NCBI RefSeq assembly: GCF_009758015.1
Contig: NZ_WSEL01000003.1
Coordinates: forward strand, 744,001-808,000
Source: Ramlibacter pinisoli
GTDB lineage: Bacteria; Pseudomonadota; Gammaproteobacteria; Burkholderiales; Burkholderiaceae_C
Length of the DNA: 64,000 nucleotides
Reading direction: 5' to 3'
The translations under genes were made by a program, and so were the position numbers. Positions 1 to 64,000 of this stretch are shown one piece after another. Position 1 is the stretch's first letter, and every line of letters starts with the position of its first letter. The notes below the pieces were generated by a model. The model was not told the DNA's origin, did not search any database, and saw nothing but the letters and a program-made list of their open reading frames with translations.

Positions 1-188
1 GGATCGGGGCACCGTCCAGGCAGCGGGTGCTGTCAAGCACTCGCCCTGCCCGCTGGCACGGCGCGGCGGGGGGTACCGACAGCCCCTGTCTGGTGCCTCC
101 TACAGGTTCCTGACGGGCTGCTTTCCAGAATCAAACCACAGGCAGACCGCGCCTTTCGCGGTCGCATTCCAACCTGAAGGTGAATGAG

Positions 189-404
189 ATGACAACCAAA
201 CTGTTCGCGGCCCTGGCCGCCGCCTCGATGATCACCCTGACCGGCTGCGGCTCGATGGACCGTCAGACCGCCGGCACCGTGGGTGGCGCCGCCGTCGGCG
301 GCGTGGTGGGCAATGCCGTGGGCGGTGGCCCGATCGGCACGCTGGGCGGCGCCGCCGCCGGTGCCTACATCGGCAACCGCGCCACCGACCCGAACCGGAA
401 GTGA
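189..404 (+). CDS. Glycine-zipper 2TM lipoprotein
   Basis: Short envelope protein of 71 residues, probably a small outer-membrane or periplasmic lipoprotein of the OsmB/SlyB-like glycine-zipper type. A lipobox (LTGC) follows a hydrophobic signal segment, so the mature protein would start at Cys near residue 18. The rest is a Gly/Ala-rich stretch with GxxxG spacing (GGAAVGGVVGNAVGGG), which is typical of two-helix glycine-zipper domains. I start at ATG 189 because AAGG lies 8 nt upstream; an in-frame GTG at 180 is possible but less well placed. It is monocistronic. The specific role is unknown. Confidence 0.8.
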   Translation: MTTKLFAALAAASMITLTGCGSMDRQTAGTVGGAAVGGVVGNAVGGGPIGTLGGAAAGAYIGNRATDPNRK

Positions 405-713
405 CGTGCACAGCGGCCCGCGGCAGCGGGCCGCGTGCACGTCATCCCGGCGCAGGCCGGGATCCACGCTCACCCTGAATACGGCCTTTGCCGATCCCTG
501 CGACGGGAGATGGATGCCGGGTCTAGCCCGGCATGACGACTCGAGAGATGAGCCGACATACGCTATTCCGTCACTCGAGAGATGAGCCCGACATGGCTAT
601 TCCGTGACTCGAGGGCCGAGCCCGACATCGCTATTCCCGTCATTGCGGGCTTGACCCGCAATCCACCGCCGATCGTGGTTCAGGTGCGGCCTCGCCCGCA
701 TGACGACCCTGCT
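405..713. repeat. Intergenic repeat cluster (REP-like hairpins and 34-bp tandem repeats)
   Basis: This non-coding stretch holds three hairpin units built on a CCGGG-type stem around a short loop (about 441-470, 507-535 and 641-670), the last containing GCGGGCTTGACCCGC. Between units two and three sit three tandem copies of a 34-35 bp sequence at 538-571, 572-605 and 606-640, each carrying ACTCGAG and ending in CTATTCC(C)GT. No gene is seen. The same hairpin family recurs at 7649-7860. Such units are typical of REP-like intergenic repeats. Confidence 0.75.
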
Positions 714-1214
714 TCAGATCGGATAGATCAGCGAGTTGAGCACCATCTCGCTGTCGTACACGCAGAGCCTGCTGCGCAATCGCAGGCCGTCGGGCGTGCG
801 CTCCATCTCGTCGATGTAGCGGCCCACGTTGTAGACCTCGCTCGCATCGCCCGGCCGGGTGCGAAAGACCGCGTAGTGCGCCTGGGCCCGAACCAGGCCC
901 CCCGGATCACCGTCCTGCGCGGCCAGCACCTGTGCCGGGCCCACCACGTGCCGCGTGTAGTACGGCCGGTGGTAGATGGTCTGCGTGACCCCGTAGACCC
1001 GGTCCTTCATCATCCCCCGGCTCTCCAGCGCGATCAGCGCCAGCGGCAGGCCGCGGTCGAAGTTCTCGCGCGCCTGCACGGTGTAGCGGCCGTCCTCGAG
1101 GAAGAACCCGGGCCAGTCGTCGAACCGCTTCTCGTCCAGCGCCGCCGCATAGGCGGCATTGAACTGGTCCACCTCCAGCTGCAGCAGCAGCCTCTCCAGC
1201 GCCGGCGCGCTCAT
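714..1214 (-). CDS. Aromatic-ring hydroxylating oxygenase, small (beta) subunit
   Basis: Beta subunit (166 aa) of a two-component Rieske ring-hydroxylating oxygenase. It has the usual length of the family (about 160-170 residues) and the characteristic stretch ARENFDRGLPLALIALESRG, which resembles the small subunit of salicylate 5-hydroxylase (NagH-like). Beta subunits have no cofactor; they form the alpha3beta3 core. The start codon overlaps the stop of the alpha subunit by 4 bp (ATGA, 1211-1214), indicating translational coupling. No ferredoxin or reductase gene is adjacent, so electrons must come from partners encoded elsewhere. Substrate not determined; a salicylate- or benzoate-type acid is a reasonable guess. 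Confidence 0.85.
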   Translation of the reverse strand: MSAPALERLLLQLEVDQFNAAYAAALDEKRFDDWPGFFLEDGRYTVQARENFDRGLPLALIALESRGMMKDRVYGVTQTIYHRPYYTRHVVGPAQVLAAQDGDPGGLVRAQAHYAVFRTRPGDASEVYNVGRYIDEMERTPDGLRLRSRLCVYDSEMVLNSLIYPI

Positions 1215-2536
1215 TGCCCCATCACCTGGCGCCAGTAGGCGTACATGCTGCGGATCAGCGTCTCGGTGACCATGTGCTCGCTGCCGCCGGTGCCGGTGCC
1301 ACCCAGCTCGCACAGCGTGCTGCCGTCCTCGCCCCACTGGCGAAAGCCGTCCTGGCTGAACTCGATCACCTCGCCGTCGTCGGCGCTCACGAAGCCCGCG
1401 GGCCCGAACAGGTTGGCCTGGCGCAGGCGGCGCCGCGCCATCTCGGGGCTGTCGTCGGCAAAGCCGAAGTGCGTCCACACGAAGTCGAAGCCGCCTTCGC
1501 CGCGCGGCACGATGTGGCGCGTGGACAGCGAGTTGACCTGCTGCTGCACGATCAGGCTGGGGAACAGCGTGATCATGGTCACCGTGGGCATGATGTCGGT
1601 GCCCGGGTTGGCGGGGTCGTCGATCTTCCACCACGGTTCGGGCACCACGTCGAGCAACCGCGCATCGTGCAGCGTCATGCCGGCCTTGAACGAGGTGACG
1701 CCCTCGGTCACGGTACGGTTCTCGCCGCCGTCGTTGCGGCGCGAGACCATGACGGCGTGCCGGCCGTGCTCGTCCATCACCATCCGGCTCTTCTGGTCGG
1801 CGCGCCACAGGCCGAAGGTGACGAACCAGGTGTGCAGCAGGCCCGGGTGGTACGGGTCCTTGATGTTCTCCATCATCAGCTTCCAGTTGCCCGGGATGCG
1901 CTGCCGGTTGTAGCCCAGCAGGGTGAGCTGGCGGCCCAGGAAGATGCGATCGAGCCACGGCAGGATGGCCGGGCCGAGGTAGTCGCGCAGCGGCGGCGCC
2001 GCCTCGCTGAAGGTGGCGAACACCAGCCCGTGCAGCACCTCCACCCGCAGCCGGGTCAGGCCGTGGGCCTGCACGTCGAAGTCGGGCGGCATGCCGCCCT
2101 GCACGCACTCCGCGCCGTCGGGGCCCACCGCCTTGACGCCGTCCTTGAACGGCAGGCCCGCCAGCTCGCCATTGAGCTTGTAGGTCCACTGGTGGTACGG
2201 GCAGACGAAGCTGCGGGCATTGCCGTGCGGCTGCTGGCAGAAGCGCACGCCGCGGTGCGCGCAGCGGTTTTCCACCACCCGGATGCCATGGTCGGTGCCG
2301 CGGTCCTTCGGCGCCACGCGGTCGCGCACCAGGATGACCTGGCGCTCGCCCACCGAGCTGAGCCGGTAGTCGCCCACCTTGGGGACCTCGACCTCCAGGC
2401 CGACATAGGACCAGTGCGGGCCGTAGAAGATCCGCTCGAGCTCGCGCTGGTACAGCTGGGGGTCGGTGTAGGCCCAGAAAGGCACCCGGCTGGAGCCCTG
2501 CTGGCTCCAGCGCGAGACGGGGTCGGGAGCGTTCAT
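1211..2536 (-). CDS. Aromatic-ring hydroxylating dioxygenase/hydroxylase, large (alpha) subunit
   Basis: Catalytic alpha subunit (441 aa) with an N-terminal Rieske [2Fe-2S] domain: Cys92, His94, Cys112 and His115 lie in CAHRGVRFC...CPYHQW. A C-terminal non-haem iron domain follows. The N-terminus (SSRVPFWAYTDPQLYQRELE) resembles salicylate 5-hydroxylase large subunits (NagG) more than naphthalene dioxygenase, so a mono-aromatic acid is the likely substrate class. This substrate call is inference from family resemblance. It forms an operon with the beta subunit. AGGAGG lies 8 nt before the ATG, and a large perfect inverted repeat lies just upstream of that ribosome binding site. Confidence 0.88.
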   Translation of the reverse strand: MNAPDPVSRWSQQGSSRVPFWAYTDPQLYQRELERIFYGPHWSYVGLEVEVPKVGDYRLSSVGERQVILVRDRVAPKDRGTDHGIRVVENRCAHRGVRFCQQPHGNARSFVCPYHQWTYKLNGELAGLPFKDGVKAVGPDGAECVQGGMPPDFDVQAHGLTRLRVEVLHGLVFATFSEAAPPLRDYLGPAILPWLDRIFLGRQLTLLGYNRQRIPGNWKLMMENIKDPYHPGLLHTWFVTFGLWRADQKSRMVMDEHGRHAVMVSRRNDGGENRTVTEGVTSFKAGMTLHDARLLDVVPEPWWKIDDPANPGTDIMPTVTMITLFPSLIVQQQVNSLSTRHIVPRGEGGFDFVWTHFGFADDSPEMARRRLRQANLFGPAGFVSADDGEVIEFSQDGFRQWGEDGSTLCELGGTGTGGSEHMVTETLIRSMYAYWRQVMGQ

Positions 2537-2550
2537 GCGGTCGGCCTCCT

Positions 2551-2588
2551 GCGCGAGGACCGATCAGTGTACCGATCGGTCCTCGCGC
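2551..2588. promoter_or_regulatory. 15-bp perfect inverted repeat before the Rieske oxygenase operon
   Basis: Arms at 2551-2565 and 2574-2588 (GCGCGAGGACCGATC and its complement) flank the 8-nt spacer AGTGTACC. On the minus strand it ends directly before the AGGAGG of the alpha-subunit gene. There is no T-run, so a rho-independent terminator for the TPR gene is unlikely. The inner GTACCGATCGGTCC half resembles TetR-family operators. A 5'-UTR hairpin controlling translation is the alternative. No regulator gene adjoins it. Confidence 0.55.
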
Positions 2589-2609
2589 CGGCCGCCGGGC
2601 CGGCGCGGG

Positions 2610-3089
2610 TCAGTTCTTCGCCTTGTATTCGGCGATCGACTTGGCCAGGTCCTGGTACTGCTCGCAGGCCGTGCCGCCGCAGATCTGCTCGAGGCGCACC
2701 AGGTGCTTCTCGGCCTCGGCCGGCTTCTTCTCCATCAGGTACGCCTCGCCGATGTATTCATGCGCGCCCTTGTGCTTGGGGTCCAGGGCGATGGCCCGCT
2801 CGTAATGCTGGAACGCCTTGGCCAGGTCGGGATTGGGCCGCTTGCGCATGGTGTAGCCCATCAGGGTGTGGGCGTCGGGGTTGCGCGGCTCCTCCCGCAG
2901 CAGCGTGGTCAGTTCGCGCTGGGCGGCCGACCAGTCCTGGGCGTCGATGGCCTTCTGGGCCGTGGCCAGGCGCTGGGCCGTGGAAGGACCGACCGCGAGG
3001 TCGGAGCCGCCACCGCCGCCGGCCGCCGATGCCGTGAGGCTGGCCGCCGCCAGGAGCAGGAAGGACAGGACGAGGCGAAGGATGCGCAT
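2610..3089 (-). CDS. Exported TPR-repeat protein
   Basis: 159-residue protein with a cleavable signal peptide (hydrophobic residues 4-22, ending ASA) and tetratricopeptide-like helices between about residues 38 and 120: alternating W/L/G/Y/A positions including AHTLMGYTMRK and YERAIALDPKHKGAHEYIGE. TPR folds mediate protein-protein contacts; this one should act in the periplasm. Two late cysteines (CGGTAC) could form a disulfide. No partner is suggested by the neighbours; only about 70 bp with the large inverted repeat separate it from the downstream oxygenase genes. Function unknown. Confidence 0.8.
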   Translation of the reverse strand: MRILRLVLSFLLLAAASLTASAAGGGGGSDLAVGPSTAQRLATAQKAIDAQDWSAAQRELTTLLREEPRNPDAHTLMGYTMRKRPNPDLAKAFQHYERAIALDPKHKGAHEYIGEAYLMEKKPAEAEKHLVRLEQICGGTACEQYQDLAKSIAEYKAKN

Positions 3090-3182
3090 GGAACACCTCC
3101 AGGGATGAAGACGGCCAGTGTCCCGCCAGCTCCGCCGGGGGTCAATGGCCGGCCAACCCGACCGTGGAGGGGCGCCGTCGCG

Positions 3183-5591
3183 TCAGGGCACCGGCGTTAG
3201 TTTGGCCACCGCCAGCGCCAGCCACTTGACGCCATGGCGGCCGAACTTCACCTGCGCGCGGGCATCGTCGCCCTGCCCTTCGATGGACAGCACCGTGCCT
3301 TCGCCGAACTTGGTGTGGAACACCTGCATGCCCGACTTGAGGCCGTGCGACGGTGCCGCCTTCTGCACCGGGACCGGCGGGCTGGCGAAGGTGTCGCGGT
3401 TGTCACGGCTGTCGCGGCTCCACGAGCCGCCACCGCTGCCGGCGCGCGTGCTGGCGTAGCCGGTGCCGAAGCCGAAGGCCGATCCGCCGAAGTTCTGGTT
3501 CTTCGGCGTCAGCCACTTGAGCGCGCCTTCCGGCAACTCGTCGAAGAAGCGGCTGCGCACGTTGTAGCGGGTCTGCCCGTGCAGCAGGCGCGTCTGCGAA
3601 TAGCTCAGGTACAGGCGCTTGCGGGCCCGGGTGATGGCCACGTACATCAGCCGCCGCTCCTCCTCCAGCCCCTCGTGGTCGGACATGGAGCGCTCGCTGG
3701 GGAACAGCCCCTCCTCCAGGCCGGTGACGAACACGGCATCGAACTCCAGCCCCTTGGCCGAGTGCACGGTCATCAGCTGCACCGCGTCCTGGCCGGCCTG
3801 GGCCTGGTTGTCGCCCGACTCCAGCGCGGCATGGGTGAGGAAGGCGGCCAGCGGCGACAGCGTCTCGCCGGTTTCCGCGTCGGGCGCCACATAGTCGGGC
3901 GCGGGCTCGTTGAGCAGCGGCTGGTTGGGGTCCAGGCCCTGGCTGGCGGGGCTCTGCGACAGCTCGTCGACCGGCAGGGCCACCGCGTCGCGGCCGAAGC
4001 CCTCCTGCATGACGAAGCTCTCGGCGGCGCTGGCCAGTTCCTCCAGGTTCTCGATGCGCTCGGCGCCTTCGCGCTCCGACCGGTAGTGCTCGACCAGGCC
4101 CGAATGCTGCAGCACCAGCTCGATGATCTCGCGCAGGCTGAGGTTCAGCGTCTGCTCGCGCAGCACGTCGATCCTGGCCACGAACGCGCCCAGGTTGGCG
4201 CCGGCCTTGCCGGTGGTGGCGCTGACAGCGTCGTGCAGCGAGCAACCGGCCGCGCGGGCCGCATCCTGCAGCTGCTCGATGCTGCGCGCACCGATGCCGC
4301 GCGGGGGGAAGTTGACCACCCGCAGGAAGCTGGTGTCGTCGTTCGGGTTCTCCAGCAGCCGCAGGTAGGCCAGCGCGTGCTTGATCTCGGCACGCTCGAA
4401 GAAGCGCAGGCCGCCGTACACGCGGTAGGGCACGCCGGCGTTGAACAGCGCCGTCTCGATCACCCGGCTCTGCGCGTTGCTGCGGTACAGCACCGCGATC
4501 TCGCTGCGCCGCAGGCCCGGTTCGGTCCCCTGGTCGCGCACCAGGTGGCGCATCTCCTCGACCAGCCACTGCGCCTCGGCCAGGTCGGTGGGCGACTCGT
4601 ACACGCGCACCGGCTCGCCGGGGCCCTGGTCGGTGCGCAGGTTCTTGCCCAGCCGGCCCTTGTTGTGGCTGATCAGGGCGTTGGCGGAATCGAGGATGTT
4701 GCTGTAGCTGCGGTAGTTCTGCTCCAGCTTGATCTGGTGCCGCACGTCGAACTCGCGCACGAAGTCGGCCATGTTGCCCACCCGGGCGCCGCGGAAGGCG
4801 TAGATGCTCTGGTCGTCGTCGCCGACGGCGAACACCGAATTGCCGGCGCCGGGGCTGCCGTCCGGGTTGACTGCGAAGATCTTGATCCACGCGTACTGCA
4901 GCCGGTTGGTGTCCTGGAACTCGTCGATCAGGATGTGGCGGAAGCGCCGCTGGTAGTGCTGGCGGATCGGGTCGTTGTCGCGCAGCAGCTCGTAGCTGCG
5001 CAGCATCAGCTCGCCGAAGTCGACCACGCCCTCGCGCTGGCACTGCTCCTCGTACAGCTGGTAGATCTCGACCTTCCGGCGGTCCTCCTCGTTGCGCGCG
5101 GTGACCGCCTGCGGCCGCAGCCCGTCCTCCTTGCAGCCGGCGATGAACCACTGGGTTTCCTTGGCCGGAAAGCGCTCCTCGTCGATGTTGAACTGCTTCA
5201 TCAGCCGCTTGATGGCCGACAGCTGGTCCTGCGTGTCCAGGATCTGGAAGCTCTGCGGCAGGTTGGCCAGCTTGTAGTGGGCGCGCAGGAAGCGGTTGCA
5301 CAGGCCGTGGAAGGTGCCGATCCACATGCCGCGCACGTTCACCGGCAGCATGGTGCCCAGCCGGGTCATCATCTCCTTGGCGGCCTTGTTGGTGAAGGTG
5401 ACCGCCATCACGCCGCCCGGCGACACCTGGCCCGTGGTCATCAGCCAGGCGATGCGGGTGGTCAGCACGCGGGTCTTGCCCGACCCGGCACCGGCCAGGA
5501 TGAGCGCGTGCTCGTTGGGGAGCGTGACGGCGGCCCGCTGCTCGGGGTTGAGGTGCTGCAGCAGCGGGGAGGCGTCGACTTCTGGGAACAT
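3183..5591 (-). CDS. uvrD: ATP-dependent DNA helicase UvrD/PcrA (superfamily I)
   Basis: 802-residue 3'-5' helicase used in nucleotide excision and mismatch repair. Motif Q and Walker A (LNPEQ..., AGAGSGKT at residues 33-40), Walker B (DEFQDTN) and the late motifs VQLMTVHSAKGLEFDAV and YVAITRARKRLYL are all present. The C-terminal tail (VFHTKFGEGTVLSIEGQGDDARAQVKF) is the RNA-polymerase-binding Tudor-like domain typical of UvrD/PcrA. I chose ATG 5591 (MFPEVDASPLLQHLNPEQ), which aligns with the family start; upstream in-frame sequence does not look coding. It is divergent from the gene at 5622 with a 30-bp spacer. Confidence 0.95.
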   Translation of the reverse strand: MFPEVDASPLLQHLNPEQRAAVTLPNEHALILAGAGSGKTRVLTTRIAWLMTTGQVSPGGVMAVTFTNKAAKEMMTRLGTMLPVNVRGMWIGTFHGLCNRFLRAHYKLANLPQSFQILDTQDQLSAIKRLMKQFNIDEERFPAKETQWFIAGCKEDGLRPQAVTARNEEDRRKVEIYQLYEEQCQREGVVDFGELMLRSYELLRDNDPIRQHYQRRFRHILIDEFQDTNRLQYAWIKIFAVNPDGSPGAGNSVFAVGDDDQSIYAFRGARVGNMADFVREFDVRHQIKLEQNYRSYSNILDSANALISHNKGRLGKNLRTDQGPGEPVRVYESPTDLAEAQWLVEEMRHLVRDQGTEPGLRRSEIAVLYRSNAQSRVIETALFNAGVPYRVYGGLRFFERAEIKHALAYLRLLENPNDDTSFLRVVNFPPRGIGARSIEQLQDAARAAGCSLHDAVSATTGKAGANLGAFVARIDVLREQTLNLSLREIIELVLQHSGLVEHYRSEREGAERIENLEELASAAESFVMQEGFGRDAVALPVDELSQSPASQGLDPNQPLLNEPAPDYVAPDAETGETLSPLAAFLTHAALESGDNQAQAGQDAVQLMTVHSAKGLEFDAVFVTGLEEGLFPSERSMSDHEGLEEERRLMYVAITRARKRLYLSYSQTRLLHGQTRYNVRSRFFDELPEGALKWLTPKNQNFGGSAFGFGTGYASTRAGSGGGSWSRDSRDNRDTFASPPVPVQKAAPSHGLKSGMQVFHTKFGEGTVLSIEGQGDDARAQVKFGRHGVKWLALAVAKLTPVP

Positions 5592-5621
5592 GCGGCATTG
5601 TAGGAAGCCGCTGCCGCCCCC

Positions 5622-6308
5622 ATGCCCACCTTCGCCCGTCCCGTCGCCCTGTTCGTGCTGCTGGTGGCGGCCGGCTCGGCCGTTCGCGCGCAATCGTCCT
5701 GCTCCAGCGATGGCCGGCCCGCCCCGGCCGCGCTGCTCGAACGCTTCATCACGGCCGACTGCGACACCTGCTGGGCCGCTCCCGACGCCGCGCGGGCCCG
5801 TCTGGGCGAACTGGCGCTCGACTGGATCGTGCCCGGCGCCAAGGGCGAGGACGCACCGCTGGCCGCCGCCGCCCGCAGCGAGGCGCAGGCCCGGCTGGAG
5901 GCGCTGGGACGCGGCCGGCCGCTGCCGGTGGACACGGCCCGCGGCCGGCGCCAGGGCCGCAGCGCGGCGCTGCGGGTGGCGCACGGCCTGCCCTTCAACG
6001 GCTACATCGGCGCCTCCATCGAACTGAAGGCCGGCGGCCCCGGGCCATGGACCGGCTGGCTGGCGCTGGTGGAGAGCCTGCCGGCGGGCACCGAAGGCAC
6101 GCCGGTGGCGCGCAACCTCGTGCGCAACGTCCTGCAGGTGTCCTGGCCGGCCGGCACCGGTGGCCGCCGCCTGGAATCGCGGCCGATGAACATCCCGGAG
6201 GGCGCACACCTCGACCGGCTGCGGGTGGTGGGATGGCTGGAAGATGCACGCGGCGTGATCAGGGCCATCTCGGAATCCGTATGTGCCGGCGGAGACGGTC
6301 GACGCTAG
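5622..6308 (+). CDS. Exported hypothetical protein with CxxC motif
   Basis: 228-residue protein with a clear signal peptide (cleavage after VRA, residue 22 or 23) and a CDTC pair near residue 47 in the context LLERFITADCDTCW. This is reminiscent of the thioredoxin-like fold of DUF1223 proteins, which carry CSSC in a similar position, but the remainder does not obviously match, so the assignment is tentative. A Cys in SVCAGG near the C-terminus might pair with it. It is monocistronic and ends at a strong terminator. Function unknown. Confidence 0.6.
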   Translation: MPTFARPVALFVLLVAAGSAVRAQSSCSSDGRPAPAALLERFITADCDTCWAAPDAARARLGELALDWIVPGAKGEDAPLAAAARSEAQARLEALGRGRPLPVDTARGRRQGRSAALRVAHGLPFNGYIGASIELKAGGPGPWTGWLALVESLPAGTEGTPVARNLVRNVLQVSWPAGTGGRRLESRPMNIPEGAHLDRLRVVGWLEDARGVIRAISESVCAGGDGRR

Positions 6309-6317
6309 AATTGCGCA

Positions 6318-6352
6318 CCGGGCCCAAGCATTTTGGGACCCGGTTTTTTTTT
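6318..6352 (+). terminator. Rho-independent terminator
   Basis: Stem CCGGGCCCAA (6318-6327) pairs with TTGGGACCCGG (6333-6343) with one bulged base, followed by nine Ts. It ends the 5622 gene and sits 64 bp before the GMP reductase start. A second CCGGGCCCC at 6356-6364 could compete for the stem, so read-through control of guaC cannot be excluded. Confidence 0.8.
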
Positions 6353-6416
6353 GGACCGGGCCCCAGACCAAGCGCTCATTCGTTCTTCAACGATCTGACT
6401 CCTCGAGAGGCTTGGC

Positions 6417-7394
6417 ATGGAAATCTTCGACTACGACAACGTCCTGCTGCTCCCGCGCAAGTGCCGCGTGGACAGCCGGTCCGAATGCGACGCCAGCGTC
6501 GAGCTGGGCGGCCGCAGCTTCCGCATCCCGGTCGTTCCCGCGAACATGAAGACCGTCGTCAACGAGGCGATCTGCCTCTGGCTGGCGAAGAACGGCTACT
6601 TCTACGTCATGCACCGGTTCGACCTCGACAACGTGGCCTTCGTGCGCCAGATGCACGCGGCCGGCGCCTACGCGTCGATCTCGCTGGGCGTGAAGAAGCC
6701 CGACTACGACACGGTGGACGAACTGGCGCGGCTGGGCCTGGTGCCCGAGTACGTGACCATCGACATCGCGCACGGCCATGCCGACAGCGTGAAGAACATG
6801 ATCACGCACCTGAAGGCGAAGCTGCCGTCGACCTTCATCATCGCCGGCAACGTCGGCACGCCCGAGGCCATCATCGACCTGGAGAACTGGGGCGCCGACG
6901 CCACCAAGGTCGGCATCGGCCCGGGCAAGGTGTGCATCACCCGCATGAAGACCGGCTTCGGCACCGGCGGCTGGCAGCTGTCGGCGCTCAAGTGGTGTGC
7001 CCGCGTGGCCACCAAGCCCATCATCGCCGACGGCGGCATCCGCGAGCACGGCGACATCGCCAAGAGCGTGCGCTTCGGCGCCACCATGGTGATGATCGGC
7101 TCCATGCTGGCCGGCCACGAGGAGTCGCCCGGCCAGACCGTCGAAGTCGACGGCCGCCTGTTCAAGGAGTACTACGGCAGCGCGTCCGACTTCAACAAGG
7201 GCGAGTACAAGCACGTCGAGGGCAAGCGCATCCTCGAGCCGGTGAAGGGCAAGCTGGAAGCCACGCTGCGCGAGATGCAGGAAGACGTGCAGAGCTCGAT
7301 CAGCTACTCCGGCGGCAAGAAGTTGATGGATATCAGGAAAGTGAACTACGTCATTCTGGGTGGGGATAACGCGGGAGAGCATCTCCTGATGTAG
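6417..7394 (+). CDS. guaC: GMP reductase
   Basis: 325-residue NADPH-dependent GMP reductase of the IMPDH/GMPR TIM-barrel family, converting GMP to IMP plus ammonia in purine salvage. The catalytic Cys173 sits in the signature [28 protein letters not shown] and [13 protein letters not shown] are further family motifs. There is no CBS pair, which separates it from IMP dehydrogenase. The length and motif style fit the short GuaC class common in Gram-positive bacteria (about 325 aa). It is monocistronic, with a terminator and possible competing hairpin in its 108-bp leader. Confidence 0.92.
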
Positions 7395-7874
7395 ACCCGG
7401 GGGGAAAGACCCAGGCAGGGAACCCCCTCACCCCAACCCTCTCCCCGGAACGGGGATGGGGATCCAGGCAGCGAACCCCTTCACCCATCCCTCTCCCCCG
7501 GGGGGGAGAGGGCGCGGAGCTTGAAGGCGCGGTGGCCGCGCCAGGTTGCATGGGGCGCGCTTGCGGCCTGCGCCGCTGAATTCACCTGGTCGTCACACCG
7601 GGCTGGACCCGCATTGATCTCCAGCCAGCCGCGCCTCCACATCACCGTCATGCCGGGCTTGACCCGGCATCCATCTCCTGAACCAGGCCACGCCTGAACC
7701 GCGATCGGGAGATGGATTGCGGGTCGAGCCCGCAATGGCGGGAAACCGCGCATGCCGGGGTCGCGCCCGAGGGACGCCATGCCGCGCATCCCGAACGTCA
7801 TCGCGCCGCGCTTCGTCCCCGGGTCGTCATGCCGGGCTTGACCCGGCATCCATCCCCTGTCGCTGGCGCCCGCG
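7395..7874. repeat. Intergenic repeat cluster (tandem CCCTCACCC element and REP-like hairpins)
   Basis: Two imperfect direct copies beginning CCAGGCAG(G/C)GAACCCC at 7411 and 7464 (period 53 bp) contain CCCTCTCCCC hairpin halves. Beyond them lie REP-like units at about 7649-7675 and 7829-7855 (ATGCCGGGCTTGACCCGGCAT) and an oppositely oriented one near 7708-7735 (ATTGCGGGTCGAGCCCGCAAT). These match the family at 405-713. No coding sequence was recognised. Confidence 0.75.
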
Positions 7875-8735
7875 CTACGTGCCAGCCACCAGATCCAGCG
7901 CCAGCTGGTTCAGCCGGTGCCCGGGCTCCACCAGCGCCTCCAGCACGCTGAAGTGGTTGCGGCCCGGCAGGGTCTCGCAGACCGGCACGCGCTTGTCGCC
8001 CCAGGCCTCGCGGATCTGGGCGTTGTGGCGCAGGAACTCAGGGCTCTCGTCGGCGCCGACCACCGTGTGCAGGGCACCGCGTTCGGGCGGCGGCAGGCGC
8101 GCCGGGCTGGCCTGCTGTACCTGCTGCGGCGACAGGCGCAGGTCGGCCTGCAGCGACGGGGTGTGCATCAGCGGCTCCAGGTCGTACAGGCCCGAGATCG
8201 ACAGCGCGCGCGTCACGGCGTCGGTCGGCAGGGCCGGGTCGTATTGCTGCCACAGGCACGCCAGCAGCATGGCGGCCAGGTGCCCGCCGGCCGAATGGCC
8301 GATGACGGTGATGCGCGAGGGGTCGCCGCCCCACTGCGCCACGTTGCGCACGGTCCAGGCCAGGGCCCGCACCATCTGCACCGTGATCTGCGGAATCGTC
8401 ACCGCCGGGCACAGCGCGTAATTCGGCAGCACCACGCAGGCGCCGCGCTGGACGAACGTCGGCGCGACGAACGCGTGCTCGCGCTTGTCCAGCGAGCGCC
8501 AGTAGCCGCCATGGATGAAGAACACCACCGGCGCCCCGCCCTTGCCGCCCGGGGCCGGAAACACGTCGAGCGTCTCCCCGGGGCCGCGGCCGTAGAGCAG
8601 GTCGAGCTCGCAGGGCAACTCGTCCCGCGCCTGCGCCGAGTCCTGCGCCCAGCGCTGGAAATGCCGCGGGTGCTCGGGCACGAGGGCCCGGTTGTTGTAC
8701 ATGCGGTCGAGCCACTCGCCATCGAAACCAGCCAT
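7875..8735 (-). CDS. Alpha/beta hydrolase, arylformamidase (kynurenine formamidase)-like
   Basis: 286-residue serine hydrolase. The oxyanion motif HGGYW, nucleophile elbow GHSAGG and late His in GRNHFSVLE are those of the kynurenine formamidase/HSL branch of alpha/beta hydrolases. No kynureninase or tryptophan dioxygenase is nearby, so tryptophan degradation is not supported; an ester or amide intermediate of the divergent operon is as likely. I use ATG 8735 because GGAGGAG precedes it and the family N-terminus (MYNNRALVPEHP) follows. It is divergent from the GntR gene; a shared palindrome lies between them. Confidence 0.8.
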   Translation of the reverse strand: MAGFDGEWLDRMYNNRALVPEHPRHFQRWAQDSAQARDELPCELDLLYGRGPGETLDVFPAPGGKGGAPVVFFIHGGYWRSLDKREHAFVAPTFVQRGACVVLPNYALCPAVTIPQITVQMVRALAWTVRNVAQWGGDPSRITVIGHSAGGHLAAMLLACLWQQYDPALPTDAVTRALSISGLYDLEPLMHTPSLQADLRLSPQQVQQASPARLPPPERGALHTVVGADESPEFLRHNAQIREAWGDKRVPVCETLPGRNHFSVLEALVEPGHRLNQLALDLVAGT

Positions 8736-8760
8736 CTTCACTCTCCTCCGGGTTTGCTGT

Positions 8761-8776
8761 ATTCTGTATACGGAAT
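8761..8776. promoter_or_regulatory. Probable GntR-family operator
   Basis: ATTCTGTATACGGAAT is a 16-bp palindrome matching in 14 of 16 positions, with the GTATAC core common to FadR/GntR boxes. It lies in the 53-bp gap between the divergent hydrolase (8735) and regulator (8789) genes, so a dimeric GntR protein could repress both directions. Confidence 0.6.
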
Positions 8777-8788
8777 TCATTGATCCGA

Positions 8789-9481
8789 ATGCCGAACACC
8801 CCCACGCTCGTCCGCCTGGAAGCGGCACCCGACCTCGTCGACCAGGTCTACCGCCGGTTGCTCGACGCCATCAGCGAGGGATCGCTCGCGCCGGGGCAGC
8901 GTATCACCCAGGAAGAGATCGCGCAGCAGCTCGCCGTCTCGCGCCAGCCGGTGCTGCAGGCGCTGCGGCTGCTGAAGAAAGACGGCTTCGTGCAGGACGC
9001 CCCCGGCCGCGGGCTGCTGGTGGCGCCGCTCGATGCCGACTGGACCCAGGCCGTCTACCAGGTGCGCGGCGCCCTCGACGCCCTGGCCGCCCGCCTCGCG
9101 GCGCAGGCCCGCTACCGCCTCGATCCCCGGCTGCTGGAGGCCGGGCGCAAGGCGGCGCGCGGCCGCAACGTGAAGGCCATGATCGATGCCGACCTGGCGT
9201 TCCACGATGCGATCTACGCCGCCTCGGGCAACCCGCTCATCGCACAGAGCGCGCACCAGCACTGGCGCCACCTGCGCCGCGTGATGGGCGCCGTGCTGCA
9301 GCAGTCACGCCAGCGCGAGACCGTGTGGGACGAACACGAGGCCATCGCCCGCGCCATCGCCGCCGGCGACGCCGATCGCGCCGCCCAGTCGATGCAGCAG
9401 CACGGCCAGCGCGCCGCCGAGAACCTCGCCCAGCGCCTGGCCGGCGTCCTGGGCACCGCTTCCCAGCAGACCCCCACCTGA
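8789..9481 (+). CDS. GntR-family (FCD-type) transcriptional regulator
   Basis: 230-residue regulator. An N-terminal winged helix (ITQEEIAQQLAVSRQPVLQALRLLKKDGFV, about residues 35-65) is followed by an all-helical FCD ligand domain with metal-binding His positions (DLAFHDAIY, HEAIARAI). It is the first gene of a plus-strand operon, 13 bp before the PhyH oxygenase, and probably senses a carboxylate made or used by this pathway. ATG 8789 is preferred to the upstream TTG 8780. No good ribosome binding site is visible for either, so the message may be nearly leaderless. Confidence 0.85.
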   Translation: MPNTPTLVRLEAAPDLVDQVYRRLLDAISEGSLAPGQRITQEEIAQQLAVSRQPVLQALRLLKKDGFVQDAPGRGLLVAPLDADWTQAVYQVRGALDALAARLAAQARYRLDPRLLEAGRKAARGRNVKAMIDADLAFHDAIYAASGNPLIAQSAHQHWRHLRRVMGAVLQQSRQRETVWDEHEAIARAIAAGDADRAAQSMQQHGQRAAENLAQRLAGVLGTASQQTPT

Positions 9482-9494
9482 AGGAGACACCGCC

Positions 9495-10376
9495 ATGCAC
9501 CTGACCAAGGACCAGCTCGCGCAGTTCGACCGCGAGGGCTACCTGTTCTTTCCCGGCCAGTTCTCGCCGGCCGAAACGCAGACGCTGCGGGACGCGGTGC
9601 CGGACCTGTACGCCCGGCGCGAGGCCTACAACGTGCGCGAGAAGGGCAGCGACGCGGTGCGCACCAACTTCGCGGCCCACATGGTGAGCGAGCCCTTCGC
9701 CCGGCTGGCGCGGCACCCGCGGATGGTCCGTCCGGTGATGGACCTGTTCGACGAGCAGGTCTACATGCACCAGTTCAAGATCAACGGCAAGATGGCCTTC
9801 GAGGGCGACGTCTGGCAGTGGCACCAGGACTACGGCACCTGGCTCAACGACGACCAGATGCCCACCGAGCGCGCCATGAACGTCGCCATCTTCCTGGACG
9901 ACGTGAACGAGTACAACGGCCCGCTGATGTTCATCCCGGGCAGCCACAAGAAGGGCGTGGTGGAAGCGAAGCACGACCTCACCACGACCAGCTACCCGCT
10001 TTGGACCGTCGACAACGACCTGATCGCCCAGCTGGTCGAGCGCGCCGGCGGCAAGGACGGCGGCATCGTCAGCCCCAAGGGGCCGGCCGGCTCGATGATC
10101 CTGTTCCACAGCTGCCTGGTGCATGCCTCCAGCAGCAACCTCTCGCCCTGGAACCGCGTCAGCGTGTACCTGAGCCTGTGTGCCGTCTCCAACCACATCC
10201 GCCGCTTCAAGCGGCCCGAGTACATCGCGCACCGCGACTTCGCGCCGATCGAGTGCCTGCCGGACGACTGCCTGCAGCGGCCCTACCCCGTGGACCTGCC
10301 CTGGAAGGACGGCCTGCCCGCCAGCGCGCTGCAGACCAGCAGCGTCCCCTTCGCCGACATGAAGCAAGCCGCCTGA
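9495..10376 (+). CDS. Phytanoyl-CoA dioxygenase (PhyH/EctD-like) family Fe(II)/2-oxoglutarate oxygenase
   Basis: 293-residue non-haem iron oxygenase. The facial triad is visible as His110 and Asp112 in WQWHQDYGTWLNDDQMP and His210 in LFHSCLVHASSSN, with Arg221 placed to bind 2-oxoglutarate. The HQDYGTW segment resembles ectoine hydroxylase, but there are no ectoine genes here, so it probably hydroxylates another small substrate feeding the two dehydrogenases downstream. AAGGAGACACC forms a good ribosome binding site. It is followed after 6 bp by the SAF-domain oxidoreductase. Confidence 0.85.
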   Translation: MHLTKDQLAQFDREGYLFFPGQFSPAETQTLRDAVPDLYARREAYNVREKGSDAVRTNFAAHMVSEPFARLARHPRMVRPVMDLFDEQVYMHQFKINGKMAFEGDVWQWHQDYGTWLNDDQMPTERAMNVAIFLDDVNEYNGPLMFIPGSHKKGVVEAKHDLTTTSYPLWTVDNDLIAQLVERAGGKDGGIVSPKGPAGSMILFHSCLVHASSSNLSPWNRVSVYLSLCAVSNHIRRFKRPEYIAHRDFAPIECLPDDCLQRPYPVDLPWKDGLPASALQTSSVPFADMKQAA

Positions 10377-10382
10377 ACCAGC

Positions 10383-11741
10383 ATGAGCCTCCACGCCAAG
10401 CTCCAGCAACGCGCCGCCGCCGGCAAGCCCGTGCGCATCGGCCTCATCGGCGCCGGCAAGTTCGGCTCCATGTACCTGGCCCAGGTGCCCCGCACCCCGG
10501 GCGTGCACCTGGTGGGCATCGCCGACCTGTCGCCGTCGGCCGCCCGCGCCAACCTGGCCCGCGTGGGCTGGGACCCGCAGCGCGCCGAAGCGGCCTCGCT
10601 CGACGCCGCCCTGAAGGCCGGCACCACCCACGTGGGCGAGGACTGGCAGGCGCTGGTGCGCCATCCGGCCATCGACGTCGTCGTCGAGTGCACCGGCCAC
10701 CCGATCGCCGCGGTCGACCACTGCCTGGAAGCGTTCGCGCACGGCAAGCACGTGGTCAACGTCACGGTGGAGGCCGATGCCTTCTGCGGGCCCCTGCTGG
10801 CGCGCAAGGCCCAGGAGGCCGGCGTCGTGTACTCGCTGGCCTTCGGCGACCAGCCGGCGCTGATCTGCGACCTGGTGGACTGGGCGCGCACCTGCGGCTT
10901 CCCGGTGGTGGCGGCCGGCCGCGGGCACAAGTGGCTGCCGCACTTCTGCGAGTCGACACCCGAAACGGTGTGGGGCTACTACGGCCTGACGCCGGAACAG
11001 GCCAGCCGCGGCGGCCTGAACCCCAAGATGTTCAACAGCTTCCTCGATGGCTCCAAGCCGTCGATCGAAAGCACCGCGGTCGCCAACGCCACCGGGCTGG
11101 GCGTGCCCAGCAACGGCCTGCTCTACCCGCCCGCCAGCGTCGAGGACATCCCCTTCGTCACCCGCCCGCGCAGCGAGGGCGGCGTGCTCGAACGCAAGGG
11201 CATGGTGGAGGTGGTGTCCTCGCTGGAGCCCGACGGCCGCACCATCCCCTACGACATCCGCATGGGCGTCTGGGTGACCGTCGAAGCCGAGACCGAGTAC
11301 ATCAAGAACTGCTTCGAGGAATACAACGCCCACACCGACCCGAGCGGACGCTACTTCACCCTGTACAAGCGCTGGCACCTGATCGGGCTGGAGGTCGGGG
11401 TGTCGGTGGCGTCGGTGGCGCTGCGCGGCGAGCCGACCGGCGTGGCCACCGGCTGGAACGCCGACGTGGTGGCCACCGCCAAGCGCGACCTGCAGCCTGG
11501 CGACATGCTGGATGGCGAAGGCGGCTACACGGTCTGGGGCAAGCTCCTGCCGGCCGAGACATCGGTGCGCCTGGGCGGCCTGCCGCTCGGGCTGGCCCAC
11601 GACGTGAAGGTGGTGCGGCCAGTCAAGAAGGGCCAGAGCCTGAGCTGGGCCGACGTGGCGATGGATACTTCTACCCGCGCCTGGCAGGTGCGCAAGCAGA
11701 TGGAAGAGCTGTTCGCCAAGCCCCTGCTGAAAGCCGCGTGA
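10383..11741 (+). CDS. NAD(P)-dependent oxidoreductase with C-terminal SAF domain
   Basis: 452 residues. The N-terminal Rossmann fold (IGLIGAGKFGSMYLAQ, residues 19-34) resembles homoserine-dehydrogenase-type NAD(P)-binding domains. The C-terminal region (about 360-450) looks like a SAF domain (antifreeze/sialate-synthase fold), with phrases such as AKRDLQPGDMLDGEGGYTVWG and VVRPVKKGQSLSWADV. Members of this family occur in sugar-acid and polyol catabolic clusters. Its exact reaction is not established from sequence. It is co-transcribed with the PhyH oxygenase and precedes a 3-hydroxyacid dehydrogenase by 61 bp. Confidence 0.75.
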   Translation: MSLHAKLQQRAAAGKPVRIGLIGAGKFGSMYLAQVPRTPGVHLVGIADLSPSAARANLARVGWDPQRAEAASLDAALKAGTTHVGEDWQALVRHPAIDVVVECTGHPIAAVDHCLEAFAHGKHVVNVTVEADAFCGPLLARKAQEAGVVYSLAFGDQPALICDLVDWARTCGFPVVAAGRGHKWLPHFCESTPETVWGYYGLTPEQASRGGLNPKMFNSFLDGSKPSIESTAVANATGLGVPSNGLLYPPASVEDIPFVTRPRSEGGVLERKGMVEVVSSLEPDGRTIPYDIRMGVWVTVEAETEYIKNCFEEYNAHTDPSGRYFTLYKRWHLIGLEVGVSVASVALRGEPTGVATGWNADVVATAKRDLQPGDMLDGEGGYTVWGKLLPAETSVRLGGLPLGLAHDVKVVRPVKKGQSLSWADVAMDTSTRAWQVRKQMEELFAKPLLKAA

Positions 11742-11802
11742 CAGGCAACCCTCGACCGGCCGCCCCATCATCGGCGGCCTGCGAGGCACGGGAGGACGAT
11801 TC

Positions 11803-12672
11803 ATGAAGATTGCATTGCTGGGAACGGGCCGCATGGGCCTGCCGATGGCCCGCCGCCTGTGCGAGGCCGGCCACACCGTGTCGGTCTGGAACCGCACCCG
11901 CGAGAAGGCGCAGCCGCTGGCCGCCAGCGGCGCCACCGTCTGCGACACGCCCGCCCAGGCCGTCGCCGACGCCGAGATCACGGTGGGCATGCTCGAGAGC
12001 GGCCCCATCGTCCAGGACGTCCTGTTCGCCCAGGACGCCGCCCGGGCCATGCGCCGAGGCAGCCTGTTCATCGACATGGCCTCCATCCAGCCGCGCGAGG
12101 CCCGCGACCACGCGGCCCGGCTGGGTGAACTCGGGGTCGACTGCCTCGACGCCCCGGTCTCCGGCGGCACCGTGGGCGCCGAGAACGGCACCCTGGTCAT
12201 CATGGTCGGCGGCAAGGCGCCCGACTTCGAGCGCGCCGTCCCGGTGTTCCAGGTCTTCGGGCGCGCCACGCACGTGGGGCCGCACGGCACCGGCCAGCTC
12301 ACCAAGCTGGCCAACCAGATGATCGTCGGCATCACCATCGGCGCCGTGGCCGAATCGCTGCTGCTGTGCGCCAAGGGCGGCGCCGACATGGCCAAGGTGC
12401 GCGAGGCCATCACCGGCGGCTTCGCCGACAGCCGCATCCTGCAACTGCACGGCCAGCGCATGGTCGAGCGCGACTTCGCGCCCCGGGCCCGGATGTCGGT
12501 GCAGGCCAAGGACATGCGCAATGCCCTCGCCACGGCCGAGGAGATCGGCTTCGACGCCCCCATCACGCGGCTGTTCGAGCAGCTCTACGCGGCCGGCCTG
12601 GAGCACGGCCTCACCGACCTCGACCATTCGGGCCTCTTCGTCGAGCTGGCCAGCCGCAACGGCATGCGCTGA
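11803..12672 (+). CDS. 3-hydroxyisobutyrate/tartronate-semialdehyde-type beta-hydroxyacid dehydrogenase
   Basis: 289-residue NAD(P)-dependent dehydrogenase. Cofactor motif GTGRMGLPMA (residues 7-16), substrate motif DAPVSGGTVGAENGT (116-130) and catalytic Lys168 with Asn171 in KLANQM are intact. It should interconvert a 3-hydroxy acid and its semialdehyde. It is the last gene of the GntR-PhyH-SAF operon, with GGAGG before the ATG. The combination of an oxygenase and two dehydrogenases suggests stepwise oxidation of a hydroxylated carboxylate. The specific substrate is not identifiable. Confidence 0.88.
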   Translation: MKIALLGTGRMGLPMARRLCEAGHTVSVWNRTREKAQPLAASGATVCDTPAQAVADAEITVGMLESGPIVQDVLFAQDAARAMRRGSLFIDMASIQPREARDHAARLGELGVDCLDAPVSGGTVGAENGTLVIMVGGKAPDFERAVPVFQVFGRATHVGPHGTGQLTKLANQMIVGITIGAVAESLLLCAKGGADMAKVREAITGGFADSRILQLHGQRMVERDFAPRARMSVQAKDMRNALATAEEIGFDAPITRLFEQLYAAGLEHGLTDLDHSGLFVELASRNGMR

Positions 12673-12715
12673 GCCGGGCCGGTGCGTCGAGTTGGGATAG
12701 AATGATGACCGTTGT

Positions 12716-12791
<76 letters not shown>

Positions 12792-12801
12792 CAATCTTTC
12801 C

Positions 12802-12828
12802 AAGGCCTTGATTTATCAAGGCCTTTTT
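12802..12828 (+). terminator. Rho-independent terminator after tRNA-Ala
   Basis: A perfect 10-bp stem AAGGCCTTGA / TCAAGGCCTT with loop TTTA is followed by Ts. It terminates the tRNA-Ala transcript and lies between it and the convergent hydrolase gene ending at 12872. Confidence 0.85.
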
Positions 12829-12871
12829 CTTTTGCCTTGCTCGTCAAGGCCCTTTCTCTTGGCCCCGGCAA

Positions 12872-14227
12872 TCACTTGGCGAGCCCCGCGGGCTTGGCCT
12901 CGGCAGCCGCGGCGGGCTTGCCTTCGGCGGCGGCCGCGCCATCGATGCCCGGCAGGCTGGTCGTGAAGCGGTCCTCGATGAAGGCCTGGATGGTGGGGCG
13001 CAGGATGTTGGGCGCCTTGAACACGCCGTAGTGCGCGCCCGGGTCGGGGAAATGCGCGAAGAACGCACCGGGCACCTGCTCGGCCGCCTTGCGCGCGTTC
13101 TCCACCATCAGCCACATGTCGGTGTCCACGTGCACGACGAGGGTGCGCGCCTTGATGCGCTTGAGGTCCTTGTTGATGTTGTAGGAGAAGCCGGCGTTGT
13201 TGCGGTACCAGTAGTCGACCGGGTCCTCGTTCTTCACGCGATTGATGTAGGTCTGCCCCGCATCGCCCTTGGGGTCCCAGTAGAAGACTTCCTTCTGCAA
13301 GGTGGACCAGGGCGTCCCGGAGCGCACCGGGAAGGTGTAGCCCGTGAGCTGCAGGGCGGACCACATGAACTCGAGGCCCTTCTTGGGATGCTTCTCCTCG
13401 GGCAGGTGGTAGTAGTTGCCGCCGGTCTCCCGCCAGACCGGGTCGGACTCGATGGCCGCCTGGCCGAGGCGGAAGGTCCACTGGCCCACCGGATCGCTGC
13501 CGTCCGAGGCGGTCGTGCCGCCGATCGGCATGATGCCCTTCACGAACCCGCCCGGTGAATACATGACGCCCCACACCCAGCTTTGCGTGGCGCCCATGGA
13601 GACGCCCGTGGCCACCTCCACCTGGGCCACCTTCAGGTGGTCGCGCAGCAATTGGTAGTTGGCCTGCACGATGTCGAAGTAGCTGTACTGCGGGAACTTG
13701 CGGCCCAGGCCCGCCGACGGCTTGGCCTCGCCCCAGAGGCCGATCGCATCCAGGAACACCACGTAGAAGCGTTCGGTGTCGATGGTGCGCCCCGGGCCGA
13801 CGATGGCGCCGCCGGAGAAGGCGTTGGCCGGCTGGCCTTCGTACCAGGTGTTGTACATCCAGGTGGCGTCGCCGGAGTAGAAGGTGTTGATGATCAGCGC
13901 GTTGGTGATCTCCCCCTGCGCATTGCGCCGCGGCGTTCCCACGGCGATGTACCCCACCTTCAGGGGCGGCGCGCCCAGCGACTCGAGCGTCGTGCCGCCC
14001 GCGGCGCCGTTGCGCCACGAGCCGGGGCCGGCGTCCAGGTCGTACTTGCCGCCGATGCGGAAGTTCGGGATCGTGTAGTACTGCTTCTTGGCGTCCTGCG
14101 CCATGATCGACGAGGGCGGCGTGATCTGGTGGATCTTGCTCACGTCGAAGGCCTGGCCGTGCGCGGGCAGGCAGCAGGCGCACAGCGCAGCGCCGGCCAG
14201 AAGGATCGCGCGGGATGTCGTGTTCAT
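12872..14227 (-). CDS. Exported MetX-like alpha/beta-hydrolase-fold protein
   Basis: 451 residues with a signal peptide ending AHGQA (about residue 25). The core resembles homoserine O-acetyltransferase (MetX) folds: nucleophile Ser210 in the GVSMGATQSW elbow, a late Asp in VVHVDTDMW and His in AHYGVFKA. Export argues against amino-acid biosynthesis; a periplasmic esterase or acyltransferase is more likely. It starts 8 bp after the 842-residue paralogue and shares about 430 aligned residues of layout with that protein's first domain. Both end in GLAK preceded by a low-complexity Ala/Lys/Pro linker (AEAKPAGLAK here). ATG 14227 gives the clean signal peptide. Confidence 0.75.
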   Translation of the reverse strand: MNTTSRAILLAGAALCACCLPAHGQAFDVSKIHQITPPSSIMAQDAKKQYYTIPNFRIGGKYDLDAGPGSWRNGAAGGTTLESLGAPPLKVGYIAVGTPRRNAQGEITNALIINTFYSGDATWMYNTWYEGQPANAFSGGAIVGPGRTIDTERFYVVFLDAIGLWGEAKPSAGLGRKFPQYSYFDIVQANYQLLRDHLKVAQVEVATGVSMGATQSWVWGVMYSPGGFVKGIMPIGGTTASDGSDPVGQWTFRLGQAAIESDPVWRETGGNYYHLPEEKHPKKGLEFMWSALQLTGYTFPVRSGTPWSTLQKEVFYWDPKGDAGQTYINRVKNEDPVDYWYRNNAGFSYNINKDLKRIKARTLVVHVDTDMWLMVENARKAAEQVPGAFFAHFPDPGAHYGVFKAPNILRPTIQAFIEDRFTTSLPGIDGAAAAEGKPAAAAEAKPAGLAK

Positions 14228-14235
14228 GGCGGACC

Positions 14236-16764
14236 TCACTTGGCGAGACCGGTGGGCTTCCCGGCTGGCGCTTCGGCGGCGGCGGTGGTCGACCCACCGC
14301 CGTTTTCCAGCGCTTCCATGACGTCGGGCGACGTGGCGTCGACGCGGCCGCGCTTCATGAAGTCCACCGTGTCGCGTGCGTACTCGTACGGCACGTCGGT
14401 GTGGATGAAGTGGCCCACGCCGGGGTACACCTTGATCACCGGCGGGTTGCCCGCGGCGGTCATGCGCTGCTTGAAGGGCACGATGATGCTCTTGGACAGC
14501 CCCGTGAGGCCATTGAGCGCCGTCCCGGGGATGAAGGGCTCCTGCGCGCCGAACGCCAGGAAGATGGGCGCCTTGATCTTCGTGACCTGCTTGTAGATCG
14601 AAGCCGGGTCGTCGGCGTTCAGCTCGGAGCAGATCGAGTACAGGTCGTAGATGAACATGAACGACCATTGCTCGAACTCGCGGCGGTTGCCGGTGATCAT
14701 CGCCACGCGCTGGTCGGTGTGCAGCCGCGCGTACTCGGTGTCGTTGAAGAAGTAGCCGGTGTTGGTGGCCACCGCGCCGCCGGCGGGATCGCGCTTCTTG
14801 AAGTAGAAGAAGTCGCGCACGCCCTGCGGGCTGCGCTTGAGTTCGCCTTCGACCAGACCCATCGGGTCGTAGGCCGCATGCCAGGCCTTCGGGTCGTAGG
14901 CGATGGTCTTGTCGCAGATCGGCAGGTCCTTGTCGCCCATGCGGAAGGTGCGCTGGTACTCCTCCAGGCCCGCGGGCGCCTCGAGCGCGAGTCCCTGCAC
15001 CGCCTCGGGGTAGCGCAGCGCATAGCCGATCACCGTCTGCCCGCCCAGCGAGTGCCCGTGGTAGAAGGCCTTCTTCACCCCCAGCCGGCCCACGATGAGG
15101 GCGTGGAAGGCATCCCGCACGTCATTGAGCGTGCGCGTCATCGGCTTGTCCAGGTTGCCCGGGCCGGAGGTTCCCCACTGCGGCATGTCCGGCGCGATCA
15201 CGCGGTAGCCGTGTTCGACGGCGTACTTGATCAGGTAGCCATAGTGCGCGCCGAAGGCGCCCTTGCCGTGCACGACCACCAGCACCGGCGGGTTGGCCGA
15301 CTTGCCGCAGTATTCGTCCATGTAGCCCAGTTCCCAGGCGACGCCGCGCTTGTCCTTGACCGTCGCGTACTTCACCGGGAAGGGTGACACCATCTCCTGC
15401 TTCCAGAAGGAACGGTCCGGGCTCGGCTGCATGTTCACCTTGGGCGTGCGGTAGTTCGTGGCCTCGCACACCAGGCCCTGGTCGGGCAGCACGTCGATGT
15501 CGTGCATGTAGGTGTCGAAGATCGGGTTGGTCTTCAGCACGTTGAGCGCCTTGAACACCGCGTAGTGCGCGGTCGGATCGGACAGCCCCACGTACTGCCC
15601 GCCGGGAATCGCCTGGGCCGCGGCCCGTGCCTTGTCCGAGATCAGCCACTGGTCGTTGTCGACGTGCACGACCAGGGTGCGCGCCTTCATCTGCGGCAGC
15701 AGCTTGTTGACGTTGTGGATCTCGCCGACCGTGTCGCGGTACCAGAGGTCGACGCCATCGAAGAGCTTCGCGAGGTTCTTCAGGTTGGCGCCGGCGTTGC
15801 TGCCCATGCGCGGGTCGGGTTCCCAGGTGAAGACTTCCTTGGAGACGGCATCCCAGCCCTGGCTCTGCCGGTAGTTCAGGTCGTAGCCGGTGATGGAGAG
15901 CATCGACCAGTGGAACTCGACCCCCTTGTTCGGGTGCTGCTCCTTCGGCAGCTTGTAGTAGTCGCCCTTGGTCGCCACCCACACGGGGTCGGACTCGAGC
16001 GCCGCCTTGGCCAGCTGGAAGGTCCACGCCGCCACCGGCCCTTCCCCGTCCGTCGCCGTGGCTCCGCCGATGGGCATGACGGCGGCCACCATCCCGGGAT
16101 GCATCAGGCCCCAGTAGTAGGCCTGGGTGCCGCCCATCGAAGCGCCGGTGGAGAGCACGACATGGCCGACCTTGAGGTGGTCGCGCAGCAGCCGGTAGTT
16201 GAGCTGCACCATGTCGTAGTAGCTGTAGACGGGGAACTTGCGTCCCAGCCCGTCCGAGGGCTTGGAGGCACCCCACAGGCCCAGGCCGTCGACGAACACG
16301 ACGTAGAAGCGGTTGGTGTCGAACAGCAGGCCGGGCCCGACCAGGGCGCCGCCCGAGAAGCCGTTGCCCTTCTGCCCCGCGTACCAGTTGTTGTACATCG
16401 CGGTGGCGTCGCCGGAGTAGTACGAGCTCACGACGATAGCGTTGACGATCTCGCCCTTCGCGTTGCGCTTGGGCGTGCCCACCGCGATGTAGGCGGTACG
16501 CGCCGGGCCGGCGCCGAGCGATTCGAGCGTGACCCCGTCCGGCGCGCCGTTCTCCCACGCCTTGGGATCGGCCAGGTCGTACTTGCCGCCGATGCGGAAG
16601 TTGGGCAGCGTCCAGGTCTGCTTCAGGCCGTCCAGCTCGGCCACGACCGACCGGGGCGTGAGGGTTTGCTGAGCATGCGCCGGCACGAGCGGCACGAGGG
16701 CCGCGACCAGTGCAAACAGGCATCCGGCGACCACGCCGGGCAGCGAAGGAAGAAGGCGGCCCAT
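14236..16764 (-). CDS. Exported two-domain alpha/beta-hydrolase (MetX-like domain fused to a second hydrolase domain)
   Basis: 842-residue protein with signal peptide (residues 1-31, ending AHA). Domain 1 (about 35-435) is MetX-like with nucleophile Ser209 in STGASMGGTQAYYWG. Domain 2 (about 470-810) is a separate hydrolase with oxyanion VVVHGKGAFG, nucleophile GHSLGG and His in PGVGHFIHTD. Each domain looks catalytically complete. The tail ends GKPTGLAK, echoing the downstream paralogue. ATG 16764 is preceded by AGGAG at 9-nt spacing. It is first in a two-gene operon, divergent from the 16946 hydrolase, with the TTGGAC palindrome in the shared promoter region. Substrate unknown; a polyester, diester or similar is speculative. 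Confidence 0.75.
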   Translation of the reverse strand: MGRLLPSLPGVVAGCLFALVAALVPLVPAHAQQTLTPRSVVAELDGLKQTWTLPNFRIGGKYDLADPKAWENGAPDGVTLESLGAGPARTAYIAVGTPKRNAKGEIVNAIVVSSYYSGDATAMYNNWYAGQKGNGFSGGALVGPGLLFDTNRFYVVFVDGLGLWGASKPSDGLGRKFPVYSYYDMVQLNYRLLRDHLKVGHVVLSTGASMGGTQAYYWGLMHPGMVAAVMPIGGATATDGEGPVAAWTFQLAKAALESDPVWVATKGDYYKLPKEQHPNKGVEFHWSMLSITGYDLNYRQSQGWDAVSKEVFTWEPDPRMGSNAGANLKNLAKLFDGVDLWYRDTVGEIHNVNKLLPQMKARTLVVHVDNDQWLISDKARAAAQAIPGGQYVGLSDPTAHYAVFKALNVLKTNPIFDTYMHDIDVLPDQGLVCEATNYRTPKVNMQPSPDRSFWKQEMVSPFPVKYATVKDKRGVAWELGYMDEYCGKSANPPVLVVVHGKGAFGAHYGYLIKYAVEHGYRVIAPDMPQWGTSGPGNLDKPMTRTLNDVRDAFHALIVGRLGVKKAFYHGHSLGGQTVIGYALRYPEAVQGLALEAPAGLEEYQRTFRMGDKDLPICDKTIAYDPKAWHAAYDPMGLVEGELKRSPQGVRDFFYFKKRDPAGGAVATNTGYFFNDTEYARLHTDQRVAMITGNRREFEQWSFMFIYDLYSICSELNADDPASIYKQVTKIKAPIFLAFGAQEPFIPGTALNGLTGLSKSIIVPFKQRMTAAGNPPVIKVYPGVGHFIHTDVPYEYARDTVDFMKRGRVDATSPDVMEALENGGGSTTAAAEAPAGKPTGLAK

Positions 16765-16864
16765 GAACGTCACTCCTGGCCGCCGCCCCGATTCGACCCG
16801 GGACGGCCGGGGACTCCATCCGCGGCGGCACGGCAGCGTGCGGCAGCCGCCCGGCTGGCGCAAG

Positions 16865-16880
16865 TTGGACCAAAGGCCAA
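16865..16880. promoter_or_regulatory. TTGGAC-type palindrome, site 1
   Basis: TTGGACCAAAGGCCAA. Its complement, TTGGCCTTTGGTCCAA, differs at one base from the site at 42770. It lies between divergent hydrolase genes, 65 bp before ATG 16946 and 100 bp before ATG 16764. It is one of six related sites in this window. Confidence 0.65.
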
Positions 16881-16945
16881 TGAGTGCACGCCTGGCTCGG
16901 GTGCAAGATGCAGGCCCCGCGAGAGCGGTTCCCGCCGTAGGTTCC

Positions 16946-17941
16946 ATGCCCAGCGTCCGGATCGACAACGCGCAGGTTCATTTCCAGCTCGCCGGCGGCG
17001 AGCGCGGGCCCGTGATCACCTTCCTCAACGGGCTGACCCAGAACGCGAACCTCTGGACCGCCTACGCCGACTACTTCGGGCCGCGTGGCTATCGGGTGCT
17101 GGCCTACGACATGCTGGGGCAAGGGCGCTCCTCCAAGCCGGTGATCGACATCCCGCTGGCGGCGCATGCGGACCTCCTGGATGGCCTGCTCACCGAGCTG
17201 GGCATCCGCAAGACGCACCTGGCCGGCATCTCCTTCGGCGGCGTGATCGCGCTGGACTTCGCCATCCGCTACGGCCACCGGCTGGACAGCCTGGTGGCCA
17301 TGAGCACCTTCGCCGAACTGACGCCCCAGCTCGAATTCCTCGGCACGGTCATGCTGCAGGGCCTCATCGACGTGGGCTTCCCCTACATGCAAACCATGCT
17401 GTACCCGCTGAACATGAGCTCCGCCTGGATCGCCGCCAACCGCGAACGCATCCCGGCGATGAAGAGGTCTGGCTACATCGGCAACGACGGTTACGCGATG
17501 CAGAACCTGATGGAGTCCTTCGTCACGTTCCAGCCGCTCACGCCGGACCTGCACCAGATCGCCGTCCCCACGCTGCTCCTGAACGGCGAGTTCGACTTCT
17601 TCACGCCGCGCGAGTGCCACGACCTGATCCGCACCCGCATCGCCAACTCGCGCCTCGTGATCGTGCAGCACGCATACCACGCGTTCACGCTGGAATTGCC
17701 CGCGGTGACCATGCGGCAGATCGAGGTCTTCCTCGCGCAGGTGCGCGACGGCAGCTGGGTGGGCGACCAGAGCGTGTGGGCCGCCGCCGAGGACCCGAAG
17801 GCGCGCGTGCAGTGGCTGCCCCTGCTGGGCGACTGGCGCCGGGCCGTGCAGGTGGCAGCTGTGCGGCCGGTACGCGCCACGGCAAGTCCCGCGGCGAGGC
17901 GCAGCGGCGGCCGCTCGCCCGCGCGATTGGCGGCGCCGTGA
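16946..17941 (+). CDS. Alpha/beta hydrolase
   Basis: 331-residue hydrolase without a signal peptide. The triad is visible as Ser in GISFGG (about residue 97), Asp in NGEFDFF and His in HAYHAFTLE. An in-frame ATG at 16880 overlaps the palindromic site, so I prefer 16946 (MPSVRIDNAQVHFQL), where the fold begins. The last 70 residues are Arg/Ala-rich and poorly structured. The stop overlaps the GTG start of the next gene (GTGA, 17938-17941), indicating coupling. Ester hydrolysis is the likely chemistry; substrate unknown. Confidence 0.75.
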   Translation: MPSVRIDNAQVHFQLAGGERGPVITFLNGLTQNANLWTAYADYFGPRGYRVLAYDMLGQGRSSKPVIDIPLAAHADLLDGLLTELGIRKTHLAGISFGGVIALDFAIRYGHRLDSLVAMSTFAELTPQLEFLGTVMLQGLIDVGFPYMQTMLYPLNMSSAWIAANRERIPAMKRSGYIGNDGYAMQNLMESFVTFQPLTPDLHQIAVPTLLLNGEFDFFTPRECHDLIRTRIANSRLVIVQHAYHAFTLELPAVTMRQIEVFLAQVRDGSWVGDQSVWAAAEDPKARVQWLPLLGDWRRAVQVAAVRPVRATASPAARRSGGRSPARLAAP

Positions 17942-18552
17942 TCGCCCCCGAACTCTATGACCGGGCCCGGGACCGCGTGGCAGAAAGCGGGTTCACGGCG
18001 CCGGTGCAGACGCGCATCGCGCTGGTCCTCACGGCGGCCAAGAATGGCAACCTCGCATTCCACCTGCTGATGCAATGGGTGCCGGGAATGGGGCTCGCGC
18101 AGCAGTTCCTCATCTCCCAGGCGGCCCGCGAGATGGAAGCGATCACGTTGCTCGCCCGCACCACGCAATGGCTCGGGACGCCGGCGGCGCTGGTCCAGGC
18201 TGGCCGCATCACGGCGCCGCTGGCGATGGCGTGGAGCCGCGTGATGCAGGCGCCCGGCCCGCTGTTCAGCCCGGACGCCGCGTACCGCGGCCTCTCTCTG
18301 GGACATGCGCAGTTCGCGCGCATCCGCCTCGCGCCCATCGTGCCGGAGGCTGCGGACCCGGCGGCACCGTTCGTGATGGCGCTGGCGCGCATCGAGCAGG
18401 AGAACGCGCGCATGCTCCAGACGCAGATCCGCCTGCTGAAGGTGATTGGCGACAACCTGCCCCTCGCGGAACGCGAGGAGCGGATCGAGGCCGACCAGGC
18501 GCTCGTCGACGGCGTGATGACGGAGTTCCTCGGCTGGATGGCGGCGCCGTAG
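17938..18552 (+). CDS. Hypothetical helical protein
   Basis: 204 residues beginning at GTG, coupled to the preceding hydrolase by a 4-bp overlap. The composition is alpha-helical, with a hydrophobic Leu/Ala/Met-rich middle (residues 25-105) and a charged C-terminal helix. No signal peptide or conserved catalytic motif is recognised. Its place between two alpha/beta hydrolases in a tight operon suggests an accessory or partner role, but I do not recognise the family. Confidence 0.6.
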   Translation: MIAPELYDRARDRVAESGFTAPVQTRIALVLTAAKNGNLAFHLLMQWVPGMGLAQQFLISQAAREMEAITLLARTTQWLGTPAALVQAGRITAPLAMAWSRVMQAPGPLFSPDAAYRGLSLGHAQFARIRLAPIVPEAADPAAPFVMALARIEQENARMLQTQIRLLKVIGDNLPLAEREERIEADQALVDGVMTEFLGWMAAP

Positions 18553-18581
18553 CCGCCCGGCCCTTGCACCAGGAGAAGCAG

Positions 18582-19439
18582 ATGCCACGCATCAAGACCG
18601 AAACACTCACCATGGGCTACCAGGAGCATGGAACCGGCGACAACGTGGTGCTCGCCGTGCACGGCAACCTGGGCTGCGCCAACTGGCTGGACCTGGCGCT
18701 GCCGCTGTTGCCCGACCAACTGCGGGTCGTCACGGCGGAGTGGCGCGGCTGCGGGGACTCGGAGAAACCGCAGCCCACTACGGACTTCTCCAACTACGCC
18801 ATGTCCGTGCATGCGCGCGACCACCTCGCCCTGCTCGACGCCCTGGGCATCGCCAAGTGTCACCTGTACTGCCATTCCACGGGCGGCATCATCGCCTCCT
18901 ACATGCTGGACGCGGCGCCCGATCGGTTCGGCAAGGTGTTGATGCTCGATCCCGTGAGTCCCCTGGGCCTGCAGCTCGCGCCCGGGCAGGTGGACGTGCT
19001 CACCGCGATGAAGGGCGACACCGACGTCTGCTTTGCCGGGCTGGCGAGCGCCGCGCCGACCCTGTTCCGGCCGGAAACCCTGGTTGCCGGCCAGTCACCG
19101 CAATTCGCCGCCACCGCGTCGGCGGGACAGCGCGAGCTGTTCCGGCTGCTGGTGGAGAAGACGCGGCTGCTGTCCGACGGCGTCTGGTTCGGCACGCCGC
19201 AGAACCTGGCCCGCGAATGGGAATCGGGCGCGCTCGCGGCCCGCATGCCAGCGATGAAGCACGAGCACCTGATCCTGTACGGCAAGATGGACTACTGGAT
19301 CCCGCGCGATCACATGGACGTGATGGTCCAGAAGCTGCCGAACGCGCGGCTGGAGTTGTTCCCCTCTGTCGGCCACTCGATGAACCTCGAGCAGCCCTCC
19401 CTGTTCGCGCGGGTGTTCACCGACTACTTCGGCGGCTGA
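18582..19439 (+). CDS. Alpha/beta hydrolase
   Basis: 285-residue cytoplasmic hydrolase of the epoxide-hydrolase/haloalkane-dehalogenase-like group. It has an oxyanion region HGNLGCANW, nucleophile in CHSTGG (about residue 98), Asp in LYGKMDYW and His in SVGHSMNLEQ. AGGAG lies 6 nt before ATG 18582. It is third in the plus-strand operon 16946-19439. Its stop codon and the stop of the convergent DUF202 gene flank a small hairpin (GGCTGA/TCAGCC, 19434-19448). Confidence 0.8.
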   Translation: MPRIKTETLTMGYQEHGTGDNVVLAVHGNLGCANWLDLALPLLPDQLRVVTAEWRGCGDSEKPQPTTDFSNYAMSVHARDHLALLDALGIAKCHLYCHSTGGIIASYMLDAAPDRFGKVLMLDPVSPLGLQLAPGQVDVLTAMKGDTDVCFAGLASAAPTLFRPETLVAGQSPQFAATASAGQRELFRLLVEKTRLLSDGVWFGTPQNLAREWESGALAARMPAMKHEHLILYGKMDYWIPRDHMDVMVQKLPNARLELFPSVGHSMNLEQPSLFARVFTDYFGG

Positions 19440-19442
19440 AGC

Positions 19443-19910
19443 TCAGCCGAAGGTGGCGAAGCCGAGCATGGTGGTGATGGCCACGAGGCCGAGCAGGAAC
19501 ACCAGCGCGGCCGTCACGAGCGTGAACGAGGGCGGGAACACGCTCTCGCCGTGGATGAGGCCTTCGGCCGTCATCTGCTCGCGGGTCCTGCGCAAGCCCA
19601 GCATGAAGGCGACGTGGTACACGATGCCGATCAGCAGCATGACGAGTGCGACCAGCACGAACGCCAGGCCGAAGTTGCGCGAGGCGTTCGCGTCGTCGAC
19701 CATGCCGGCCGCTTCGAGCTTCTCGAACACCTGGTAGATGGTGAAACCGAAGCCGATGAGGGAAATCGCCGTCCGGATCACCGACATGAGCGTGCGGTCG
19801 GCGCTCATGCGCGTGCGCTGGAACGACATGCCGGTGCGGCGCCGCGCCAACTCGGTGTTGGCGTCGGGCTCCGGTGTCCGCGCTTCACGGGATCTCAGGT
19901 CAACGTCCAT
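19443..19910 (-). CDS. DUF202 family inner-membrane protein
   Basis: 155 residues. A charged N-terminus contains the DUF202 signature region (RTRMSADRTLMSVIRTAISLIGFGF). Three predicted membrane helices follow, at about 45-65, 82-105 and 132-152. YidH/DUF202 proteins are small membrane proteins of unknown function, often found with stress genes. It is the last gene of the nine-gene minus-strand operon, 48 bp after the DUF1254/DUF1214 protein. Confidence 0.85.
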   Translation of the reverse strand: MDVDLRSREARTPEPDANTELARRRTGMSFQRTRMSADRTLMSVIRTAISLIGFGFTIYQVFEKLEAAGMVDDANASRNFGLAFVLVALVMLLIGIVYHVAFMLGLRRTREQMTAEGLIHGESVFPPSFTLVTAALVFLLGLVAITTMLGFATFG

Positions 19911-19958
19911 GGACCACCTCCCTGCCGGGCTCGACCGGCGGCGTGCGACTCGCGTCGC

Positions 19959-21467
19959 TCATGCCTCTCGGGCGACCGATTTCTGCACGTCCGGCAGCCG
20001 GTAGCTGCCGTCGAGCAGCGGCGGCGTCGGCACGTAGGTGCGCACCAGCAGCGCGAACTGCCCAGCCGGCGCGGGCAGCCAGTTGGCACGCGCGTCCGCC
20101 TCGGGCGGTTCGGCGTGCGACAGGTGCAGCACCAGCGAACCGTCGGACGCGAACGCCAGCTCGTTCGCGTCGAGGTTGACGGTGCCGATGTTGTGGCGGC
20201 CGTTGGGACTGTCGGGGACCATGAAATAGTCCTGGTCGTACATGGTCAGCGACCAGAAACCGCCGCGGTCGCGGTCCACCGGCGGCAACGCGCCCTTGGG
20301 AAAGGTCACCGTGTAGCGATAGCGGCCCTGCAGCAGCTCCCCCTGCGCATCGGTGCCGCGGATGAAGTAGATCGCCTCGTGGAAGTCGTTGACGTAGATG
20401 TAGATGACCGCCGCCTGCGCGCGGCCGAACCAGTCGCTGCCCCAGGCGCCGCCATTCTCCTGACGCTGCCAGCCGTTGCCGGCAGCGGCGCCGGCCTGGT
20501 GGTACTTCGCCGACTCGTGCAGCTCCGCGTTCGCCGCCAGCGTGGTGCGGTCGACCAGCGCGCGCCAGGCCGGGTCCACAGCGCGCAACGCGAGCAGCAC
20601 GCGCGCCTGCGCCGCCATCGGCGCGTCGTCGGTGCTGACGCGCGGATTCGCGTCCAGCGCCACCTGGAGGTCGTCCCAGAACGTGAGCGCGTTCACGGGC
20701 CGGTGCCGCAGCAGGTCGGGATCGGCCGCCAGCATGTCGGCCGTCAGTCCTCGCGGAAAGACCTTGTTGCGCGCGCTCGCCTCGCAGTCGAACCGCAGCG
20801 GGCCCGGCCTGTCCTCCTTCTGGGGCACGGCGCCCAGCTGGTTCAGCACGGAACGGGCCTGCGCCTTCGCCTCCGGCGTGCGCGCCGCGAAGCAGCGGAA
20901 CATCAGGACGGCGAGGTTCGTCGGGGAGCGCAGCACGCCGAGGAAGCCCGGCGGCTTCTCGCCCTGCCAGTCCGGCCCGACCACCAGGAACTTGCCGCCC
21001 GGTGTGCGTGAGGCGGAGCCGATCTGGTGCGTGACCGTGGTGAACAGGTCGGCCATCTGCACCGTCCAGTAGTGGCCGGGCGGCACCTGCGACGGCGTCT
21101 GCAGCACGACGCTGTCCTCGGCGAGGTCCGCGAAGCAGGCGCCGTAGATGGTGTCGTTGTTGGGCGTGACCACCTTGCGCTGCAGCGCAGACATGTAGTC
21201 GTCGAGATAGCCGGTGTGGTTCTTCGGCGCGCCCGGGAACAGGCCCAGGGTCGCGCCGGGGCCGGCCCCCTTCATCGCCTCCCAGCAGCTGGTGCGGCCG
21301 TACGTGTTGACGGCCGGATAGCCCCAGTAGAAGAGGATGCGCGCGAGTGATTCGACGTACTTCTCGTTGGCCAGCCGCGCCGGAGCGCCGGCGCCATCGG
21401 GCAGGTCGGCATGCGCAGGGCTCAAGGCGCGGGCGAGCGCCTCGGGTTGCAGGGCGGATTCCTTCAT
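19959..21467 (-). CDS. DUF1254/DUF1214 domain protein
   Basis: 502 residues without a signal peptide. The N-terminal half carries the DUF1254 pattern (YWGYPAVNTYGR, VVTPNNDTIYG, GHYWTVQMADLF). The C-terminal half carries DUF1214 (FPKGALPPVDRDRGGFWSLTMYD, then FMVPDSPNGRHNIG). The biochemical activity of the family is not established. The start codon overlaps the stop of the DUF1622 gene (ATGA, 21464-21467), and GGAGG precedes the ATG. A second, diverged DUF1254 protein is encoded in the same operon at 25799. Confidence 0.85.
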   Translation of the reverse strand: MKESALQPEALARALSPAHADLPDGAGAPARLANEKYVESLARILFYWGYPAVNTYGRTSCWEAMKGAGPGATLGLFPGAPKNHTGYLDDYMSALQRKVVTPNNDTIYGACFADLAEDSVVLQTPSQVPPGHYWTVQMADLFTTVTHQIGSASRTPGGKFLVVGPDWQGEKPPGFLGVLRSPTNLAVLMFRCFAARTPEAKAQARSVLNQLGAVPQKEDRPGPLRFDCEASARNKVFPRGLTADMLAADPDLLRHRPVNALTFWDDLQVALDANPRVSTDDAPMAAQARVLLALRAVDPAWRALVDRTTLAANAELHESAKYHQAGAAAGNGWQRQENGGAWGSDWFGRAQAAVIYIYVNDFHEAIYFIRGTDAQGELLQGRYRYTVTFPKGALPPVDRDRGGFWSLTMYDQDYFMVPDSPNGRHNIGTVNLDANELAFASDGSLVLHLSHAEPPEADARANWLPAPAGQFALLVRTYVPTPPLLDGSYRLPDVQKSVAREA

Positions 21468-21826
21468 GTTGCCTCCGTGGGACGAGCGCTCTCGTGCTGC
21501 CGCTCGCGCACCTCCGCGAGGTCGCGCTCGAGAAAGTAGTTGAGGAAGGTGCGGATCACGGCGATGGCAGCCAGCCGGGCGATGGACTCCCAGTCCTCGG
21601 TGATCGCGGTCTCGACGATGTCGGCGGCGAGCTGGAAGGTGAGGCCCGCCACCAGCCAGCGCGCGTAGCGCAGCCAGACGTCGCGCCGCAGGTGGCCGTC
21701 TGGCTTCGCCACCACCCCCAGCCCTGTCACGACTGCCTGCAGCGTGCCGAACAAGATGACCAGCAGGGCGATGCCGTCGATCAGCACGATCGCCGCCTCG
21801 GTGAGGGAGACCAGCCACTCGCGCAT
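21464..21826 (-). CDS. DUF1622 family membrane protein
   Basis: 120-residue inner-membrane protein with helices at about 8-36, 55-75 and 84-105; the pattern VLIDGIALLVILFGTLQAV followed by RYARWLVAGLTFQLAADIVETA fits DUF1622. Function unknown. It begins 3 bp after the sulfatase stop and overlaps the following DUF1254 start by 4 bp, so it is translated as part of the operon. Confidence 0.85.
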   Translation of the reverse strand: MREWLVSLTEAAIVLIDGIALLVILFGTLQAVVTGLGVVAKPDGHLRRDVWLRYARWLVAGLTFQLAADIVETAITEDWESIARLAAIAVIRTFLNYFLERDLAEVRERQHESARPTEAT

Positions 21827-21829
21827 GGT

Positions 21830-23254
21830 TCACCTGGGCGGTTTGTAGGGATCGGGCGTTCCCATGGGAATGAGCGGGTGCGCCTTCAGGCTCGCCTCGA
21901 ACGCGGCGACCAGCTTCAGCACGGGCCCGACCACCCAGCTGTCCAGGCTGGGCTTGTCCTCGTCTTCCCGCGGGTTCTGGTACAGGTTGAACAGCAGCGG
22001 AATGCCCAGCTTTACCGCCGGCGACACCATGGTGTCCTGCCGGTAGAAGTGGACTTTGTAGTTGCGCCACTTCACAGCCTGCAGCCGCTCCGCGCAGAAG
22101 ACCAGGATGCCTTCGCGCGCGGAGGCCTCGGCCTGCCCGAGCAGCAGCGGCGACTGGTCCACGCCGTCGATGGGCCGGTCGCCCGGCACCGAAGCGCCCG
22201 CGAGCTTCGCGAGGGTCGGGAACAGGTCCACGGCATGCACGATGGCATCGCTCACCCGCCCGGCCGGCACGCGCTCCGGCCAGCGCACGATGCAGGGCAC
22301 GCGGATTCCGCCCTCCCAGGCCGTGAAGTACTGGCCGCGCCATGGGCCCGCCCAGCCATCCCAGGGTTTCACGAACTCGGGGCCGTTGTCGCTGGCGAAG
22401 AGGACGATGGTGTTCTCGCGCAGGCCCAGCCGGTCGACCGCGTCGAGCATGCGGCCGACGTTGGCATCCATCTCGGCCAGCATGTCGGCCCAGTCGCCGT
22501 TGCCGGTGCGGCCGGCGAACTCCGGGTGCGGCAGCGTGGGCAGGTGCGGCTGCGTGAGCGTGGCGTAGGCGAAGAAGGGCTTGCCGGCGTGCGCCTGTGC
22601 CTCCATGAATGCGACAGTGCGGCGCGCGATCTCCGCGTCCATCAGGCGGCGCTGCTCCAGGTCGTAGACACGCACGGGGCGGGTCCGCTCGCCCTTGCGT
22701 CCTTCCAGGATCTGCTCGGGCGGCATGACGGCGGCCGACCAGCCGGGCATGCCGGGCCACATCGCCTCGTCGGTCGTGCGCGGGATGCCGTACCACTCGT
22801 CGAAGCCCTGGTTGGTGGGGAAGCGCCCTTCCTCGCTGCCCAGATGCCACTTGCCGAACAGCGCGCTTGCGTACCCGGCGGCGCCGAGCGACTCGGCCAG
22901 CGTCACCTCCCACTGCGTGAGCCCGTCGGCGACGCCGCCGAAGGGCACGGAGTGCGTGCCGGAGCGGATGGCGTAGCGCCCGGTGAGGATGGCCGAGCGG
23001 CTGGGCGTGCACTGCGCCTCCATGTTCATGTTGGTCAGGCGCAGGCCTTCAGCGGCCAGCCGGTCGATCCGGGGCGTGGCCGCGCCGCGTGTCCTGCCGC
23101 CGCCATAGACGCCCAGCTCGCCGTAGCCCAGGTTGTCCGCGAGCATGAAGAGGATGTTGGGCCGGCGCGCCGGCTGCGCCCGCACCGGCGTGGCATCGCC
23201 CAGCAGCGCGGTGCCGGCCAGCGCCGCCTGCAGCAGCGACCGGCGCGAGGTCAT
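21830..23254 (-). CDS. Exported type I sulfatase (arylsulfatase-like)
   Basis: 474 residues. The twin-arginine-like signal (SRRSLLQAALAG, cleavage near residue 26) fits export after cytoplasmic maturation. Formylglycine precursor Cys82 is in the canonical CTPSR; metal ligands are in LADNLGYGE and FASDNGPE, and GKWHLG supplies active-site Lys/His. The C-terminus ends IPMGTPDPYKPPR. The start overlaps the stop of the formylglycine-generating enzyme (ATGA, 23251-23254), which places maturase and substrate on one message. A mutated, internally deleted relative lies at 31207. The sulfated substrate is unknown. Confidence 0.9.
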   Translation of the reverse strand: MTSRRSLLQAALAGTALLGDATPVRAQPARRPNILFMLADNLGYGELGVYGGGRTRGAATPRIDRLAAEGLRLTNMNMEAQCTPSRSAILTGRYAIRSGTHSVPFGGVADGLTQWEVTLAESLGAAGYASALFGKWHLGSEEGRFPTNQGFDEWYGIPRTTDEAMWPGMPGWSAAVMPPEQILEGRKGERTRPVRVYDLEQRRLMDAEIARRTVAFMEAQAHAGKPFFAYATLTQPHLPTLPHPEFAGRTGNGDWADMLAEMDANVGRMLDAVDRLGLRENTIVLFASDNGPEFVKPWDGWAGPWRGQYFTAWEGGIRVPCIVRWPERVPAGRVSDAIVHAVDLFPTLAKLAGASVPGDRPIDGVDQSPLLLGQAEASAREGILVFCAERLQAVKWRNYKVHFYRQDTMVSPAVKLGIPLLFNLYQNPREDEDKPSLDSWVVGPVLKLVAAFEASLKAHPLIPMGTPDPYKPPR

Positions 23255-24225
23255 GGCGGCGGGCCCGGCATCCGCCGCACGCAGCGGAACCCGACGTGGC
23301 TGGTGGAGGTGTCCACCGGCTGCGCGTGCCGCGCGGCGGGCCGGTAGCGGCGGCAGTAGTTGGGCGCGCACAGGTGCGAGCCGCCCTTGAGCACCTTGCG
23401 CGGGATGCGGATCTCCAGCTGGCACGGGTCGTAGCTTCCCTGCTCGCTCGCGCCGCGCGGGTTCACGGGGGCGCAGCAGGGCCGCGCCGCGCTGTCGGGG
23501 TGGCCCGCGGCATACCAGTCCTGGGTCCACTCCCACACGTTGCCGATCATGTCCAGCAGCCCGTAGCCGTTCGGCGGGAAGGCAGCCACCGGCGACGTGC
23601 GCTCGAAGCCGTCGACGCCGAGGTTCTCATGCGGAAAGCGGCCCTGCCAGGTGTTGGCCATGTGCCGCCCCTGCGGCGTGAACTCGTCGCCCCAGGCGAA
23701 TTCCGCGCCGTCGAGCCCGCCGCGAGAGGCGAACTCCCACTCGGCTTCCGTCGGCAGCTGCTGGCCGGCCCAGGCCGCGTAGGCCTGGACGTCGCACCAG
23801 GCAACGTGCACCACGGGATGATCGTCCTTGCCGTCGATGCTGCTGCCCGGGCCCTGCGGATGGCGCCAGTCGGCACCGAAGCGGAACTGCCACCACTGCG
23901 AGAAGTCGCGCAGATCCACCGCGTGGCGCGGCGGCGTGAACACCAGCGACGCCGGCTGCAGCATCTCCGGCAGCGCGCCGGGATAGTCTTTCGCCTCGGG
24001 CGCGATCTCGGCGAAGGTGACGTGGCCGGTCGCCTCGACGAAGGCGCGGAACTGCGCATTGGTGACGGGGGTGCGGTCGATCCAGAAGCCGTCGACCCGC
24101 ACCAGGTGCACGGGCTTTTCCTCGGGGTAGTGCGCGTCGGAGCCCATGCGGAAGGCGCCGCCGGGGACCCAGACCATGGCACCCGCATTTTGAGCGGTGC
24201 CGACGGTGTCGCTGACTGCGCTCAT
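23251..24225 (-). CDS. Formylglycine-generating enzyme (sulfatase-maturing, FGE/SUMF1 type)
   Basis: 324-residue oxygen-dependent maturase that converts the sulfatase active-site Cys to formylglycine. The FGE-sulfatase fold runs from MVWVPGGAFRMGSD to VGFRCVRR, and the copper-binding catalytic cysteines Cys286 and Cys291 are present in SHLCAPNYCRRYRPAARH. Many SUMF-like domains lack this pair, so this one should be active. The start could be ATG 24225, chosen because GAGG precedes it, or ATG 24237. It sits directly between the two operon sulfatases. The enzyme requires O2, which matters for any low-oxygen interpretation of the regulon. Confidence 0.92.
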   Translation of the reverse strand: MSAVSDTVGTAQNAGAMVWVPGGAFRMGSDAHYPEEKPVHLVRVDGFWIDRTPVTNAQFRAFVEATGHVTFAEIAPEAKDYPGALPEMLQPASLVFTPPRHAVDLRDFSQWWQFRFGADWRHPQGPGSSIDGKDDHPVVHVAWCDVQAYAAWAGQQLPTEAEWEFASRGGLDGAEFAWGDEFTPQGRHMANTWQGRFPHENLGVDGFERTSPVAAFPPNGYGLLDMIGNVWEWTQDWYAAGHPDSAARPCCAPVNPRGASEQGSYDPCQLEIRIPRKVLKGGSHLCAPNYCRRYRPAARHAQPVDTSTSHVGFRCVRRMPGPPP

Positions 24226-24238
24226 CGCGCCTCGCATC

Positions 24239-25768
24239 TCAACTGCTGCCCGCGGCGGAATCCCCCATCTTCGCGATCGCGTCGTCGATGGTGAAGGTGT
24301 TGGGCCGCTGGATCGGCGGGAAGTCCTTGAAGGTCTCCGCGAACTTCGCCGCCGCGGCTTGCGCCGCGAACATGAAGTAGCCGTGGTAGAGAAACCAGTC
24401 GTAGTACGAGTTGGACGTGACGTCCGCGGACTCGTAGGGGTCGGTGCGCAGGTTGAACATCTTGGGCACGCGCAGCCGCGTGAACGGCTCGGCCCAGACC
24501 TGCAGGGTGCCCTGGCAGCGCTGCTCCATGAAGACGATCTTCCAGTTGTCGTAGCGCAGGGCCAGGATGTCGCCGTCGTCGCTGATGTAGAAGAAGAACT
24601 GGCGTGGCGCCTCCTTCTGCTTGCCGATCAGGTAGGGCAGCAGGTCGTAGCCGTCGATGTGGTTCTTGTAGGTGCGCCCGATCGCCTTGTACCCGGACTT
24701 CAGCTTCTCCTTGACCTCGGGCGCGCCGGCCATGGCCAGGAAGGTGGGCAGCCAGTCGTGGTGCTGCACGATCCCGTTGCACACCGAGCCGGCCTCGATC
24801 CTGCCCGGCCAGCGCACCAGCATCGGGATGCGGAAGGCGCCTTCCCAGTTGGTGTTCTTCTCGCTGCGGAAGGGCGTCATGCCGGCGTCCGGCCAGGTGT
24901 TGCGGTGCGGGCCGTTGTCGGTGGAGTACTGGACGAAGGTGTCCTTCGCGATCCCCAGTTCGTCCAGCAGGTCGAGCATCTGGCCGACGTTGCGGTCGTG
25001 GTCGATCATCGTGTCGTGGTAGGGCGACTGCCAGCGCCCCGCCTGGCCCAGGCTGGACTCCTTGGTGTGGGTGATGAAGTGCATGTGCGTGGTGTTGACC
25101 CACACGAACCAGGGCTTGCCGGCCTTCTCCTGGGCGCGGATGAACGCCTGCGCCTTGGCGACGAAGTCGTCGTCGCAGGTCTCCATGCGCTTCCTGGTGA
25201 GCGGCCCCGTGTCCTCGATCTTCTGCTTGCCCACCCGTCCCCAGCGCGGCTGCTCGGTCGGGTCGTCCTTGTCGGTGGCCCAGGAATGGATCACGCCGCG
25301 CGGCCCGAACCTCTCGTGGAATGCCGGGTCCTTCGGGTAGTCGACCATCTCCGGCTCTTCCTCGGCGTTCAGGTGGTACAGGTTGCCGTAGAACTCGTCG
25401 AAGCCGTGGTTGGTGGGCAGCATGTGGTTCAGGTCGCCCAGGTGGTTCTTGCCGAACTGGCCGGTGGCGTAGCCCTGCTCCTTCAGCAGCGCCGCGATGG
25501 TCACGATCTTGTCGGACATGCCGACTGGTGCACCGGGGGTGCCCACCTTCGATAGCCCCGTGCGGTACACGCTCTGCCCCGTGATGAACGACGACCGCCC
25601 CGCGGTGCAGGACTGCTCGCCGTAGGAATCGGTGAACAGCATCCCTTCCTTCGCGATCCGGTCGATGTTGGGGGTGCGGTAGCCCATCAGACCGTGCGTG
25701 TAGCAACTCAGGTTGGACTGCCCGATGTCGTCGCCCCAGATGACGAGGATGTTGGGCTTCTTGGCCAT
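24239..25768 (-). CDS. Type I sulfatase (CTAGR variant)
   Basis: 509 residues without a signal peptide, so cytoplasmic unless exported by another route. Cys54 is in CTAGR, an accepted variant of the CxPSR formylglycine motif. IWGDDIGQSN supplies metal ligands, GKNHLGD the Lys/His and YSTDNGPHRNTWP a further metal site. The overall layout resembles arylsulfatase A-like enzymes, a family that also includes phosphonate monoester hydrolases. AAAGGAG precedes the ATG. The maturase is encoded 13 bp downstream. Confidence 0.88.
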   Translation of the reverse strand: MAKKPNILVIWGDDIGQSNLSCYTHGLMGYRTPNIDRIAKEGMLFTDSYGEQSCTAGRSSFITGQSVYRTGLSKVGTPGAPVGMSDKIVTIAALLKEQGYATGQFGKNHLGDLNHMLPTNHGFDEFYGNLYHLNAEEEPEMVDYPKDPAFHERFGPRGVIHSWATDKDDPTEQPRWGRVGKQKIEDTGPLTRKRMETCDDDFVAKAQAFIRAQEKAGKPWFVWVNTTHMHFITHTKESSLGQAGRWQSPYHDTMIDHDRNVGQMLDLLDELGIAKDTFVQYSTDNGPHRNTWPDAGMTPFRSEKNTNWEGAFRIPMLVRWPGRIEAGSVCNGIVQHHDWLPTFLAMAGAPEVKEKLKSGYKAIGRTYKNHIDGYDLLPYLIGKQKEAPRQFFFYISDDGDILALRYDNWKIVFMEQRCQGTLQVWAEPFTRLRVPKMFNLRTDPYESADVTSNSYYDWFLYHGYFMFAAQAAAAKFAETFKDFPPIQRPNTFTIDDAIAKMGDSAAGSS

Positions 25769-25798
25769 GCGATCTCCTTTGGGTGCTGTCGGTTGCGG

Positions 25799-27037
25799 TC
25801 AAGCCCTGAGCAAGGGCGGCGGGAAGTAGCAGCGGTCCGCCACCGCGCCCCTCGCACGGTAGAAGCGGAAAGTCAGGCTGTAGGGCGTGCCCTTGGGCGT
25901 GGGCAGCCAGTTGGACGGCGGCTCACCCGCCGGCGGCTGGTCACCGAAGGTCAGGGTGAGGGACCCGTCGGGGCCACTTGCCACGCCGGATTCCGGGTTG
26001 AGCAGATAGCGCTTGAGCGGATTGGGCAGCACACGCCGCTCGACCGCGTCGACCGCGATCACGGACCAGAAGAACGTGGCGAAGTTCTCGGGTCGCTGGT
26101 CCCGGGTGAACGTCATGCGATAGGCGTGGTCCCCGTTCAGGGGTTGGCCCTCGTTGTCCACCATGCCCTTGTAGTAGACGACTTCCTGCGGCGTGTTGGC
26201 CCAGATCCCGCCGTAATTGATCAGCGTGCGCACCAGCCAGTCGTCGCCATACACGCCGGAGGTCGACGGCAGCACCCAATGGTTGCGGACCTCGCCGTGG
26301 CCCAGGACGGCCATCGCCTTGTGGAGGTCGTCCATGGCGCGCGTGCGCACGGCTGCATCCACGCGCTGGCGCTGCGCCGGGTCGCGCACCGCCAGCGCGA
26401 GTGCCCGCGTGCCCGCCTGCAGCTGTTCCATGCCGGGGTTGATGTCGGCCTCGCTGTCCAGTGCGGCCAGCGCCGAATCGAAGGCCTCTACGCCGGGCAG
26501 CGCCCGGAGTTCGAACATCGGCGTCGGGGGAACCACCGGCGGCACGGCCAGGCCGGCGGAACGGAACTCGAACTGGTGCTGCAGCGACTCCGCCCCCGCC
26601 CAGTCCGCGCCCAGTTGCACGCGCAGCAGCACCCGCATGGCGGTGACCGGCACCTCGACCCGCTGGACGCCGGCCGGCAGGCTGGGGCTGCTGCCCTTCA
26701 GGCAGACGGCGAACTCGCCGTGCGGATGGTCCGGAAACACGCGCTCGTTGATGTTGGCGACCGTCTCACCCCAGCCGTTGAGGAACTGCACCGTGTAGTA
26801 GCGGCCGCGGATCTCCGGCACCGTCACCCGCAGCGGATCGTTCGCGGCGATCACGACCCAGGCCTCGGAGTAGGCGACGTCGAGGTTGGGGTTGGGCCAC
26901 ACCACGCCCCCCGGCTTGCGGTGCACCAGCTGGTTCCAGCGGAAGCCTTCCTCGACATCGAGCCGCTGCTGGCGCAGCACGAGCAGGCGGCCGAGGAGGT
27001 AGAGGTACGCGTCGCTGATGGCCTTGTCGCTTGGCAT
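25799..27037 (-). CDS. DUF1254/DUF1214 domain protein
   Basis: 412 residues with no signal peptide. DUF1254-like elements (WPNPNLDVAYSEAWV, RGRYYTVQFLNGWGE) precede a DUF1214-like C-terminal region (WANTPQEVVYYKGMVDNEG, FFWSVIAVDAVERRVLPN, PPSNWLPTPKGTPYSLTFR). It is a diverged paralogue of the 19959 gene. ATG 27037 is preceded by AAGGA; an in-frame GTG at 27061 overlapping the upstream stop has no ribosome binding site. Activity of the family unknown. Confidence 0.85.
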   Translation of the reverse strand: MPSDKAISDAYLYLLGRLLVLRQQRLDVEEGFRWNQLVHRKPGGVVWPNPNLDVAYSEAWVVIAANDPLRVTVPEIRGRYYTVQFLNGWGETVANINERVFPDHPHGEFAVCLKGSSPSLPAGVQRVEVPVTAMRVLLRVQLGADWAGAESLQHQFEFRSAGLAVPPVVPPTPMFELRALPGVEAFDSALAALDSEADINPGMEQLQAGTRALALAVRDPAQRQRVDAAVRTRAMDDLHKAMAVLGHGEVRNHWVLPSTSGVYGDDWLVRTLINYGGIWANTPQEVVYYKGMVDNEGQPLNGDHAYRMTFTRDQRPENFATFFWSVIAVDAVERRVLPNPLKRYLLNPESGVASGPDGSLTLTFGDQPPAGEPPSNWLPTPKGTPYSLTFRFYRARGAVADRCYFPPPLLRA

Positions 27038-27057
27038 GTCGTTCCTTGGCGCAGCAC

Positions 27058-28062
27058 TCACGGGAAGGGATACACGCGCTTCCAGTCGCGCTTCATGTCC
27101 ACCACCGTCCAGCGGCGGGCGGTGGCTTCGTCCAGCGCTTTGTCGAGGCGGCCGATCGACGACGCGCGGTCGTAGGCCCATTCGCGCTCGCCGTCGGTGT
27201 GGTGCACCAGGCCCATGAAGCGGGCACCGGGGCCGGCGGCGGTCCACTGCAGCATCTGCAGGTCGCCGTCGGAATTGCCGAAGGCGAACACCGGCCGGCG
27301 ACCGATGTACTTCTGGATCGCCACGGGCTTGCCCGGGCCGTCGTCGAGGAAATCGAGCTTCGCCTCACGCCTCAGCACGGGGCGGCCGTCAGCGCCTCGG
27401 TCGAAGCGGGTCACGAAGCTGGTGCCGATCACCTGCTCCGGCGGGATGCCGTAGACCCGCTCCGACCACGCCCGCATGAATTCCACCGTGCCACCGGAGA
27501 CGATGTAGATCTTGAAGCCGTTCTCCCGCAGCAGGGCCAGCAGTTCCAGCATCGGCTGGTACACCATGTCCGTGAACGGCCGGCCGCTGCGCGGATGCCG
27601 TGCCGATGCCACCCAGGCGCTCACGGACTGGCTGAACTGCTCGGTGTCCATGCCGGTGTGGGTTGCCATCAGGATCTGGGCCATGCCCTTGTCCCCGCCG
27701 GCGAGCACCGCCTTCACGTCGCCCGCCAGCACGGCATCGAAGGGCGCCGTCGTCTTCCACTCCGGATGCGCGGGCGCCATCGCCTTCACCTGGTCCAGCG
27801 CGAACAGGAACTGGAAATACATGGGCTGCTCGGACCACAGCGTTCCGTCGTTGTCGAACACGGCGATGCGCTCGGCCCCCGGCACCCAGCCCGCAGAGCT
27901 GGCCGTGGTCGCTTGCCGCACGAACGCCTCGATGCCCTGCTTCACGGCGCCGTCGTTCCAGGAGGGCAACGAATCGCCGGACTGCGCCATCGCCGCGGGC
28001 TGTGCCGCCAGGAGCAAGACCAGCAGCCAGAGCTGCAGCCATGTGCGCACGGTGTTCTTCAT
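27058..28062 (-). CDS. Exported HAD-superfamily phosphatase
   Basis: 334 residues with signal peptide (cleavage near AMA, residue 26). Nucleophile Asp70 and acid/base Asp72 lie in VFDNDGTLW; motif II is IYIVSGGT and motif IV is FAFGNSDGDLQM. It should hydrolyse a phosphoester in the periplasm. Its start overlaps the stop of the BASS transporter gene (ATGA, 28059-28062). The presence of a phosphatase among sulfatases hints at general ester stripping of an exogenous compound, which is inference. Confidence 0.85.
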   Translation of the reverse strand: MKNTVRTWLQLWLLVLLLAAQPAAMAQSGDSLPSWNDGAVKQGIEAFVRQATTASSAGWVPGAERIAVFDNDGTLWSEQPMYFQFLFALDQVKAMAPAHPEWKTTAPFDAVLAGDVKAVLAGGDKGMAQILMATHTGMDTEQFSQSVSAWVASARHPRSGRPFTDMVYQPMLELLALLRENGFKIYIVSGGTVEFMRAWSERVYGIPPEQVIGTSFVTRFDRGADGRPVLRREAKLDFLDDGPGKPVAIQKYIGRRPVFAFGNSDGDLQMLQWTAAGPGARFMGLVHHTDGEREWAYDRASSIGRLDKALDEATARRWTVVDMKRDWKRVYPFP

Positions 28063-28937
28063 GCGTGCTTGCTCGCGCGCAGCGCATCGGCCTGCTGGGC
28101 CGCACGCCACTTCATGTACGGCGCGCTCACGATCGAGCCGACGATCAGGATCAGCAGGAGCGCGGCCAGGATGGAGGGACGGTCCGGCTCCGCGTGCAGC
28201 ACCGCGATGGCGACCGCCGGGTGCCGCGTGCAGGTGGACAGTGCGAGCACCGTGCGCTCGTCAGGATCCGGGCCGCCCAGCATGTGGCCGATGCCCAGCC
28301 CGGCCAGCGTGAACACGATCACGGCCACCACGGTGAAGTTGCCCACCAGCTCCAGCATCTTCGGCCCGGCCTGCACCACCACGGGAATGCAGGCGAGCAG
28401 CAGCAGGAGGTTGGAGGCGATGGTCAGCGGACGAGCTGCGCGCTGCGCGAAGGATGGCGCGACGTGGCGCAACGCCGCGCCCAGCAGCAGCGGCAGCAGC
28501 ATCCAGGTTCCGACAATCCCGGCGATAGTGGCGGTCGAGATCCGCACCGGCTTGTGCAACGCATACCCGAGCAGGGCCACCATCGCCGGAACCAGCACGA
28601 TGGACAGCGCCGCCGACAGGAACACCAGGCCCATGGTGTAGGAGCGCGGGCCGCCGGCCTTCAGCCCCTTGCCCGGCAGGATGGGCGGCACCGGACCCAG
28701 CGACATGGCCACCAGCGACACGACGACCGCGCGCTCCAGCTCCTGCAGGAAGACCAGGGCCAGCGCGATCGCGAACAGCGGCATGATCACGTTCATCGCC
28801 AGCACCGATCGCAGCAGCAGCGAAGGACGGCGCAGCAGGTACACGAGGTCGGTGAAGCTCGTCTCCAGGGCGATGGCCAGCAGCAGGCCCGCCATGCTGA
28901 AGCTGATCGCCAGGGGAATCAGTTGCGCGAGCGTCAT
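28059..28937 (-). CDS. Bile acid:sodium symporter (BASS) family transporter
   Basis: 292-residue membrane protein with about nine hydrophobic helices. It fits the BASS/ArsB-like fold, including the MSLGPVPPILPG segment and a late TCTRHPAVAIAVL crossover motif. BASS carriers import organic anions such as bile acids, pantoate and keto acids with Na+. It is the first gene of the operon ending at 19443, and a TTGGAC-type palindrome lies 48 bp upstream of its ATG. Its position suggests uptake or release of the molecules processed by the downstream sulfatases. Confidence 0.82.
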   Translation of the reverse strand: MTLAQLIPLAISFSMAGLLLAIALETSFTDLVYLLRRPSLLLRSVLAMNVIMPLFAIALALVFLQELERAVVVSLVAMSLGPVPPILPGKGLKAGGPRSYTMGLVFLSAALSIVLVPAMVALLGYALHKPVRISTATIAGIVGTWMLLPLLLGAALRHVAPSFAQRAARPLTIASNLLLLLACIPVVVQAGPKMLELVGNFTVVAVIVFTLAGLGIGHMLGGPDPDERTVLALSTCTRHPAVAIAVLHAEPDRPSILAALLLILIVGSIVSAPYMKWRAAQQADALRASKHA

Positions 28938-28985
28938 GAGGGTCCTGCGGTCGGCGATGGTGGGCAGCCCCTCCGGTGGTCGGAA

Positions 28986-29001
28986 GTGGACCTTGGTCCT
29001 A
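28986..29001. promoter_or_regulatory. TTGGAC-type palindrome, site 2
   Basis: GTGGACCTTGGTCCTA contains the perfect core GGACC-TT-GGTCC and matches the 42770 site at 13 of 16 positions. It is 48 bp upstream of the BASS gene that opens the nine-gene sulfatase operon. Confidence 0.65.
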
Positions 29002-29310
29002 GACAGGCACGGGTCATCCGTTCGACGTCACGGGCAGCCTGACGGCGAGGCGCCGACAGCACGCCCTCGGGATCACCAGCTCAGCCGAATCCTTGGCATG
29101 CAGCTGTCGAGGAGCGGTGGGAGTCGGCCAACTCGTGTGTGGTAGACTTCGCGCCGTTGTCCTCGCCGACGTCGACAGGCTGGCTTAAGCAAGCAGGCTC
29201 TTGTCAGACAAGGTCCGGTGGATACACTTCGGCGGAAGGCGGATCGAATGCTTCTCCCCTCCGCCACAACACAGGTTTCGTCGCCGTCGCGCTTCGCGGC
29301 AGCATGAAGT
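29002..29310. other. Intergenic region before tRNA-Lys, possible structured transcript
   Basis: No gene is recognised. About 29200-29272 contains two short inverted repeats: TTGTC-A-GACAA (29203-29213) and GGCGGA...TCCGCC, the latter enclosing a T-loop-like ATCGAAT. I tried to fold this as a tRNA, tmRNA end or 4.5S RNA and none fits. It may be the tRNA leader or a decayed RNA gene. Confidence 0.3.
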
Positions 29311-29386
29311 GGGTTCTTAGCTCAGTTGGTAGAGCAGCGGACTCTTAATCCGTAGGTCGTAGGTTCGAATCCTACAGGACCCACCA
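29311..29386 (+). tRNA. tRNA-Lys (anticodon CTT)
   Basis: A 76-nt cloverleaf with encoded CCA. The acceptor GGGTTCT pairs with AGGACCC. The D arm is GCTC/GAGC, the anticodon CTT is at 29344-29346 in loop CTCTTAA, and the T arm is TAGGTTCGAATCCTA. It reads AAG. A terminator follows 22 bp later. Confidence 0.96.
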
Positions 29387-29408
29387 CTTACAGCCTCGCC
29401 AGGCAAGC

Positions 29409-29440
29409 AAACGGCGCTACTGATTCGGTAGCGCCGTTTT
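29409..29440 (+). terminator. Rho-independent terminator after tRNA-Lys
   Basis: A perfect 12-bp stem AAACGGCGCTAC / GTAGCGCCGTTT with a 7-nt loop ends in four Ts. Confidence 0.85.
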
Positions 29441-29687
29441 GCTTTGGCGAGCCCGGTGATGGCTTGATGACATTCCACGTTGGCCGACTGATCGCACTCT
29501 TCACGAGGTGAAGTTCTCTGCAGTGGTGGCTGCGGCCACTGTCCCCACTAGCAAGCTGCCACCGGCGTCAGCCGGACCGCTGGAGATAGCGCTGGTTGTC
29601 GCGACCCAACCAACTCGAGCCCGACCGGAGCCATCCTGGCGCGGAGCGAGAACTGGACCATCCGGCAGCTGTACCGTCAATATCCTG

Positions 29688-29810
29688 CCGCCCTACCCGC
29701 CCGGCGTCTTCGATGCGTTCTCCAAGCTGGTCGTGCTGCGCCTGCAGCGCCGCGGCCTGTTCCGCACCGACGCCGAAGACACGACGCCGCGCGACCCGGT
29801 GGCGGCCTGA
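29688..29810 (+). pseudogene. Remnant of an NtaA/DszA-type flavin monooxygenase C-terminus
   Basis: The reading frame ending at 29810 encodes PPYPPGVFDAFSKLVV and LRLQRRGLFRTDAEDTTPRD. This matches the C-terminal pattern of LLM-class flavin monooxygenases of the nitrilotriacetate/dibenzothiophene-sulfone type, normally V-P-x-LQ-RG-x-(F/R)-x-x-Y-x-G-x-TLRxxLGL. The YxG and LGL elements are degraded and nothing recognisable as the catalytic barrel lies upstream. The rest of 29441-29913 shows no feature. Recognition is from memory of the family, so moderate confidence. Confidence 0.5.
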
Positions 29811-29913
29811 ACCCGGAACACGCGCCGGCATCCGTGCATAAGCAAACTGCCAATCCGTCGTTGGCGGGCGGCCGGGGGCTGGACAGAATCGCGGACCCTT
29901 CTCTTCCTCAGCC

Positions 29914-30882
29914 ATGGCCCGCCCCCTCCACCGCCTGCTCGCGGCCCTCGCCGCTTTCGCCCTCAGCGCCGCTGCAGCGGCCGACACGTATCCCGCGAAG
30001 CCGGTCCACCTCGTGGTCCACAACAACCCGGGCAGCGCGCTGGACCTCATCGCGCGGCAGGTTGCCCAGCGGTTGTCCGATGGCTGGAAGCAGCCGGTCG
30101 TGATCGACAACCGCCCGGGCGGCGGCGGCATCGTCGGCACCGACCTGGTGGCCAAGTCGGCCGCCGACGGGCACACGCTGCTGGCCGCGGGCGACGGGCC
30201 GATCACCATCCTGCCGGCGCTCTCGGCGTCCCTGCCCTACAACCCGGCGCGCGACCTGCTGCCGATCGCGTCGCTGGGCGAGCTGGACTTTGTGCTGGTG
30301 GCCAACCCGCGCACCGGCCTGCGCAGCGTGCGCGACCTGGTGGAGGCGGCGCGTCGCCAGCCAGGCCGGTACACCTTCGCGTCGTCGGGCAATGGCAGCC
30401 CGCAGCATTTCGCCGCCGAGTTGCTCAAGCAGAACGCCGGGATCCACCTGACACACATCCCCTATGGCGGCGGGCCGGCCGGCCTCGCGGGTGTGCTCGC
30501 GGGCGACGTCGACCTGATGTTCATCGCCATCGCACCCGCTCTGCAGCAGATCCAGTCCGGCCGCCTGGTGGCCCTGGCCGTGGCCGGCGACGCGCCGCAT
30601 CCGCTCCTGCCCGGTGTGCCGACGGTGGGGCAGACCTACAAGGACTTCAAGGCCGGCGCGTGGCTGGTGCTCTTCGCGCCGGCTGCGACGCCGGCCGCGG
30701 TGGCGGACCGGCTGGCGGCCGACGCCTCCCGCGTGCTGGCAGACCCGTCGCTGCGCTCGCAGCTGGCGGCCCAGGGCGTGACGGTGACGGGCCACACCGG
30801 AGCGCGCCTGCGCGACCAGCTGGCCGGCGAGGCGCGCCGCTACCAGTCGCTGGTGCGGTCCGCCGGCATCCGGGCCGACTAG
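29914..30882 (+). CDS. Bug/TctC-family tripartite tricarboxylate transporter substrate-binding protein
   Basis: 322 residues with signal peptide (residues 1-23). Typical family phrases are YPAKPVHLVVHNNPGSALD, VVIDNRPGGGGIVGTD, NPARDLLPIASLG and LAVAGDAPHPLLPGVPTVGQ. Bug proteins bind carboxylates or related solutes in the periplasm; most are orphans in Burkholderiales, and no TctA/TctB membrane genes are nearby. Usual start motif YPxKPI reads YPAKPV. Ligand unknown. Confidence 0.9.
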   Translation: MARPLHRLLAALAAFALSAAAAADTYPAKPVHLVVHNNPGSALDLIARQVAQRLSDGWKQPVVIDNRPGGGGIVGTDLVAKSAADGHTLLAAGDGPITILPALSASLPYNPARDLLPIASLGELDFVLVANPRTGLRSVRDLVEAARRQPGRYTFASSGNGSPQHFAAELLKQNAGIHLTHIPYGGGPAGLAGVLAGDVDLMFIAIAPALQQIQSGRLVALAVAGDAPHPLLPGVPTVGQTYKDFKAGAWLVLFAPAATPAAVADRLAADASRVLADPSLRSQLAAQGVTVTGHTGARLRDQLAGEARRYQSLVRSAGIRAD

Positions 30883-31112
30883 CGGCCCGGCCAGGCGGGC
30901 CCCGGGCCAGCAGCCGGATGCCGGTCTCGCCCTCGCGGCCCGCGCCGGGACCGGAAACTGGACGTCGATCGAAGCAGGTTCGGATCTTGTAATTCGAGTA
31001 ACGCGCTCGCGACCCTGCCGGGGTGCCGTTGCGAGACCCGGCAATCACATCCACGGTGTCCAGTGCGCTGCTTGCGCGCAGGGAATGCGGTTCAGCAGGC
31101 AAGGACTCGCCA

Positions 31113-31128
31113 TGGGACCAAGGTCCAA
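31113..31128. promoter_or_regulatory. TTGGAC-type palindrome, site 3
   Basis: TGGGACCAAGGTCCAA. Its complement, TTGGACCTTGGTCCCA, matches the 42770 site at 14 of 16 positions. It lies 53 bp before ATG 31182 and thus upstream of the damaged sulfatase and the two large arylsulfatases. The rest of 30883-31181 shows no other feature. Confidence 0.65.
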
Positions 31129-31206
31129 TCCAGCCGCGCGGGAAACGGCGCAACCATTCGGCCCGTCCGCCAGGGGTGCCCATGAGACTCCCTCGACCCA
31201 CCAGGC

Positions 31207-31776
31207 TTGGGCGCGCTGTCGGCGCGCTCGCGTCTACTCCTGTGCCTCTCCCTCCTGCCGGCGTTGCCGGCGCGGGCCGAGGACCGGCCGAACATCCTGT
31301 TCATCCTGGTAGACAACCTCGGCTACGGCGAACTCGACGTCTATGGCGGCGGCGGCACGCGGGGCGCGCCGACACCGCGCATCGACCGGCTGGTGAACGA
31401 GGGTCTGCGTCTGACCGACATGAACATGGAGCCGCAGCGCACGCCCAGCCGCTCGGCCATGCTCACCGGGCGCTACGTGATCCGTTCGGGCACGCACTCG
31501 GTGGCTTCTGGCGGTGGGCCCGACGGCCTGACGCAATGGGAGTTGACCCTGGCCGAATCGCTTTCCGCAGCGGGCTACGCAACCGCCCTGTACGGCAAGT
31601 GGCACCTCGGAATCGAGAATGGCCGGCTGCCGAACGATCAGGGATTCGATGATTGGTATGGCATCCCCCGCACCACCGACGAGGCCCTGTGGCGGGGGTC
31701 TCCCGGCTACTCCGCGGCCTTGATGCCGCCGCCGATCCCGATGGGCACGCCGGCCCCCTACACGCCGCCCAGGTGA
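31207..31776 (+). pseudogene. Internally deleted, active-site-dead sulfatase
   Basis: 189 codons closely resembling the 474-residue sulfatase at 21830. Residues 27-170 align with its N-terminal part (LVDNLGYGELDVYGGG, GLTQWELTLAESLSAAGYA, GKWHLG). The sequence then jumps from GYSAALMPP straight to its last 13 residues (IPMGTPAPYTPPR), an in-frame loss of about 280-290 codons. The formylglycine Cys is Arg78 (QRTPSRS instead of QCTPSRS), so no catalysis is possible. The visible start is TTG 31207. ATG 31182 with its likely leader is one frame away, so a small frameshift near 31240 may also exist. It is 10 bp before the next sulfatase. Confidence 0.85.
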
Positions 31777-31792
31777 CTCCAGGAGCATGACC

Positions 31793-34156
31793 ATGTCCCG
31801 TTCCGGCCCCGTGCAACGCAGCGTGCTGCCCATCCCCGACGGCAGGTCCCCCACGCCCACGGCCTACGACGCCAAGGACCCGGAAGCGAAATTTCCGCCC
31901 ATCGCGCCGCTGCGGCCCCCGGCCGGCGCGCCCAACGTGCTGGTGGTCCTGCTCGATGACGTCGGCTTCGGCGCCTCCAGCGCATTCGGAGGTCCCTGCC
32001 AGACGCCCACCGCCGAGCGGCTGGCCGCGCAGGGCCTCAAGTACACGCGCTTCCACACCACGGCAATCTGTTCGCCGACACGCGCGGCGCTCCTCAGCGG
32101 TCGCAATCACCATTCGGTCGGGATGGGCGGAATCACGGAGATGGCAACCTCGGCCCCCGGCTACACCTCGGTGCGACCTGACAACTGCGCACCACTGGCG
32201 CAGATCCTCAAGCTGAACGGCTACGCGACGGCGCAGTTCGGCAAGTGCCACGAGGTCCCGACCTGGGAAACCAGTCCGGCCGGTCCCCATGACCGCTGGC
32301 CGACAGGCTCCGGCTTCGAGCACTTCTTCGGCTTCATCGGCGGCGAGACGGACCAGTGGTATCCGACGCTGGTGGAGGGCACCGCGCGCGCCGCCCCCTG
32401 GGGCACGCCGCAGGACGGCTACCACTTCACGGAGGACCTGGCCGACCGGGCCATCGCCTGGGTGCGCCAGCAGAAGGCACTGGTACCCGACAAGCAGTTC
32501 TTCCTGTACTTCGCGCCGGGCGCGACCCACGCGCCGCACCATGTTCCCAAGGCGTGGGCCGACAAGTACGAGGGCAGGTTCGACCACGGCTGGGACCGCC
32601 AGCGCGAGCTCACCTTCGCCCGGCAGAAGGAGCTGGGCGTCATCCCGGCCGATGCCCAGCTCACGCAGCGCCACGACGAGATCCCGGCCTGGGACGACAC
32701 CGCGGAGGACATGAGGCCCATCCTCGCGCGCCAGATGGAGAACTACGCCGGCTTCCTCGAGCACGTGGACCACCACGTCGGCCGCCTCGTGGACGCGCTC
32801 GAGGAGCTCGGCGTCCTGGACGACACGCTGGTCTACTACATCGTCGGCGACAACGGTGCGTCGGCCGAGGGCTCGCTGCAGGGCACGTTCAACGAGATCA
32901 TCAGCCTGAACGGCATGGGCGAACTCGAGACGCCGGAGTTCCTGCGCAGCCGCCTGGACCAGCTGGGCGGGCCGGAATCCTCCCCCCACTACGCCGTGGG
33001 CTGGGCGCACGCCATGTGCACGCCATACCAGTGGACCAAGCAGGTGGCTTCGCACTGGGGCGGCACCCGCAACGGCACGATCGTGCGCTGGCCCCGGGGC
33101 GTCCGGGCCCAGGGCGAACTGCGCCACCAGTTCCACCATGTCATCGACATCGCCCCCACCGTGCTGGAGGCTGCCGGCATTCCGCAGCCGACCTTGGTGA
33201 ACGGAATCAGCCAGGAGCCGATGCACGGCACCAGCATGCTGTACAGCTTTGCCGACGGCCAGGCGGCGGAACGGCACGAAACGCAGTACTTCGAGATCTT
33301 CGGCAACCGCGGCATCTACCACAAGGGCTGGTCGGCGGTGACCAAGCACCGCACCCCATGGCAGACGGTGGGCGACGTCGGCATCGCCTTCGACGACGAC
33401 AAGTGGGAGCTCTATGACGGAGCCAGGGATGCGACCCAGGCGCACGACTTGTCGCGCGAGCTGCCGGACAAGCTGCACGAACTGCAGCGCCTGTTCCTGA
33501 TCGAGGCAACCCGCTACAACGTGCTGCCGCTGGACGATCGCTCGTTCGAACGGCTCTTGCCGGAGGTCAGCGGCAAACCGAGCCTGGTCGAGGGCAAGCG
33601 GCAGGTCCTGCTGCCCGGCATGGGCGGATTCACCGAGCTGCACATCGTGAACCTGCGCAACTGCTCCTGGTCGCTAACGGCCCAGGTCGTGGTCCCCGAG
33701 GGCGGCGCCAACGGCGCGATCCTCAAGATCGGCGGCCACATCGGCGGCTGGTCGTTCTACTTCAAGGAAGGCCGACCGACCTATTGCTACAACCTCTTCG
33801 GCATCACCCGCAGCTACATCCGGGGCACGCGCGCCGTGCCGGCCGGGGAACACCAGGTCCGGATGGAGTTCGCCTACGACGGCGGCGGCATCGGCAAGGG
33901 CGGCAACGTCACGCTGTGCATCGACGGCGCCGAGGCGGGAATGGGCCGGATCGAGCACACCGAGCCACTGGCCTTCGGCTCCGTGTACAGCGACGTCGGC
34001 CGCGATGGCCTGCCCCACGTGACCGAGGACTACGGCAGCGGCGACAACGCATTCACCGGGCAGATCAAGTGGGTGCAACTGGAAGCCGGCGAGGACTCGC
34101 ACGACCACTTGGTGCCGCCCGAAAACTTCGTGCGCATGGCAATGGCGAAGCAATAG
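31793..34156 (+). CDS. Large arylsulfatase (tandem copy 1)
   Basis: 787 residues, no signal peptide. The sulfatase domain (about 45-560) has LLDDVGFGAS metal ligands, Cys93 in CSPTR, GKCHEV at the Lys/His position, ATHAPHHVP and VGDNGASAEG. The C-terminal 180 residues form a probable jelly-roll lectin-like module (KIGGHIGGWSFYFKEGRP, VRMEFAYDGGGIGKGG). This AtsA-like architecture is known in proteobacterial arylsulfatases. ATG 31793 has AGGAG at 7 nt; ATG 31787 is too close to it. The nearest maturase is the FGE at 23251. Confidence 0.9.
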   Translation: MSRSGPVQRSVLPIPDGRSPTPTAYDAKDPEAKFPPIAPLRPPAGAPNVLVVLLDDVGFGASSAFGGPCQTPTAERLAAQGLKYTRFHTTAICSPTRAALLSGRNHHSVGMGGITEMATSAPGYTSVRPDNCAPLAQILKLNGYATAQFGKCHEVPTWETSPAGPHDRWPTGSGFEHFFGFIGGETDQWYPTLVEGTARAAPWGTPQDGYHFTEDLADRAIAWVRQQKALVPDKQFFLYFAPGATHAPHHVPKAWADKYEGRFDHGWDRQRELTFARQKELGVIPADAQLTQRHDEIPAWDDTAEDMRPILARQMENYAGFLEHVDHHVGRLVDALEELGVLDDTLVYYIVGDNGASAEGSLQGTFNEIISLNGMGELETPEFLRSRLDQLGGPESSPHYAVGWAHAMCTPYQWTKQVASHWGGTRNGTIVRWPRGVRAQGELRHQFHHVIDIAPTVLEAAGIPQPTLVNGISQEPMHGTSMLYSFADGQAAERHETQYFEIFGNRGIYHKGWSAVTKHRTPWQTVGDVGIAFDDDKWELYDGARDATQAHDLSRELPDKLHELQRLFLIEATRYNVLPLDDRSFERLLPEVSGKPSLVEGKRQVLLPGMGGFTELHIVNLRNCSWSLTAQVVVPEGGANGAILKIGGHIGGWSFYFKEGRPTYCYNLFGITRSYIRGTRAVPAGEHQVRMEFAYDGGGIGKGGNVTLCIDGAEAGMGRIEHTEPLAFGSVYSDVGRDGLPHVTEDYGSGDNAFTGQIKWVQLEAGEDSHDHLVPPENFVRMAMAKQ

Positions 34157-34245
34157 CGGACGGAGCCCTTCTTGGACCGGTCCTGGCCCTTGCCGGATGT
34201 CGAGCGGGTCCAGGTCTCGCGACAGCCCTGACCAGGAGCAAAGCA

Positions 34246-36615
34246 ATGAGCGCGAACGATTCCATCCAGCGCAGCGTCCTGCCAATCCCCGACCGCAAGC
34301 CGGTCACCGTCACGACCTACGAGGCCAAGGACCCCGACACCAGGTTTGCGCCCATCACCCAGCTGCGGCCGCCCGCGGGAGCGCCCAACGTGCTCGTGAT
34401 CCTGCTGGACGACGTCGGCTTCGGGGCATCGAGCGCGTTCGGCGGGCCGTGCAGGACGCCGACCGCGGAGCGACTCGCCGCCAACGGCCTGAAATACAAC
34501 CGCTTCCACACCACCGCCCTGTGTTCGCCCTCGCGGGCCGCGATGCTGTCGGGGCGCAACCACCACGCCGTCGGCATGGGAAGCATCACCGAGATGGCCA
34601 CCTCGGCGCCCGGCTACAACTCGATGCGCCCGAATACCTGCGCGCCGCTGGCGGAGATCCTCAAGCTCAATGGCTATTCGACGGCGCAGTTCGGCAAGTG
34701 CCACGAAGTGCCGGTGTTCGAGTCGTCGCCGATCGGTCCCTTCGATCGCTGGCCCACCGGTTCGGGCTTCGAGCACTTCTACGGCTTCATCGGCGGCGAG
34801 GACAACCAGTACTACCCCGCTCTCTACGACGACACGGTGCCGGTGCAGCCAGACCGCGGACCCGAGGACGGGTACCACCTGACGGAAGACATTGCCGACA
34901 AGGCCATCGCCTGGGTCCGCCAGCAGAAGTCCCTCGCGCCAGATAAGCCTTTCTTCATCTACTTCGCTCCGGGGGCGACGCACGCCCCCCATCACGTCCC
35001 CCAGGAGTGGATCGCCAGATACAAGGGCCGCTTCGACCAGGGGTGGGACCAGGTGCGCGAGGAGACCTTCGCCCGCCAGAAGAAGCTGGGCGTGATCCCG
35101 GCGGACTGCGAATTGACGGCGCGCTCGGAAGGCATTCCGGCGTGGAGCGAGACCGACCCGAAACTCAGGCCGGTGCTGGCGCGGCAGATGGAGATCTACG
35201 CGGCCTTCCTGGAGCACGCCGACTACCATGCCGGCCGCGTGATCGACGCGCTGGCCGACCTGCGCGTCCTGGACGACACGCTCGTCTACTACATCATCGG
35301 CGACAACGGCGCGTCCGCCGAAGGCACGTTGAACGGCTCGTTCCACGAGCAGGCGGTGGGCGAAGCGCCCGACCTGATGACCCCCGAGTTCCTGATGGAG
35401 CGCATCGACGACTTCGGGACGCCGCGCGCGAACAACCACTACGCGGTGGGCTGGGCCCATGCCATGAACACGCCCTACCAGTGGACCAAGCAGGTCGCCT
35501 CGCACTTCGGCGGCACCCGCAACGGAACGATCGTGCACTGGCCCGGGGGCATCCGGGCGAAGGGTGAGCTGCGCAGCCAGTTCCACCACGTGATCGACGT
35601 CGCCCCCACGGTGCTGGAAGCTGCCGGCCTGCCGCATCCGACCTTCGTGAACGGCGTGCAGCAGGAGCCGCTGCACGGGGTCAGCATGCTGTACTCCTTC
35701 GGCGACGCGCAGGCGGCAGAGCGGCACGAGACCCAGTACTTCGAGATGGTCTGCAACCGTGGCATCTTCCACAAGGGCTGGATGGCCGTCACCCGCCATG
35801 GCAATCCGCCCTGGGTCGTGATCGGAAAGCAGGGTCCGCTCGCGGACGACGTCTGGGAGCTGTACGACACCAACCAGGACTGGACGCAGGCGCACGACCT
35901 GGCTGGGCGGATGCCGCAAAAGCTCGCCGAGCTGCAGCGGCTGTTCGAGCTCGAGGCCGGCAAGTACAACGTGTTCCCGCTGGACGACCGCAAGGCGGAG
36001 CGGGCCAATCCCGACATCGCGGGCCGTCCGACGGTCGTGCGCGGATCCACCCAACTGCTGTTCCCGGGCATGCGCCGCATCCAGGAGAACGCGGTCATCA
36101 ACACCAAGAACAAAGCGCACTCGGTGACCGCCGAACTCGAGATCGCCGATGCCGGTGCCCGGGGCGTGATCGTCGCCCAGGGCGGCAGCATGGGCGGCTG
36201 GGCGCTGTACGCGCATGAAGGCAAGCTGCGGTACTTCTACAACTTCCTCGGTGTCCAGCATTCCGCGGTGACGGCCGCAGGGCCGCTGCCGGCGGGCAAG
36301 CACCAGGCACGCATGGAGTTCGCCTATGACGGCGGCGGCATGGGCAAGGGCGCGACCGTGACGCTGTATGTCGACGGCCAGCCGGTGGGCTCCGGCCGTG
36401 TCGAGCGGACCCACGCGCTGTTCTTTTCCATGGATGAAACCGCGGAGGTGGGGTGCGACCTCGGCGAGCCGGTGTCGCCGGACTACGGTCACCGCGACAA
36501 CGCCTTCAACGGCAAGATCCAGTGGGTGCAGATCGACATCGACAAGGCCACCCAGGATGCGGACCACCTGGTGGCGGCGGAGGAACGCTTTCGGCTCATC
36601 ATGGCGCGGCAATAG
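34246..36615 (+). CDS. Large arylsulfatase (tandem copy 2)
   Basis: 789 residues, a paralogue of the preceding gene over its full length. It shares the opening QRSVLPIPD, Cys93 in CSPSR, GKCHEV, ATHAPHHVPQEW, IGDNGASAEG and the C-terminal beta-rich module with MEFAYDGGGMGKGATVT. Differences are concentrated in residues 190-215 and 355-385, likely substrate-facing loops. AGGAG precedes ATG 34246. The 89-bp gap to copy 1 contains GGACCGGTCC, which lacks the 2-bp spacer of the regulon palindrome. It is probably co-transcribed with copy 1. Confidence 0.9.
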   Translation: MSANDSIQRSVLPIPDRKPVTVTTYEAKDPDTRFAPITQLRPPAGAPNVLVILLDDVGFGASSAFGGPCRTPTAERLAANGLKYNRFHTTALCSPSRAAMLSGRNHHAVGMGSITEMATSAPGYNSMRPNTCAPLAEILKLNGYSTAQFGKCHEVPVFESSPIGPFDRWPTGSGFEHFYGFIGGEDNQYYPALYDDTVPVQPDRGPEDGYHLTEDIADKAIAWVRQQKSLAPDKPFFIYFAPGATHAPHHVPQEWIARYKGRFDQGWDQVREETFARQKKLGVIPADCELTARSEGIPAWSETDPKLRPVLARQMEIYAAFLEHADYHAGRVIDALADLRVLDDTLVYYIIGDNGASAEGTLNGSFHEQAVGEAPDLMTPEFLMERIDDFGTPRANNHYAVGWAHAMNTPYQWTKQVASHFGGTRNGTIVHWPGGIRAKGELRSQFHHVIDVAPTVLEAAGLPHPTFVNGVQQEPLHGVSMLYSFGDAQAAERHETQYFEMVCNRGIFHKGWMAVTRHGNPPWVVIGKQGPLADDVWELYDTNQDWTQAHDLAGRMPQKLAELQRLFELEAGKYNVFPLDDRKAERANPDIAGRPTVVRGSTQLLFPGMRRIQENAVINTKNKAHSVTAELEIADAGARGVIVAQGGSMGGWALYAHEGKLRYFYNFLGVQHSAVTAAGPLPAGKHQARMEFAYDGGGMGKGATVTLYVDGQPVGSGRVERTHALFFSMDETAEVGCDLGEPVSPDYGHRDNAFNGKIQWVQIDIDKATQDADHLVAAEERFRLIMARQ

Positions 36616-36820
36616 CTGCGCCCCGGGCCCTGGATGAGGATGTCCGGTCGGCAGCTGTCGTAGCGGCCCTCCGGGGACCGCCCCGCGGGACGGTCAGCCC
36701 GGGTGTTCGATGTCCGGCAGCAGATCGAGAGGCTTCTGCTCCCTGGTGATAGCGCTGAGCAGTTGGTAGTGGACTCACTTGCCACCCGACCGCAATAGAG
36801 GTATCCGCCCGCAATAGCGG

Positions 36821-36849
36821 TTGACCTTGCCTGGCGCGGCGGCTATGAC
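36821..36849 (+). promoter_or_regulatory. Sigma70-type promoter for small lipoprotein gene
   Basis: TTGACC (36821-36826), a 17-bp spacer, then TATGAC (36844-36849). It lies 19 bp before ATG 36868, leaving a short leader containing AGGAGG. The remainder of 36616-36820 shows no feature. Confidence 0.6.
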
Positions 36850-36867
36850 CCCACCAGGAGGTCACCC

Positions 36868-37119
36868 ATGCGCGCAACACTCATCCTTTGCGCCGCGATC
36901 CTCGCGGGCTGCGATTCGATCCCGATTGACCAGGAGAGCGACCGCGGCGTGTGCGCCGAAGCAGGCAGGGGATCGCGCACGGCGGACGAGGAGCAGGAGA
37001 AGCGCAGCCTGGACTGTTCGCCTCACTGGGCCGCCGAAGCACAGCGGCAGCAGATGATGATTAACAACCACATCGGCACCAGGTCGCTCAACTGCGGAAC
37101 CATGGGCGCCTGCCGCTAA
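36868..37119 (+). CDS. Small lipoprotein, hypothetical
   Basis: 83 residues with a lipobox LAGC (Cys15), so membrane-anchored. The mature part is charged and carries four further Cys residues spaced over 70 positions (VCAEAG, LDCSPHW, LNCGTMGACR), suggesting disulfides. AGGAGG is ideally placed and a good sigma70-like promoter is upstream. Family not recognised. Downstream, CCTGAAGG-G-CCTTCAGG and GCCCGC/GCGGGC hairpins without a T-run may end the message. Confidence 0.7.
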   Translation: MRATLILCAAILAGCDSIPIDQESDRGVCAEAGRGSRTADEEQEKRSLDCSPHWAAEAQRQQMMINNHIGTRSLNCGTMGACR

Positions 37120-37263
37120 AGCCGACCTGAAGGGCCTTCAGGCCCGCTTTGCGGGCGAGAAGTCGGATCACTCGCGCGAGCCGGTGTGAAGGTTATTGTT
37201 CGCGTGGACCACCTGCTGAGCAACGTGTCTGTCGAGAACCTACTGCCCTTGAGGCGGAACCGG

Positions 37264-37821
37264 ATGAAGGCGAAGATGCCTGGAGGCGAGACGCAACCCG
37301 GCGCGTGTATGACAGGCATCCTGCGACCCCTGGTGGCGACGGCCGGCACGGTCTGCGTGCTGATCCTGGCGGGCTGTGCAACCGGCTACAACCTGCAGCC
37401 GGGCGCGAGCCGCGAAGAGGTGCTCAGCAGCATGGGGCGCCCGACCGCGGTGGTGAAGCTGCCCAATGGCAACGAGCGCTTGCAGTACTCGCTGCAGCCG
37501 GCCGGCCAGTACGCCTACATGGTGGACCTCGACAGCAACGGCCGCATGGTGTCGCTGCGCCAGGTGCTCAACGCGAACGACCTGGCCCGCCTCAACACCG
37601 TCGGCATCGGCCAGTGGACGCGGGCCGACGTCGAGCGCGAGTACGGCCGCCCGGCCCGCATCGAGCATGTCGCCCGCTGGAACGGGGACATCATGACTTA
37701 CCGCTGGAACGAAGGCCCGAAGATGGACCGCTTCTACTGGGTCTACCTGGATCCCCAGGACGTGGTGCGGCGCGCGCACCCCGGCATCGAGACGCTGCGC
37801 GGAGGTCATACGCGGGATTAG
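37264..37821 (+). CDS. SmpA/OmlA (BamE-like) family lipoprotein
   Basis: 185 residues from ATG 37264, or 170 from ATG 37309, which gives a shorter signal peptide. The lipobox LAGC is followed by the OmlA/SmpA pattern: LQPGASREEVLSSMGRP, then a repeat of the motif in GQWTRADVEREYGRPARI, giving two SmpA-like units. Such proteins sit in the outer membrane and stabilise envelope complexes. It is larger than BamE itself, so it is probably a paralogue and not the BAM subunit. AGGCGG precedes ATG 37264. Confidence 0.8.
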   Translation: MKAKMPGGETQPGACMTGILRPLVATAGTVCVLILAGCATGYNLQPGASREEVLSSMGRPTAVVKLPNGNERLQYSLQPAGQYAYMVDLDSNGRMVSLRQVLNANDLARLNTVGIGQWTRADVEREYGRPARIEHVARWNGDIMTYRWNEGPKMDRFYWVYLDPQDVVRRAHPGIETLRGGHTRD

Positions 37822-37867
37822 GGCCTATCGCCCGTCGGCCTTCAACAACTGAGTGGGTCATCGAAGG

Positions 37868-37883
37868 TTGGCTCTTGGTCCAA
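37868..37883. promoter_or_regulatory. TTGGAC-type palindrome, site 4
   Basis: TTGGCTCTTGGTCCAA matches the 42770 site at 13 of 16 positions, with the outer TTGG/CCAA arms and the whole right half intact. It lies 71 bp before the DUF3300 start codon. Confidence 0.6.
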
Positions 37884-37954
37884 TTGCCCGGGACGGATCC
37901 GCGACAAAAACTCGCTGCGCTGGGTGCCGGATCGAAGCCATCCAGCACCGAACG

Positions 37955-39484
37955 ATGCCCAAACAACGCTGCATGCGCGTTCCGCTCCTCAGCGGAAGCT
38001 TGGCCCTGGTGCTCGTCACCGGTCAAGTCAGCGCCCTGGCGCAGCCCATGAGCGGCACTCCGCCCGCAGCGGGTCCTGTGAACACGGTCAACGCGGCGCC
38101 CACTTTCGTGCCCGAGGAACTCGAGGCGCTTGTCGCACCGATCGCGCTATACCCGGACTCGCTCCTTGCGCAGGTCCTGATGGCCTCGACCTACCCCTTG
38201 GAGGTCGTGCAAGCCGCGCGCTGGGTCAAGGCCAACACAAGCGTGAAGGGAGAAGCGGCCGTCCGGGCGGTGGCGGACAAGACCTGGGACGTCAGCGTGA
38301 AGTCCCTCGTGGCCTTTCCGCAGGTGCTCGAGCCGATGGACGACCGGCTCGACTGGACGCAGAAACTGGGTGATGCGTTTCTCGCGCAACAAAAGGACGT
38401 GCTGGACGCCGTGCAGCGCCTGCGGCTGAAGGCCCAGGGCAACGGCAACCTCAAGACGACGGAGCAGCAGAACGTGATCGTGGACCAGGCACCGTCCGGG
38501 GGCGCGCAGCAGACGATCGTCCGCATCGAACCGGCCAACCCGGAGGTGATCTACGTCCCGACGTATGACCCCACCTATGTCTACGGCAGTTGGGGGTACC
38601 CGGCCTATCCGCCCTACTACTGGCCGCTCTATCCCGCCTACTACCCTGGGTACTATCCCGGCTACTACGTCGGCGCCGGGATCGCCTTTGGCGTCGGCTT
38701 CGCGGTGGGGGCCGCCATCTTCGGTGGCTGCAACTGGAGCGGTGGCGAGGTCAACGTCAACGTGAACCGGGCCGCCAACATCGATCGCAACTTCGATCAC
38801 AACCGGGGACAGGGCGCCAACGGGCGATGGCAGCACGATGCCGGTCACCGCAAGGGCGTCTCCTATCGCGACAACGCGACGCGCGAAAGGTTCGGCAAGA
38901 ACGTGGGGGGCGCCGACGGACGTGCCGGCTTCCGCGGCTTCGACGGCCTCGGCAACCGCGCCGCTGGCGGCAGTCCGGGCGGTACGGGCCGGCGCGGGAG
39001 CGCCGGCGAGGGCGGCGCAGCCCGGAACTTCGGCGGTGGTGCTTCCGCCGGAATCGCTGGCGATGCAAGGACTGGCGGGGCGCCTGGGGGCGGTGCTTCA
39101 GCGGGGCGGACCATGCCTTCCAGGGGGTTGGAGGCGGCAGTGCCACGCAGCGGGATTTCAGTCGCGGACTGGCCACGACCCAGCAGTCTTCTGCCAACCG
39201 ACCGACCGCGGGCGCCAGCCGCAGCGGTGGTGCCAGTCGGGCAAGTGTCGGCGGGGGTGCGCGCGGCGGTGGTGGGCGCGGCGGCGGCGGTCGACGCTGA
39301 GGAGCAACGCCATGGATGCGATCAGGAAACGACAATCTGCGGCCGCGCGACTTGCGAGGCGCGGCCTGCCAGCACTCTTGCTCGTCCTGGCCGCAGCCGC
39401 TGCGAACGCGAACAAGAACTTCAACTCACCCCAGGCAGCGATGGAAGCCCTCGGGCAGGCGGTCTCCAGCGGCGACGAAGCTGA
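37955..39484 (+). CDS. DUF3300 exported protein, frameshifted near the C-terminus
   Basis: Signal peptide (ending LAQ) followed by the DUF3300 core: LVAPIALYPDSLLAQVLMASTYPLEVVQAARW, VKSLVAFPQVLEPM and a Tyr/Pro-rich stretch (YGSWGYPAYPPYYWPLYPAYYPGYY). The frame as read runs to 39484, overlapping DUF2950 by 170 bp. One frame away, the sequence from about 39105 to a stop at 39300 encodes the expected family ending (FQGVGGGSATQRDFSRG, then a GGGGRGGGGRR tail). A one-base loss in the G-rich run at 39101-39108 explains this; the natural end is probably 39300. It could be an assembly error or a true frameshift. Function unknown; often paired with DUF2950. Confidence 0.75.
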   Translation: MPKQRCMRVPLLSGSLALVLVTGQVSALAQPMSGTPPAAGPVNTVNAAPTFVPEELEALVAPIALYPDSLLAQVLMASTYPLEVVQAARWVKANTSVKGEAAVRAVADKTWDVSVKSLVAFPQVLEPMDDRLDWTQKLGDAFLAQQKDVLDAVQRLRLKAQGNGNLKTTEQQNVIVDQAPSGGAQQTIVRIEPANPEVIYVPTYDPTYVYGSWGYPAYPPYYWPLYPAYYPGYYPGYYVGAGIAFGVGFAVGAAIFGGCNWSGGEVNVNVNRAANIDRNFDHNRGQGANGRWQHDAGHRKGVSYRDNATRERFGKNVGGADGRAGFRGFDGLGNRAAGGSPGGTGRRGSAGEGGAARNFGGGASAGIAGDARTGGAPGGGASAGRTMPSRGLEAAVPRSGISVADWPRPSSLLPTDRPRAPAAAVVPVGQVSAGVRAAVVGAAAAVDAEEQRHGCDQETTICGRATCEARPASTLARPGRSRCEREQELQLTPGSDGSPRAGGLQRRRS

Positions 39485-40229
39485 ACTCCGGAACATGCTC
39501 GGTGTGCAATTTCGTGAGTGGATCCCGCCTGTAGGCGCCGAGGACCGCAACCGATTCCTGCAGGCCTGGGCCCGCTCGCACGCCGTGCGAAATGATGATG
39601 GGAAGGTGGCCCACCTCGCCGTCGGCGACGACGGATGGACCTTCCCTATTCCACTACTCAAGGCTGCGCAGGGGTGGCAATTCGACACCGTTCAGGGAGT
39701 CGAAGAGATGCGCGTGCGACGAATCGGGCGCAACGAGCTTGCTGCGCAAAAGACCCTGCTGGCTCTCTTCGACGCGCAACGCGACTACGCCAGCCAGCCG
39801 CGGGACGAGGACGGCTTGCTCACGTACGCCAAGCGCTTGAAGAGCAGCGCCGGACGACGTGACGGGCTGTACTGGCCGACGAAGCCAGGCCATACACCGA
39901 GCCCCATAGGGCCAGCATTGGCGGCCGCGGGCCCCCCGAATGCCAGTCCGGATGGGTATTTCGGTTACCACTACAAGTTGTTGACGCGGCAGGGGGAGCA
40001 TGCCGTTGGCGGGGCGCTGGACTACATGGTGCGTGACAAGTTGCTGGGTGGCTTCGCGATCCTTGCGTGGCCTGCGCGCTACTGGGACACCGGGATCATG
40101 AGCTTCATGATCAGCCACGACGGGCAGATCTACGAACGCGATCTCGGGCCAGGAAGTGCGACCAAAGCCGCGGCAACAAGCACATTTGACCCCGGCCCAG
40201 GCTGGAAGAAGGTGGAACCGGTACCCTGA
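39312..40229 (+). CDS. DUF2950 family exported protein
   Basis: 305 residues with signal peptide (cleavage near ANA, residue 33). DUF2950 features include FNSPQAAMEALGQAVSSGD, LARHPRM-free WTFPIPLLKAAQGWQFD, the LYWP...SPIGP segment, GYFGYHYKLLTRQG and the ending GQIYERDLGPGS. GGAGCAACGCC supplies the ribosome binding site. The DUF3300-DUF2950 pairing is recurrent in proteobacteria, but the role is not established. The natural stop of DUF3300 (39300) would be 11 bp upstream. Confidence 0.85.
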   Translation: MDAIRKRQSAAARLARRGLPALLLVLAAAAANANKNFNSPQAAMEALGQAVSSGDEAELRNMLGVQFREWIPPVGAEDRNRFLQAWARSHAVRNDDGKVAHLAVGDDGWTFPIPLLKAAQGWQFDTVQGVEEMRVRRIGRNELAAQKTLLALFDAQRDYASQPRDEDGLLTYAKRLKSSAGRRDGLYWPTKPGHTPSPIGPALAAAGPPNASPDGYFGYHYKLLTRQGEHAVGGALDYMVRDKLLGGFAILAWPARYWDTGIMSFMISHDGQIYERDLGPGSATKAAATSTFDPGPGWKKVEPVP

Positions 40230-40257
40230 AAGAGCCGGGCCGTTTGCAATCGAATCT

Positions 40258-41628
40258 TCAATGCAGCTTGGCGCCCTGCGCGGACGGCGCCACTGGCGCC
40301 TTGCGGCTACCGAGCGGCTCCCGAGGTGCCAGCTCCGGGCGGGCGGCGCGGCCGCCGCTCAGCCAATTCGCATGTGCCTCCGCTCGCTCCTGGATCACCA
40401 GTGGGTCGTCCTGCTGGGACGGACTGAAGACGGGGATCGTCAGGCAGATGCTCTGGGCGTGCAGCCACTTCGACCAGCCGGCGATCAGTTCCTTGTAAGC
40501 GCGTCCGACCGGCCGGATGTTGCGGTCCAGGTCGAAGAGTCCCAGCGGATTCACCGTCCCGCGGTCTTCCCGGAGTGCGACGTCCCAGTCGACTTGGTCC
40601 GTCAGCGAGTACCAGGTGAAGCCGAGGACCGGCACGCCGCTGCGGCGGATGCGCAGGACGTTAGCCCACTCCTTGTGGAGCCAGGAAACCGCCTCGTCCC
40701 CCACAGGCCCCTGGATCAAGTTCGTCTCCGTGTGCATCACCGGCAGGCGGTAGCGCTCATGGTATTGCTGCGTGATCGTGTGGTAGCCGAAGATCTCGCC
40801 GGCGGCCTCGGTTCTGCCATCCGGCCAGACGAGATGCTCGTTGGTCCTGTAGTAGTCGTTGCCCATGATGCAGTAGGGCCGCAGGTTCCTGACCCTGAAG
40901 AATCGGTATTCCTCAGCAGTCATCCCTCCGTCCATCAGGTACTCCAGCATGCCTGCGGAGACGTCGACACCATAGTTCAGGTCCAGGGAGAGGAAACGCT
41001 GCTCGTTGAAGGCGTCTGCATGGGGGATGGCGGCCGCGCTCTGGGGATGGAAGTGCTCCGACGATTCGCTCTGGATGAACAGGGCGTCCGCGCGGACGTC
41101 CAGGATGGCGTGCATCGCAAGGATGTTGGCCTTCACCAGGTGCTTGAGCGCGGTGACGAAGCCCCTGTCGGTGTTCATCTGCTCGTTCCACCACCCCCAC
41201 CGGCCGGAGAAGGTGGCGCAGATGAACATTTCGTTGACCGGCGTGTAGAGCTGCACCCACGGGTAGCGGGCCGCGAAGTCGCGCGCATAGCCTTCGAAAA
41301 GTCCGGGAAAGTCGGGGTTCTGAAAATTCCCGACCCAATCTGGCACCCCGAAGTGGCAGAGGTCCACGATCGGCACGATGTCGCGCCGCTTGAGGTCGGC
41401 AAGCGTCTCGTCGGAGAAGGCCCAGTCGTAGCGGCCGTCGCCCAGCCATGTGTTGTGGATCGACGGCCCGTAGCGCAGGAAGCGGATGCCCATGTCCTGC
41501 ACCAGTTCGAAGTCGGTGCGCCAGTGCTGGTAGAAGCCGCACTTCTCGAGTTCGTCGATACGCCGGCGGCCGTTGTCGATGGTCGGGTCGCTGTTCTCGA
41601 TGCCGGTGGCGAACATGAAGGTCAGCAT
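40258..41628 (-). CDS. Family 1 glycoside hydrolase-like protein
   Basis: 456 residues with a TIM-barrel GH1 layout. General acid Glu133 is in LYTPVNEMF (family TFNEP) and the nucleophile Glu is in VMHTETNL near residue 307. The end of the barrel reads GFTWYSLTDQVDW, resembling the GH1 YxWSLLDNFEW pattern. There is no signal peptide. The last 60 residues (from about 395) are a non-domain tail. Beta-glycosidase activity on a small glycoside is the likely role; substrate unknown. It may be co-directional with, but is not clearly co-transcribed with, the alcohol dehydrogenase 42 bp upstream. A sequence homologous to its 3' end recurs at 43421-43512. Confidence 0.78.
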   Translation of the reverse strand: MLTFMFATGIENSDPTIDNGRRRIDELEKCGFYQHWRTDFELVQDMGIRFLRYGPSIHNTWLGDGRYDWAFSDETLADLKRRDIVPIVDLCHFGVPDWVGNFQNPDFPGLFEGYARDFAARYPWVQLYTPVNEMFICATFSGRWGWWNEQMNTDRGFVTALKHLVKANILAMHAILDVRADALFIQSESSEHFHPQSAAAIPHADAFNEQRFLSLDLNYGVDVSAGMLEYLMDGGMTAEEYRFFRVRNLRPYCIMGNDYYRTNEHLVWPDGRTEAAGEIFGYHTITQQYHERYRLPVMHTETNLIQGPVGDEAVSWLHKEWANVLRIRRSGVPVLGFTWYSLTDQVDWDVALREDRGTVNPLGLFDLDRNIRPVGRAYKELIAGWSKWLHAQSICLTIPVFSPSQQDDPLVIQERAEAHANWLSGGRAARPELAPREPLGSRKAPVAPSAQGAKLH

Positions 41629-41670
41629 GGCAGCCCTCGTCGCATGGGGTGGGATTGAACTCGTCGGGCT

Positions 41671-42702
41671 TCAGGCCTCCGCCGTCATTCGCAGCACGAC
41701 CCGGCCCTCGATGTGGCCGTCGCGCAGTCGGTTCAGCACGTCGTTCACGTTGTCCAACGAATCGGTGCTGCACACGGTCCTGACCTTGCCCTCAGCCGCG
41801 AATGCGATGGCCTCCTGCAGGTCCTTGCGCGTGCCCACGATGGAGCCGCGCACCGTCTTGGCATTGAGCACCATGTCGAAGATGGGCAGCGGGAAGTCGC
41901 CCGGCGGCAGGCCCACCATGGACATGGTCCCGCGCTTGTGCAGCATGCCCAGCGCCTGCCCGAACGCCGCCCGCGACACCGCCGTGACCAGCACACCGTG
42001 CGCACCGCGCAGTTCCTTCTGGATCACCTGCACCGGGTCCTGCGTGGAGGCGTTCACCGTCATGTCGGCACCCAGCTTGCGGGCCAGCGCCAGCTTGTCG
42101 TCGCCCACATCCACGGCCGCGACGTGCAAGCCCATGGCCTTGGCGTACTGCACCGCCACGTGGCCGAGCCCGCCGATGCCCGAGATCACGACCCAGTCGC
42201 CCGGCTTGCAATCCAGCGCCTTCAGGCCCTTGTAGACGGTGACGCCGGCACACAGGATGGGCGCGATCTCGGTGAATCCGACGTTGGACGGAAGGTGGCC
42301 GACGTAGCCCGGGTCGGCCAGCACGTAGTCGGCATAGCCACCGTTGACGGTGTACCCCGTCATCTGCTGCTGGTCGCACAGCGTCTCCCAGCCGGTGATG
42401 CAGAACTCGCAGTGCCCGCACGAGGTGTGCAGCCAGGGAACGCCCACCCGGTCGCCCTCTCGCACGTTCTTCACGTCCGCACCCACGGCGGACACGTGGC
42501 CCACGCCCTCGTGCCCCGGGATGAAGGGCAAGGACGGCTTGACCGGCCAGTCGCCGTCGGCCGCATGCAGGTCGGTGTGGCACACGCCCGATGCCGCCAC
42601 CTTCACCAGCACGCGGTTGCGCGGCACCTCGGGAACCGGAACCTCCTCGATGACGAGCGGCTGGCGGAAGGAATGGACGACGGCTGCCTTCATCTTCGCC
42701 AT
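41671..42702 (-). CDS. adhP: Zinc-dependent alcohol dehydrogenase (AdhP-like)
   Basis: 343-residue medium-chain dehydrogenase. Catalytic zinc ligands are Cys41, His64 and Glu65 (GHEGVGH) with a third Cys near 152 (APILCAGVT). Structural zinc ligands are Cys95, Cys98, Cys101 and Cys109 (CGHCEFC...LC). The NAD motif is GIGGLGH. It should interconvert alcohols and aldehydes with NAD(H), for example ethanol formation. The TTGGAC palindrome lies 67 bp upstream of the ATG. Proximity to pflBA suggests a fermentative branch, which is inference. Confidence 0.9.
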   Translation of the reverse strand: MAKMKAAVVHSFRQPLVIEEVPVPEVPRNRVLVKVAASGVCHTDLHAADGDWPVKPSLPFIPGHEGVGHVSAVGADVKNVREGDRVGVPWLHTSCGHCEFCITGWETLCDQQQMTGYTVNGGYADYVLADPGYVGHLPSNVGFTEIAPILCAGVTVYKGLKALDCKPGDWVVISGIGGLGHVAVQYAKAMGLHVAAVDVGDDKLALARKLGADMTVNASTQDPVQVIQKELRGAHGVLVTAVSRAAFGQALGMLHKRGTMSMVGLPPGDFPLPIFDMVLNAKTVRGSIVGTRKDLQEAIAFAAEGKVRTVCSTDSLDNVNDVLNRLRDGHIEGRVVLRMTAEA

Positions 42703-42769
42703 GATTGGACTCCTCTGGACAGGACCGATGATTTTGCGCGCCGCCCCGGGAAGCACATCTACGGAGACA

Positions 42770-42785
42770 TTGGACTTTGGTCCAA
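42770..42785. promoter_or_regulatory. TTGGAC-type palindrome, site 5 (best copy)
   Basis: TTGGACTTTGGTCCAA is a perfect palindrome with 6-bp arms and a 4-bp spacer, extended to 7 bp by flanking A/T (ATTGGAC...GTCCAAT, 42769-42786). It lies 67 bp before the adhP start, and together with site 6 occupies the 369-bp divergent region 42703-43071, which holds no gene. Confidence 0.72.
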
Positions 42786-42951
42786 TACGCCCTGAACGTG
42801 CACGTCGGACACGCTCCCGCCATGGCGGACGGTTTCGTGCGGTCGGTCACAGCAGCGTCCAGTGTGCCCGCATGCACCGGTTTCGATGAATGCAGCAACG
42901 CTTCGTTCAGCAGCCCGGGATCTGGCCCCGACGCCCGAAGCCGCCCTGCGG

Positions 42952-42967
42952 TAGGACCAAGGTCTGA
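42952..42967. promoter_or_regulatory. TTGGAC-type palindrome, site 6
   Basis: TAGGACCAAGGTCTGA keeps the GGACC-AA-GGTC core; its complement matches site 5 at 12 of 16 positions. It lies 104 bp before the DUF190 start and is the weakest member. Confidence 0.5.
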
Positions 42968-43071
42968 TACCCGGGAATTGGCGCAATGGTTAGGCTCCTA
43001 CCCCGGCGCCCGTTGCTGAGATTGCGAGGTGCTGATGCTTTCCACACGTCCAGATACCGGAAGGGGACGCC

Positions 43072-43383
43072 ATGAACGGAGTGCGGCTGGAGTTCTACAC
43101 GGGGCGCAACAAGCGGCATGAGAACCAGCCGCTCTGGGAATGGGTGGTCAGGTCGGCGTGCGCGCAAGGCATCCGCGGCGCGACGGTGATGATGGCTTCA
43201 CTCGGCTTCGGGCACCACCGGCGCATTGAGCCGCCCTATTTCTTCCAGCTGGCGGATCAGCCGGTGGTGATCACGATGATTCTGAGCGACGAGGAGTCAG
43301 ACCAGTTCATCGCGTCGTTGAAGCGCGACGGCATCAAGGACTTGTTCTATGTGAAGGAAGCGGTCGAGTTCGAGACGCTGTAG
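43072..43383 (+). CDS. DUF190 family protein
   Basis: 103-residue cytoplasmic protein of DUF190, which has a PII-like ferredoxin fold. LEFYTGRNKRHENQPLWEWVV, RGATVMMASLGFGHHRRI and PVVITMILSDEESDQFIASL follow the family pattern. Homologues accompany CrcB fluoride channels or stress genes, but crcB is not seen here. AAGGGGACGCC precedes the ATG. It is divergent from adhP and 278 bp before pflB. Confidence 0.82.
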   Translation: MNGVRLEFYTGRNKRHENQPLWEWVVRSACAQGIRGATVMMASLGFGHHRRIEPPYFFQLADQPVVITMILSDEESDQFIASLKRDGIKDLFYVKEAVEFETL

Positions 43384-43420
43384 TCACGAGAGCGCACGAA
43401 CCACCGAGATGGCACGCGAA

Positions 43421-43512
43421 CAAGGGCCGGACCGGTTGCGACTGAAGCTTCCATGCAGCTTGGCGCCTTCTGGGGACGGTGTCACCGGCGGCTTGTTGCC
43501 GGGCCGCTCCGA
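43421..43512 (-). pseudogene. Duplicate of the GH1 gene 3' end
   Basis: This stretch repeats the sequence at 40230-40330 including the end of the GH1 gene. ATGCAGCTTGGCGCC is identical in both (40261 and 43453), and the flanking non-coding bases also match (TTGCRAYYGAAKCTTC). Translated on the minus strand it gives NKPPVTPSPEGAKLH, compared with SRKAPVAPSAQGAKLH in the intact protein. The stop codon is lost. It is either a leftover of a second glycosidase gene or a duplicated 3' repeat. Confidence 0.55.
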
Positions 43513-43575
43513 AGTGCTCGAACTCGAAGGCCCAGTTTCACTCGCGCGACTCAGCCGATGTGAACTCCCGACCGC

Positions 43576-43604
43576 TTGACCCTTTCCCACCGCGGGCCTA
43601 GCCT
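43576..43604 (+). promoter_or_regulatory. Sigma70-type promoter for pflBA
   Basis: TTGACC (43576-43581), a 17-bp spacer, then TAGCCT (43599-43604), 58 bp before the pflB start. The -35 is identical to that of the 36868 promoter. No FNR box (TTGAT-N4-ATCAA) is seen upstream. Confidence 0.45.
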
Positions 43605-43661
43605 TGTTGTGCCGCCTCGGGTCATCCCAGCGACCTGCTCACCTCATTCCAGGGAGCGCAC

Positions 43662-45920
43662 ATGTTGGACGTCGACTACAAGCTTGCGAACACGCAGACC
43701 GAAGGACCCTGGCGCGGATTTTCGCCTGGCACTTGGCGACAGCAGGTCGACGTCCGCGAATTCATCCAGCGCCACTACACCCCGCACGAAGGTGACGGCA
43801 GCTTCCTGCAAGGCGCGACGCCGCGCACCCGAGCCTTGTGGCAGCAACTGCTGCCGCTGCTGGCGCAAGAGCGCGAGAAAGGCGTGCTGGACGTGTCGCA
43901 GATTCCCTCCGGCATCCTGGCGCACGCGCCGGGCTACATCGACCGGGAATGCGAAATCATCGTCGGCCTGCAGACCGATGCCCCACTCAAACGCGCGATC
44001 ATGCCCTTCGGCGGCTGGCGCGTCGTTGAAGGGAGCCTGAAGGCCTACGGCTACGAGCCGGACTCCCGTCTCGCGGAGATCTTCACCAAGTACCGCAAGA
44101 CGCATAACGACGGCGTCTTCGATGCCTACACGCCCGAGATCAGGAAGGCGCGTTCCTCGGGCCTGGTCACCGGCCTGCCCGATTCCTACGGCCGTGGCCG
44201 CATCATCGGCGACTACCGGCGCGTGGCGCTGTATGGCATCGACTTCCTGGTCGCGGACAAGCAGCGGGAGAAGGGCGAGCTCGACCCGCTGCACTCGACC
44301 GAGGACGTGATCCGGCTGCGCGAGGAACTGGCCGAGCAGCTCCGCTCGCTGCATGAACTCAAGGAGATGGCCGCGCGCTACGGCTTCGACATCTCGGGTC
44401 CGGCGGGCAACGCGCGCGAAGCGGTGCAGTGGACCTACTTCGGGTATCTCTCCGCGATCAAGCAGCAGAACGGCGCCGCGATGTCGGCCGGGCGGCTGTC
44501 CACCTTCTGGGACATCTATTTCGAGCGCGACCTGCGCGACGGCACGCTCGACGAATCTCAGGCCCAGGAAATCATCGACGACCTGGTGATCAAGTGGCGG
44601 CTGGTACGCTTTCTGCGCGCCCCCGAGTACAACCAGCTCTTCTCCGGCGATCCCGTCTGGGTCACCGAGGTGGTGGGCGGCATGGGCGAGGACGGGCGCA
44701 CGCTGGTCACCAAAACGGCCTTCCGAATGCTGCAGACCCTGCACAACCTGGGACCGGCGCCCGAGCCCAACCTCACCGTGTTCTGGTCGCCGCACCTGCC
44801 CGAGGGCTTCAAGAGATTCGCAGTCAAGACCTCGATCGACACCAGCGCCATCCAGTACGAGTCGGACGAACTGATGCGACCGAAATGGGGCGACGACTGC
44901 GCCATCGCCTGCTGCGTTTCGGCCATGCGCTTGGGCAAGCAGATGCAGTTCTTCGGCGCGCGCGTCAACCTGGCCAAGACGCTGCTGTATGCCCTGAACG
45001 GCGGGCGCGATGAATTGAGCGGCGAGCAGGTGGGACCCGAGCTGGCGCCCATCGAGGACGGTGTCCTCCGCTATGAGGAGGTGATGAAGCGCCTCGACAC
45101 CATGATGGACTGGCTGGCCCGCATTTACGTGAACGCGCTCAACGTCATCCACTACATGCACGACAAGTACTGCTACGAGGCCATCGAGATGGCGCTGCAC
45201 GACCGCGACATCCTGCGCACGCTGGCCTGCGGCATCGCCGGGCTGTCGCATGCGGCCGACAGCCTCTCGGCAATCAAGCACGCGCGCGTGAAGCCGGTGC
45301 GCGGCGAAGGCGGTCTCATCGTCGACTTTGACGTCGAGGGCGAGTTTCCCTGCTATGGCAACAACGACGATCGCGCGGACGAGCTGGCCCGCATGCTGGT
45401 GTCGATGATGATGGGCAAGATCCGCCAATACCCGAGCTACCGCGCTGCGGTCCATACGCAATCGGTGCTCACCATCACCTCCAACGTGGTGTACGGCAAG
45501 AGCACGGGCAACACGCCCGACGGCCGCCGCCAGGGCGAGCCCTTCGCGCCCGGGGCCAACCCTTCCAACGGCCGAGACACCCACGGCGCGCTGGCAACGC
45601 TGATGTCGGTGGCCAAGATCCCCTATGACGACGCCGAGGATGGCATCTCGCTGACGATGTCCGTGGTGCCCACCGCCCTGGGCAGCGATGAGGAGCGGCT
45701 ACTGCGCGGAACCGGCGCGCTGGACGCCTATTTCTCGAGCGGGGGCTTCCACGTGAACGTCAACGTGCTCAATCGCGAGACGCTGCAAGACGCCATGGCG
45801 CACCCGGTCAACTATCCGCAACTGACGATCCGGGTGTCTGGATACGCGGTGAATTTCGTCAAGCTGTCGCGGGAGCAACAGCTGGACGTGATCAACCGGA
45901 CCTTCCACGCCAGCATGTAG
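43662..45920 (+). CDS. pflB: Pyruvate formate-lyase (formate C-acetyltransferase)
   Basis: 752-residue glycyl-radical enzyme converting pyruvate and CoA to acetyl-CoA and formate under anoxia. Adjacent active-site cysteines Cys417-Cys418 ([11 protein letters not shown]) and radical Gly727 ([10 protein letters not shown]) are intact, and the length matches E. coli PflB (760). [15 protein letters not shown] and ANPSNGRD are further signatures. CAGGGAGC precedes the ATG. The activase follows after 16 bp. Glycyl-radical enzymes are destroyed by O2, so this organism probably meets oxygen-poor conditions. Confidence 0.95.
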
Positions 45921-45936
45921 GCCTGGGTAACTGGCG

Positions 45937-46803
45937 ATGGCGCAGACGCTGATCGGCAGCCGCTACGAACTGCACCTGTCGCGCAGCTCGGCGGCAGCTG
46001 TCCGGGCACACGCTTATGACGCCATCGATCCTGCCGACGAAATCGACCAGACCGGCGACGACCCGGCGAGCGACGATCTAGTGGGCTATGTCCACTCCTG
46101 GGAAGTGGGCAGCACCGTCGACGGTCCGGGACTACGCTTCGTCGCGTTTCTCACGGGTTGCCTGCTGCGCTGCCAGTACTGCCACAACCCGGACACCTGG
46201 CACAAGCACAACGGACAAGGCGTCACCGTGTCACGCGCGATGCGCCAGATCGGGAGATACGCGCAAGTGCTCAAGATCAGCCGCGGCGGCATCACGCTCT
46301 CCGGCGGCGAGCCGATGGTGCAGCGGGCCTTCATGATGGAAATCTTCCGCCGCTGCAGGCAGCTGGGCCTTCACACCTGCCTGGACACCTCCGGGCGCCT
46401 GGGCGAGCGCATGAGCGACGCGGACCTCATGGAGGTCGACCTGCAGTTGCTGGACATCAAATCCAGCGATCCCGGCACCTACGAACGCGTAACCCGCCAG
46501 CCGCTGGCACCCACCCTCGCCTATGCGCGGCGCCTGTCCGACCTGGGGCGGCCGGTATGGATACGATTCGTGCTCGTGCCCGGCCTCACCGACGACTGGG
46601 ACAACGTCGAGAAGCTGGCCGACCTGTGCGCGACACTGAAGAGCACGGAGCGCGTCGAGATCCTGCGCTTCCACCAGATGGGTCGCGACAAATGGCAACG
46701 GCTGGGCCTGGCATACACGCTCGAAGATACCCAGCCGCCCGATGCCGCGCTCACGGAGCGCGTGCGCGGGCAGTTCCGCAGCCGCGGCCTGACGGTGTAC
46801 TGA
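45937..46803 (+). CDS. pflA: Pyruvate formate-lyase activating enzyme (radical SAM)
   Basis: 288 residues. The radical-SAM [4Fe-4S] motif CLLRCQYC uses Cys75, Cys79 and Cys82, followed by GGITLSGGEP and LDIKSSDPGTY. It installs the glycyl radical on PflB. There is an N-terminal extension of about 45 residues (many Ala/Asp, MAQTLIGSRYELHL...) relative to the usual 245-residue enzyme; a start within it is conceivable, but no better ribosome binding site was found. It lacks the extra ferredoxin-like clusters of glycerol-dehydratase-type activases. Confidence 0.92.
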   Translation: MAQTLIGSRYELHLSRSSAAAVRAHAYDAIDPADEIDQTGDDPASDDLVGYVHSWEVGSTVDGPGLRFVAFLTGCLLRCQYCHNPDTWHKHNGQGVTVSRAMRQIGRYAQVLKISRGGITLSGGEPMVQRAFMMEIFRRCRQLGLHTCLDTSGRLGERMSDADLMEVDLQLLDIKSSDPGTYERVTRQPLAPTLAYARRLSDLGRPVWIRFVLVPGLTDDWDNVEKLADLCATLKSTERVEILRFHQMGRDKWQRLGLAYTLEDTQPPDAALTERVRGQFRSRGLTVY

Positions 46804-46814
46804 ACTCGGCTACG

Positions 46815-47040
46815 GAAGCTATCGGCTGCGGGCGATCTCCGGAAGGCCGCACCGATCCGCGCAACGATGTCATCTGGCGTCCCCTTTGGCACGCCGACGA
46901 ATTGCGGCGCGGAGACCTGCAGCCCCGAAAGCCCTGGGACGCCGCCGTCGGGACGCCGGGCAACGAAGCAACCGGCTCGGGGGTCAGGACGGCGAGCGCC
47001 TTGAGCTTGCCTGCCTTGATCAACCCCTGCCCGTTGGGGC
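46815..47040 (-). pseudogene. Decayed Bug/TctC-family receptor fragment
   Basis: On the minus strand, one frame reads GLIKAGKLKALAVLTPEPVA and SLPGVPTAASQGFRG. After a frameshift near 46922, the next frame continues LQVSAPQFVGVPKG and TPDDIVARIGAAFRRSP. Together these are the third quarter of a Bug receptor, where intact members read KAGKLRALAV, SLPxVPTxxEQG and PAGTPxxIVxRLN. The N-terminal two-thirds are missing. It lies between pflA and the hemerythrin-like gene and fills most of that gap. Confidence 0.7.
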
Positions 47041-47050
47041 AGGCTTGCAG

Positions 47051-47596
47051 TCACCCCTCCGGACGGCGCCCCTGGTTCTTGCCCGGCGATGAGGCACGCC
47101 TCGCTCTTTGAACCTCCTGCGAAATCGATGACGCCACGCGGGACCATTCTTGCGGTGTCAGCAACTGCGCGGTGTAGGCCTTCAAGGCCGTGTCCTCCAG
47201 ATCGAGTTGCCGAATCATGCGTTCGCAATGCTGTCGCAACAGCGATGCGATGACGGCCCGATCGGGATCGGCGCCGTTCCCGACGCTCTCGAGCATGGTG
47301 ACCGCCTGGGCCTGGAGGTCTTCGCACTTCTGGCCCTCTTCCTCGATGTCATCGAGCAGCCTGTCGGCTTCGGCCAGCCGGCCCCGAAGGGAGCTGAGCA
47401 GGACAACACCCTTGGGCCGGTGCGTCTGGACTTCGAAGTCCTGGAATTCCTGGATCCGTGCCCGAAGCAGGTCCAATTGCGGCCCCGGGTCCTGCCACGC
47501 GTCGTCGTCGAGACTGCGCACGATGGCGTCGAGCAAATGCCGCAACCGGGCATGCTCAGCCTCGAGAACCCTCCATGCGGACCCGGATGCCAGCAT
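47051..47596 (-). CDS. Hemerythrin-like (HHE domain) protein
   Basis: 181-residue all-helical protein. His positions in AEHARLRHLLDAI, a Glu/His pair in FEVQTHRPKG and LRQHCERMIRQLDLEDTAL give a spacing like HHE cation-binding domains, which can bind a di-iron centre for O2 or NO sensing. The match is partial, so iron binding is uncertain. The C-terminus is basic. It begins 112 bp downstream of the enolase-superfamily gene's stop on the same strand. Confidence 0.5.
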   Translation of the reverse strand: MLASGSAWRVLEAEHARLRHLLDAIVRSLDDDAWQDPGPQLDLLRARIQEFQDFEVQTHRPKGVVLLSSLRGRLAEADRLLDDIEEEGQKCEDLQAQAVTMLESVGNGADPDRAVIASLLRQHCERMIRQLDLEDTALKAYTAQLLTPQEWSRVASSISQEVQRARRASSPGKNQGRRPEG

Positions 47597-47708
47597 TCGA
47601 CTTCCTTAGGATTCGGTCTCTTGCATTCTGCACCTGTGCGGCCCGTCAGGCGAGGCCTCGCACACGCTTTCACGGGATCGGGTCGCCGTTCCCCGGCGGG
47701 CCGCGGCC

Positions 47709-48911
47709 TTACGACAACTCGGTCCGGCGGATCACCGCTTCGGGGTCGGCCTTGACGGCCGGTGCCAGCTCGGTGCCCAGGCCCGGTGCCGTGGGACGCA
47801 GCAGGAAGCCTTGCTCCAGCACCGGCAGCTCGGTCACCAGGTCGCGGTAGAACGTGGCGAGGAAGGCGCGCACCACCTCCTGGAAGATGGCGTTGGGCGA
47901 TGCCAGCGCCAGGTGCAGCGATGCCCAGAGCACCACCGGGCCGGTGCAGTCGTGCGGCGCGATCGGCTTCTGGTAGGCATCCGCCAGGCTCGCGATCTTC
48001 CGGCCTTCGGTGAGACCGCCGCACCAGGACAGGTCCAGCATCACGTAGTCGAGGGAATGCGCGGCCAGGTGGTCGCGGAACGAGCCCTGCGCCGCCAGCG
48101 TCTCGCTGCCGCACACCGGAATGCCCGCGCCGCGCCGGTAGTCCGCCAGCGCGCCGGGGCTGTCCATCTTGACGGGGTCCTCGGCCCAGAACGGCCGGTA
48201 CTGCTTCAGCTCGCGCGCGATCGAGAGGGCGGAGGTGACGTTCCACATCGAGTGGAGTTCGCACATCACCTCGATCCTGTCACCGACGGCCAGCCGGATC
48301 TTCTCGAACACCTCCAGCCCCTGGCGCATGGACTCGGCGCTGACGTACTGCCCGTCGGTCGCCGTCGCGGCGGCGTCGAAGGGCCAGATCTTCATGGCAC
48401 TGAAGCCCTCCTCGATCAGGCTGTGCGCCAGTTCGGCGGGGCTCTCGATGAACGCGACCTGGTCGTCGTAGCGGCCGCGCGCCTTCCCCGCACCGGCCTG
48501 CACCAGACGCCGCTGCACGGCCTTGGCGTTGTAGTCGGCGCCGGCACAGGTGTTGTACGTGCGCATGCGCTCGTGGCACGCACCGCCGAGCAGCTGGTAG
48601 ACCGGCTGGCCCGTCAGCTTGCCGAAGATGTCCCACAGCGCGATGTCGATGGCCGAGGCGGCGCGCGTCTCGACGCCGCTGCCGTTGAAGCCGAGATAGC
48701 CGCGCAGCAGGATCTTGTGCAGGCGCTCGATGTCCAACGGGTTCTGGCCGCGCAGCAGCGGCGCGGCCATGCTGTGGATGTAGGTCTCGACGGCTTCCGC
48801 GCCGCGGAAGGTCTCGCCCAGTCCGGTGATGCCGGCGTCGGTGTGGATCTCGACCCAGAGGATGTTGGGATGCGACTTCAGTCGCGTGGTCTCGATGGCG
48901 GTGATCTTCAT
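47709..48911 (-). CDS. Mandelate racemase/muconate lactonizing enzyme family protein (enolase superfamily)
   Basis: 400 residues. The N-terminal capping domain is followed by a (beta/alpha)7beta barrel with metal ligands in EVMCELHSMWN, FWAEDPVKMDS and CGSETLA, the FSAMKIWPFD barrel strand, and base His in IAPHDCTGP. Such enzymes dehydrate or epimerise sugar acids. The neighbours (a Bug receptor 33 bp upstream on the same strand and a divergent GntR regulator) suggest uptake and degradation of an aldonic or similar acid. Substrate not determined. Confidence 0.88.
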   Translation of the reverse strand: MKITAIETTRLKSHPNILWVEIHTDAGITGLGETFRGAEAVETYIHSMAAPLLRGQNPLDIERLHKILLRGYLGFNGSGVETRAASAIDIALWDIFGKLTGQPVYQLLGGACHERMRTYNTCAGADYNAKAVQRRLVQAGAGKARGRYDDQVAFIESPAELAHSLIEEGFSAMKIWPFDAAATATDGQYVSAESMRQGLEVFEKIRLAVGDRIEVMCELHSMWNVTSALSIARELKQYRPFWAEDPVKMDSPGALADYRRGAGIPVCGSETLAAQGSFRDHLAAHSLDYVMLDLSWCGGLTEGRKIASLADAYQKPIAPHDCTGPVVLWASLHLALASPNAIFQEVVRAFLATFYRDLVTELPVLEQGFLLRPTAPGLGTELAPAVKADPEAVIRRTELS

Positions 48912-48944
48912 GGCGGCAACTCGGCGGGGATGGGTCGACGGCGG

Positions 48945-49913
48945 TCAGTCGGCGGTGATCTGCTGCGAGCGGACCAGCTCCGCCCACTTGTCATGTTCGG
49001 ACTTGATGTGCCGGGCCAGCACGGACGCGTCGCCGCCGAGCGGGGCGATGCCGGACTCGGCCAGCGTCTTGCGCAGGGCTGGATCCTGCAGGGCCTTGTT
49101 GAAGGCTGCGTTCAGCCGCTTGATCACGGGCTCCGGCACGCCGGCCGGCGCGCCGATGCCGTACCAGGGCTCGATGACGAAGCCCTTGAAGCCCAGTTCC
49201 TCCATCGTCCGGACCTCGGGCAGGTTCGGCGAGCGCTTGGTGCCGGTGACGGCGATGGCGCGGATGCGATCGGACTTGATGAAGGGCAGGATCGAGGGCT
49301 CGTTGTCGAAGAAGACCTGGACCTGGCCGCCCATCAGGTCCGTGATGGCGGGACCCGAGCCCTTGTAGGGGACATGCAGCAGCGGCACGCCGGTCATCTT
49401 CTTCAGCAGCTCGCCGCCGAGATGGTTGGATGCGCCGACACCGGACGACGCATAGCTGACCGGGCCGGCTTTCGCCTTGGCCAGCAGCTCCTGCACGCTG
49501 GTGATGCCGGTGTCCTTGTTCACCGTCAGCACGTTGATGGACGACCCCAGCAGGATGACCGGCGCGATGTCCCGGAACAGGTCGAAGCCGGGCTTGGCGT
49601 ACAGGCTCGAATTGACCGAGCAGTTGCCGATGCTGCACAGGAAGATGGTGTAGCCGTCCGCCGGCGACTTGACGGCCGCGATGGTCCCGATGTTGCCGGT
49701 GGCGCCGGGCCGGTTCTCGACGACGATCTGCTGGCCCAGGTCCCTGGCGGCTGCGGTGGCGAACAACCGCGTGACCAAGTCGCCGGAGCCGCCGGGCGGC
49801 ACCGGCGCGATCAGCTTGATCGGCCTGGAGGGGAACTCCTGGGCCGCCGCCGGCCCGACCATTCCAAGGACACAGCCGGCCGCGAGGACCAGGCGGGTCA
49901 AGCACTTTCGCAT
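48945..49913 (-). CDS. Bug/TctC-family substrate-binding protein
   Basis: 322-residue periplasmic receptor with signal peptide (cleavage near AAA/AQE, residue 24). FPSRPIKLIAPVPPGGSGD, IVVENRPGATGNIGTIA, YASSGVGASNHLGGELL and RAIAVTGTKRSPNLPEVRT are family hallmarks. It forms an operon with the enolase-superfamily enzyme, which probably acts on the bound ligand. No TctAB genes are in the window. Confidence 0.92.
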   Translation of the reverse strand: MRKCLTRLVLAAGCVLGMVGPAAAQEFPSRPIKLIAPVPPGGSGDLVTRLFATAAARDLGQQIVVENRPGATGNIGTIAAVKSPADGYTIFLCSIGNCSVNSSLYAKPGFDLFRDIAPVILLGSSINVLTVNKDTGITSVQELLAKAKAGPVSYASSGVGASNHLGGELLKKMTGVPLLHVPYKGSGPAITDLMGGQVQVFFDNEPSILPFIKSDRIRAIAVTGTKRSPNLPEVRTMEELGFKGFVIEPWYGIGAPAGVPEPVIKRLNAAFNKALQDPALRKTLAESGIAPLGGDASVLARHIKSEHDKWAELVRSQQITAD

Positions 49914-49975
49914 CGAGGGTCTCCTTCTCTTGGGTTCACCGGCGCCAGTGGCTGCCGGGCATCGTCAGATCGTAC

Positions 49976-49990
49976 AATCATTATATGATT
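49976..49990. promoter_or_regulatory. Probable operator of the GntR/Bug divergent promoter
   Basis: AATCAT-TAT-ATGATT, a perfect 6-bp inverted repeat with a 3-bp spacer between the Bug gene (start 49913) and the GntR gene. It covers the first in-frame ATG (49985), which argues that translation starts downstream. Confidence 0.6.
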
Positions 49991-50035
49991 CGATCAATGG
50001 TCGACGGCCCGCTCGACGCAGGTATCCTGCGGGCC

Positions 50036-50737
50036 ATGCCGACCTCCCCGCTACGGAACTTCCACCACCAGATCGTCGAGGCCCTGGGCAGCAGCATCGT
50101 GAAGGGGCAGTTCGCCGAAGGGAGCCAGCTGCCCACCGAGCCCCAGCTCGCCGAGACCTACGGGGCGAGCCGCCTCATCATCCGGGAGGCGATGAAGAGC
50201 CTGGCCGCCAAGGGCCTGGTGTCCATCCGTCCACGCACCGGCACGCGCGTGCAGCCACGCGACCAGTGGAACCTGTTCGACCCGTCCGTCCTGGAATGGC
50301 AGCACGCCGCGCCCGGCAAGCGGCTGATCGAGGACCTGATGGAGCTGCGGCAGGCGATCGAGCCGCTGGCCGCCAAGCTCGCGGCCCAGAGGGCCTCGCC
50401 GGCGGACGTCGCGGCGATCCGCAATGCCTTCACCGCGATGGCGGACGCCAAGGCGCGCGGCGCCTACATCGAGGCGGACCTGCGCTTCCATGGTGCCGTG
50501 GTCCGCGCCTGCGGCAATGCCTTCATCATGCAGCTGGAGACGGCCCTCTCCGCCGTCTGGGCCACGAGCTTCCAGGCGTCCGCCGACGGCGTCGCCGATC
50601 CCCAGGCCCTCAAGCTGCACCGGAAGCTGCTCGACGCCATCGAAGGCGGGAACGCAACCGCTGCCGAGAAGGCGGTGCTGGCGCTCATCGACCGGGCCGT
50701 CGTGCGCATCCAGTCGAACCCCGCACGGAAGTCCTGA
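50036..50737 (+). CDS. GntR-family (FadR/FCD) transcriptional regulator
   Basis: 233 residues from ATG 50036 (249 or 250 if an upstream ATG is used). The winged-helix domain (FAEGSQLPTEPQLAETYGASRLIIREAMKSLAAKGLV, with RPRTGTRV wing) is followed by an FCD domain with metal-site residues in LRFHGAVVRA and LHRKLLDAI. ATG 49985 sits inside the operator palindrome, so 50036 is preferred. It probably represses the divergent Bug/enolase operon. Confidence 0.85.
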   Translation: MPTSPLRNFHHQIVEALGSSIVKGQFAEGSQLPTEPQLAETYGASRLIIREAMKSLAAKGLVSIRPRTGTRVQPRDQWNLFDPSVLEWQHAAPGKRLIEDLMELRQAIEPLAAKLAAQRASPADVAAIRNAFTAMADAKARGAYIEADLRFHGAVVRACGNAFIMQLETALSAVWATSFQASADGVADPQALKLHRKLLDAIEGGNATAAEKAVLALIDRAVVRIQSNPARKS

Positions 50738-50771
50738 GCCGGCGCGTCCGGGCGGAACGGTCCGCCTGCTG

Positions 50772-51689
50772 TCAGGCGAGGGCGTTCCAGCCGGCCATCA
50801 GCTTGCGCAGCTCGGCCTGCGCGGCATCGGTGAGCGGCCAGGCGGACGGCGGCCGGGTGGCGCCGCAGTCGTTGCCCATCAGCTGCAGGGCCGCCTTCAC
50901 GACCGTGACGTTGGCGCCGTTGTTCTCCTGGGCGCGCAGTTCCTCGAACGGCAGCATCTCGCCGATCAGGCGCATGGCCAGGGGATAGTCGGCCGCCTCC
51001 AGCGCGTCGTAGATGGCCACCGAGCGCTGCGGCAGCACGTTGATCAGGCCCGAGGTGAAGCCGCGCGCACCCACGGCGTACAGCGGCGGCGCCCAGACCT
51101 CGGCCAGCCCGCCCACCCAGGCCAGCTTCAGGTCGGCGGTGCGGCGGATCGCCTCGGCCAGCACCAGGGGCGTGGGCGAAGCCCACTTGACGCCAATGAC
51201 CTGGGGCAGCCGGCAGAGCTGCTCGACGGCCTTGAGGCCGATGTTGTCGTTGCGCAGGTACAGCACCAGCGGCAGGCTGTCGGCGGCCTCGGCGATGCGG
51301 CGCACGTAGTCGACCACGCCGCGCGGCGCCACGAAGGGGTCGGGCGGCTGGTGCACCATCAGCGCGTCGGCGCCCGCCTGGCGCGAGACCCTGGCCAGCG
51401 CGCAGGCCTCCTGGACGCTGCGGCCCACGCCGCCGAGCAGCGGCACGCGGCCGGCGATGCAGTCGGCGGCCACGTGCACCATGCGCTCGGCCTCGGCGGC
51501 CTGCAGGCCGTAGAACTCGCTGGTGTTGCCGTTGGCCACCAGGACGTGCACGCCGGCGTCGACGGCGCGGTCGACGACGGGCCGCAGCGGTCCCGGCGCC
51601 AGCCGGTCGTCGGCGTCGAACGGGGTGACGAGGATGCCTGAAATACCATCGAGCGCCTTGCGCAGCGACGGGCCTTGGAATGAACTCAC
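50772..51689 (-). CDS. Dihydrodipicolinate synthase (DapA)-family aldolase/dehydratase
   Basis: 305 residues from a GTG start at 51689 (GGGAGG 6 nt upstream). Schiff-base Lys168 is in VIGVKWASP and Tyr144 in LVLYLRNDN. The substrate-phosphate or carboxyl-binding stretch GNTSEFYGL replaces the GTTGE of true DapA. This suggests a catabolic member such as keto-deoxy-sugar-acid dehydratase or aldolase and not lysine biosynthesis. It is divergent from a LysR gene that probably controls it, and close to an Ldh2-type dehydrogenase. Confidence 0.82.
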   Translation of the reverse strand: MSSFQGPSLRKALDGISGILVTPFDADDRLAPGPLRPVVDRAVDAGVHVLVANGNTSEFYGLQAAEAERMVHVAADCIAGRVPLLGGVGRSVQEACALARVSRQAGADALMVHQPPDPFVAPRGVVDYVRRIAEAADSLPLVLYLRNDNIGLKAVEQLCRLPQVIGVKWASPTPLVLAEAIRRTADLKLAWVGGLAEVWAPPLYAVGARGFTSGLINVLPQRSVAIYDALEAADYPLAMRLIGEMLPFEELRAQENNGANVTVVKAALQLMGNDCGATRPPSAWPLTDAAQAELRKLMAGWNALA

Positions 51690-51793
51690 GCGTGCCTCCC
51701 GCCAGGACATCCTGGAACAAGTCGCCGACTCTAGGCAGGGGCGCCGCCAGCGTCCAATCCAAACCGTCGATGGCGCCATCCAAAATCTGAATC

Positions 51794-52684
51794 GTGTTCC
51801 AGCTGTCCCACCTCCGCTGCTTCGTGGCGGTCGCCACCGAACTGCATTTCGGCCGCGCCGCCGCCCTGCTGCACATGACCCAGCCGCCGCTGACCCGGCA
51901 GATCCAGCTGCTGGAGCACGAGCTGGGCGTGCGGCTGCTGGAGCGCGCCGGCGGCAGCGTGCGGCTCACTCCGGCGGGGTCCGTCTTCCTGCGGGAGGCG
52001 GAGGACATCCTGCGGCGCGCCCAGGCGGCCACCATGGCGGCCCAGCGCGCCGTGCGGGCCGACGCCGGCTGCGTCACCCTGGGGTTCGTGCCGCCGGCCA
52101 GTTTCGCGTTGCTGCCCCGTCTGCTGGCCGCCTGCCGCCAGGCCCTGCCGGAGGTGCACCTGGCCCTGCGCGAGATGCAGACGGACGACCAGCTCGAGGC
52201 CCTGGGCGCCGGCCGCATCGAGCTGTCGGTGGTCCGGCCGTTCGCGCCGCGCAGCTTCGTCGAATCGGCGGTGCTACTGCGTGAACCCCTGGTGCTGGCC
52301 ATGCCGGCCGGGCACGCCCTGGCGGGAGCCGGCGCGGTGCCGCTGGCGGCGCTGGAGGGCCAGGCCTTCATCGAATACAGCCCCTCCGAAACACGCTACC
52401 TCTACGAGATGGTGGCCGGCCGGCTGCGCGCCGACGGCATCGCTCCGGTGGTGGTGCAATCGCTCAGCCACACCCACACCATCGTGTCGCTGGTCGACGC
52501 CGGCCTGGGCGTGGCCCTGGTGCCGCAGTCGGCCACCCGGCTGCGCTTCGAGGGTGTCGCCTTCCGCGAACTCGAGAACGGCGTCGGCCTGCACGCGGAG
52601 TTGCACCTGGCCTGGCGGCGCGCCAGCCGCAACGACCTTGTCGACAGGGTGCGCGGCGCGCTGCTCGCCGAATTCGGTTCCTGA
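51794..52684 (+). CDS. LysR-family transcriptional regulator
   Basis: 296 residues. The N-terminal winged HTH (HFGRAAALLHMTQPPLTRQIQLLEHELGVRLLER, residues 16-50) is followed by a periplasmic-binding-protein-like effector domain (LTPAGSVFLREAEDILRRA and GLGVALVPQSATRL). It is divergent from the DapA-like gene; the 104-bp intergenic contains a repeated ATCCAAA (near 51756 and 51779), a possible part of the operator. GTG start as read. Confidence 0.9.
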   Translation: MFQLSHLRCFVAVATELHFGRAAALLHMTQPPLTRQIQLLEHELGVRLLERAGGSVRLTPAGSVFLREAEDILRRAQAATMAAQRAVRADAGCVTLGFVPPASFALLPRLLAACRQALPEVHLALREMQTDDQLEALGAGRIELSVVRPFAPRSFVESAVLLREPLVLAMPAGHALAGAGAVPLAALEGQAFIEYSPSETRYLYEMVAGRLRADGIAPVVVQSLSHTHTIVSLVDAGLGVALVPQSATRLRFEGVAFRELENGVGLHAELHLAWRRASRNDLVDRVRGALLAEFGS

Positions 52685-52743
52685 ATGGCTGCGCAGCCCC
52701 GCGTGCATCCCGGCTTCCCGCCTTTCGCATTGCCAGTGAGACC

Positions 52744-53811
52744 ATGAACGCCATGACCACCCTCGCCCCTTCTCCGCGCATCGCCGCCGCCGCGCTGCGT
52801 GCGTTCGCCTCCCAGCTGCTGCAGACGGCGGGCCTGGCCGCGGACCGCGCCGGCGACGTCGCCGACATCCTGGTGGCCGCCGACCTGATGGGCCATGACA
52901 CCCATGGCCTGAACCTGCTGCCGGCCTACCTCGAGCACCTGGGCAACGGCACCATGGCCGCCACCGGCGAGCCCGAGGTCGTCGCCGACCGCCCTGCCAC
53001 GCTGACCTGGGACGGCCGCCAGCTGCCCGGCCAGTGGCTGGTGCTGCGGGCCCTGGACGCGGCCATCCCGCGCGCCCGCATCCACGGCACGGCCACGGTG
53101 GCCATCCGCAACGCACACCACATCGGCAGCCTGTCGGCCTACCTGCAGCGCGCCACCGACCAGGGGCTGGTGATGCTCCTGCATTCCTCGGCGCCCGGCG
53201 GCGGCAGCGTCGCGCCCTTCGGCGGCAGCACGGGCCTGTTCTCGCCCAGCCCCATGTCCATGGGGTGCCCCACGGAGGGCCTGCCCATCCTGGTCGACAT
53301 CTCCACCTCTATCACCACCAACAACATGGTGGTGCGGCTGCAGAAGCAGGGCCGCAGGCTGCCCAGGCCCTGGCTCCTCGACGGCCAGGGCCGGCCCACT
53401 GACGACCCGGCCGTGATCGGCGCCGGCGGCACCCTGATGCCGCTGGGCGGCGAGGACGCCGGCCACAAGGGCTATGGCCTGGCCTTGATGGTCGAGGCCC
53501 TGACAGCGGGCCTGGTCGACCGCGGCCGGCACCAGCCCGGCTTCAGGTTCAACAACACCGTGTTCCTGCAGATCCTGGACCCGCAAGCCTTCGGCGGCCT
53601 GCCCGGCCTGCGCGCCCAGATGGAACGGATCGCCGAAGCGTGCCGGACCAACCCGCCGCGCCCCGGCGGCCAGCCGGTGCGGCTGCCGGGTGAGGCGGCC
53701 CAGAAGCTGGCGGCGCAGCAGGAGCGCGACGGCGTGGTGCTGGCGCCCGGCATCCTGGACGCGCTGCGCCCCTGGGCGGAGAAATTCGCGGTGTCGGTGC
53801 CTGGCTGCTGA
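52744..53811 (+). CDS. Ldh2/malate-lactate dehydrogenase family oxidoreductase
   Basis: 355-residue NAD(P)-dependent dehydrogenase of the type II malate/L-lactate family. The signature DLMGHDTHGLNLLPAYL carries the catalytic His, RNAHHIGSLSAYL the second, and GHKGYGLALMVEALTAGL the C-terminal motif. It reduces or oxidises 2-hydroxy/2-keto acids such as ureidoglycolate, 2,3-diketogulonate or malate. With the DapA-like enzyme and LysR regulator it probably forms a keto-acid catabolic unit. ATG 52753 is an alternative start. Confidence 0.88.
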   Translation: MNAMTTLAPSPRIAAAALRAFASQLLQTAGLAADRAGDVADILVAADLMGHDTHGLNLLPAYLEHLGNGTMAATGEPEVVADRPATLTWDGRQLPGQWLVLRALDAAIPRARIHGTATVAIRNAHHIGSLSAYLQRATDQGLVMLLHSSAPGGGSVAPFGGSTGLFSPSPMSMGCPTEGLPILVDISTSITTNNMVVRLQKQGRRLPRPWLLDGQGRPTDDPAVIGAGGTLMPLGGEDAGHKGYGLALMVEALTAGLVDRGRHQPGFRFNNTVFLQILDPQAFGGLPGLRAQMERIAEACRTNPPRPGGQPVRLPGEAAQKLAAQQERDGVVLAPGILDALRPWAEKFAVSVPGC

Positions 53812-53825
53812 TCGACGGGCGACGG

Positions 53826-54671
53826 CTACTCGGGGCGTCTCGCCTGGACGAGCGCCTGCACGGCGAGCGCCTTCTCCATCAAACCGGGCGCGCCAACCCG
53901 GTCGGTCCATGCACGGAAGGACGCCGTGGGCCCGGTCCACCGCAACGCCTCCACGTCCCTGAACAGGGCGGCATCGGTCCTGAGGGTCGCGAGCCGCTTG
54001 AAGAGCTTCGCGGCTTGAAGGTCGTCGCCCAGGATCGTTGCCGGGAAGGCCTCGATGGCACCGTACTCGTTGAGTAGCCGTGCGGCGCTCACCGCGCCGA
54101 TCCCCCGGATGCCGGGGTAGCCGTCCGCCGCATCCCCCACCAGCGCCAAGAAGTCAGGGATCAGCTCGGGTGGAACGCCGAACTTCTCCCGGATGTCGCT
54201 CGCCGTGCGGATCTTGTTGGCCCTGCGGTCGACCTGGACCACCCGGTCGCCCCGCACGCACTGGGCCAGGTCCTTGTCGGGGGTCCAGATCAGGACCCTC
54301 TGCACGGCCGGCTCCTGGTCGGCCAGGTGTGCGGCGCTCGCGAGGGCATCATCGGCCTCGAGTTCCGTCATGGGCCAGACGACCACGCCCATCGCTGCCA
54401 GCCCCTCCTCGAGCGGCTCGAACTGGGCCCGCAAGGCGCGATCGATTCCCTCCCCGGTCTTGTACCCCGGCCAGAGCCGGTTCCGGAACGACTCGATCAC
54501 ATGGTCGGTCGCAATGCCGACGTGGGTCGTGCGGTTCTCGATCAGCTGCAGGGTTCCATTCAGGACACCAACGACGGCGCCGAACGGCCGGTCATCGCCC
54601 TTGGTGAAGCGGCGCAGGCCGTAGAAGTGGCGGAACAGTTCGTACGTCCCGTCGATGAGGTCGATGATCAC
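53826..54671 (-). CDS. Stand-alone 5'-3' exonuclease (FEN/PolI N-terminal domain family)
   Basis: 281 residues. Metal-binding acidic residues are in MIIDLIDGTYELFRHFYG, ELEADDALASAAHLA, WTPDKDLAQCV and LVGDAADGYPGIRGIGAVSA, the last containing the helix-hairpin-helix DNA-binding element. It equals the 5' nuclease domain of DNA polymerase I without the polymerase, like ExoIX/Xni types. It probably removes flaps or RNA primers. It is not clearly co-transcribed with its neighbours. Confidence 0.88.
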   Translation of the reverse strand: MIIDLIDGTYELFRHFYGLRRFTKGDDRPFGAVVGVLNGTLQLIENRTTHVGIATDHVIESFRNRLWPGYKTGEGIDRALRAQFEPLEEGLAAMGVVVWPMTELEADDALASAAHLADQEPAVQRVLIWTPDKDLAQCVRGDRVVQVDRRANKIRTASDIREKFGVPPELIPDFLALVGDAADGYPGIRGIGAVSAARLLNEYGAIEAFPATILGDDLQAAKLFKRLATLRTDAALFRDVEALRWTGPTASFRAWTDRVGAPGLMEKALAVQALVQARRPE

Positions 54672-54709
54672 CGTTGCGACGATACGCCACGGGAGGACGA
54701 AGCGGAGAG

Positions 54710-55927
54710 CTAGGCTGGGCGCGCGAGGAAGCGCCGGACCAGCTGCACCCAGTAGCTGGCCGCGATCGGCAGGATGGCGTCGTTGAAGTCGTAGCCCGGG
54801 TTGTGGACCATGCAGCCGCCGGTGCGGTGGTGCTCGCCCACGCCGTTGCCGACGATCAGGTAGCTGCCCGGGCAGCGCTCGAGCATGAACGAGAAGTCCT
54901 CGCTGCCGGTGAGAGGCGCCAGCTCGGGCAACAGGCCGTCCTCGCCCAGCCAGTCGAGCGCGACCTGCCGCGCGTAACGCGTCGACTCCACGTCATTGAC
55001 CAGGGCGGGATAGCGCCAGTGGTAGTCCACCTCCGCCGTCACGCCGAGCGTGGCCGCCTGCGACTGCACCAGCTGGGTGATGCGCTCGCGCAGCATGGCG
55101 CGGATCTCGGGGCGGTAGGCGCGCACGGTCAGCCGCATCAGCACGCTGCCGGGGATCACGTTCGGCGCATCGCCACCATGGATGGCGCCGACCGACACCA
55201 CCGCCATCTCGCGTGGGTCCACGTTGCGCGACACGATGGTCTGCAGCGCCACGATGATGTGGGCCGCGGCCACCACCGGGTCGGCGGCGAGGTGCGGTGC
55301 GGAGCCGTGGCCGCCACGGCCGGTGACCGTCACCGTGACGGAGTCCGAGGAGGCCATGAACGGGCCTTCCTTGAAGCCGAACTTGCCGGCCGGAAAGCCC
55401 GGCATGTTGTGCAGCGCGAAGACGGCGTCGCAGGGGAAGCGCTCGAACAGGCCTTCCTCCACCATGCGACGGCCGCCGCCCAGGCCCTCCTCGGCCGGCT
55501 GGAAGATCAGGTGCAGCGTGCCGTCGAAATCACGCTCGCGCGCCATGACGCGGGCTGCCGCCAGCAGGATGCTGGTGTGGCCGTCGTGGCCGCAGGCGTG
55601 CATCTTGCCGGGCACCTGGCTGGCGTACGGCAGGCCGGTGGCCTCCTGGATCGGCAGCGCGTCCATGTCGGCGCGCAGGCCCAGGCGGCGCGCGCCCCGG
55701 CCCAGCCGCAGCGTACCCACGACGCCGGTGCCGGCCAGGCCGCGGTGCACCTCGTATCCCCACTCGGACAGGCGGGCAGCCACCAGGTCGCTGGTGACGT
55801 GCTCTTCGAAGGCGAGCTCGGGGTGGGAATGGATCTGGTGCCTCAGCCTGACCATCTCGGCGGCGACATCGCGCACGGCGGGCAGCACCTTCTCGACGGA
55901 CTCGGCGGTTTCGATTTCGAACGACAT
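54710..55927 (-). CDS. M20 family amidohydrolase (hippurate hydrolase-like)
   Basis: 405-residue metallopeptidase. The di-metal site is seen in HACGHDGHT, the catalytic Glu pair in PAEEGLGG and ALHNMPG; the dimerisation-domain His is in GRGGHGSAPHLAADP. It cleaves N-acyl amino acids (hippurate- or IAA-amino-acid-type). It lies on the same strand as the acyl-CoA operon but 84 bp away, so linkage to that pathway is possible but unproven. TTCGAACGACATG shows no strong ribosome binding site. Confidence 0.88.
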   Translation of the reverse strand: MSFEIETAESVEKVLPAVRDVAAEMVRLRHQIHSHPELAFEEHVTSDLVAARLSEWGYEVHRGLAGTGVVGTLRLGRGARRLGLRADMDALPIQEATGLPYASQVPGKMHACGHDGHTSILLAAARVMARERDFDGTLHLIFQPAEEGLGGGRRMVEEGLFERFPCDAVFALHNMPGFPAGKFGFKEGPFMASSDSVTVTVTGRGGHGSAPHLAADPVVAAAHIIVALQTIVSRNVDPREMAVVSVGAIHGGDAPNVIPGSVLMRLTVRAYRPEIRAMLRERITQLVQSQAATLGVTAEVDYHWRYPALVNDVESTRYARQVALDWLGEDGLLPELAPLTGSEDFSFMLERCPGSYLIVGNGVGEHHRTGGCMVHNPGYDFNDAILPIAASYWVQLVRRFLARPA

Positions 55928-56011
55928 GGCGGCTTCCTTGGCACCAGTCTAGGTCACCCGGGGCCTGCGCGAGCTGAAGGCGGCCTCCGGATGCACAAAC
56001 GATCGTGGCGT

Positions 56012-56479
56012 CTAATCCCGCCCCGCCAGCATCCGCTTGGCCGTGTACGTCATCACCAGCTCGTTGCGCTGGTTGTAGACCTCGATGTCCGAATCGACGA
56101 TGGCGCGGTTGCCCTGGGAGGTGGGCCGGATGCCGGTGACCGTGACCACCGCATGGATGGTGTCGCCGACCCGCACCGGCGCCAGGATCTTCTGCGTCAG
56201 CTCGAGCATGGCCAGCCCGGTGCCCTGGATCATCGTCTGCAGGATGAAGCCTTCGATCAGGGCATAGGTCAGCGCGCCCGGGACCGGCCGGCCGCCGATG
56301 CCGGTGGACGCGCCCTCGGCCTCGATGAAGATCATCTCCAGCATGCCGGTCACGCCGATGAAGCCGACCAGGTCGGCCTCGGTGACGGTGCGGCGGTAGG
56401 TGCGGAAGGCCTGGCCCACCTGCAGGTCCTGCCAGTGGAAGCCCTGGCCGAGCAGGGGCAGTGCGTTCTTGTCGCTCAC
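56012..56479 (-). CDS. MaoC-family (hot-dog fold) dehydratase
   Basis: 155 residues. The hot-dog hydratase signature TVTEADLVGFIGVTGMLEMIF is present, as is the late strand VVTVTGIRPTSQGNRAIVDSDIEVYNQR. The Asp/His pair typical of R-hydratases is not obvious (TEADLVGF lacks the usual His), so activity may differ. Its start overlaps the CoA-transferase stop (56476-56479). It is the last gene of the LysR-flanked acyl-CoA operon and would hydrate or dehydrate a CoA intermediate. Confidence 0.8.
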   Translation of the reverse strand: MSDKNALPLLGQGFHWQDLQVGQAFRTYRRTVTEADLVGFIGVTGMLEMIFIEAEGASTGIGGRPVPGALTYALIEGFILQTMIQGTGLAMLELTQKILAPVRVGDTIHAVVTVTGIRPTSQGNRAIVDSDIEVYNQRNELVMTYTAKRMLAGRD

Positions 56480-57660
56480 AGGAAACCTCCTTGCCGGGAC
56501 GGCTGGGCGGGCTGGGCTTCATCGAGGCCCACCTCGCGCAGCAGTTCGCTCGTGTGTTCCCCCAGCCGCGGAGCCATCGTCACGGGCAGCGCCTCCCGGT
56601 CGATCCGCACCGGAGGCGCCGGGAAGCGCACCTTGCCCATGCGCGGGTCGTCGATGGTGCGGAAGAAGTTTGTGGCCTGCAGGTGCTCGTCGTGCTCGAG
56701 GTCCTCGAGCCGGTTGACCGGCGCGGCGGGAATCTCCAGCCGGTTGCACACGTCGAGCCACGCGGCCGTGCTGCGGGAGGCGACGCACTCGGCCGCCAGC
56801 TCGTAGAGCGCGGCAATGTTGCGCGTGCGCTCGGCCATGGTCGTGAAGCGCGGGTCCTGCGCGGCGTCGGGCCGGCCGGCCTCGAGGAAGAAGCGCTTCC
56901 AGTGGGCGTCGGTGTACGCCATCATGCAGACGTAGCCGTCGGTGGTGCGGTAGGGCTTGCGGTGCGTGGCCAGGACGCGCGGGTAGCCGGTGGCGGCCAG
57001 CGGCGGGTCGAAGTGGTGCCCGTAGTAGTGCTCGACCAGGTTGAAGGCGGCCATCGACTCGAACATCGGCACCTCCACGTACGACCCCTTGCCGGTGCGC
57101 TCGCGCGCGAACAGGGCCGCCAGGATCGCGTGCGTGGCCACCAGGCCGCAGGTCTTGTCGGCCGCGATCGTCGGGAAGTACAGCGGATGGCCCGCCTGCC
57201 GGTCCATCAGGTCGGCACAACCCGACAGGCCCTGGACGATGTCGTCGTAGGCCGGCCGGCCGCCGTACGGGCCGTCCTCGCCGAAGCCGTGCAGGCCCAC
57301 GTACACCAGGCGCGGGTTACGTGCCATCAGCGCGTCGGGCTCCAGCCCCAGCGCCTGGAGCTTCTGCGGCCGGATGCTGTGCATCAGCACGTCGGCGGTA
57401 TCGACCAGGCGCAGCAGCGCCTCGCGGGCTTCGGGCTTCTTCAGGTCCAGCACCATGCTGCGCTTTCCCCGGTTGACGCCGAGGAAGATGGCAGCCATGC
57501 CGGCTTCGGTGCTGGGGCCGGTGTTGCGCGTGGAGTCGCCCTCGGGCGGCTCGATCTTGATGACGTCCGCGCCGTAGTCGGCGAGGTTCTGGCTCGCGTA
57601 GGGCCCGAGCACGACGGCGCTCAGGTCGAGCACGCGCACGCCTTCCAGTGGCAGTCTCAT
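56476..57660 (-). CDS. Family III (CaiB/BaiF) CoA-transferase
   Basis: 394 residues. Family hallmarks are LEGVRVLDLSAVVLGPYASQNLADYGADVIKIE at the N-terminus, FLGVNRGKRSMVLDLKKPE, and GLVATHAILAALFARERTGKG following the catalytic Asp in DLMDRQAGHP. It activates a carboxylic acid by CoA transfer. It overlaps both neighbours by 4 bp (Bug stop 57657-57660, MaoC start 56476-56479), so the operon is tightly coupled. It probably performs the first step on the acid captured by the co-encoded receptor. Confidence 0.92.
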   Translation of the reverse strand: MRLPLEGVRVLDLSAVVLGPYASQNLADYGADVIKIEPPEGDSTRNTGPSTEAGMAAIFLGVNRGKRSMVLDLKKPEAREALLRLVDTADVLMHSIRPQKLQALGLEPDALMARNPRLVYVGLHGFGEDGPYGGRPAYDDIVQGLSGCADLMDRQAGHPLYFPTIAADKTCGLVATHAILAALFARERTGKGSYVEVPMFESMAAFNLVEHYYGHHFDPPLAATGYPRVLATHRKPYRTTDGYVCMMAYTDAHWKRFFLEAGRPDAAQDPRFTTMAERTRNIAALYELAAECVASRSTAAWLDVCNRLEIPAAPVNRLEDLEHDEHLQATNFFRTIDDPRMGKVRFPAPPVRIDREALPVTMAPRLGEHTSELLREVGLDEAQPAQPSRQGGFL

Positions 57661-58625
57661 TCGATGGTCACTCCGGAGGCCTTCACGACGGTCGCCCAGC
57701 GGGCGATCTCCTTCTTGACGTAGGCGCCGTACTCGGCGGGCGTGGAGCCCAGCGGCTCGGCGCCCTGCCCGGCCAGCTTGGCCTTGAGGTCGGGGTTCTG
57801 CAGCGCCTTGAGGATCTCGGCGTTCAGGCGGTCGACCACCGCCTTGGGCGTCGCGGCCGGCACCATCACGCCCTGCCAGGCGCCGACCTCGAAGCCGGCC
57901 ATGCCCGATTCGGCCAGCGTGGGCACGTCCGGGAACAGCGACATGCGCTTGGCACTGGTGACCGCCAGCAGCTTGATCCGCTTGTCCTTGATGAACTGCA
58001 TCACGGAGTTGATCGTGTCGGTCATGTACTGGATCTCGCCCGCGACCAGCGCCACGTCGGCCGGGGCGCTGCCCTTGAACGGCGCATGCACGGCATCGAT
58101 GCCATTGGCCTGGGTGAACTGGAACGCGCCCAGGTGGGTCACGTTGCCGTTGCCGGCGGAGCCGTAGGTCAGCTTGCCGGGGTTGGCCTTGGCATAGGCG
58201 ATGAACTCCTTGACGTTGTTGGCCGGCACGCCCGGGTGCACCACCAGTGCCAGCGGCACCACGGCCGTCAGCGCCACCGGCGCGAAGTCCTTCTCGACGC
58301 TGTACGACAGGTTCTTGTACAGCGCCGGGCTCAGCGTGATGGACGACGTGTTGTAGAGGATGGTGTAGCCGTCGGCGGGCGCGCGCGCCACGGCCTGCGC
58401 GCCGATGTTGCCGTTGGCGCCGCCCTTGTTGTCGACGACGACGCTCTGGCCGAGCTGCTCGGTCAGCTTCTGGGCCAGCACCCGCGCCACCAGGTCGGTG
58501 GGGCCGCCCGGCGGGAAGGGAACGACCATGGTGATGGGCTTGGCAGGCCAGGCCTGCGCGAAGGCGCCCGTGGTGGCGAACAGGGCCGAGGCGGCGCCCA
58601 GGAGGATGCGACGGGAAAGGAGCAT
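57657..58625 (-). CDS. Bug/TctC-family substrate-binding protein
   Basis: 322 residues with signal peptide (cleavage near AFAQA, residue 25). WPAKPITMVVPFPPGGPTDLVARVLA, VVVDNKGGANGNIGAQAVA, YGSAGNGNVTHLGAFQF and LLAVTSAKRMSLFPDVPTLAESG are hallmarks. It is embedded in the acyl-CoA operon, directly before the CoA-transferase (4-bp overlap), so its ligand is probably the acid that operon degrades. Confidence 0.93.
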   Translation of the reverse strand: MLLSRRILLGAASALFATTGAFAQAWPAKPITMVVPFPPGGPTDLVARVLAQKLTEQLGQSVVVDNKGGANGNIGAQAVARAPADGYTILYNTSSITLSPALYKNLSYSVEKDFAPVALTAVVPLALVVHPGVPANNVKEFIAYAKANPGKLTYGSAGNGNVTHLGAFQFTQANGIDAVHAPFKGSAPADVALVAGEIQYMTDTINSVMQFIKDKRIKLLAVTSAKRMSLFPDVPTLAESGMAGFEVGAWQGVMVPAATPKAVVDRLNAEILKALQNPDLKAKLAGQGAEPLGSTPAEYGAYVKKEIARWATVVKASGVTIE

Positions 58626-58638
58626 GGTGGTGTGCCGT

Positions 58639-59427
58639 TCAGGAGAATTTGGGGGCGCGCTTTTCCACGAAGGCCTTCACGGCCTCGTGGTGGTCGGGTT
58701 CCATGTGCGCGATGGCCTGGTAGGAGGCAGAGATCTCCAGCAGCGACTCCAGCGAGGACTGCTGTCCTTCGCGGATCAGCCGCTTGGTCATGCGCAGCAC
58801 GCCGCCGGGGTTGGCGGCGATCCTGCGGGCCAGCGCCAGCGCGGCATCCATCAGCTCCGCGGCCGGGACGACGCGCGACACGAGCCCGCAGTCCAGGGCC
58901 TGCTGCGCGTCCAGCGCCTCGCCGGTGAACGCCATCTCGGACGCCTTGGACAGGCCCACCGCGCGCGGCAGCAGCCAGGCCCCGCCGTCGCCCGGCACGA
59001 TGCCGACCTTGACGAAGCTCTCGGCGAACGTGGCCTTGTCGCTGGCGATGCGGATGTCGCACATGCACGTGAGGTCGCAGCCGGCGCCGATGGCGGGGCC
59101 GTTCACTGCCGCGATGACCGGCACGTCCAGGTGGTAGAGCGCCCTGGGGATGCGCTGGATGCCCTGGCGGTACTCCTCGCGGATCGTCTCCGGCGACAGC
59201 TGCTGCTGGAAGTACTTCTGCATGTCCTTGACGTTGCCGCCGCTGCTGAACACCGGGCCTTCGCCCGTGATGATCACCGCGCGGATGCTGCGGTCGGCCT
59301 GCACCTCGGCGCAGGTGGCCACGAACTCCTCGGCCGCCGTGTTGCCGGTGAGCGCGTTGCGCGTCTCCGGCTGGCTCATGGTCAGGACCAGGATGGCGCC
59401 TTCGCGCGTCTTCTTCAGGAAGCCCAT
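58639..59427 (-). CDS. Enoyl-CoA hydratase/isomerase family protein
   Basis: 262-residue crotonase-fold enzyme. Oxyanion-hole segments are SSGGNVKDM and GPAIGAGCDL; the usual catalytic Glu region reads ESFVKVGIVPGDGGAWLLPR. Asp in GDGGAW may replace one of the paired Glu residues, so the exact reaction (hydration, isomerisation or hydrolysis) is open. It is part of the acyl-CoA operon, between an acyl-CoA dehydrogenase and the Bug receptor. Confidence 0.9.
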   Translation of the reverse strand: MGFLKKTREGAILVLTMSQPETRNALTGNTAAEEFVATCAEVQADRSIRAVIITGEGPVFSSGGNVKDMQKYFQQQLSPETIREEYRQGIQRIPRALYHLDVPVIAAVNGPAIGAGCDLTCMCDIRIASDKATFAESFVKVGIVPGDGGAWLLPRAVGLSKASEMAFTGEALDAQQALDCGLVSRVVPAAELMDAALALARRIAANPGGVLRMTKRLIREGQQSSLESLLEISASYQAIAHMEPDHHEAVKAFVEKRAPKFS

Positions 59428-59439
59428 TCGTCTGTCTCC

Positions 59440-60438
59440 TCAGTCAACATCGGTGGTGGCGCGCACCAGGTCGAGGGCCAGGCCGTCGCGGCGGTCCACC
59501 AGTTCCTCGCCCAGCACCTCCTGCCAGTACGACTCGGACCCCGCGGCCTGGCGCCACGCATGCAGGCGGCGCGTGTACAGCTGCAGGTCGAATTCGGCGG
59601 TGAAGCCGATCGCCCCATGGATCGAGTGCGCCAGCCCCGCCACCTCCAGCGCGGCCTCGCTGGTGCGCGCCTTGGCGACCGCCACGCGCAGCCGGTCCGG
59701 CGCCGCCGTGGCACTGTGGCAGCCCATCTGGGCGGCCATCCGCGCTGCGAACGCGTGCTCCGCCATCACGCTCAGCTGGTGCTGGATGGCCTGGAACTTG
59801 CCGATCGGGCGGCCGAACTGCTGCCGCTCGTTGGCGTACTGCAGCGTCCGGTGGAAGGTGTCCATGAGGGCGCCCGACAGCTGCGCCGCCGCCGCGCAGG
59901 CCTGCAGGGCCTCCAGGTCGTGCGCGCCCGGGACCTGGCGTGCGCGCGACAGCGCCGCCTCGGTCCATTGCAGGCTGGCATCCAGCGCAAAGACGCCGGG
60001 CTCGCTCGCCGCCTGCGCCGTTGGCAGCAGCACCGTTGCCCCATCGATCGCGGTCAGCACCCAGTCGGCCACGCGGCCGAAGGATGTGAAGGCACAGCGG
60101 ACGCCGCCGGCCTGGCGCGACGTCACCGAGGCGATCGCGATGCTGCCCTGCGGTCGGTCCACGCCCGCCTGCGCGAGCAGCGCGCGGGCCAGCATGGTGT
60201 GCGCGAGCGGCACGGGCACGGCCTGCGAGCCGCACAGGGCCAGCAGCGGGAAGACGTCGGACAGCGCGAGCCCGGCACCGCCCTGGTCCTCGGGCACCAG
60301 TGCGTCGGCAAACCCGGATTCCTCCAGCTGGGCCCACAGGCCGGCGGGCGACTGCCCGGATTCCACCGCGCGCACGAGCTGCGGCGTGCACTGGTCCTGC
60401 AGCAGCTGCCGCAGGGCATCGGAGAGAAGGTCATCCAT
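59440..60438 (-). CDS. Acyl-CoA dehydrogenase-like protein, short subunit
   Basis: 332 residues, shorter than the usual 380-400. The central beta domain is reduced and lacks the classic SEPxAGSD signature, while the C-terminal helical domain (ALSRARQVPGAHDLEALQACAAAAQ, RQQFGRPIGKFQAIQHQLSVMAEHAFAARMAAQMG, HSIHGAIGFTAEFDLQLYTRRLHAW) is complete. Paired with the full-length dehydrogenase 11 bp upstream, it may form a heteromeric alpha2beta2 enzyme, as in steroid-type ACADs. That pairing is inference. Confidence 0.85.
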   Translation of the reverse strand: MDDLLSDALRQLLQDQCTPQLVRAVESGQSPAGLWAQLEESGFADALVPEDQGGAGLALSDVFPLLALCGSQAVPVPLAHTMLARALLAQAGVDRPQGSIAIASVTSRQAGGVRCAFTSFGRVADWVLTAIDGATVLLPTAQAASEPGVFALDASLQWTEAALSRARQVPGAHDLEALQACAAAAQLSGALMDTFHRTLQYANERQQFGRPIGKFQAIQHQLSVMAEHAFAARMAAQMGCHSATAAPDRLRVAVAKARTSEAALEVAGLAHSIHGAIGFTAEFDLQLYTRRLHAWRQAAGSESYWQEVLGEELVDRRDGLALDLVRATTDVD

Positions 60439-60449
60439 CTCGAGTCCTT

Positions 60450-61607
60450 TCAGCGCAGGCCGAGGCCGCGGGCGATCATGCCGCGCAGGATGTCGCGCGT
60501 GCCGCCGCGCAGCGAGAACGACGGCGCCGCCTGCGTAACGTAGTTCAAAGTGCGCAACAGCTCCAGCGGAACCTCGTGCGCGGGGCGGCGGAACAGGTCG
60601 TCCGCGATCAGCGCCGGAATGGACTGCTCCACCCCGGTGCCCAGGTCCTTGACGAGGGCCGCTTCCACGACCGGGCTGTCACCGCGTGCCAGCTTGCCGG
60701 TCACCGCCACCGACATGGCGCGCAACGGGGCGAGCTGCGCGATGATCCGCCCCGCGAGGCGCACCGACTCGGGCGTGCGGCCCTGCGGCGTCCTCACGTA
60801 GGCCAGCCATTCGTCGAACAGCACGATGCTGGAGAAGAGGCGCTCGGGGCCGCTGCGCTCGAACGCGAGCTCGGACATCACCTGCTCCCAGCCATCACCT
60901 TCGCGCCCCAGCACGGCATCCGCTGCCAGCTGCACGTTGTCGAAGAACACCTCGCAGAAGTGCGAGTCGCCGGACAGGTCGGTGATCGGCCGCACGGTCA
61001 CGCCGGGCAGCTTCAGGTCCACGATCACCTGCGACAGGCCCTTCTGCCGGTCCTCGCCCGTGCCCGAGGTGCGCACCAGCGCGATCATGCAGTGGCAGTT
61101 GTGCGCGTTGGTGGTCCAGATCTTCTGGCCGTTGAGCACCCAGCCCTTGTCATTGCGGGTGGCGCGCGTCTTCACGCTGGCCAGGTCCGACCCGGCATTC
61201 GGCTCGCTCATGCCGATGCAGAAATACATCTCGCCCCGGCAGATGGCGGGAATGAAGCTGCGCTTCTGCTCCTCGCTGCCGTACTTCAGGATCAGCGGCG
61301 CGCTCTGGCGCTCGGCGATCCAGTGCGAGCCGACCGGCGCGCCGAAGTTGAGGAACTCCTCCACGACCACGTACCGGTCGAACGGCGTGCGTCCGCCGCC
61401 GCCGTATTCCTTCGGCAGCGTCAGGCCGAGGAAGCCGCGCTGGCCCAGTTCACGGCTGAGGTTGCTGTCGTAGCCGCCCCACGAGCGGGCGCGGACGTGG
61501 GCCGGGATCCGGGTGACCGCGTCCTGCAGGAAGGCACGCACCTGCGCGCGCAGGGCTTCGGCTTCCGGCGGGATCGCCGTCAGGTGCAACGAGTCGAGGG
61601 CGCTCAC
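60450..61607 (-). CDS. Acyl-CoA dehydrogenase
   Basis: 385-residue FAD enzyme. CIGMSEPNAGSDLASVKTRA (FAD/substrate signature), WVLNGQKIWTTNAH and the late SFSLRGGTRDILRGMIARGLGL are intact. GTG 61607 is chosen as start (GGAGGGGC upstream, MSALDSLHLTAI). It introduces a 2,3-double bond in the CoA thioester. It is first in the operon ending with MaoC at 56012 and divergent from a LysR regulator. Confidence 0.92.
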   Translation of the reverse strand: MSALDSLHLTAIPPEAEALRAQVRAFLQDAVTRIPAHVRARSWGGYDSNLSRELGQRGFLGLTLPKEYGGGGRTPFDRYVVVEEFLNFGAPVGSHWIAERQSAPLILKYGSEEQKRSFIPAICRGEMYFCIGMSEPNAGSDLASVKTRATRNDKGWVLNGQKIWTTNAHNCHCMIALVRTSGTGEDRQKGLSQVIVDLKLPGVTVRPITDLSGDSHFCEVFFDNVQLAADAVLGREGDGWEQVMSELAFERSGPERLFSSIVLFDEWLAYVRTPQGRTPESVRLAGRIIAQLAPLRAMSVAVTGKLARGDSPVVEAALVKDLGTGVEQSIPALIADDLFRRPAHEVPLELLRTLNYVTQAAPSFSLRGGTRDILRGMIARGLGLR

Positions 61608-61794
61608 GCGAGCCCCTCCGTTCTGTGCGCCGCCGTGGGTGCGTTCCCGGGCGGCCACGCGGCGAGGCGCGGCTGGTTGCGTATCATGGTTGTCTCCTGA
61701 TGAGGCGGGCTGCAGGCCCGACGCTCGGACGATAGGGGCCGCCATCGCCCCCGTCCAATACCGATTCATCGGGCAGTGATACCTCGATCGAATC

Positions 61795-62718
61795 GTGACC
61801 ACCCCCGCCCTGCGCACCCTGGACCTGCGCCGCATCCGGCACTTCGTCGTGCTGGCCGAGACGCTCAACTACCGCAAGGCTGCCCAGCTGCTGCACATGA
61901 CACAGCCGCCGCTGACCGTATCGATCCAGAAACTGGAAGCGGAACTGGGCGTGCGCCTGTTCGAGCGCGACGCCAAGGGCGTGCAGCTGTCGCGCAGCGG
62001 CCGCGCCGTGCTGGTCGAGGCGCAGCAGATCCTGCAGCACGCCGAAGCCTTCGCCGAAATGGCGACATTGGCCGAGAACGGCCGCGCCGGCGTGCTGCGC
62101 ATCGGCTTCACCGGCTCCGCGACGCATGGCGTGCTGCAACGCCTGGTGCCGTGCCTGCGCGCCGAACTGCCGAAACTGGAACTTTTACTGCGCGAAGGCT
62201 CGTCCATGGGCATCGTGCAGGCGCTGGCCACGGGCGACATCGACGCCGGCTTCCTGTGGACGCCGGTGCTCAAGCCGATGGGCGCCGAATTCCAGATCCT
62301 GCAGCGCGACACGCTGGTGGCGGCGCTGCCCAGGGGGCACCGGCTCGCGTCGAAGAAGTCGCTGCGCCTGGCGGACCTGGCGCAGGAGCCGTTCATCCTG
62401 TACGACGCGCTGCAGGCCGAAGGCATGCGCAGCGTGTGCATGATGGCCTGCCAGCGGGCCGGCTTCGTGCCGCGCGCGGCGCAGGAAGCGGTGCAGGTGC
62501 GCACCGTGCTCACCCTGGTCGAGACCGGCCTGGGCATCGCGCTGGTTCCCGGCGTCGTGCAGCAGCCGCCCAGCGAACTGATCGCCTTCCGGGCGCTGGA
62601 GGACCTGCGCGAAGACCGCCCGATCGGCCTGGCGCTGGCTTACCGGCCGCAGCCGGCGCATCCCACCGTGGCCGCGTTGCGCGCGATCGCGGCGCGGGAA
62701 TTCCCGGTGGGCGACTGA
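61795..62718 (+). CDS. LysR-family transcriptional regulator
   Basis: 307 residues beginning at GTG. The HTH (LNYRKAAQLLHMTQPPLTVSIQKLEAELGVRLFERDAKG) and effector domain (HGVLQRLVPCLRAELPKLELLLREG, GLGIALVPGVVQQ) are typical of the BenM/CatR-like group. It is divergent from the acyl-CoA operon with a 187-bp gap that contains CGATTC...GAATCG (61762-61794), a candidate operator. It probably activates that operon in response to the aromatic or CoA-linked substrate. Confidence 0.9.
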   Translation: MTTPALRTLDLRRIRHFVVLAETLNYRKAAQLLHMTQPPLTVSIQKLEAELGVRLFERDAKGVQLSRSGRAVLVEAQQILQHAEAFAEMATLAENGRAGVLRIGFTGSATHGVLQRLVPCLRAELPKLELLLREGSSMGIVQALATGDIDAGFLWTPVLKPMGAEFQILQRDTLVAALPRGHRLASKKSLRLADLAQEPFILYDALQAEGMRSVCMMACQRAGFVPRAAQEAVQVRTVLTLVETGLGIALVPGVVQQPPSELIAFRALEDLREDRPIGLALAYRPQPAHPTVAALRAIAAREFPVGD

Positions 62719-62858
62719 CGCGGGTCCGGTCGAACAGACCGCCGCAGCCGCGACGCCGGGCACCATCGTCGAGCAGCAGATCCTGGACAATGCATGGCGC
62801 GTGCTGCTGCACCAGGTGGACTCCGCGCGCGACTACTCGCGGCTACCAGGAGACAGGC

Positions 62859-64000
62859 ATGGCACCACCCCCCTTGTTCATCGGCTGCGGCGCCGGCTTT
62901 TCCGGCGACCGGACGGATGCGGCCGGTCCCGTCGTGGACACGCTGGTCACGCGCCTGCGGCAGCGCCCCGGCGCCCGTGCCTACCTGATGTTCGAGACGC
63001 TGGCCGAGCGCACGCTCGCGCTGGCGCAGCTGCGCCGCAGCAAGGATCCGTCGGCCGGCTACGAGCTGCTGCTCGAAGACCTGCTGGAGCCGGTGCTGGC
63101 ACGCTGCCTGGAGCATGGCATCGGCATCGTCGGCAATTTCGGCGCGGCCAACCCGCCGGGCGCGGCGCAGGCGATCCACGCGCTCGCCAGGCGGCTGGGC
63201 CTGCCGGTGCCGCGCATCGCGGTGATCACGGGTGACGACCTCTCGTCGCCGGAGCACGCGGCCTTGCTGCGCGAACACGCGGGTCCGGAACTGGACAACC
63301 TGCAGGTGCTGAGCGCCAACGCGTACCTCGGTGCCCGTCCGATCGCCGATGCGTTCCAGGCCGGGGCGCAGATCGTCGTCGCGGGCCGTGTCGCCGACCC
63401 CGCGCTCGCACTCGGACCGGCGATGGCGCACTTCGGCTGGCGCGACGACGACTGGGACCGGCTGGCCGGCGGCACCATGGCCGGCCACCTGCTCGAATGC
63501 GGCGCCCAGGTCACCGGCGGCTACTTCGCCGACCCCGGCCTGAAGGACGTGCCGGACCTGCACGCGGTGGGGTTCCCGGTGGTGGAGCTGTTCGAGGACG
63601 GCTCGTGCATCGTGGGCAAGGCCGACGGCACCGGCGGCATGGTGAACCTCGCCACGGTGAAGGAGCAACTGCTCTATGAAGTGCACGACCCGGCGGCGTA
63701 CCTCACGCCGGATGTGGTCGCGGACATCACACAGGCGCAGGTCGAGGCGGTCGGCGAGAACACCGTCGCACTGCGCGGGGTGCGCGGCCACGCGCGGCCG
63801 GCGACGCTCAAGGTGAACGTCTTCCACGATGGCGGCTGGCTGGCCGAGGGCGAGATCTCCTATGCCGGCCCGCGCGCCGCGGACCGCGCGCGCCTCGCGG
63901 CCGACGTGCTGCGCAAGCGCCTGCCGACCCTGGCTGTGCGCTATGACGTGATCGGAGTGAGCAGCGTGTTCGGCGACGACGCCGGCCGCACGCTCGCCGC
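62859..64000 (+). CDS. DUF1446 / AtuA-like acyclic terpene utilisation family protein (partial)
   Basis: Begins at ATG 62859 (AGGAG upstream) and runs off the window after 380 codons. FIGCGAGFSGDRTDAAGP, the MFETLAERTLALAQLRR stretch, VGNFGAANPPGAAQA and VVAGRVADPALALGP match the DUF1446 family, which includes AtuA of Pseudomonas citronellol/geraniol degradation. The family's reaction is not firmly known. Given the adjacent acyl-CoA genes, a role in branched or terpenoid acid catabolism is possible. The 140 bp before it hold no gene. Confidence 0.85.
   Translation, partial: MAPPPLFIGCGAGFSGDRTDAAGPVVDTLVTRLRQRPGARAYLMFETLAERTLALAQLRRSKDPSAGYELLLEDLLEPVLARCLEHGIGIVGNFGAANPPGAAQAIHALARRLGLPVPRIAVITGDDLSSPEHAALLREHAGPELDNLQVLSANAYLGARPIADAFQAGAQIVVAGRVADPALALGPAMAHFGWRDDDWDRLAGGTMAGHLLECGAQVTGGYFADPGLKDVPDLHAVGFPVVELFEDGSCIVGKADGTGGMVNLATVKEQLLYEVHDPAAYLTPDVVADITQAQVEAVGENTVALRGVRGHARPATLKVNVFHDGGWLAEGEISYAGPRAADRARLAADVLRKRLPTLAVRYDVIGVSSVFGDDAGRTLA

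What the first reader, a model, noticed from the sequence alone, without database searches (positions are those of the whole stretch)
16865..42967. Six copies of a TTGGAC-N4-GTCCAA palindrome define a probable 26-kb regulon
The sequence shows a 16-bp palindrome at 42770 (TTGGACTTTGGTCCAA) with related copies at 16865 (15/16 on the complement), 31113 (14/16), 28986 and 37868 (13/16) and 42952 (12/16). All six lie in non-coding DNA, 48-104 bp before a start codon: the alpha/beta-hydrolase pair, the nine-gene sulfatase operon, the arylsulfatase cluster, DUF3300/DUF2950, adhP and DUF190. The TTGGA-N6-TCCAA geometry equals that of CRP half-sites (TGTGA-N6-TCACA) but the bases differ from CRP and FNR boxes. 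No regulator gene is in the window. The common site is the strongest sign that these poorly characterised genes form one functional system.
Basis: partly seen in the sequence, partly recalled or inferred. Interest (0 to 1): 0.88.

Follow-up and report, generated by a model that had tools for sequence, protein, structure and literature searches.

The report
A FixJ-type regulator's genome-wide switch
The six repeated DNA signals are very probably real promoter switches, part of a genome-wide set of about 28 that is most likely turned on by an uncharacterised two-component regulator encoded elsewhere in the genome, linking sulfatase, fermentation and unknown-function genes.

Summary
The six sites are at the stated coordinates, between genes. 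The refined box TNGGACCWWGGTCCNA (<=2 mismatches) returns exactly these six (0.39 expected). The genome holds 28 boxes (<=1 mismatch) against 0 reversed controls, so a 26-kb regulon is too narrow: 12 of 28 cluster on another contig around a FixL-like kinase, a FixJ-type response regulator and a CheY protein. Five of 39 other same-genus genomes have 11-24 boxes, some before rearranged orthologues. In 35 of 64 single-target boxes a -10 element starts 23 bp downstream, an activator-type position near -51 to -36; five of six window sites fit. Among 80 regulator loci from many phyla, boxes occur in 19 of 22 with recognition helix xKT[VI]K and 0 of 58 others, though common descent is not excluded.

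Verdict: operator of a StyR/DosR-like FixJ-family regulator, not CRP-type; new variant of a known kind. Binding, activation and signal are untested; low oxygen or energy stress is my inference.

The parts
16865..16880 (+). box 1, TTGGACCAAAGGCCAA (2 mismatches to TNGGACCWWGGTCCNA); putative -10 CAAGAT at 16904-16909
   Evidence: -10 at offset 23 on + strand
16946..18552 (+). alpha/beta-hydrolase (16946-17941) and a 204-aa gene without Pfam match behind box 1; a further alpha/beta-hydrolase follows at 18582-19439
28986..29001 (-). box 2, read on - strand TAGGACCAAGGTCCAC; putative -10 CACCAT at 28962-28957
19443..28937 (-). nine-gene run behind box 2: SBF transporter, HAD hydrolase, DUF1254/1214, sulfatase, four genes not domain-scanned, DUF202. 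In G235 orthologues stand in separate units; three of these (L172, L174, L177) have their own box, the HAD orthologue (L176) has none upstream
31113..31128 (+). box 3, TGGGACCAAGGTCCAA (0 mismatches); putative -10 AACCAT at 31152-31157
31207..36615 (+). sulfatase cluster: N-terminal sulfatase fragment (start 31207 or 31264, end 31776) and two full sulfatases (31793-34156, 34246-36615); the G235 orthologue of the last (78%) has a perfect box 32 bp upstream, close to the regulator module
37868..37883 (+). box 4, TTGGCTCTTGGTCCAA (2 mismatches); putative -10 AAAACT at 37907-37912
37955..39484 (+). DUF3300 gene (start uncertain: ATG 37955, 37973 or 38048, or GTG 38078); a G251 homologue (56% over 282 aa) has a box 202 bp upstream
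42770..42785 (+). box 5, TTGGACTTTGGTCCAA (1 mismatch to the refined box); weak -10 CACGCT at offset 24 on + strand (42810-42815), none at offset 23 towards adhP
41671..42702 (-). adhP alcohol dehydrogenase (NCBIfam AdhP, 350 bits, cut-off 344); the least certain target
42952..42967 (+). box 6, TAGGACCAAGGTCTGA (1 mismatch); putative -10 TAGGCT at 42991-42996
43072..46803 (+). DUF190 gene (43072-43383), pyruvate formate-lyase (43662-45920, formate C-acetyltransferase equivalog, 1114 bits) and a radical-SAM, activase-like gene (45937-46803) behind boxes 5 and 6

Best explanation
The palindrome, better written TNGGACC(A/T)(A/T)GGTCCNA with a usual T just after it, is the operator of a FixJ/NarL-family response regulator encoded at G000:C9:209176-209802 (L017:11176-11802), next to a FixL-like PAS histidine kinase and a stand-alone CheY receiver. 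A phosphorylated dimer would place its two GerE recognition helices (E-K-T-V-K-V-H-R) on the two GGACC half-sites. The box lies at about -51 to -36, so bound regulator would recruit sigma-70 RNA polymerase as an activator. In this genome there are 28 boxes (<=1 mismatch): in the regulator's own cluster (near CheY, Lnb_N, patatin-Omp85, Ysc84, bestrophin-like genes) and elsewhere, among them the window's sulfatases, hydrolases, DUF3300 and the pyruvate formate-lyase operon, and genes for an L-lactate-dehydrogenase-like protein, PPK2, CoA-transferase, DUF3141 and an MscS channel. Shown by computation: motif, enrichment, recurrence before orthologues, promoter spacing, co-occurrence with this regulator class. 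Inferred: binding by this protein, phosphorylation, activation and the signal.
For: 28 boxes (<=1 mismatch) vs 0 reversed-pattern controls in the genome. Of 115 boxes (<=1 mismatch) in six same-genus genomes, 112 lie outside called genes. Same genus, 40 genomes: seven in which I found an xKTxK regulator have 119 boxes vs 13 controls, the other 33 have 15 vs 49; in ten of those 33 I read one regulator's helix each (two in G242), none xKTxK. In all seven a box (<=2 mismatches; 4 of 7 at <=1) lies between the FixJ-type and CheY genes. -10 letters at offset 23: 35 of 64 single-target boxes against 0-8 at each other offset from 0 to 59, and 5 of 64 in the wrong direction; window: 5 of 6 sites, binomial p 1.5e-6. 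DUF3141 genes are box-linked in 6 of 6 genomes, a 116-aa family in 5 of 6. Nine-gene-operon orthologues in G235 sit in three units each with its own box. Other phyla: 19 of 22 xKTxK loci vs 0 of 58 others, Fisher p 1.3e-15; in 12 of 22 a box (<=1 mismatch) lies 25-113 bp past the regulator match. DosR peptide FLAEKTVKNYVSRL has the same E-K-T-V-K; its Lys179 and Lys182 contact bases (PMC5861037, PMC4082495, passages).
Against: No binding or expression data. The regulator tree gives one independent contrast on well-supported branches, so the helix-box link may largely be common descent. Outside the genus the genome-wide excess is small: 71 boxes vs 49 controls in 22 xKTxK genomes, 32 vs 45 in 24 others, p 0.019; there the boxes are mostly local. 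In 30 DUF3300 loci across the phylum 2 have a box at <=2 mismatches (one is the window's own) against 1 control. The HAD gene of the nine-gene operon has a G235 orthologue with no box upstream. Helices were not read in 23 of the 33 box-poor genus members. The kinase here lacks the MASE1 sensor of four relatives. The genome has 22 other GerE matches and a CRP-type gene 5.4 kb from the cluster's first box. adhP and the PFL operon have no box-linked orthologue in the relatives' stretches.
Confidence: 0.85

Rival explanations
1. A sub-hypothesis on function rather than a competitor: the same regulon and operator, whose role is adaptation to low oxygen or energy limitation, as for the mycobacterial DosR regulon.
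For: Box-linked genes include formate C-acetyltransferase with a radical-SAM activase-like gene, AdhP, an L-lactate-dehydrogenase-like protein (271 bits, below its cut-off of 303.55), PPK2 and CoA-transferase. The kinase's best solved relatives are FixL chimeras. The recognition helix shares E-K-T-V-K with DosR. DUF3300/DUF2950 are reported induced in nodule transcriptomes (PMC4653623, passages).
Against: PFL and AdhP are box-linked only in this genome among the stretches seen. The commonest shared targets (DUF3141, a 116-aa family, a solute-binding protein) do not point to oxygen. No heme or oxygen sensor was shown.
Confidence: 0.35
2. A CRP/FNR-family dimer binds the palindrome; a CRP-type gene lies 5.4 kb from the first box of the C9 cluster.
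For: 16-bp palindrome with 5-6-5 geometry; CRP-type gene nearby.
Against: The boxes track the FixJ-type gene in seven same-genus genomes and in 19 of 22 xKTxK loci elsewhere. I did not search the relatives for CRP-type genes. That the sequence is unlike CRP and FNR boxes is recalled.
Confidence: 0.04
3. Another GerE regulator of the genome (for example a CrbR-type protein, whose ACTU motif is similar and sits at -52 to -36) binds these boxes, alone or with the FixJ-type protein.
For: ACTU motif similar in layout and position (PMC5715377, passages); 23 GerE matches in the genome; a 141-aa GerE protein with a similar helix lies in the cluster.
Against: The box-rich genomes are those in which an xKTxK regulator was found next to a box. 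I did not look for a CrbR orthologue here.
Confidence: 0.1
4. The sites are a repeat element or chance palindromes without regulatory function.
For: The loose pattern is not enriched in the window.
Against: Refined box, promoter spacing, intergenic placement and recurrence before orthologues.
Confidence: 0.01

Closest known systems
StyR/TodT/TutB/TmoT operators (FixJ-type regulators of aromatic catabolism)
   Same: Closest solved regulator is StyR (1yio, E 3.2e-45). Its group's proposed operator ATAAACN4GTTTAT has the same 6-4-6 layout (PMC5874301, passages).
   Different: Half-site GGAC instead of AAAC; helix E-K-T-V-K instead of E-V-T-V-K; no aromatic-catabolism gene recognised among the targets scanned.
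DosR/DevR box and regulon of Mycobacterium, and OsdR of Streptomyces
   Same: Helix E-K-T-V-K with the two base-contacting lysines; OsdR has a 16-nt palindrome AGGGCCGATCGGCCCT (PMC5069765, passage); the promoter-proximal Dev box overlaps -35 (PMC3029386, passage). The DosR consensus GGGACTWWAGTCCC is recalled.
   Different: Inner base pair C/G instead of T/A (against the recalled consensus); Asn183 replaced by Val; kinase with PAS, or MASE1-PAS in relatives, unlike DosS/DosT (recalled); no universal-stress or HspX-like gene among the targets scanned.
CrbR ACTU motif (Pseudomonas)
   Same: LuxR-family response regulator; similar inverted repeat, e.g. TACTACCATCGTCGAAT before acs; same position, -52 to -36, immediately before the RpoD promoter; mutation abolishes activation (PMC5715377, passages).
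   Different: Outer bases differ; CrbS carries an SLC5 domain; known targets concern acetate utilisation.
FixLJ
   Same: Kinase best matches FixL chimeras; regulator matches FixJ (5xso, E 6.8e-38).
   Different: FixJ's helix reads R-T-I-E; 0 of 35 loci whose helix has Glu there carried the box.

Membership tests
NarL/FixJ-family two-component regulon | Receiver plus GerE output domain in the regulator | tested here: met
   Pfam Response_reg 86 bits, GerE 69.1 bits
NarL/FixJ-family two-component regulon | Kinase gene adjacent | tested here: met
   PAS-HisKA-HATPase gene overlaps the regulator gene by 4 bp
NarL/FixJ-family two-component regulon | Palindromic site next to the regulator's own gene, kept in relatives | tested here: met
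   7 of 7 same-genus modules at <=2 mismatches, 4 of 7 at <=1; 12 of 22 xKTxK loci within 113 bp of the match end
NarL/FixJ-family two-component regulon | Phosphorylation-dependent binding to the site | not testable with these tools
   needs protein
DosR/DevR regulon | Lys179 and Lys182 equivalents | tested here: met
   EKTVK in both
DosR/DevR regulon | Asn183 equivalent | tested here: not met
   Val in this genome's protein
DosR/DevR regulon | Universal stress protein or HspX-type targets | tested here: inconclusive
   none among the genes scanned, but not all box-linked genes were scanned
StyR/TodT group | ATAAAC half-sites | tested here: not met
   GGAC in the half-sites of 115 boxes; these were chosen by pattern, so the weight rests on their enrichment
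CrbS/R regulon | SLC5 domain in the kinase | tested here: not met
   kinase shows PAS, HisKA and HATPase only
CRP/FNR regulon | Boxes track a CRP-type gene | tested here: inconclusive
   one CRP-type gene 5.4 kb from the cluster's first box; relatives' CRP-type genes were not searched

The most novel reading that the evidence does not exclude
A FixJ-type regulator with a DosR-like Lys-Lys recognition helix and a GGACC-WW-GGTCC operator is an unrecognised, multi-phylum regulatory module (kinase, regulator, box, often CheY). It is mostly local in other hosts and expanded to 11-28 boxes in some species of the window's genus, where it runs a dormancy- or hypoxia-like programme and gives a first regulatory handle on DUF3300, DUF2950 and DUF3141.
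Probability: 0.35. Interest if true: 0.75.

Novelty: new variant of a known kind. Interest (0 to 1): 0.6.

Why it matters
It turns a loose set of poorly characterised genes into a testable regulon with a candidate regulator gene, a base-level operator and a predicted promoter position. It suggests a simple recognition-helix hypothesis (second residue Lys: GGAC; Val or Ile: other outer bases) for a large response-regulator family. It links DUF3300, DUF2950, DUF3141 and sulfatases to one signal, so one induction experiment could show what they respond to.

Tried and rejected
The loose TTGGACN4GTCCAA count in the window is no better than chance and was replaced by the refined box. The CRP/FNR reading was set aside because the boxes follow the FixJ-type gene; a CRP-type gene near the cluster stays on record as a rival. 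DUF3300 as a general carrier of the box failed: 2 of 30 loci at <=2 mismatches, one of them the window's own, vs 1 control. A large genome-wide regulon outside the genus is not well supported (p 0.019). A search for other palindromes after the regulator gene: class A 12 of 22 loci with a >=7/8-paired 16-mer (4.39 expected by mononucleotide shuffles), class B 8 of 22 (3.45), class C 10 of 35 (7.14); class B showed hints such as TTATACCAACGTATAA and TCATACCAAGGTATGA, from which I built no motif. Independence of the helix-box link could not be shown. The G231 and G265 regulators read E-K-T-V-H and have no box (<=2 mismatches) in the 5-kb stretches around them. Literature: the motif strings occur in 5 papers, seen as a search listing, on unrelated subjects; DUF3300 or DUF2950 in 3 papers; no paper holds 5 of MASE1, FixJ, CheY, histidine kinase, regulon, DUF3141; other listings showed no title on this box, but only the papers cited here were opened, PMC3333781 among them for passages, with no FixJ mention. 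These searches cover only the open-licence library. Two structure-prediction jobs were available and none was used.
Full report
OBSERVATION. The whole genome (G000, 5.5 Mb, 11 contigs; the window is C3:744001-808000) shows a tighter box. TNGGACCWWGGTCCNA at up to 1 mismatch gives 28 sites, while the pattern read backwards gives 0. The pattern was refined, so that last figure is partly post hoc; the tests in relatives, in other phyla and on promoter spacing do not depend on the window.

WHERE THE BOXES ARE. In my stretches of this genome, which were chosen around boxes, all 35 sites at up to 2 mismatches fall between genes called by a home-made codon scorer. Over six same-genus genomes 112 of 115 boxes at up to 1 mismatch do so.

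THE REGULATOR CANDIDATE. The C9 cluster holds a PAS histidine kinase (best solved relatives: FixL chimeras), a FixJ-type response regulator (best: StyR, then FixJ), a CheY-like receiver with a box on each side, and a 141-aa GerE protein. Genes in the cluster include Lnb_N, patatin-Omp85, Ysc84, DUF2950, DUF1254 and bestrophin-like ones and a second DUF3300 gene (C9:217488-218132).

RELATIVES. The exact pattern is found in this genome and 4 others of 150 order genomes. Among 80 family genomes (up to 1 mismatch) only this one has more than two. In 40 same-genus genomes the counts are uneven: 28, 24, 22, 18, 12 and 11 in six, 4 and 3 in two, 0-2 in 32. The six, and G262 with 4, carry the kinase/regulator/box/CheY module; the box between regulator and CheY is present in all seven at up to 2 mismatches, 4 of 7 at up to 1. 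Five genus members with a similar regulator but another recognition helix have 0 or 1 box. G231, with 3 boxes, and G265 have regulators reading E-K-T-V-H. I did not read helices in 23 of the 33 box-poor genomes. G183, of another genus, has a perfect box just before a FixJ-type gene of another class, about 1.5 kb from an xKTxK one.

RECURRENCE BEFORE ORTHOLOGUES. At up to 1 mismatch DUF3141 genes are box-linked in 6 of 6 genomes, a 116-aa family in 5, a solute-binding protein in 4, CheY in 4. The window's nine-gene operon is rearranged in G235: orthologues stand on L172, L174 and L177, each unit with its own box, while the HAD orthologue on L176 has none upstream. The window's last large sulfatase has a 78% orthologue with a perfect box close to the regulator module. 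In G251 two of the operon's genes (81-83%) follow a box by 1.1 kb or more. adhP and the pyruvate formate-lyase operon have no such support (all).

PROMOTER GEOMETRY. Downstream of 64 boxes with a single candidate target, the -10 letters (A at position 2, T at 6) occur at offset 23 in 35, against 6 and 8 at the neighbouring offsets 22 and 24 and 0-5 at the rest of offsets 0-59. Read in the wrong direction, offset 23 gives 5 of 64. For 46 divergent boxes read both ways it gives 36 of 92. This puts the box at about -51 to -36. In the window, 16865(+), 28986(-), 31113(+), 37868(+) and 42952(+) fit offset 23, and 42770(+) fits offset 24 only; p for 5 of 6 is 1.5e-6. Box 5 may thus serve the DUF190-PFL promoter rather than adhP.

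OTHER PHYLA. Boxes at up to 1 mismatch: 27, reversed control 0, in 1.29 Mb. By recognition helix: xKTxK 19 of 22 loci with a box; other xxTxK 0 of 22; xxTxE 0 of 35; one other 0. Twelve of the 22 have the box 25-113 bp past the regulator match. Three Desulfobacterales loci carry kinase, regulator and box with DUF3300 close by, two of them with DUF2950 and one with PPK2. Limits: one independent contrast on well-supported branches; whole-genome counts are low, 71 boxes vs 49 controls in the 22 xKTxK hosts against 32 vs 45 in 24 of the 58 others, p 0.019; DUF3300 genes at large lack the box.

MECHANISM. The helix E-K-T-V-K-V-H-R differs from StyR's E-V-T-V-K-V-H-R at one place in that stretch, and the operator differs from ATAAACN4GTTTAT (PMC5874301, passages) in the outer half-site letters. 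DosR has E-K-T-V-K-N-Y, and its Lys179, Lys182 and Asn183 contact bases (PMC4082495, PMC5861037, passages). I infer that the first lysine reads the GG step. CrbR's ACTU motif at -52 to -36 (PMC5715377, passages) is a tested activator site with nearly the same placement, which favours an activator role here.

FUNCTION. Genes next to boxes include formate C-acetyltransferase and a radical-SAM activase-like gene, AdhP, an L-lactate-dehydrogenase-like gene (271 bits, cut-off 303.55), PPK2, CoA-transferase, trehalose-phosphatase, MscS, DUF3141 and several unknowns; several boxes are divergent, so the controlled gene is not always resolved. In two relatives the box also precedes a GH63/MGH1-like protein, and in two an AI-2E-type transporter. 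Low oxygen or energy limitation is the reading I favour, at 0.35. DUF3300 and DUF2950 are reported as induced in nodule transcriptomes and of unknown function (PMC4653623, passages).

VERDICT.

Noticed in passing
L017:8884-9309 (G000:C9): 141-aa protein with a GerE domain and what looks like a shortened receiver, in the box cluster; its helix reads E-R-T-V-K. It could compete for boxes or be a decaying copy.
   Followed up: partly
window 31207-31776: N-terminal sulfatase fragment (matches profile positions 1-123 of 301) directly before two full-length sulfatases: a truncated duplicate or a remnant.
   Followed up: no
L046, L047, L059, L076 (after the regulator gene): Regulators with E-[VI]-T-[VI]-K helices are followed by other near-palindromes such as TTATACCAACGTATAA, CTATACCAAGGTGTAG and TCATACCAAGGTATGA, which hint at a helix-operator code.
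   Followed up: partly
L044 (Pyrinomonadaceae): Kinase, xKTxK regulator and CheY followed by a sulfatase (508 bits to the window's) without a recognisable box.
   Followed up: no
window 8789-9481 and 61795-62718: GntR/FadR-type and LysR-type regulator genes, contrary to the statement that the window has no regulator.
   Followed up: yes
L135, L137, L143, L145 kinases: Relatives' kinases carry a MASE1 membrane sensor that the window genome's 451-aa kinase lacks.
   Followed up: partly
L143, L141, L145, L151, L152: A second FixJ-type regulator with an E-R-T-[VI]-K helix followed by x-D-R sits near Ysc84 genes in five genomes, behind a box in some of them: a possible second tier.
   Followed up: no
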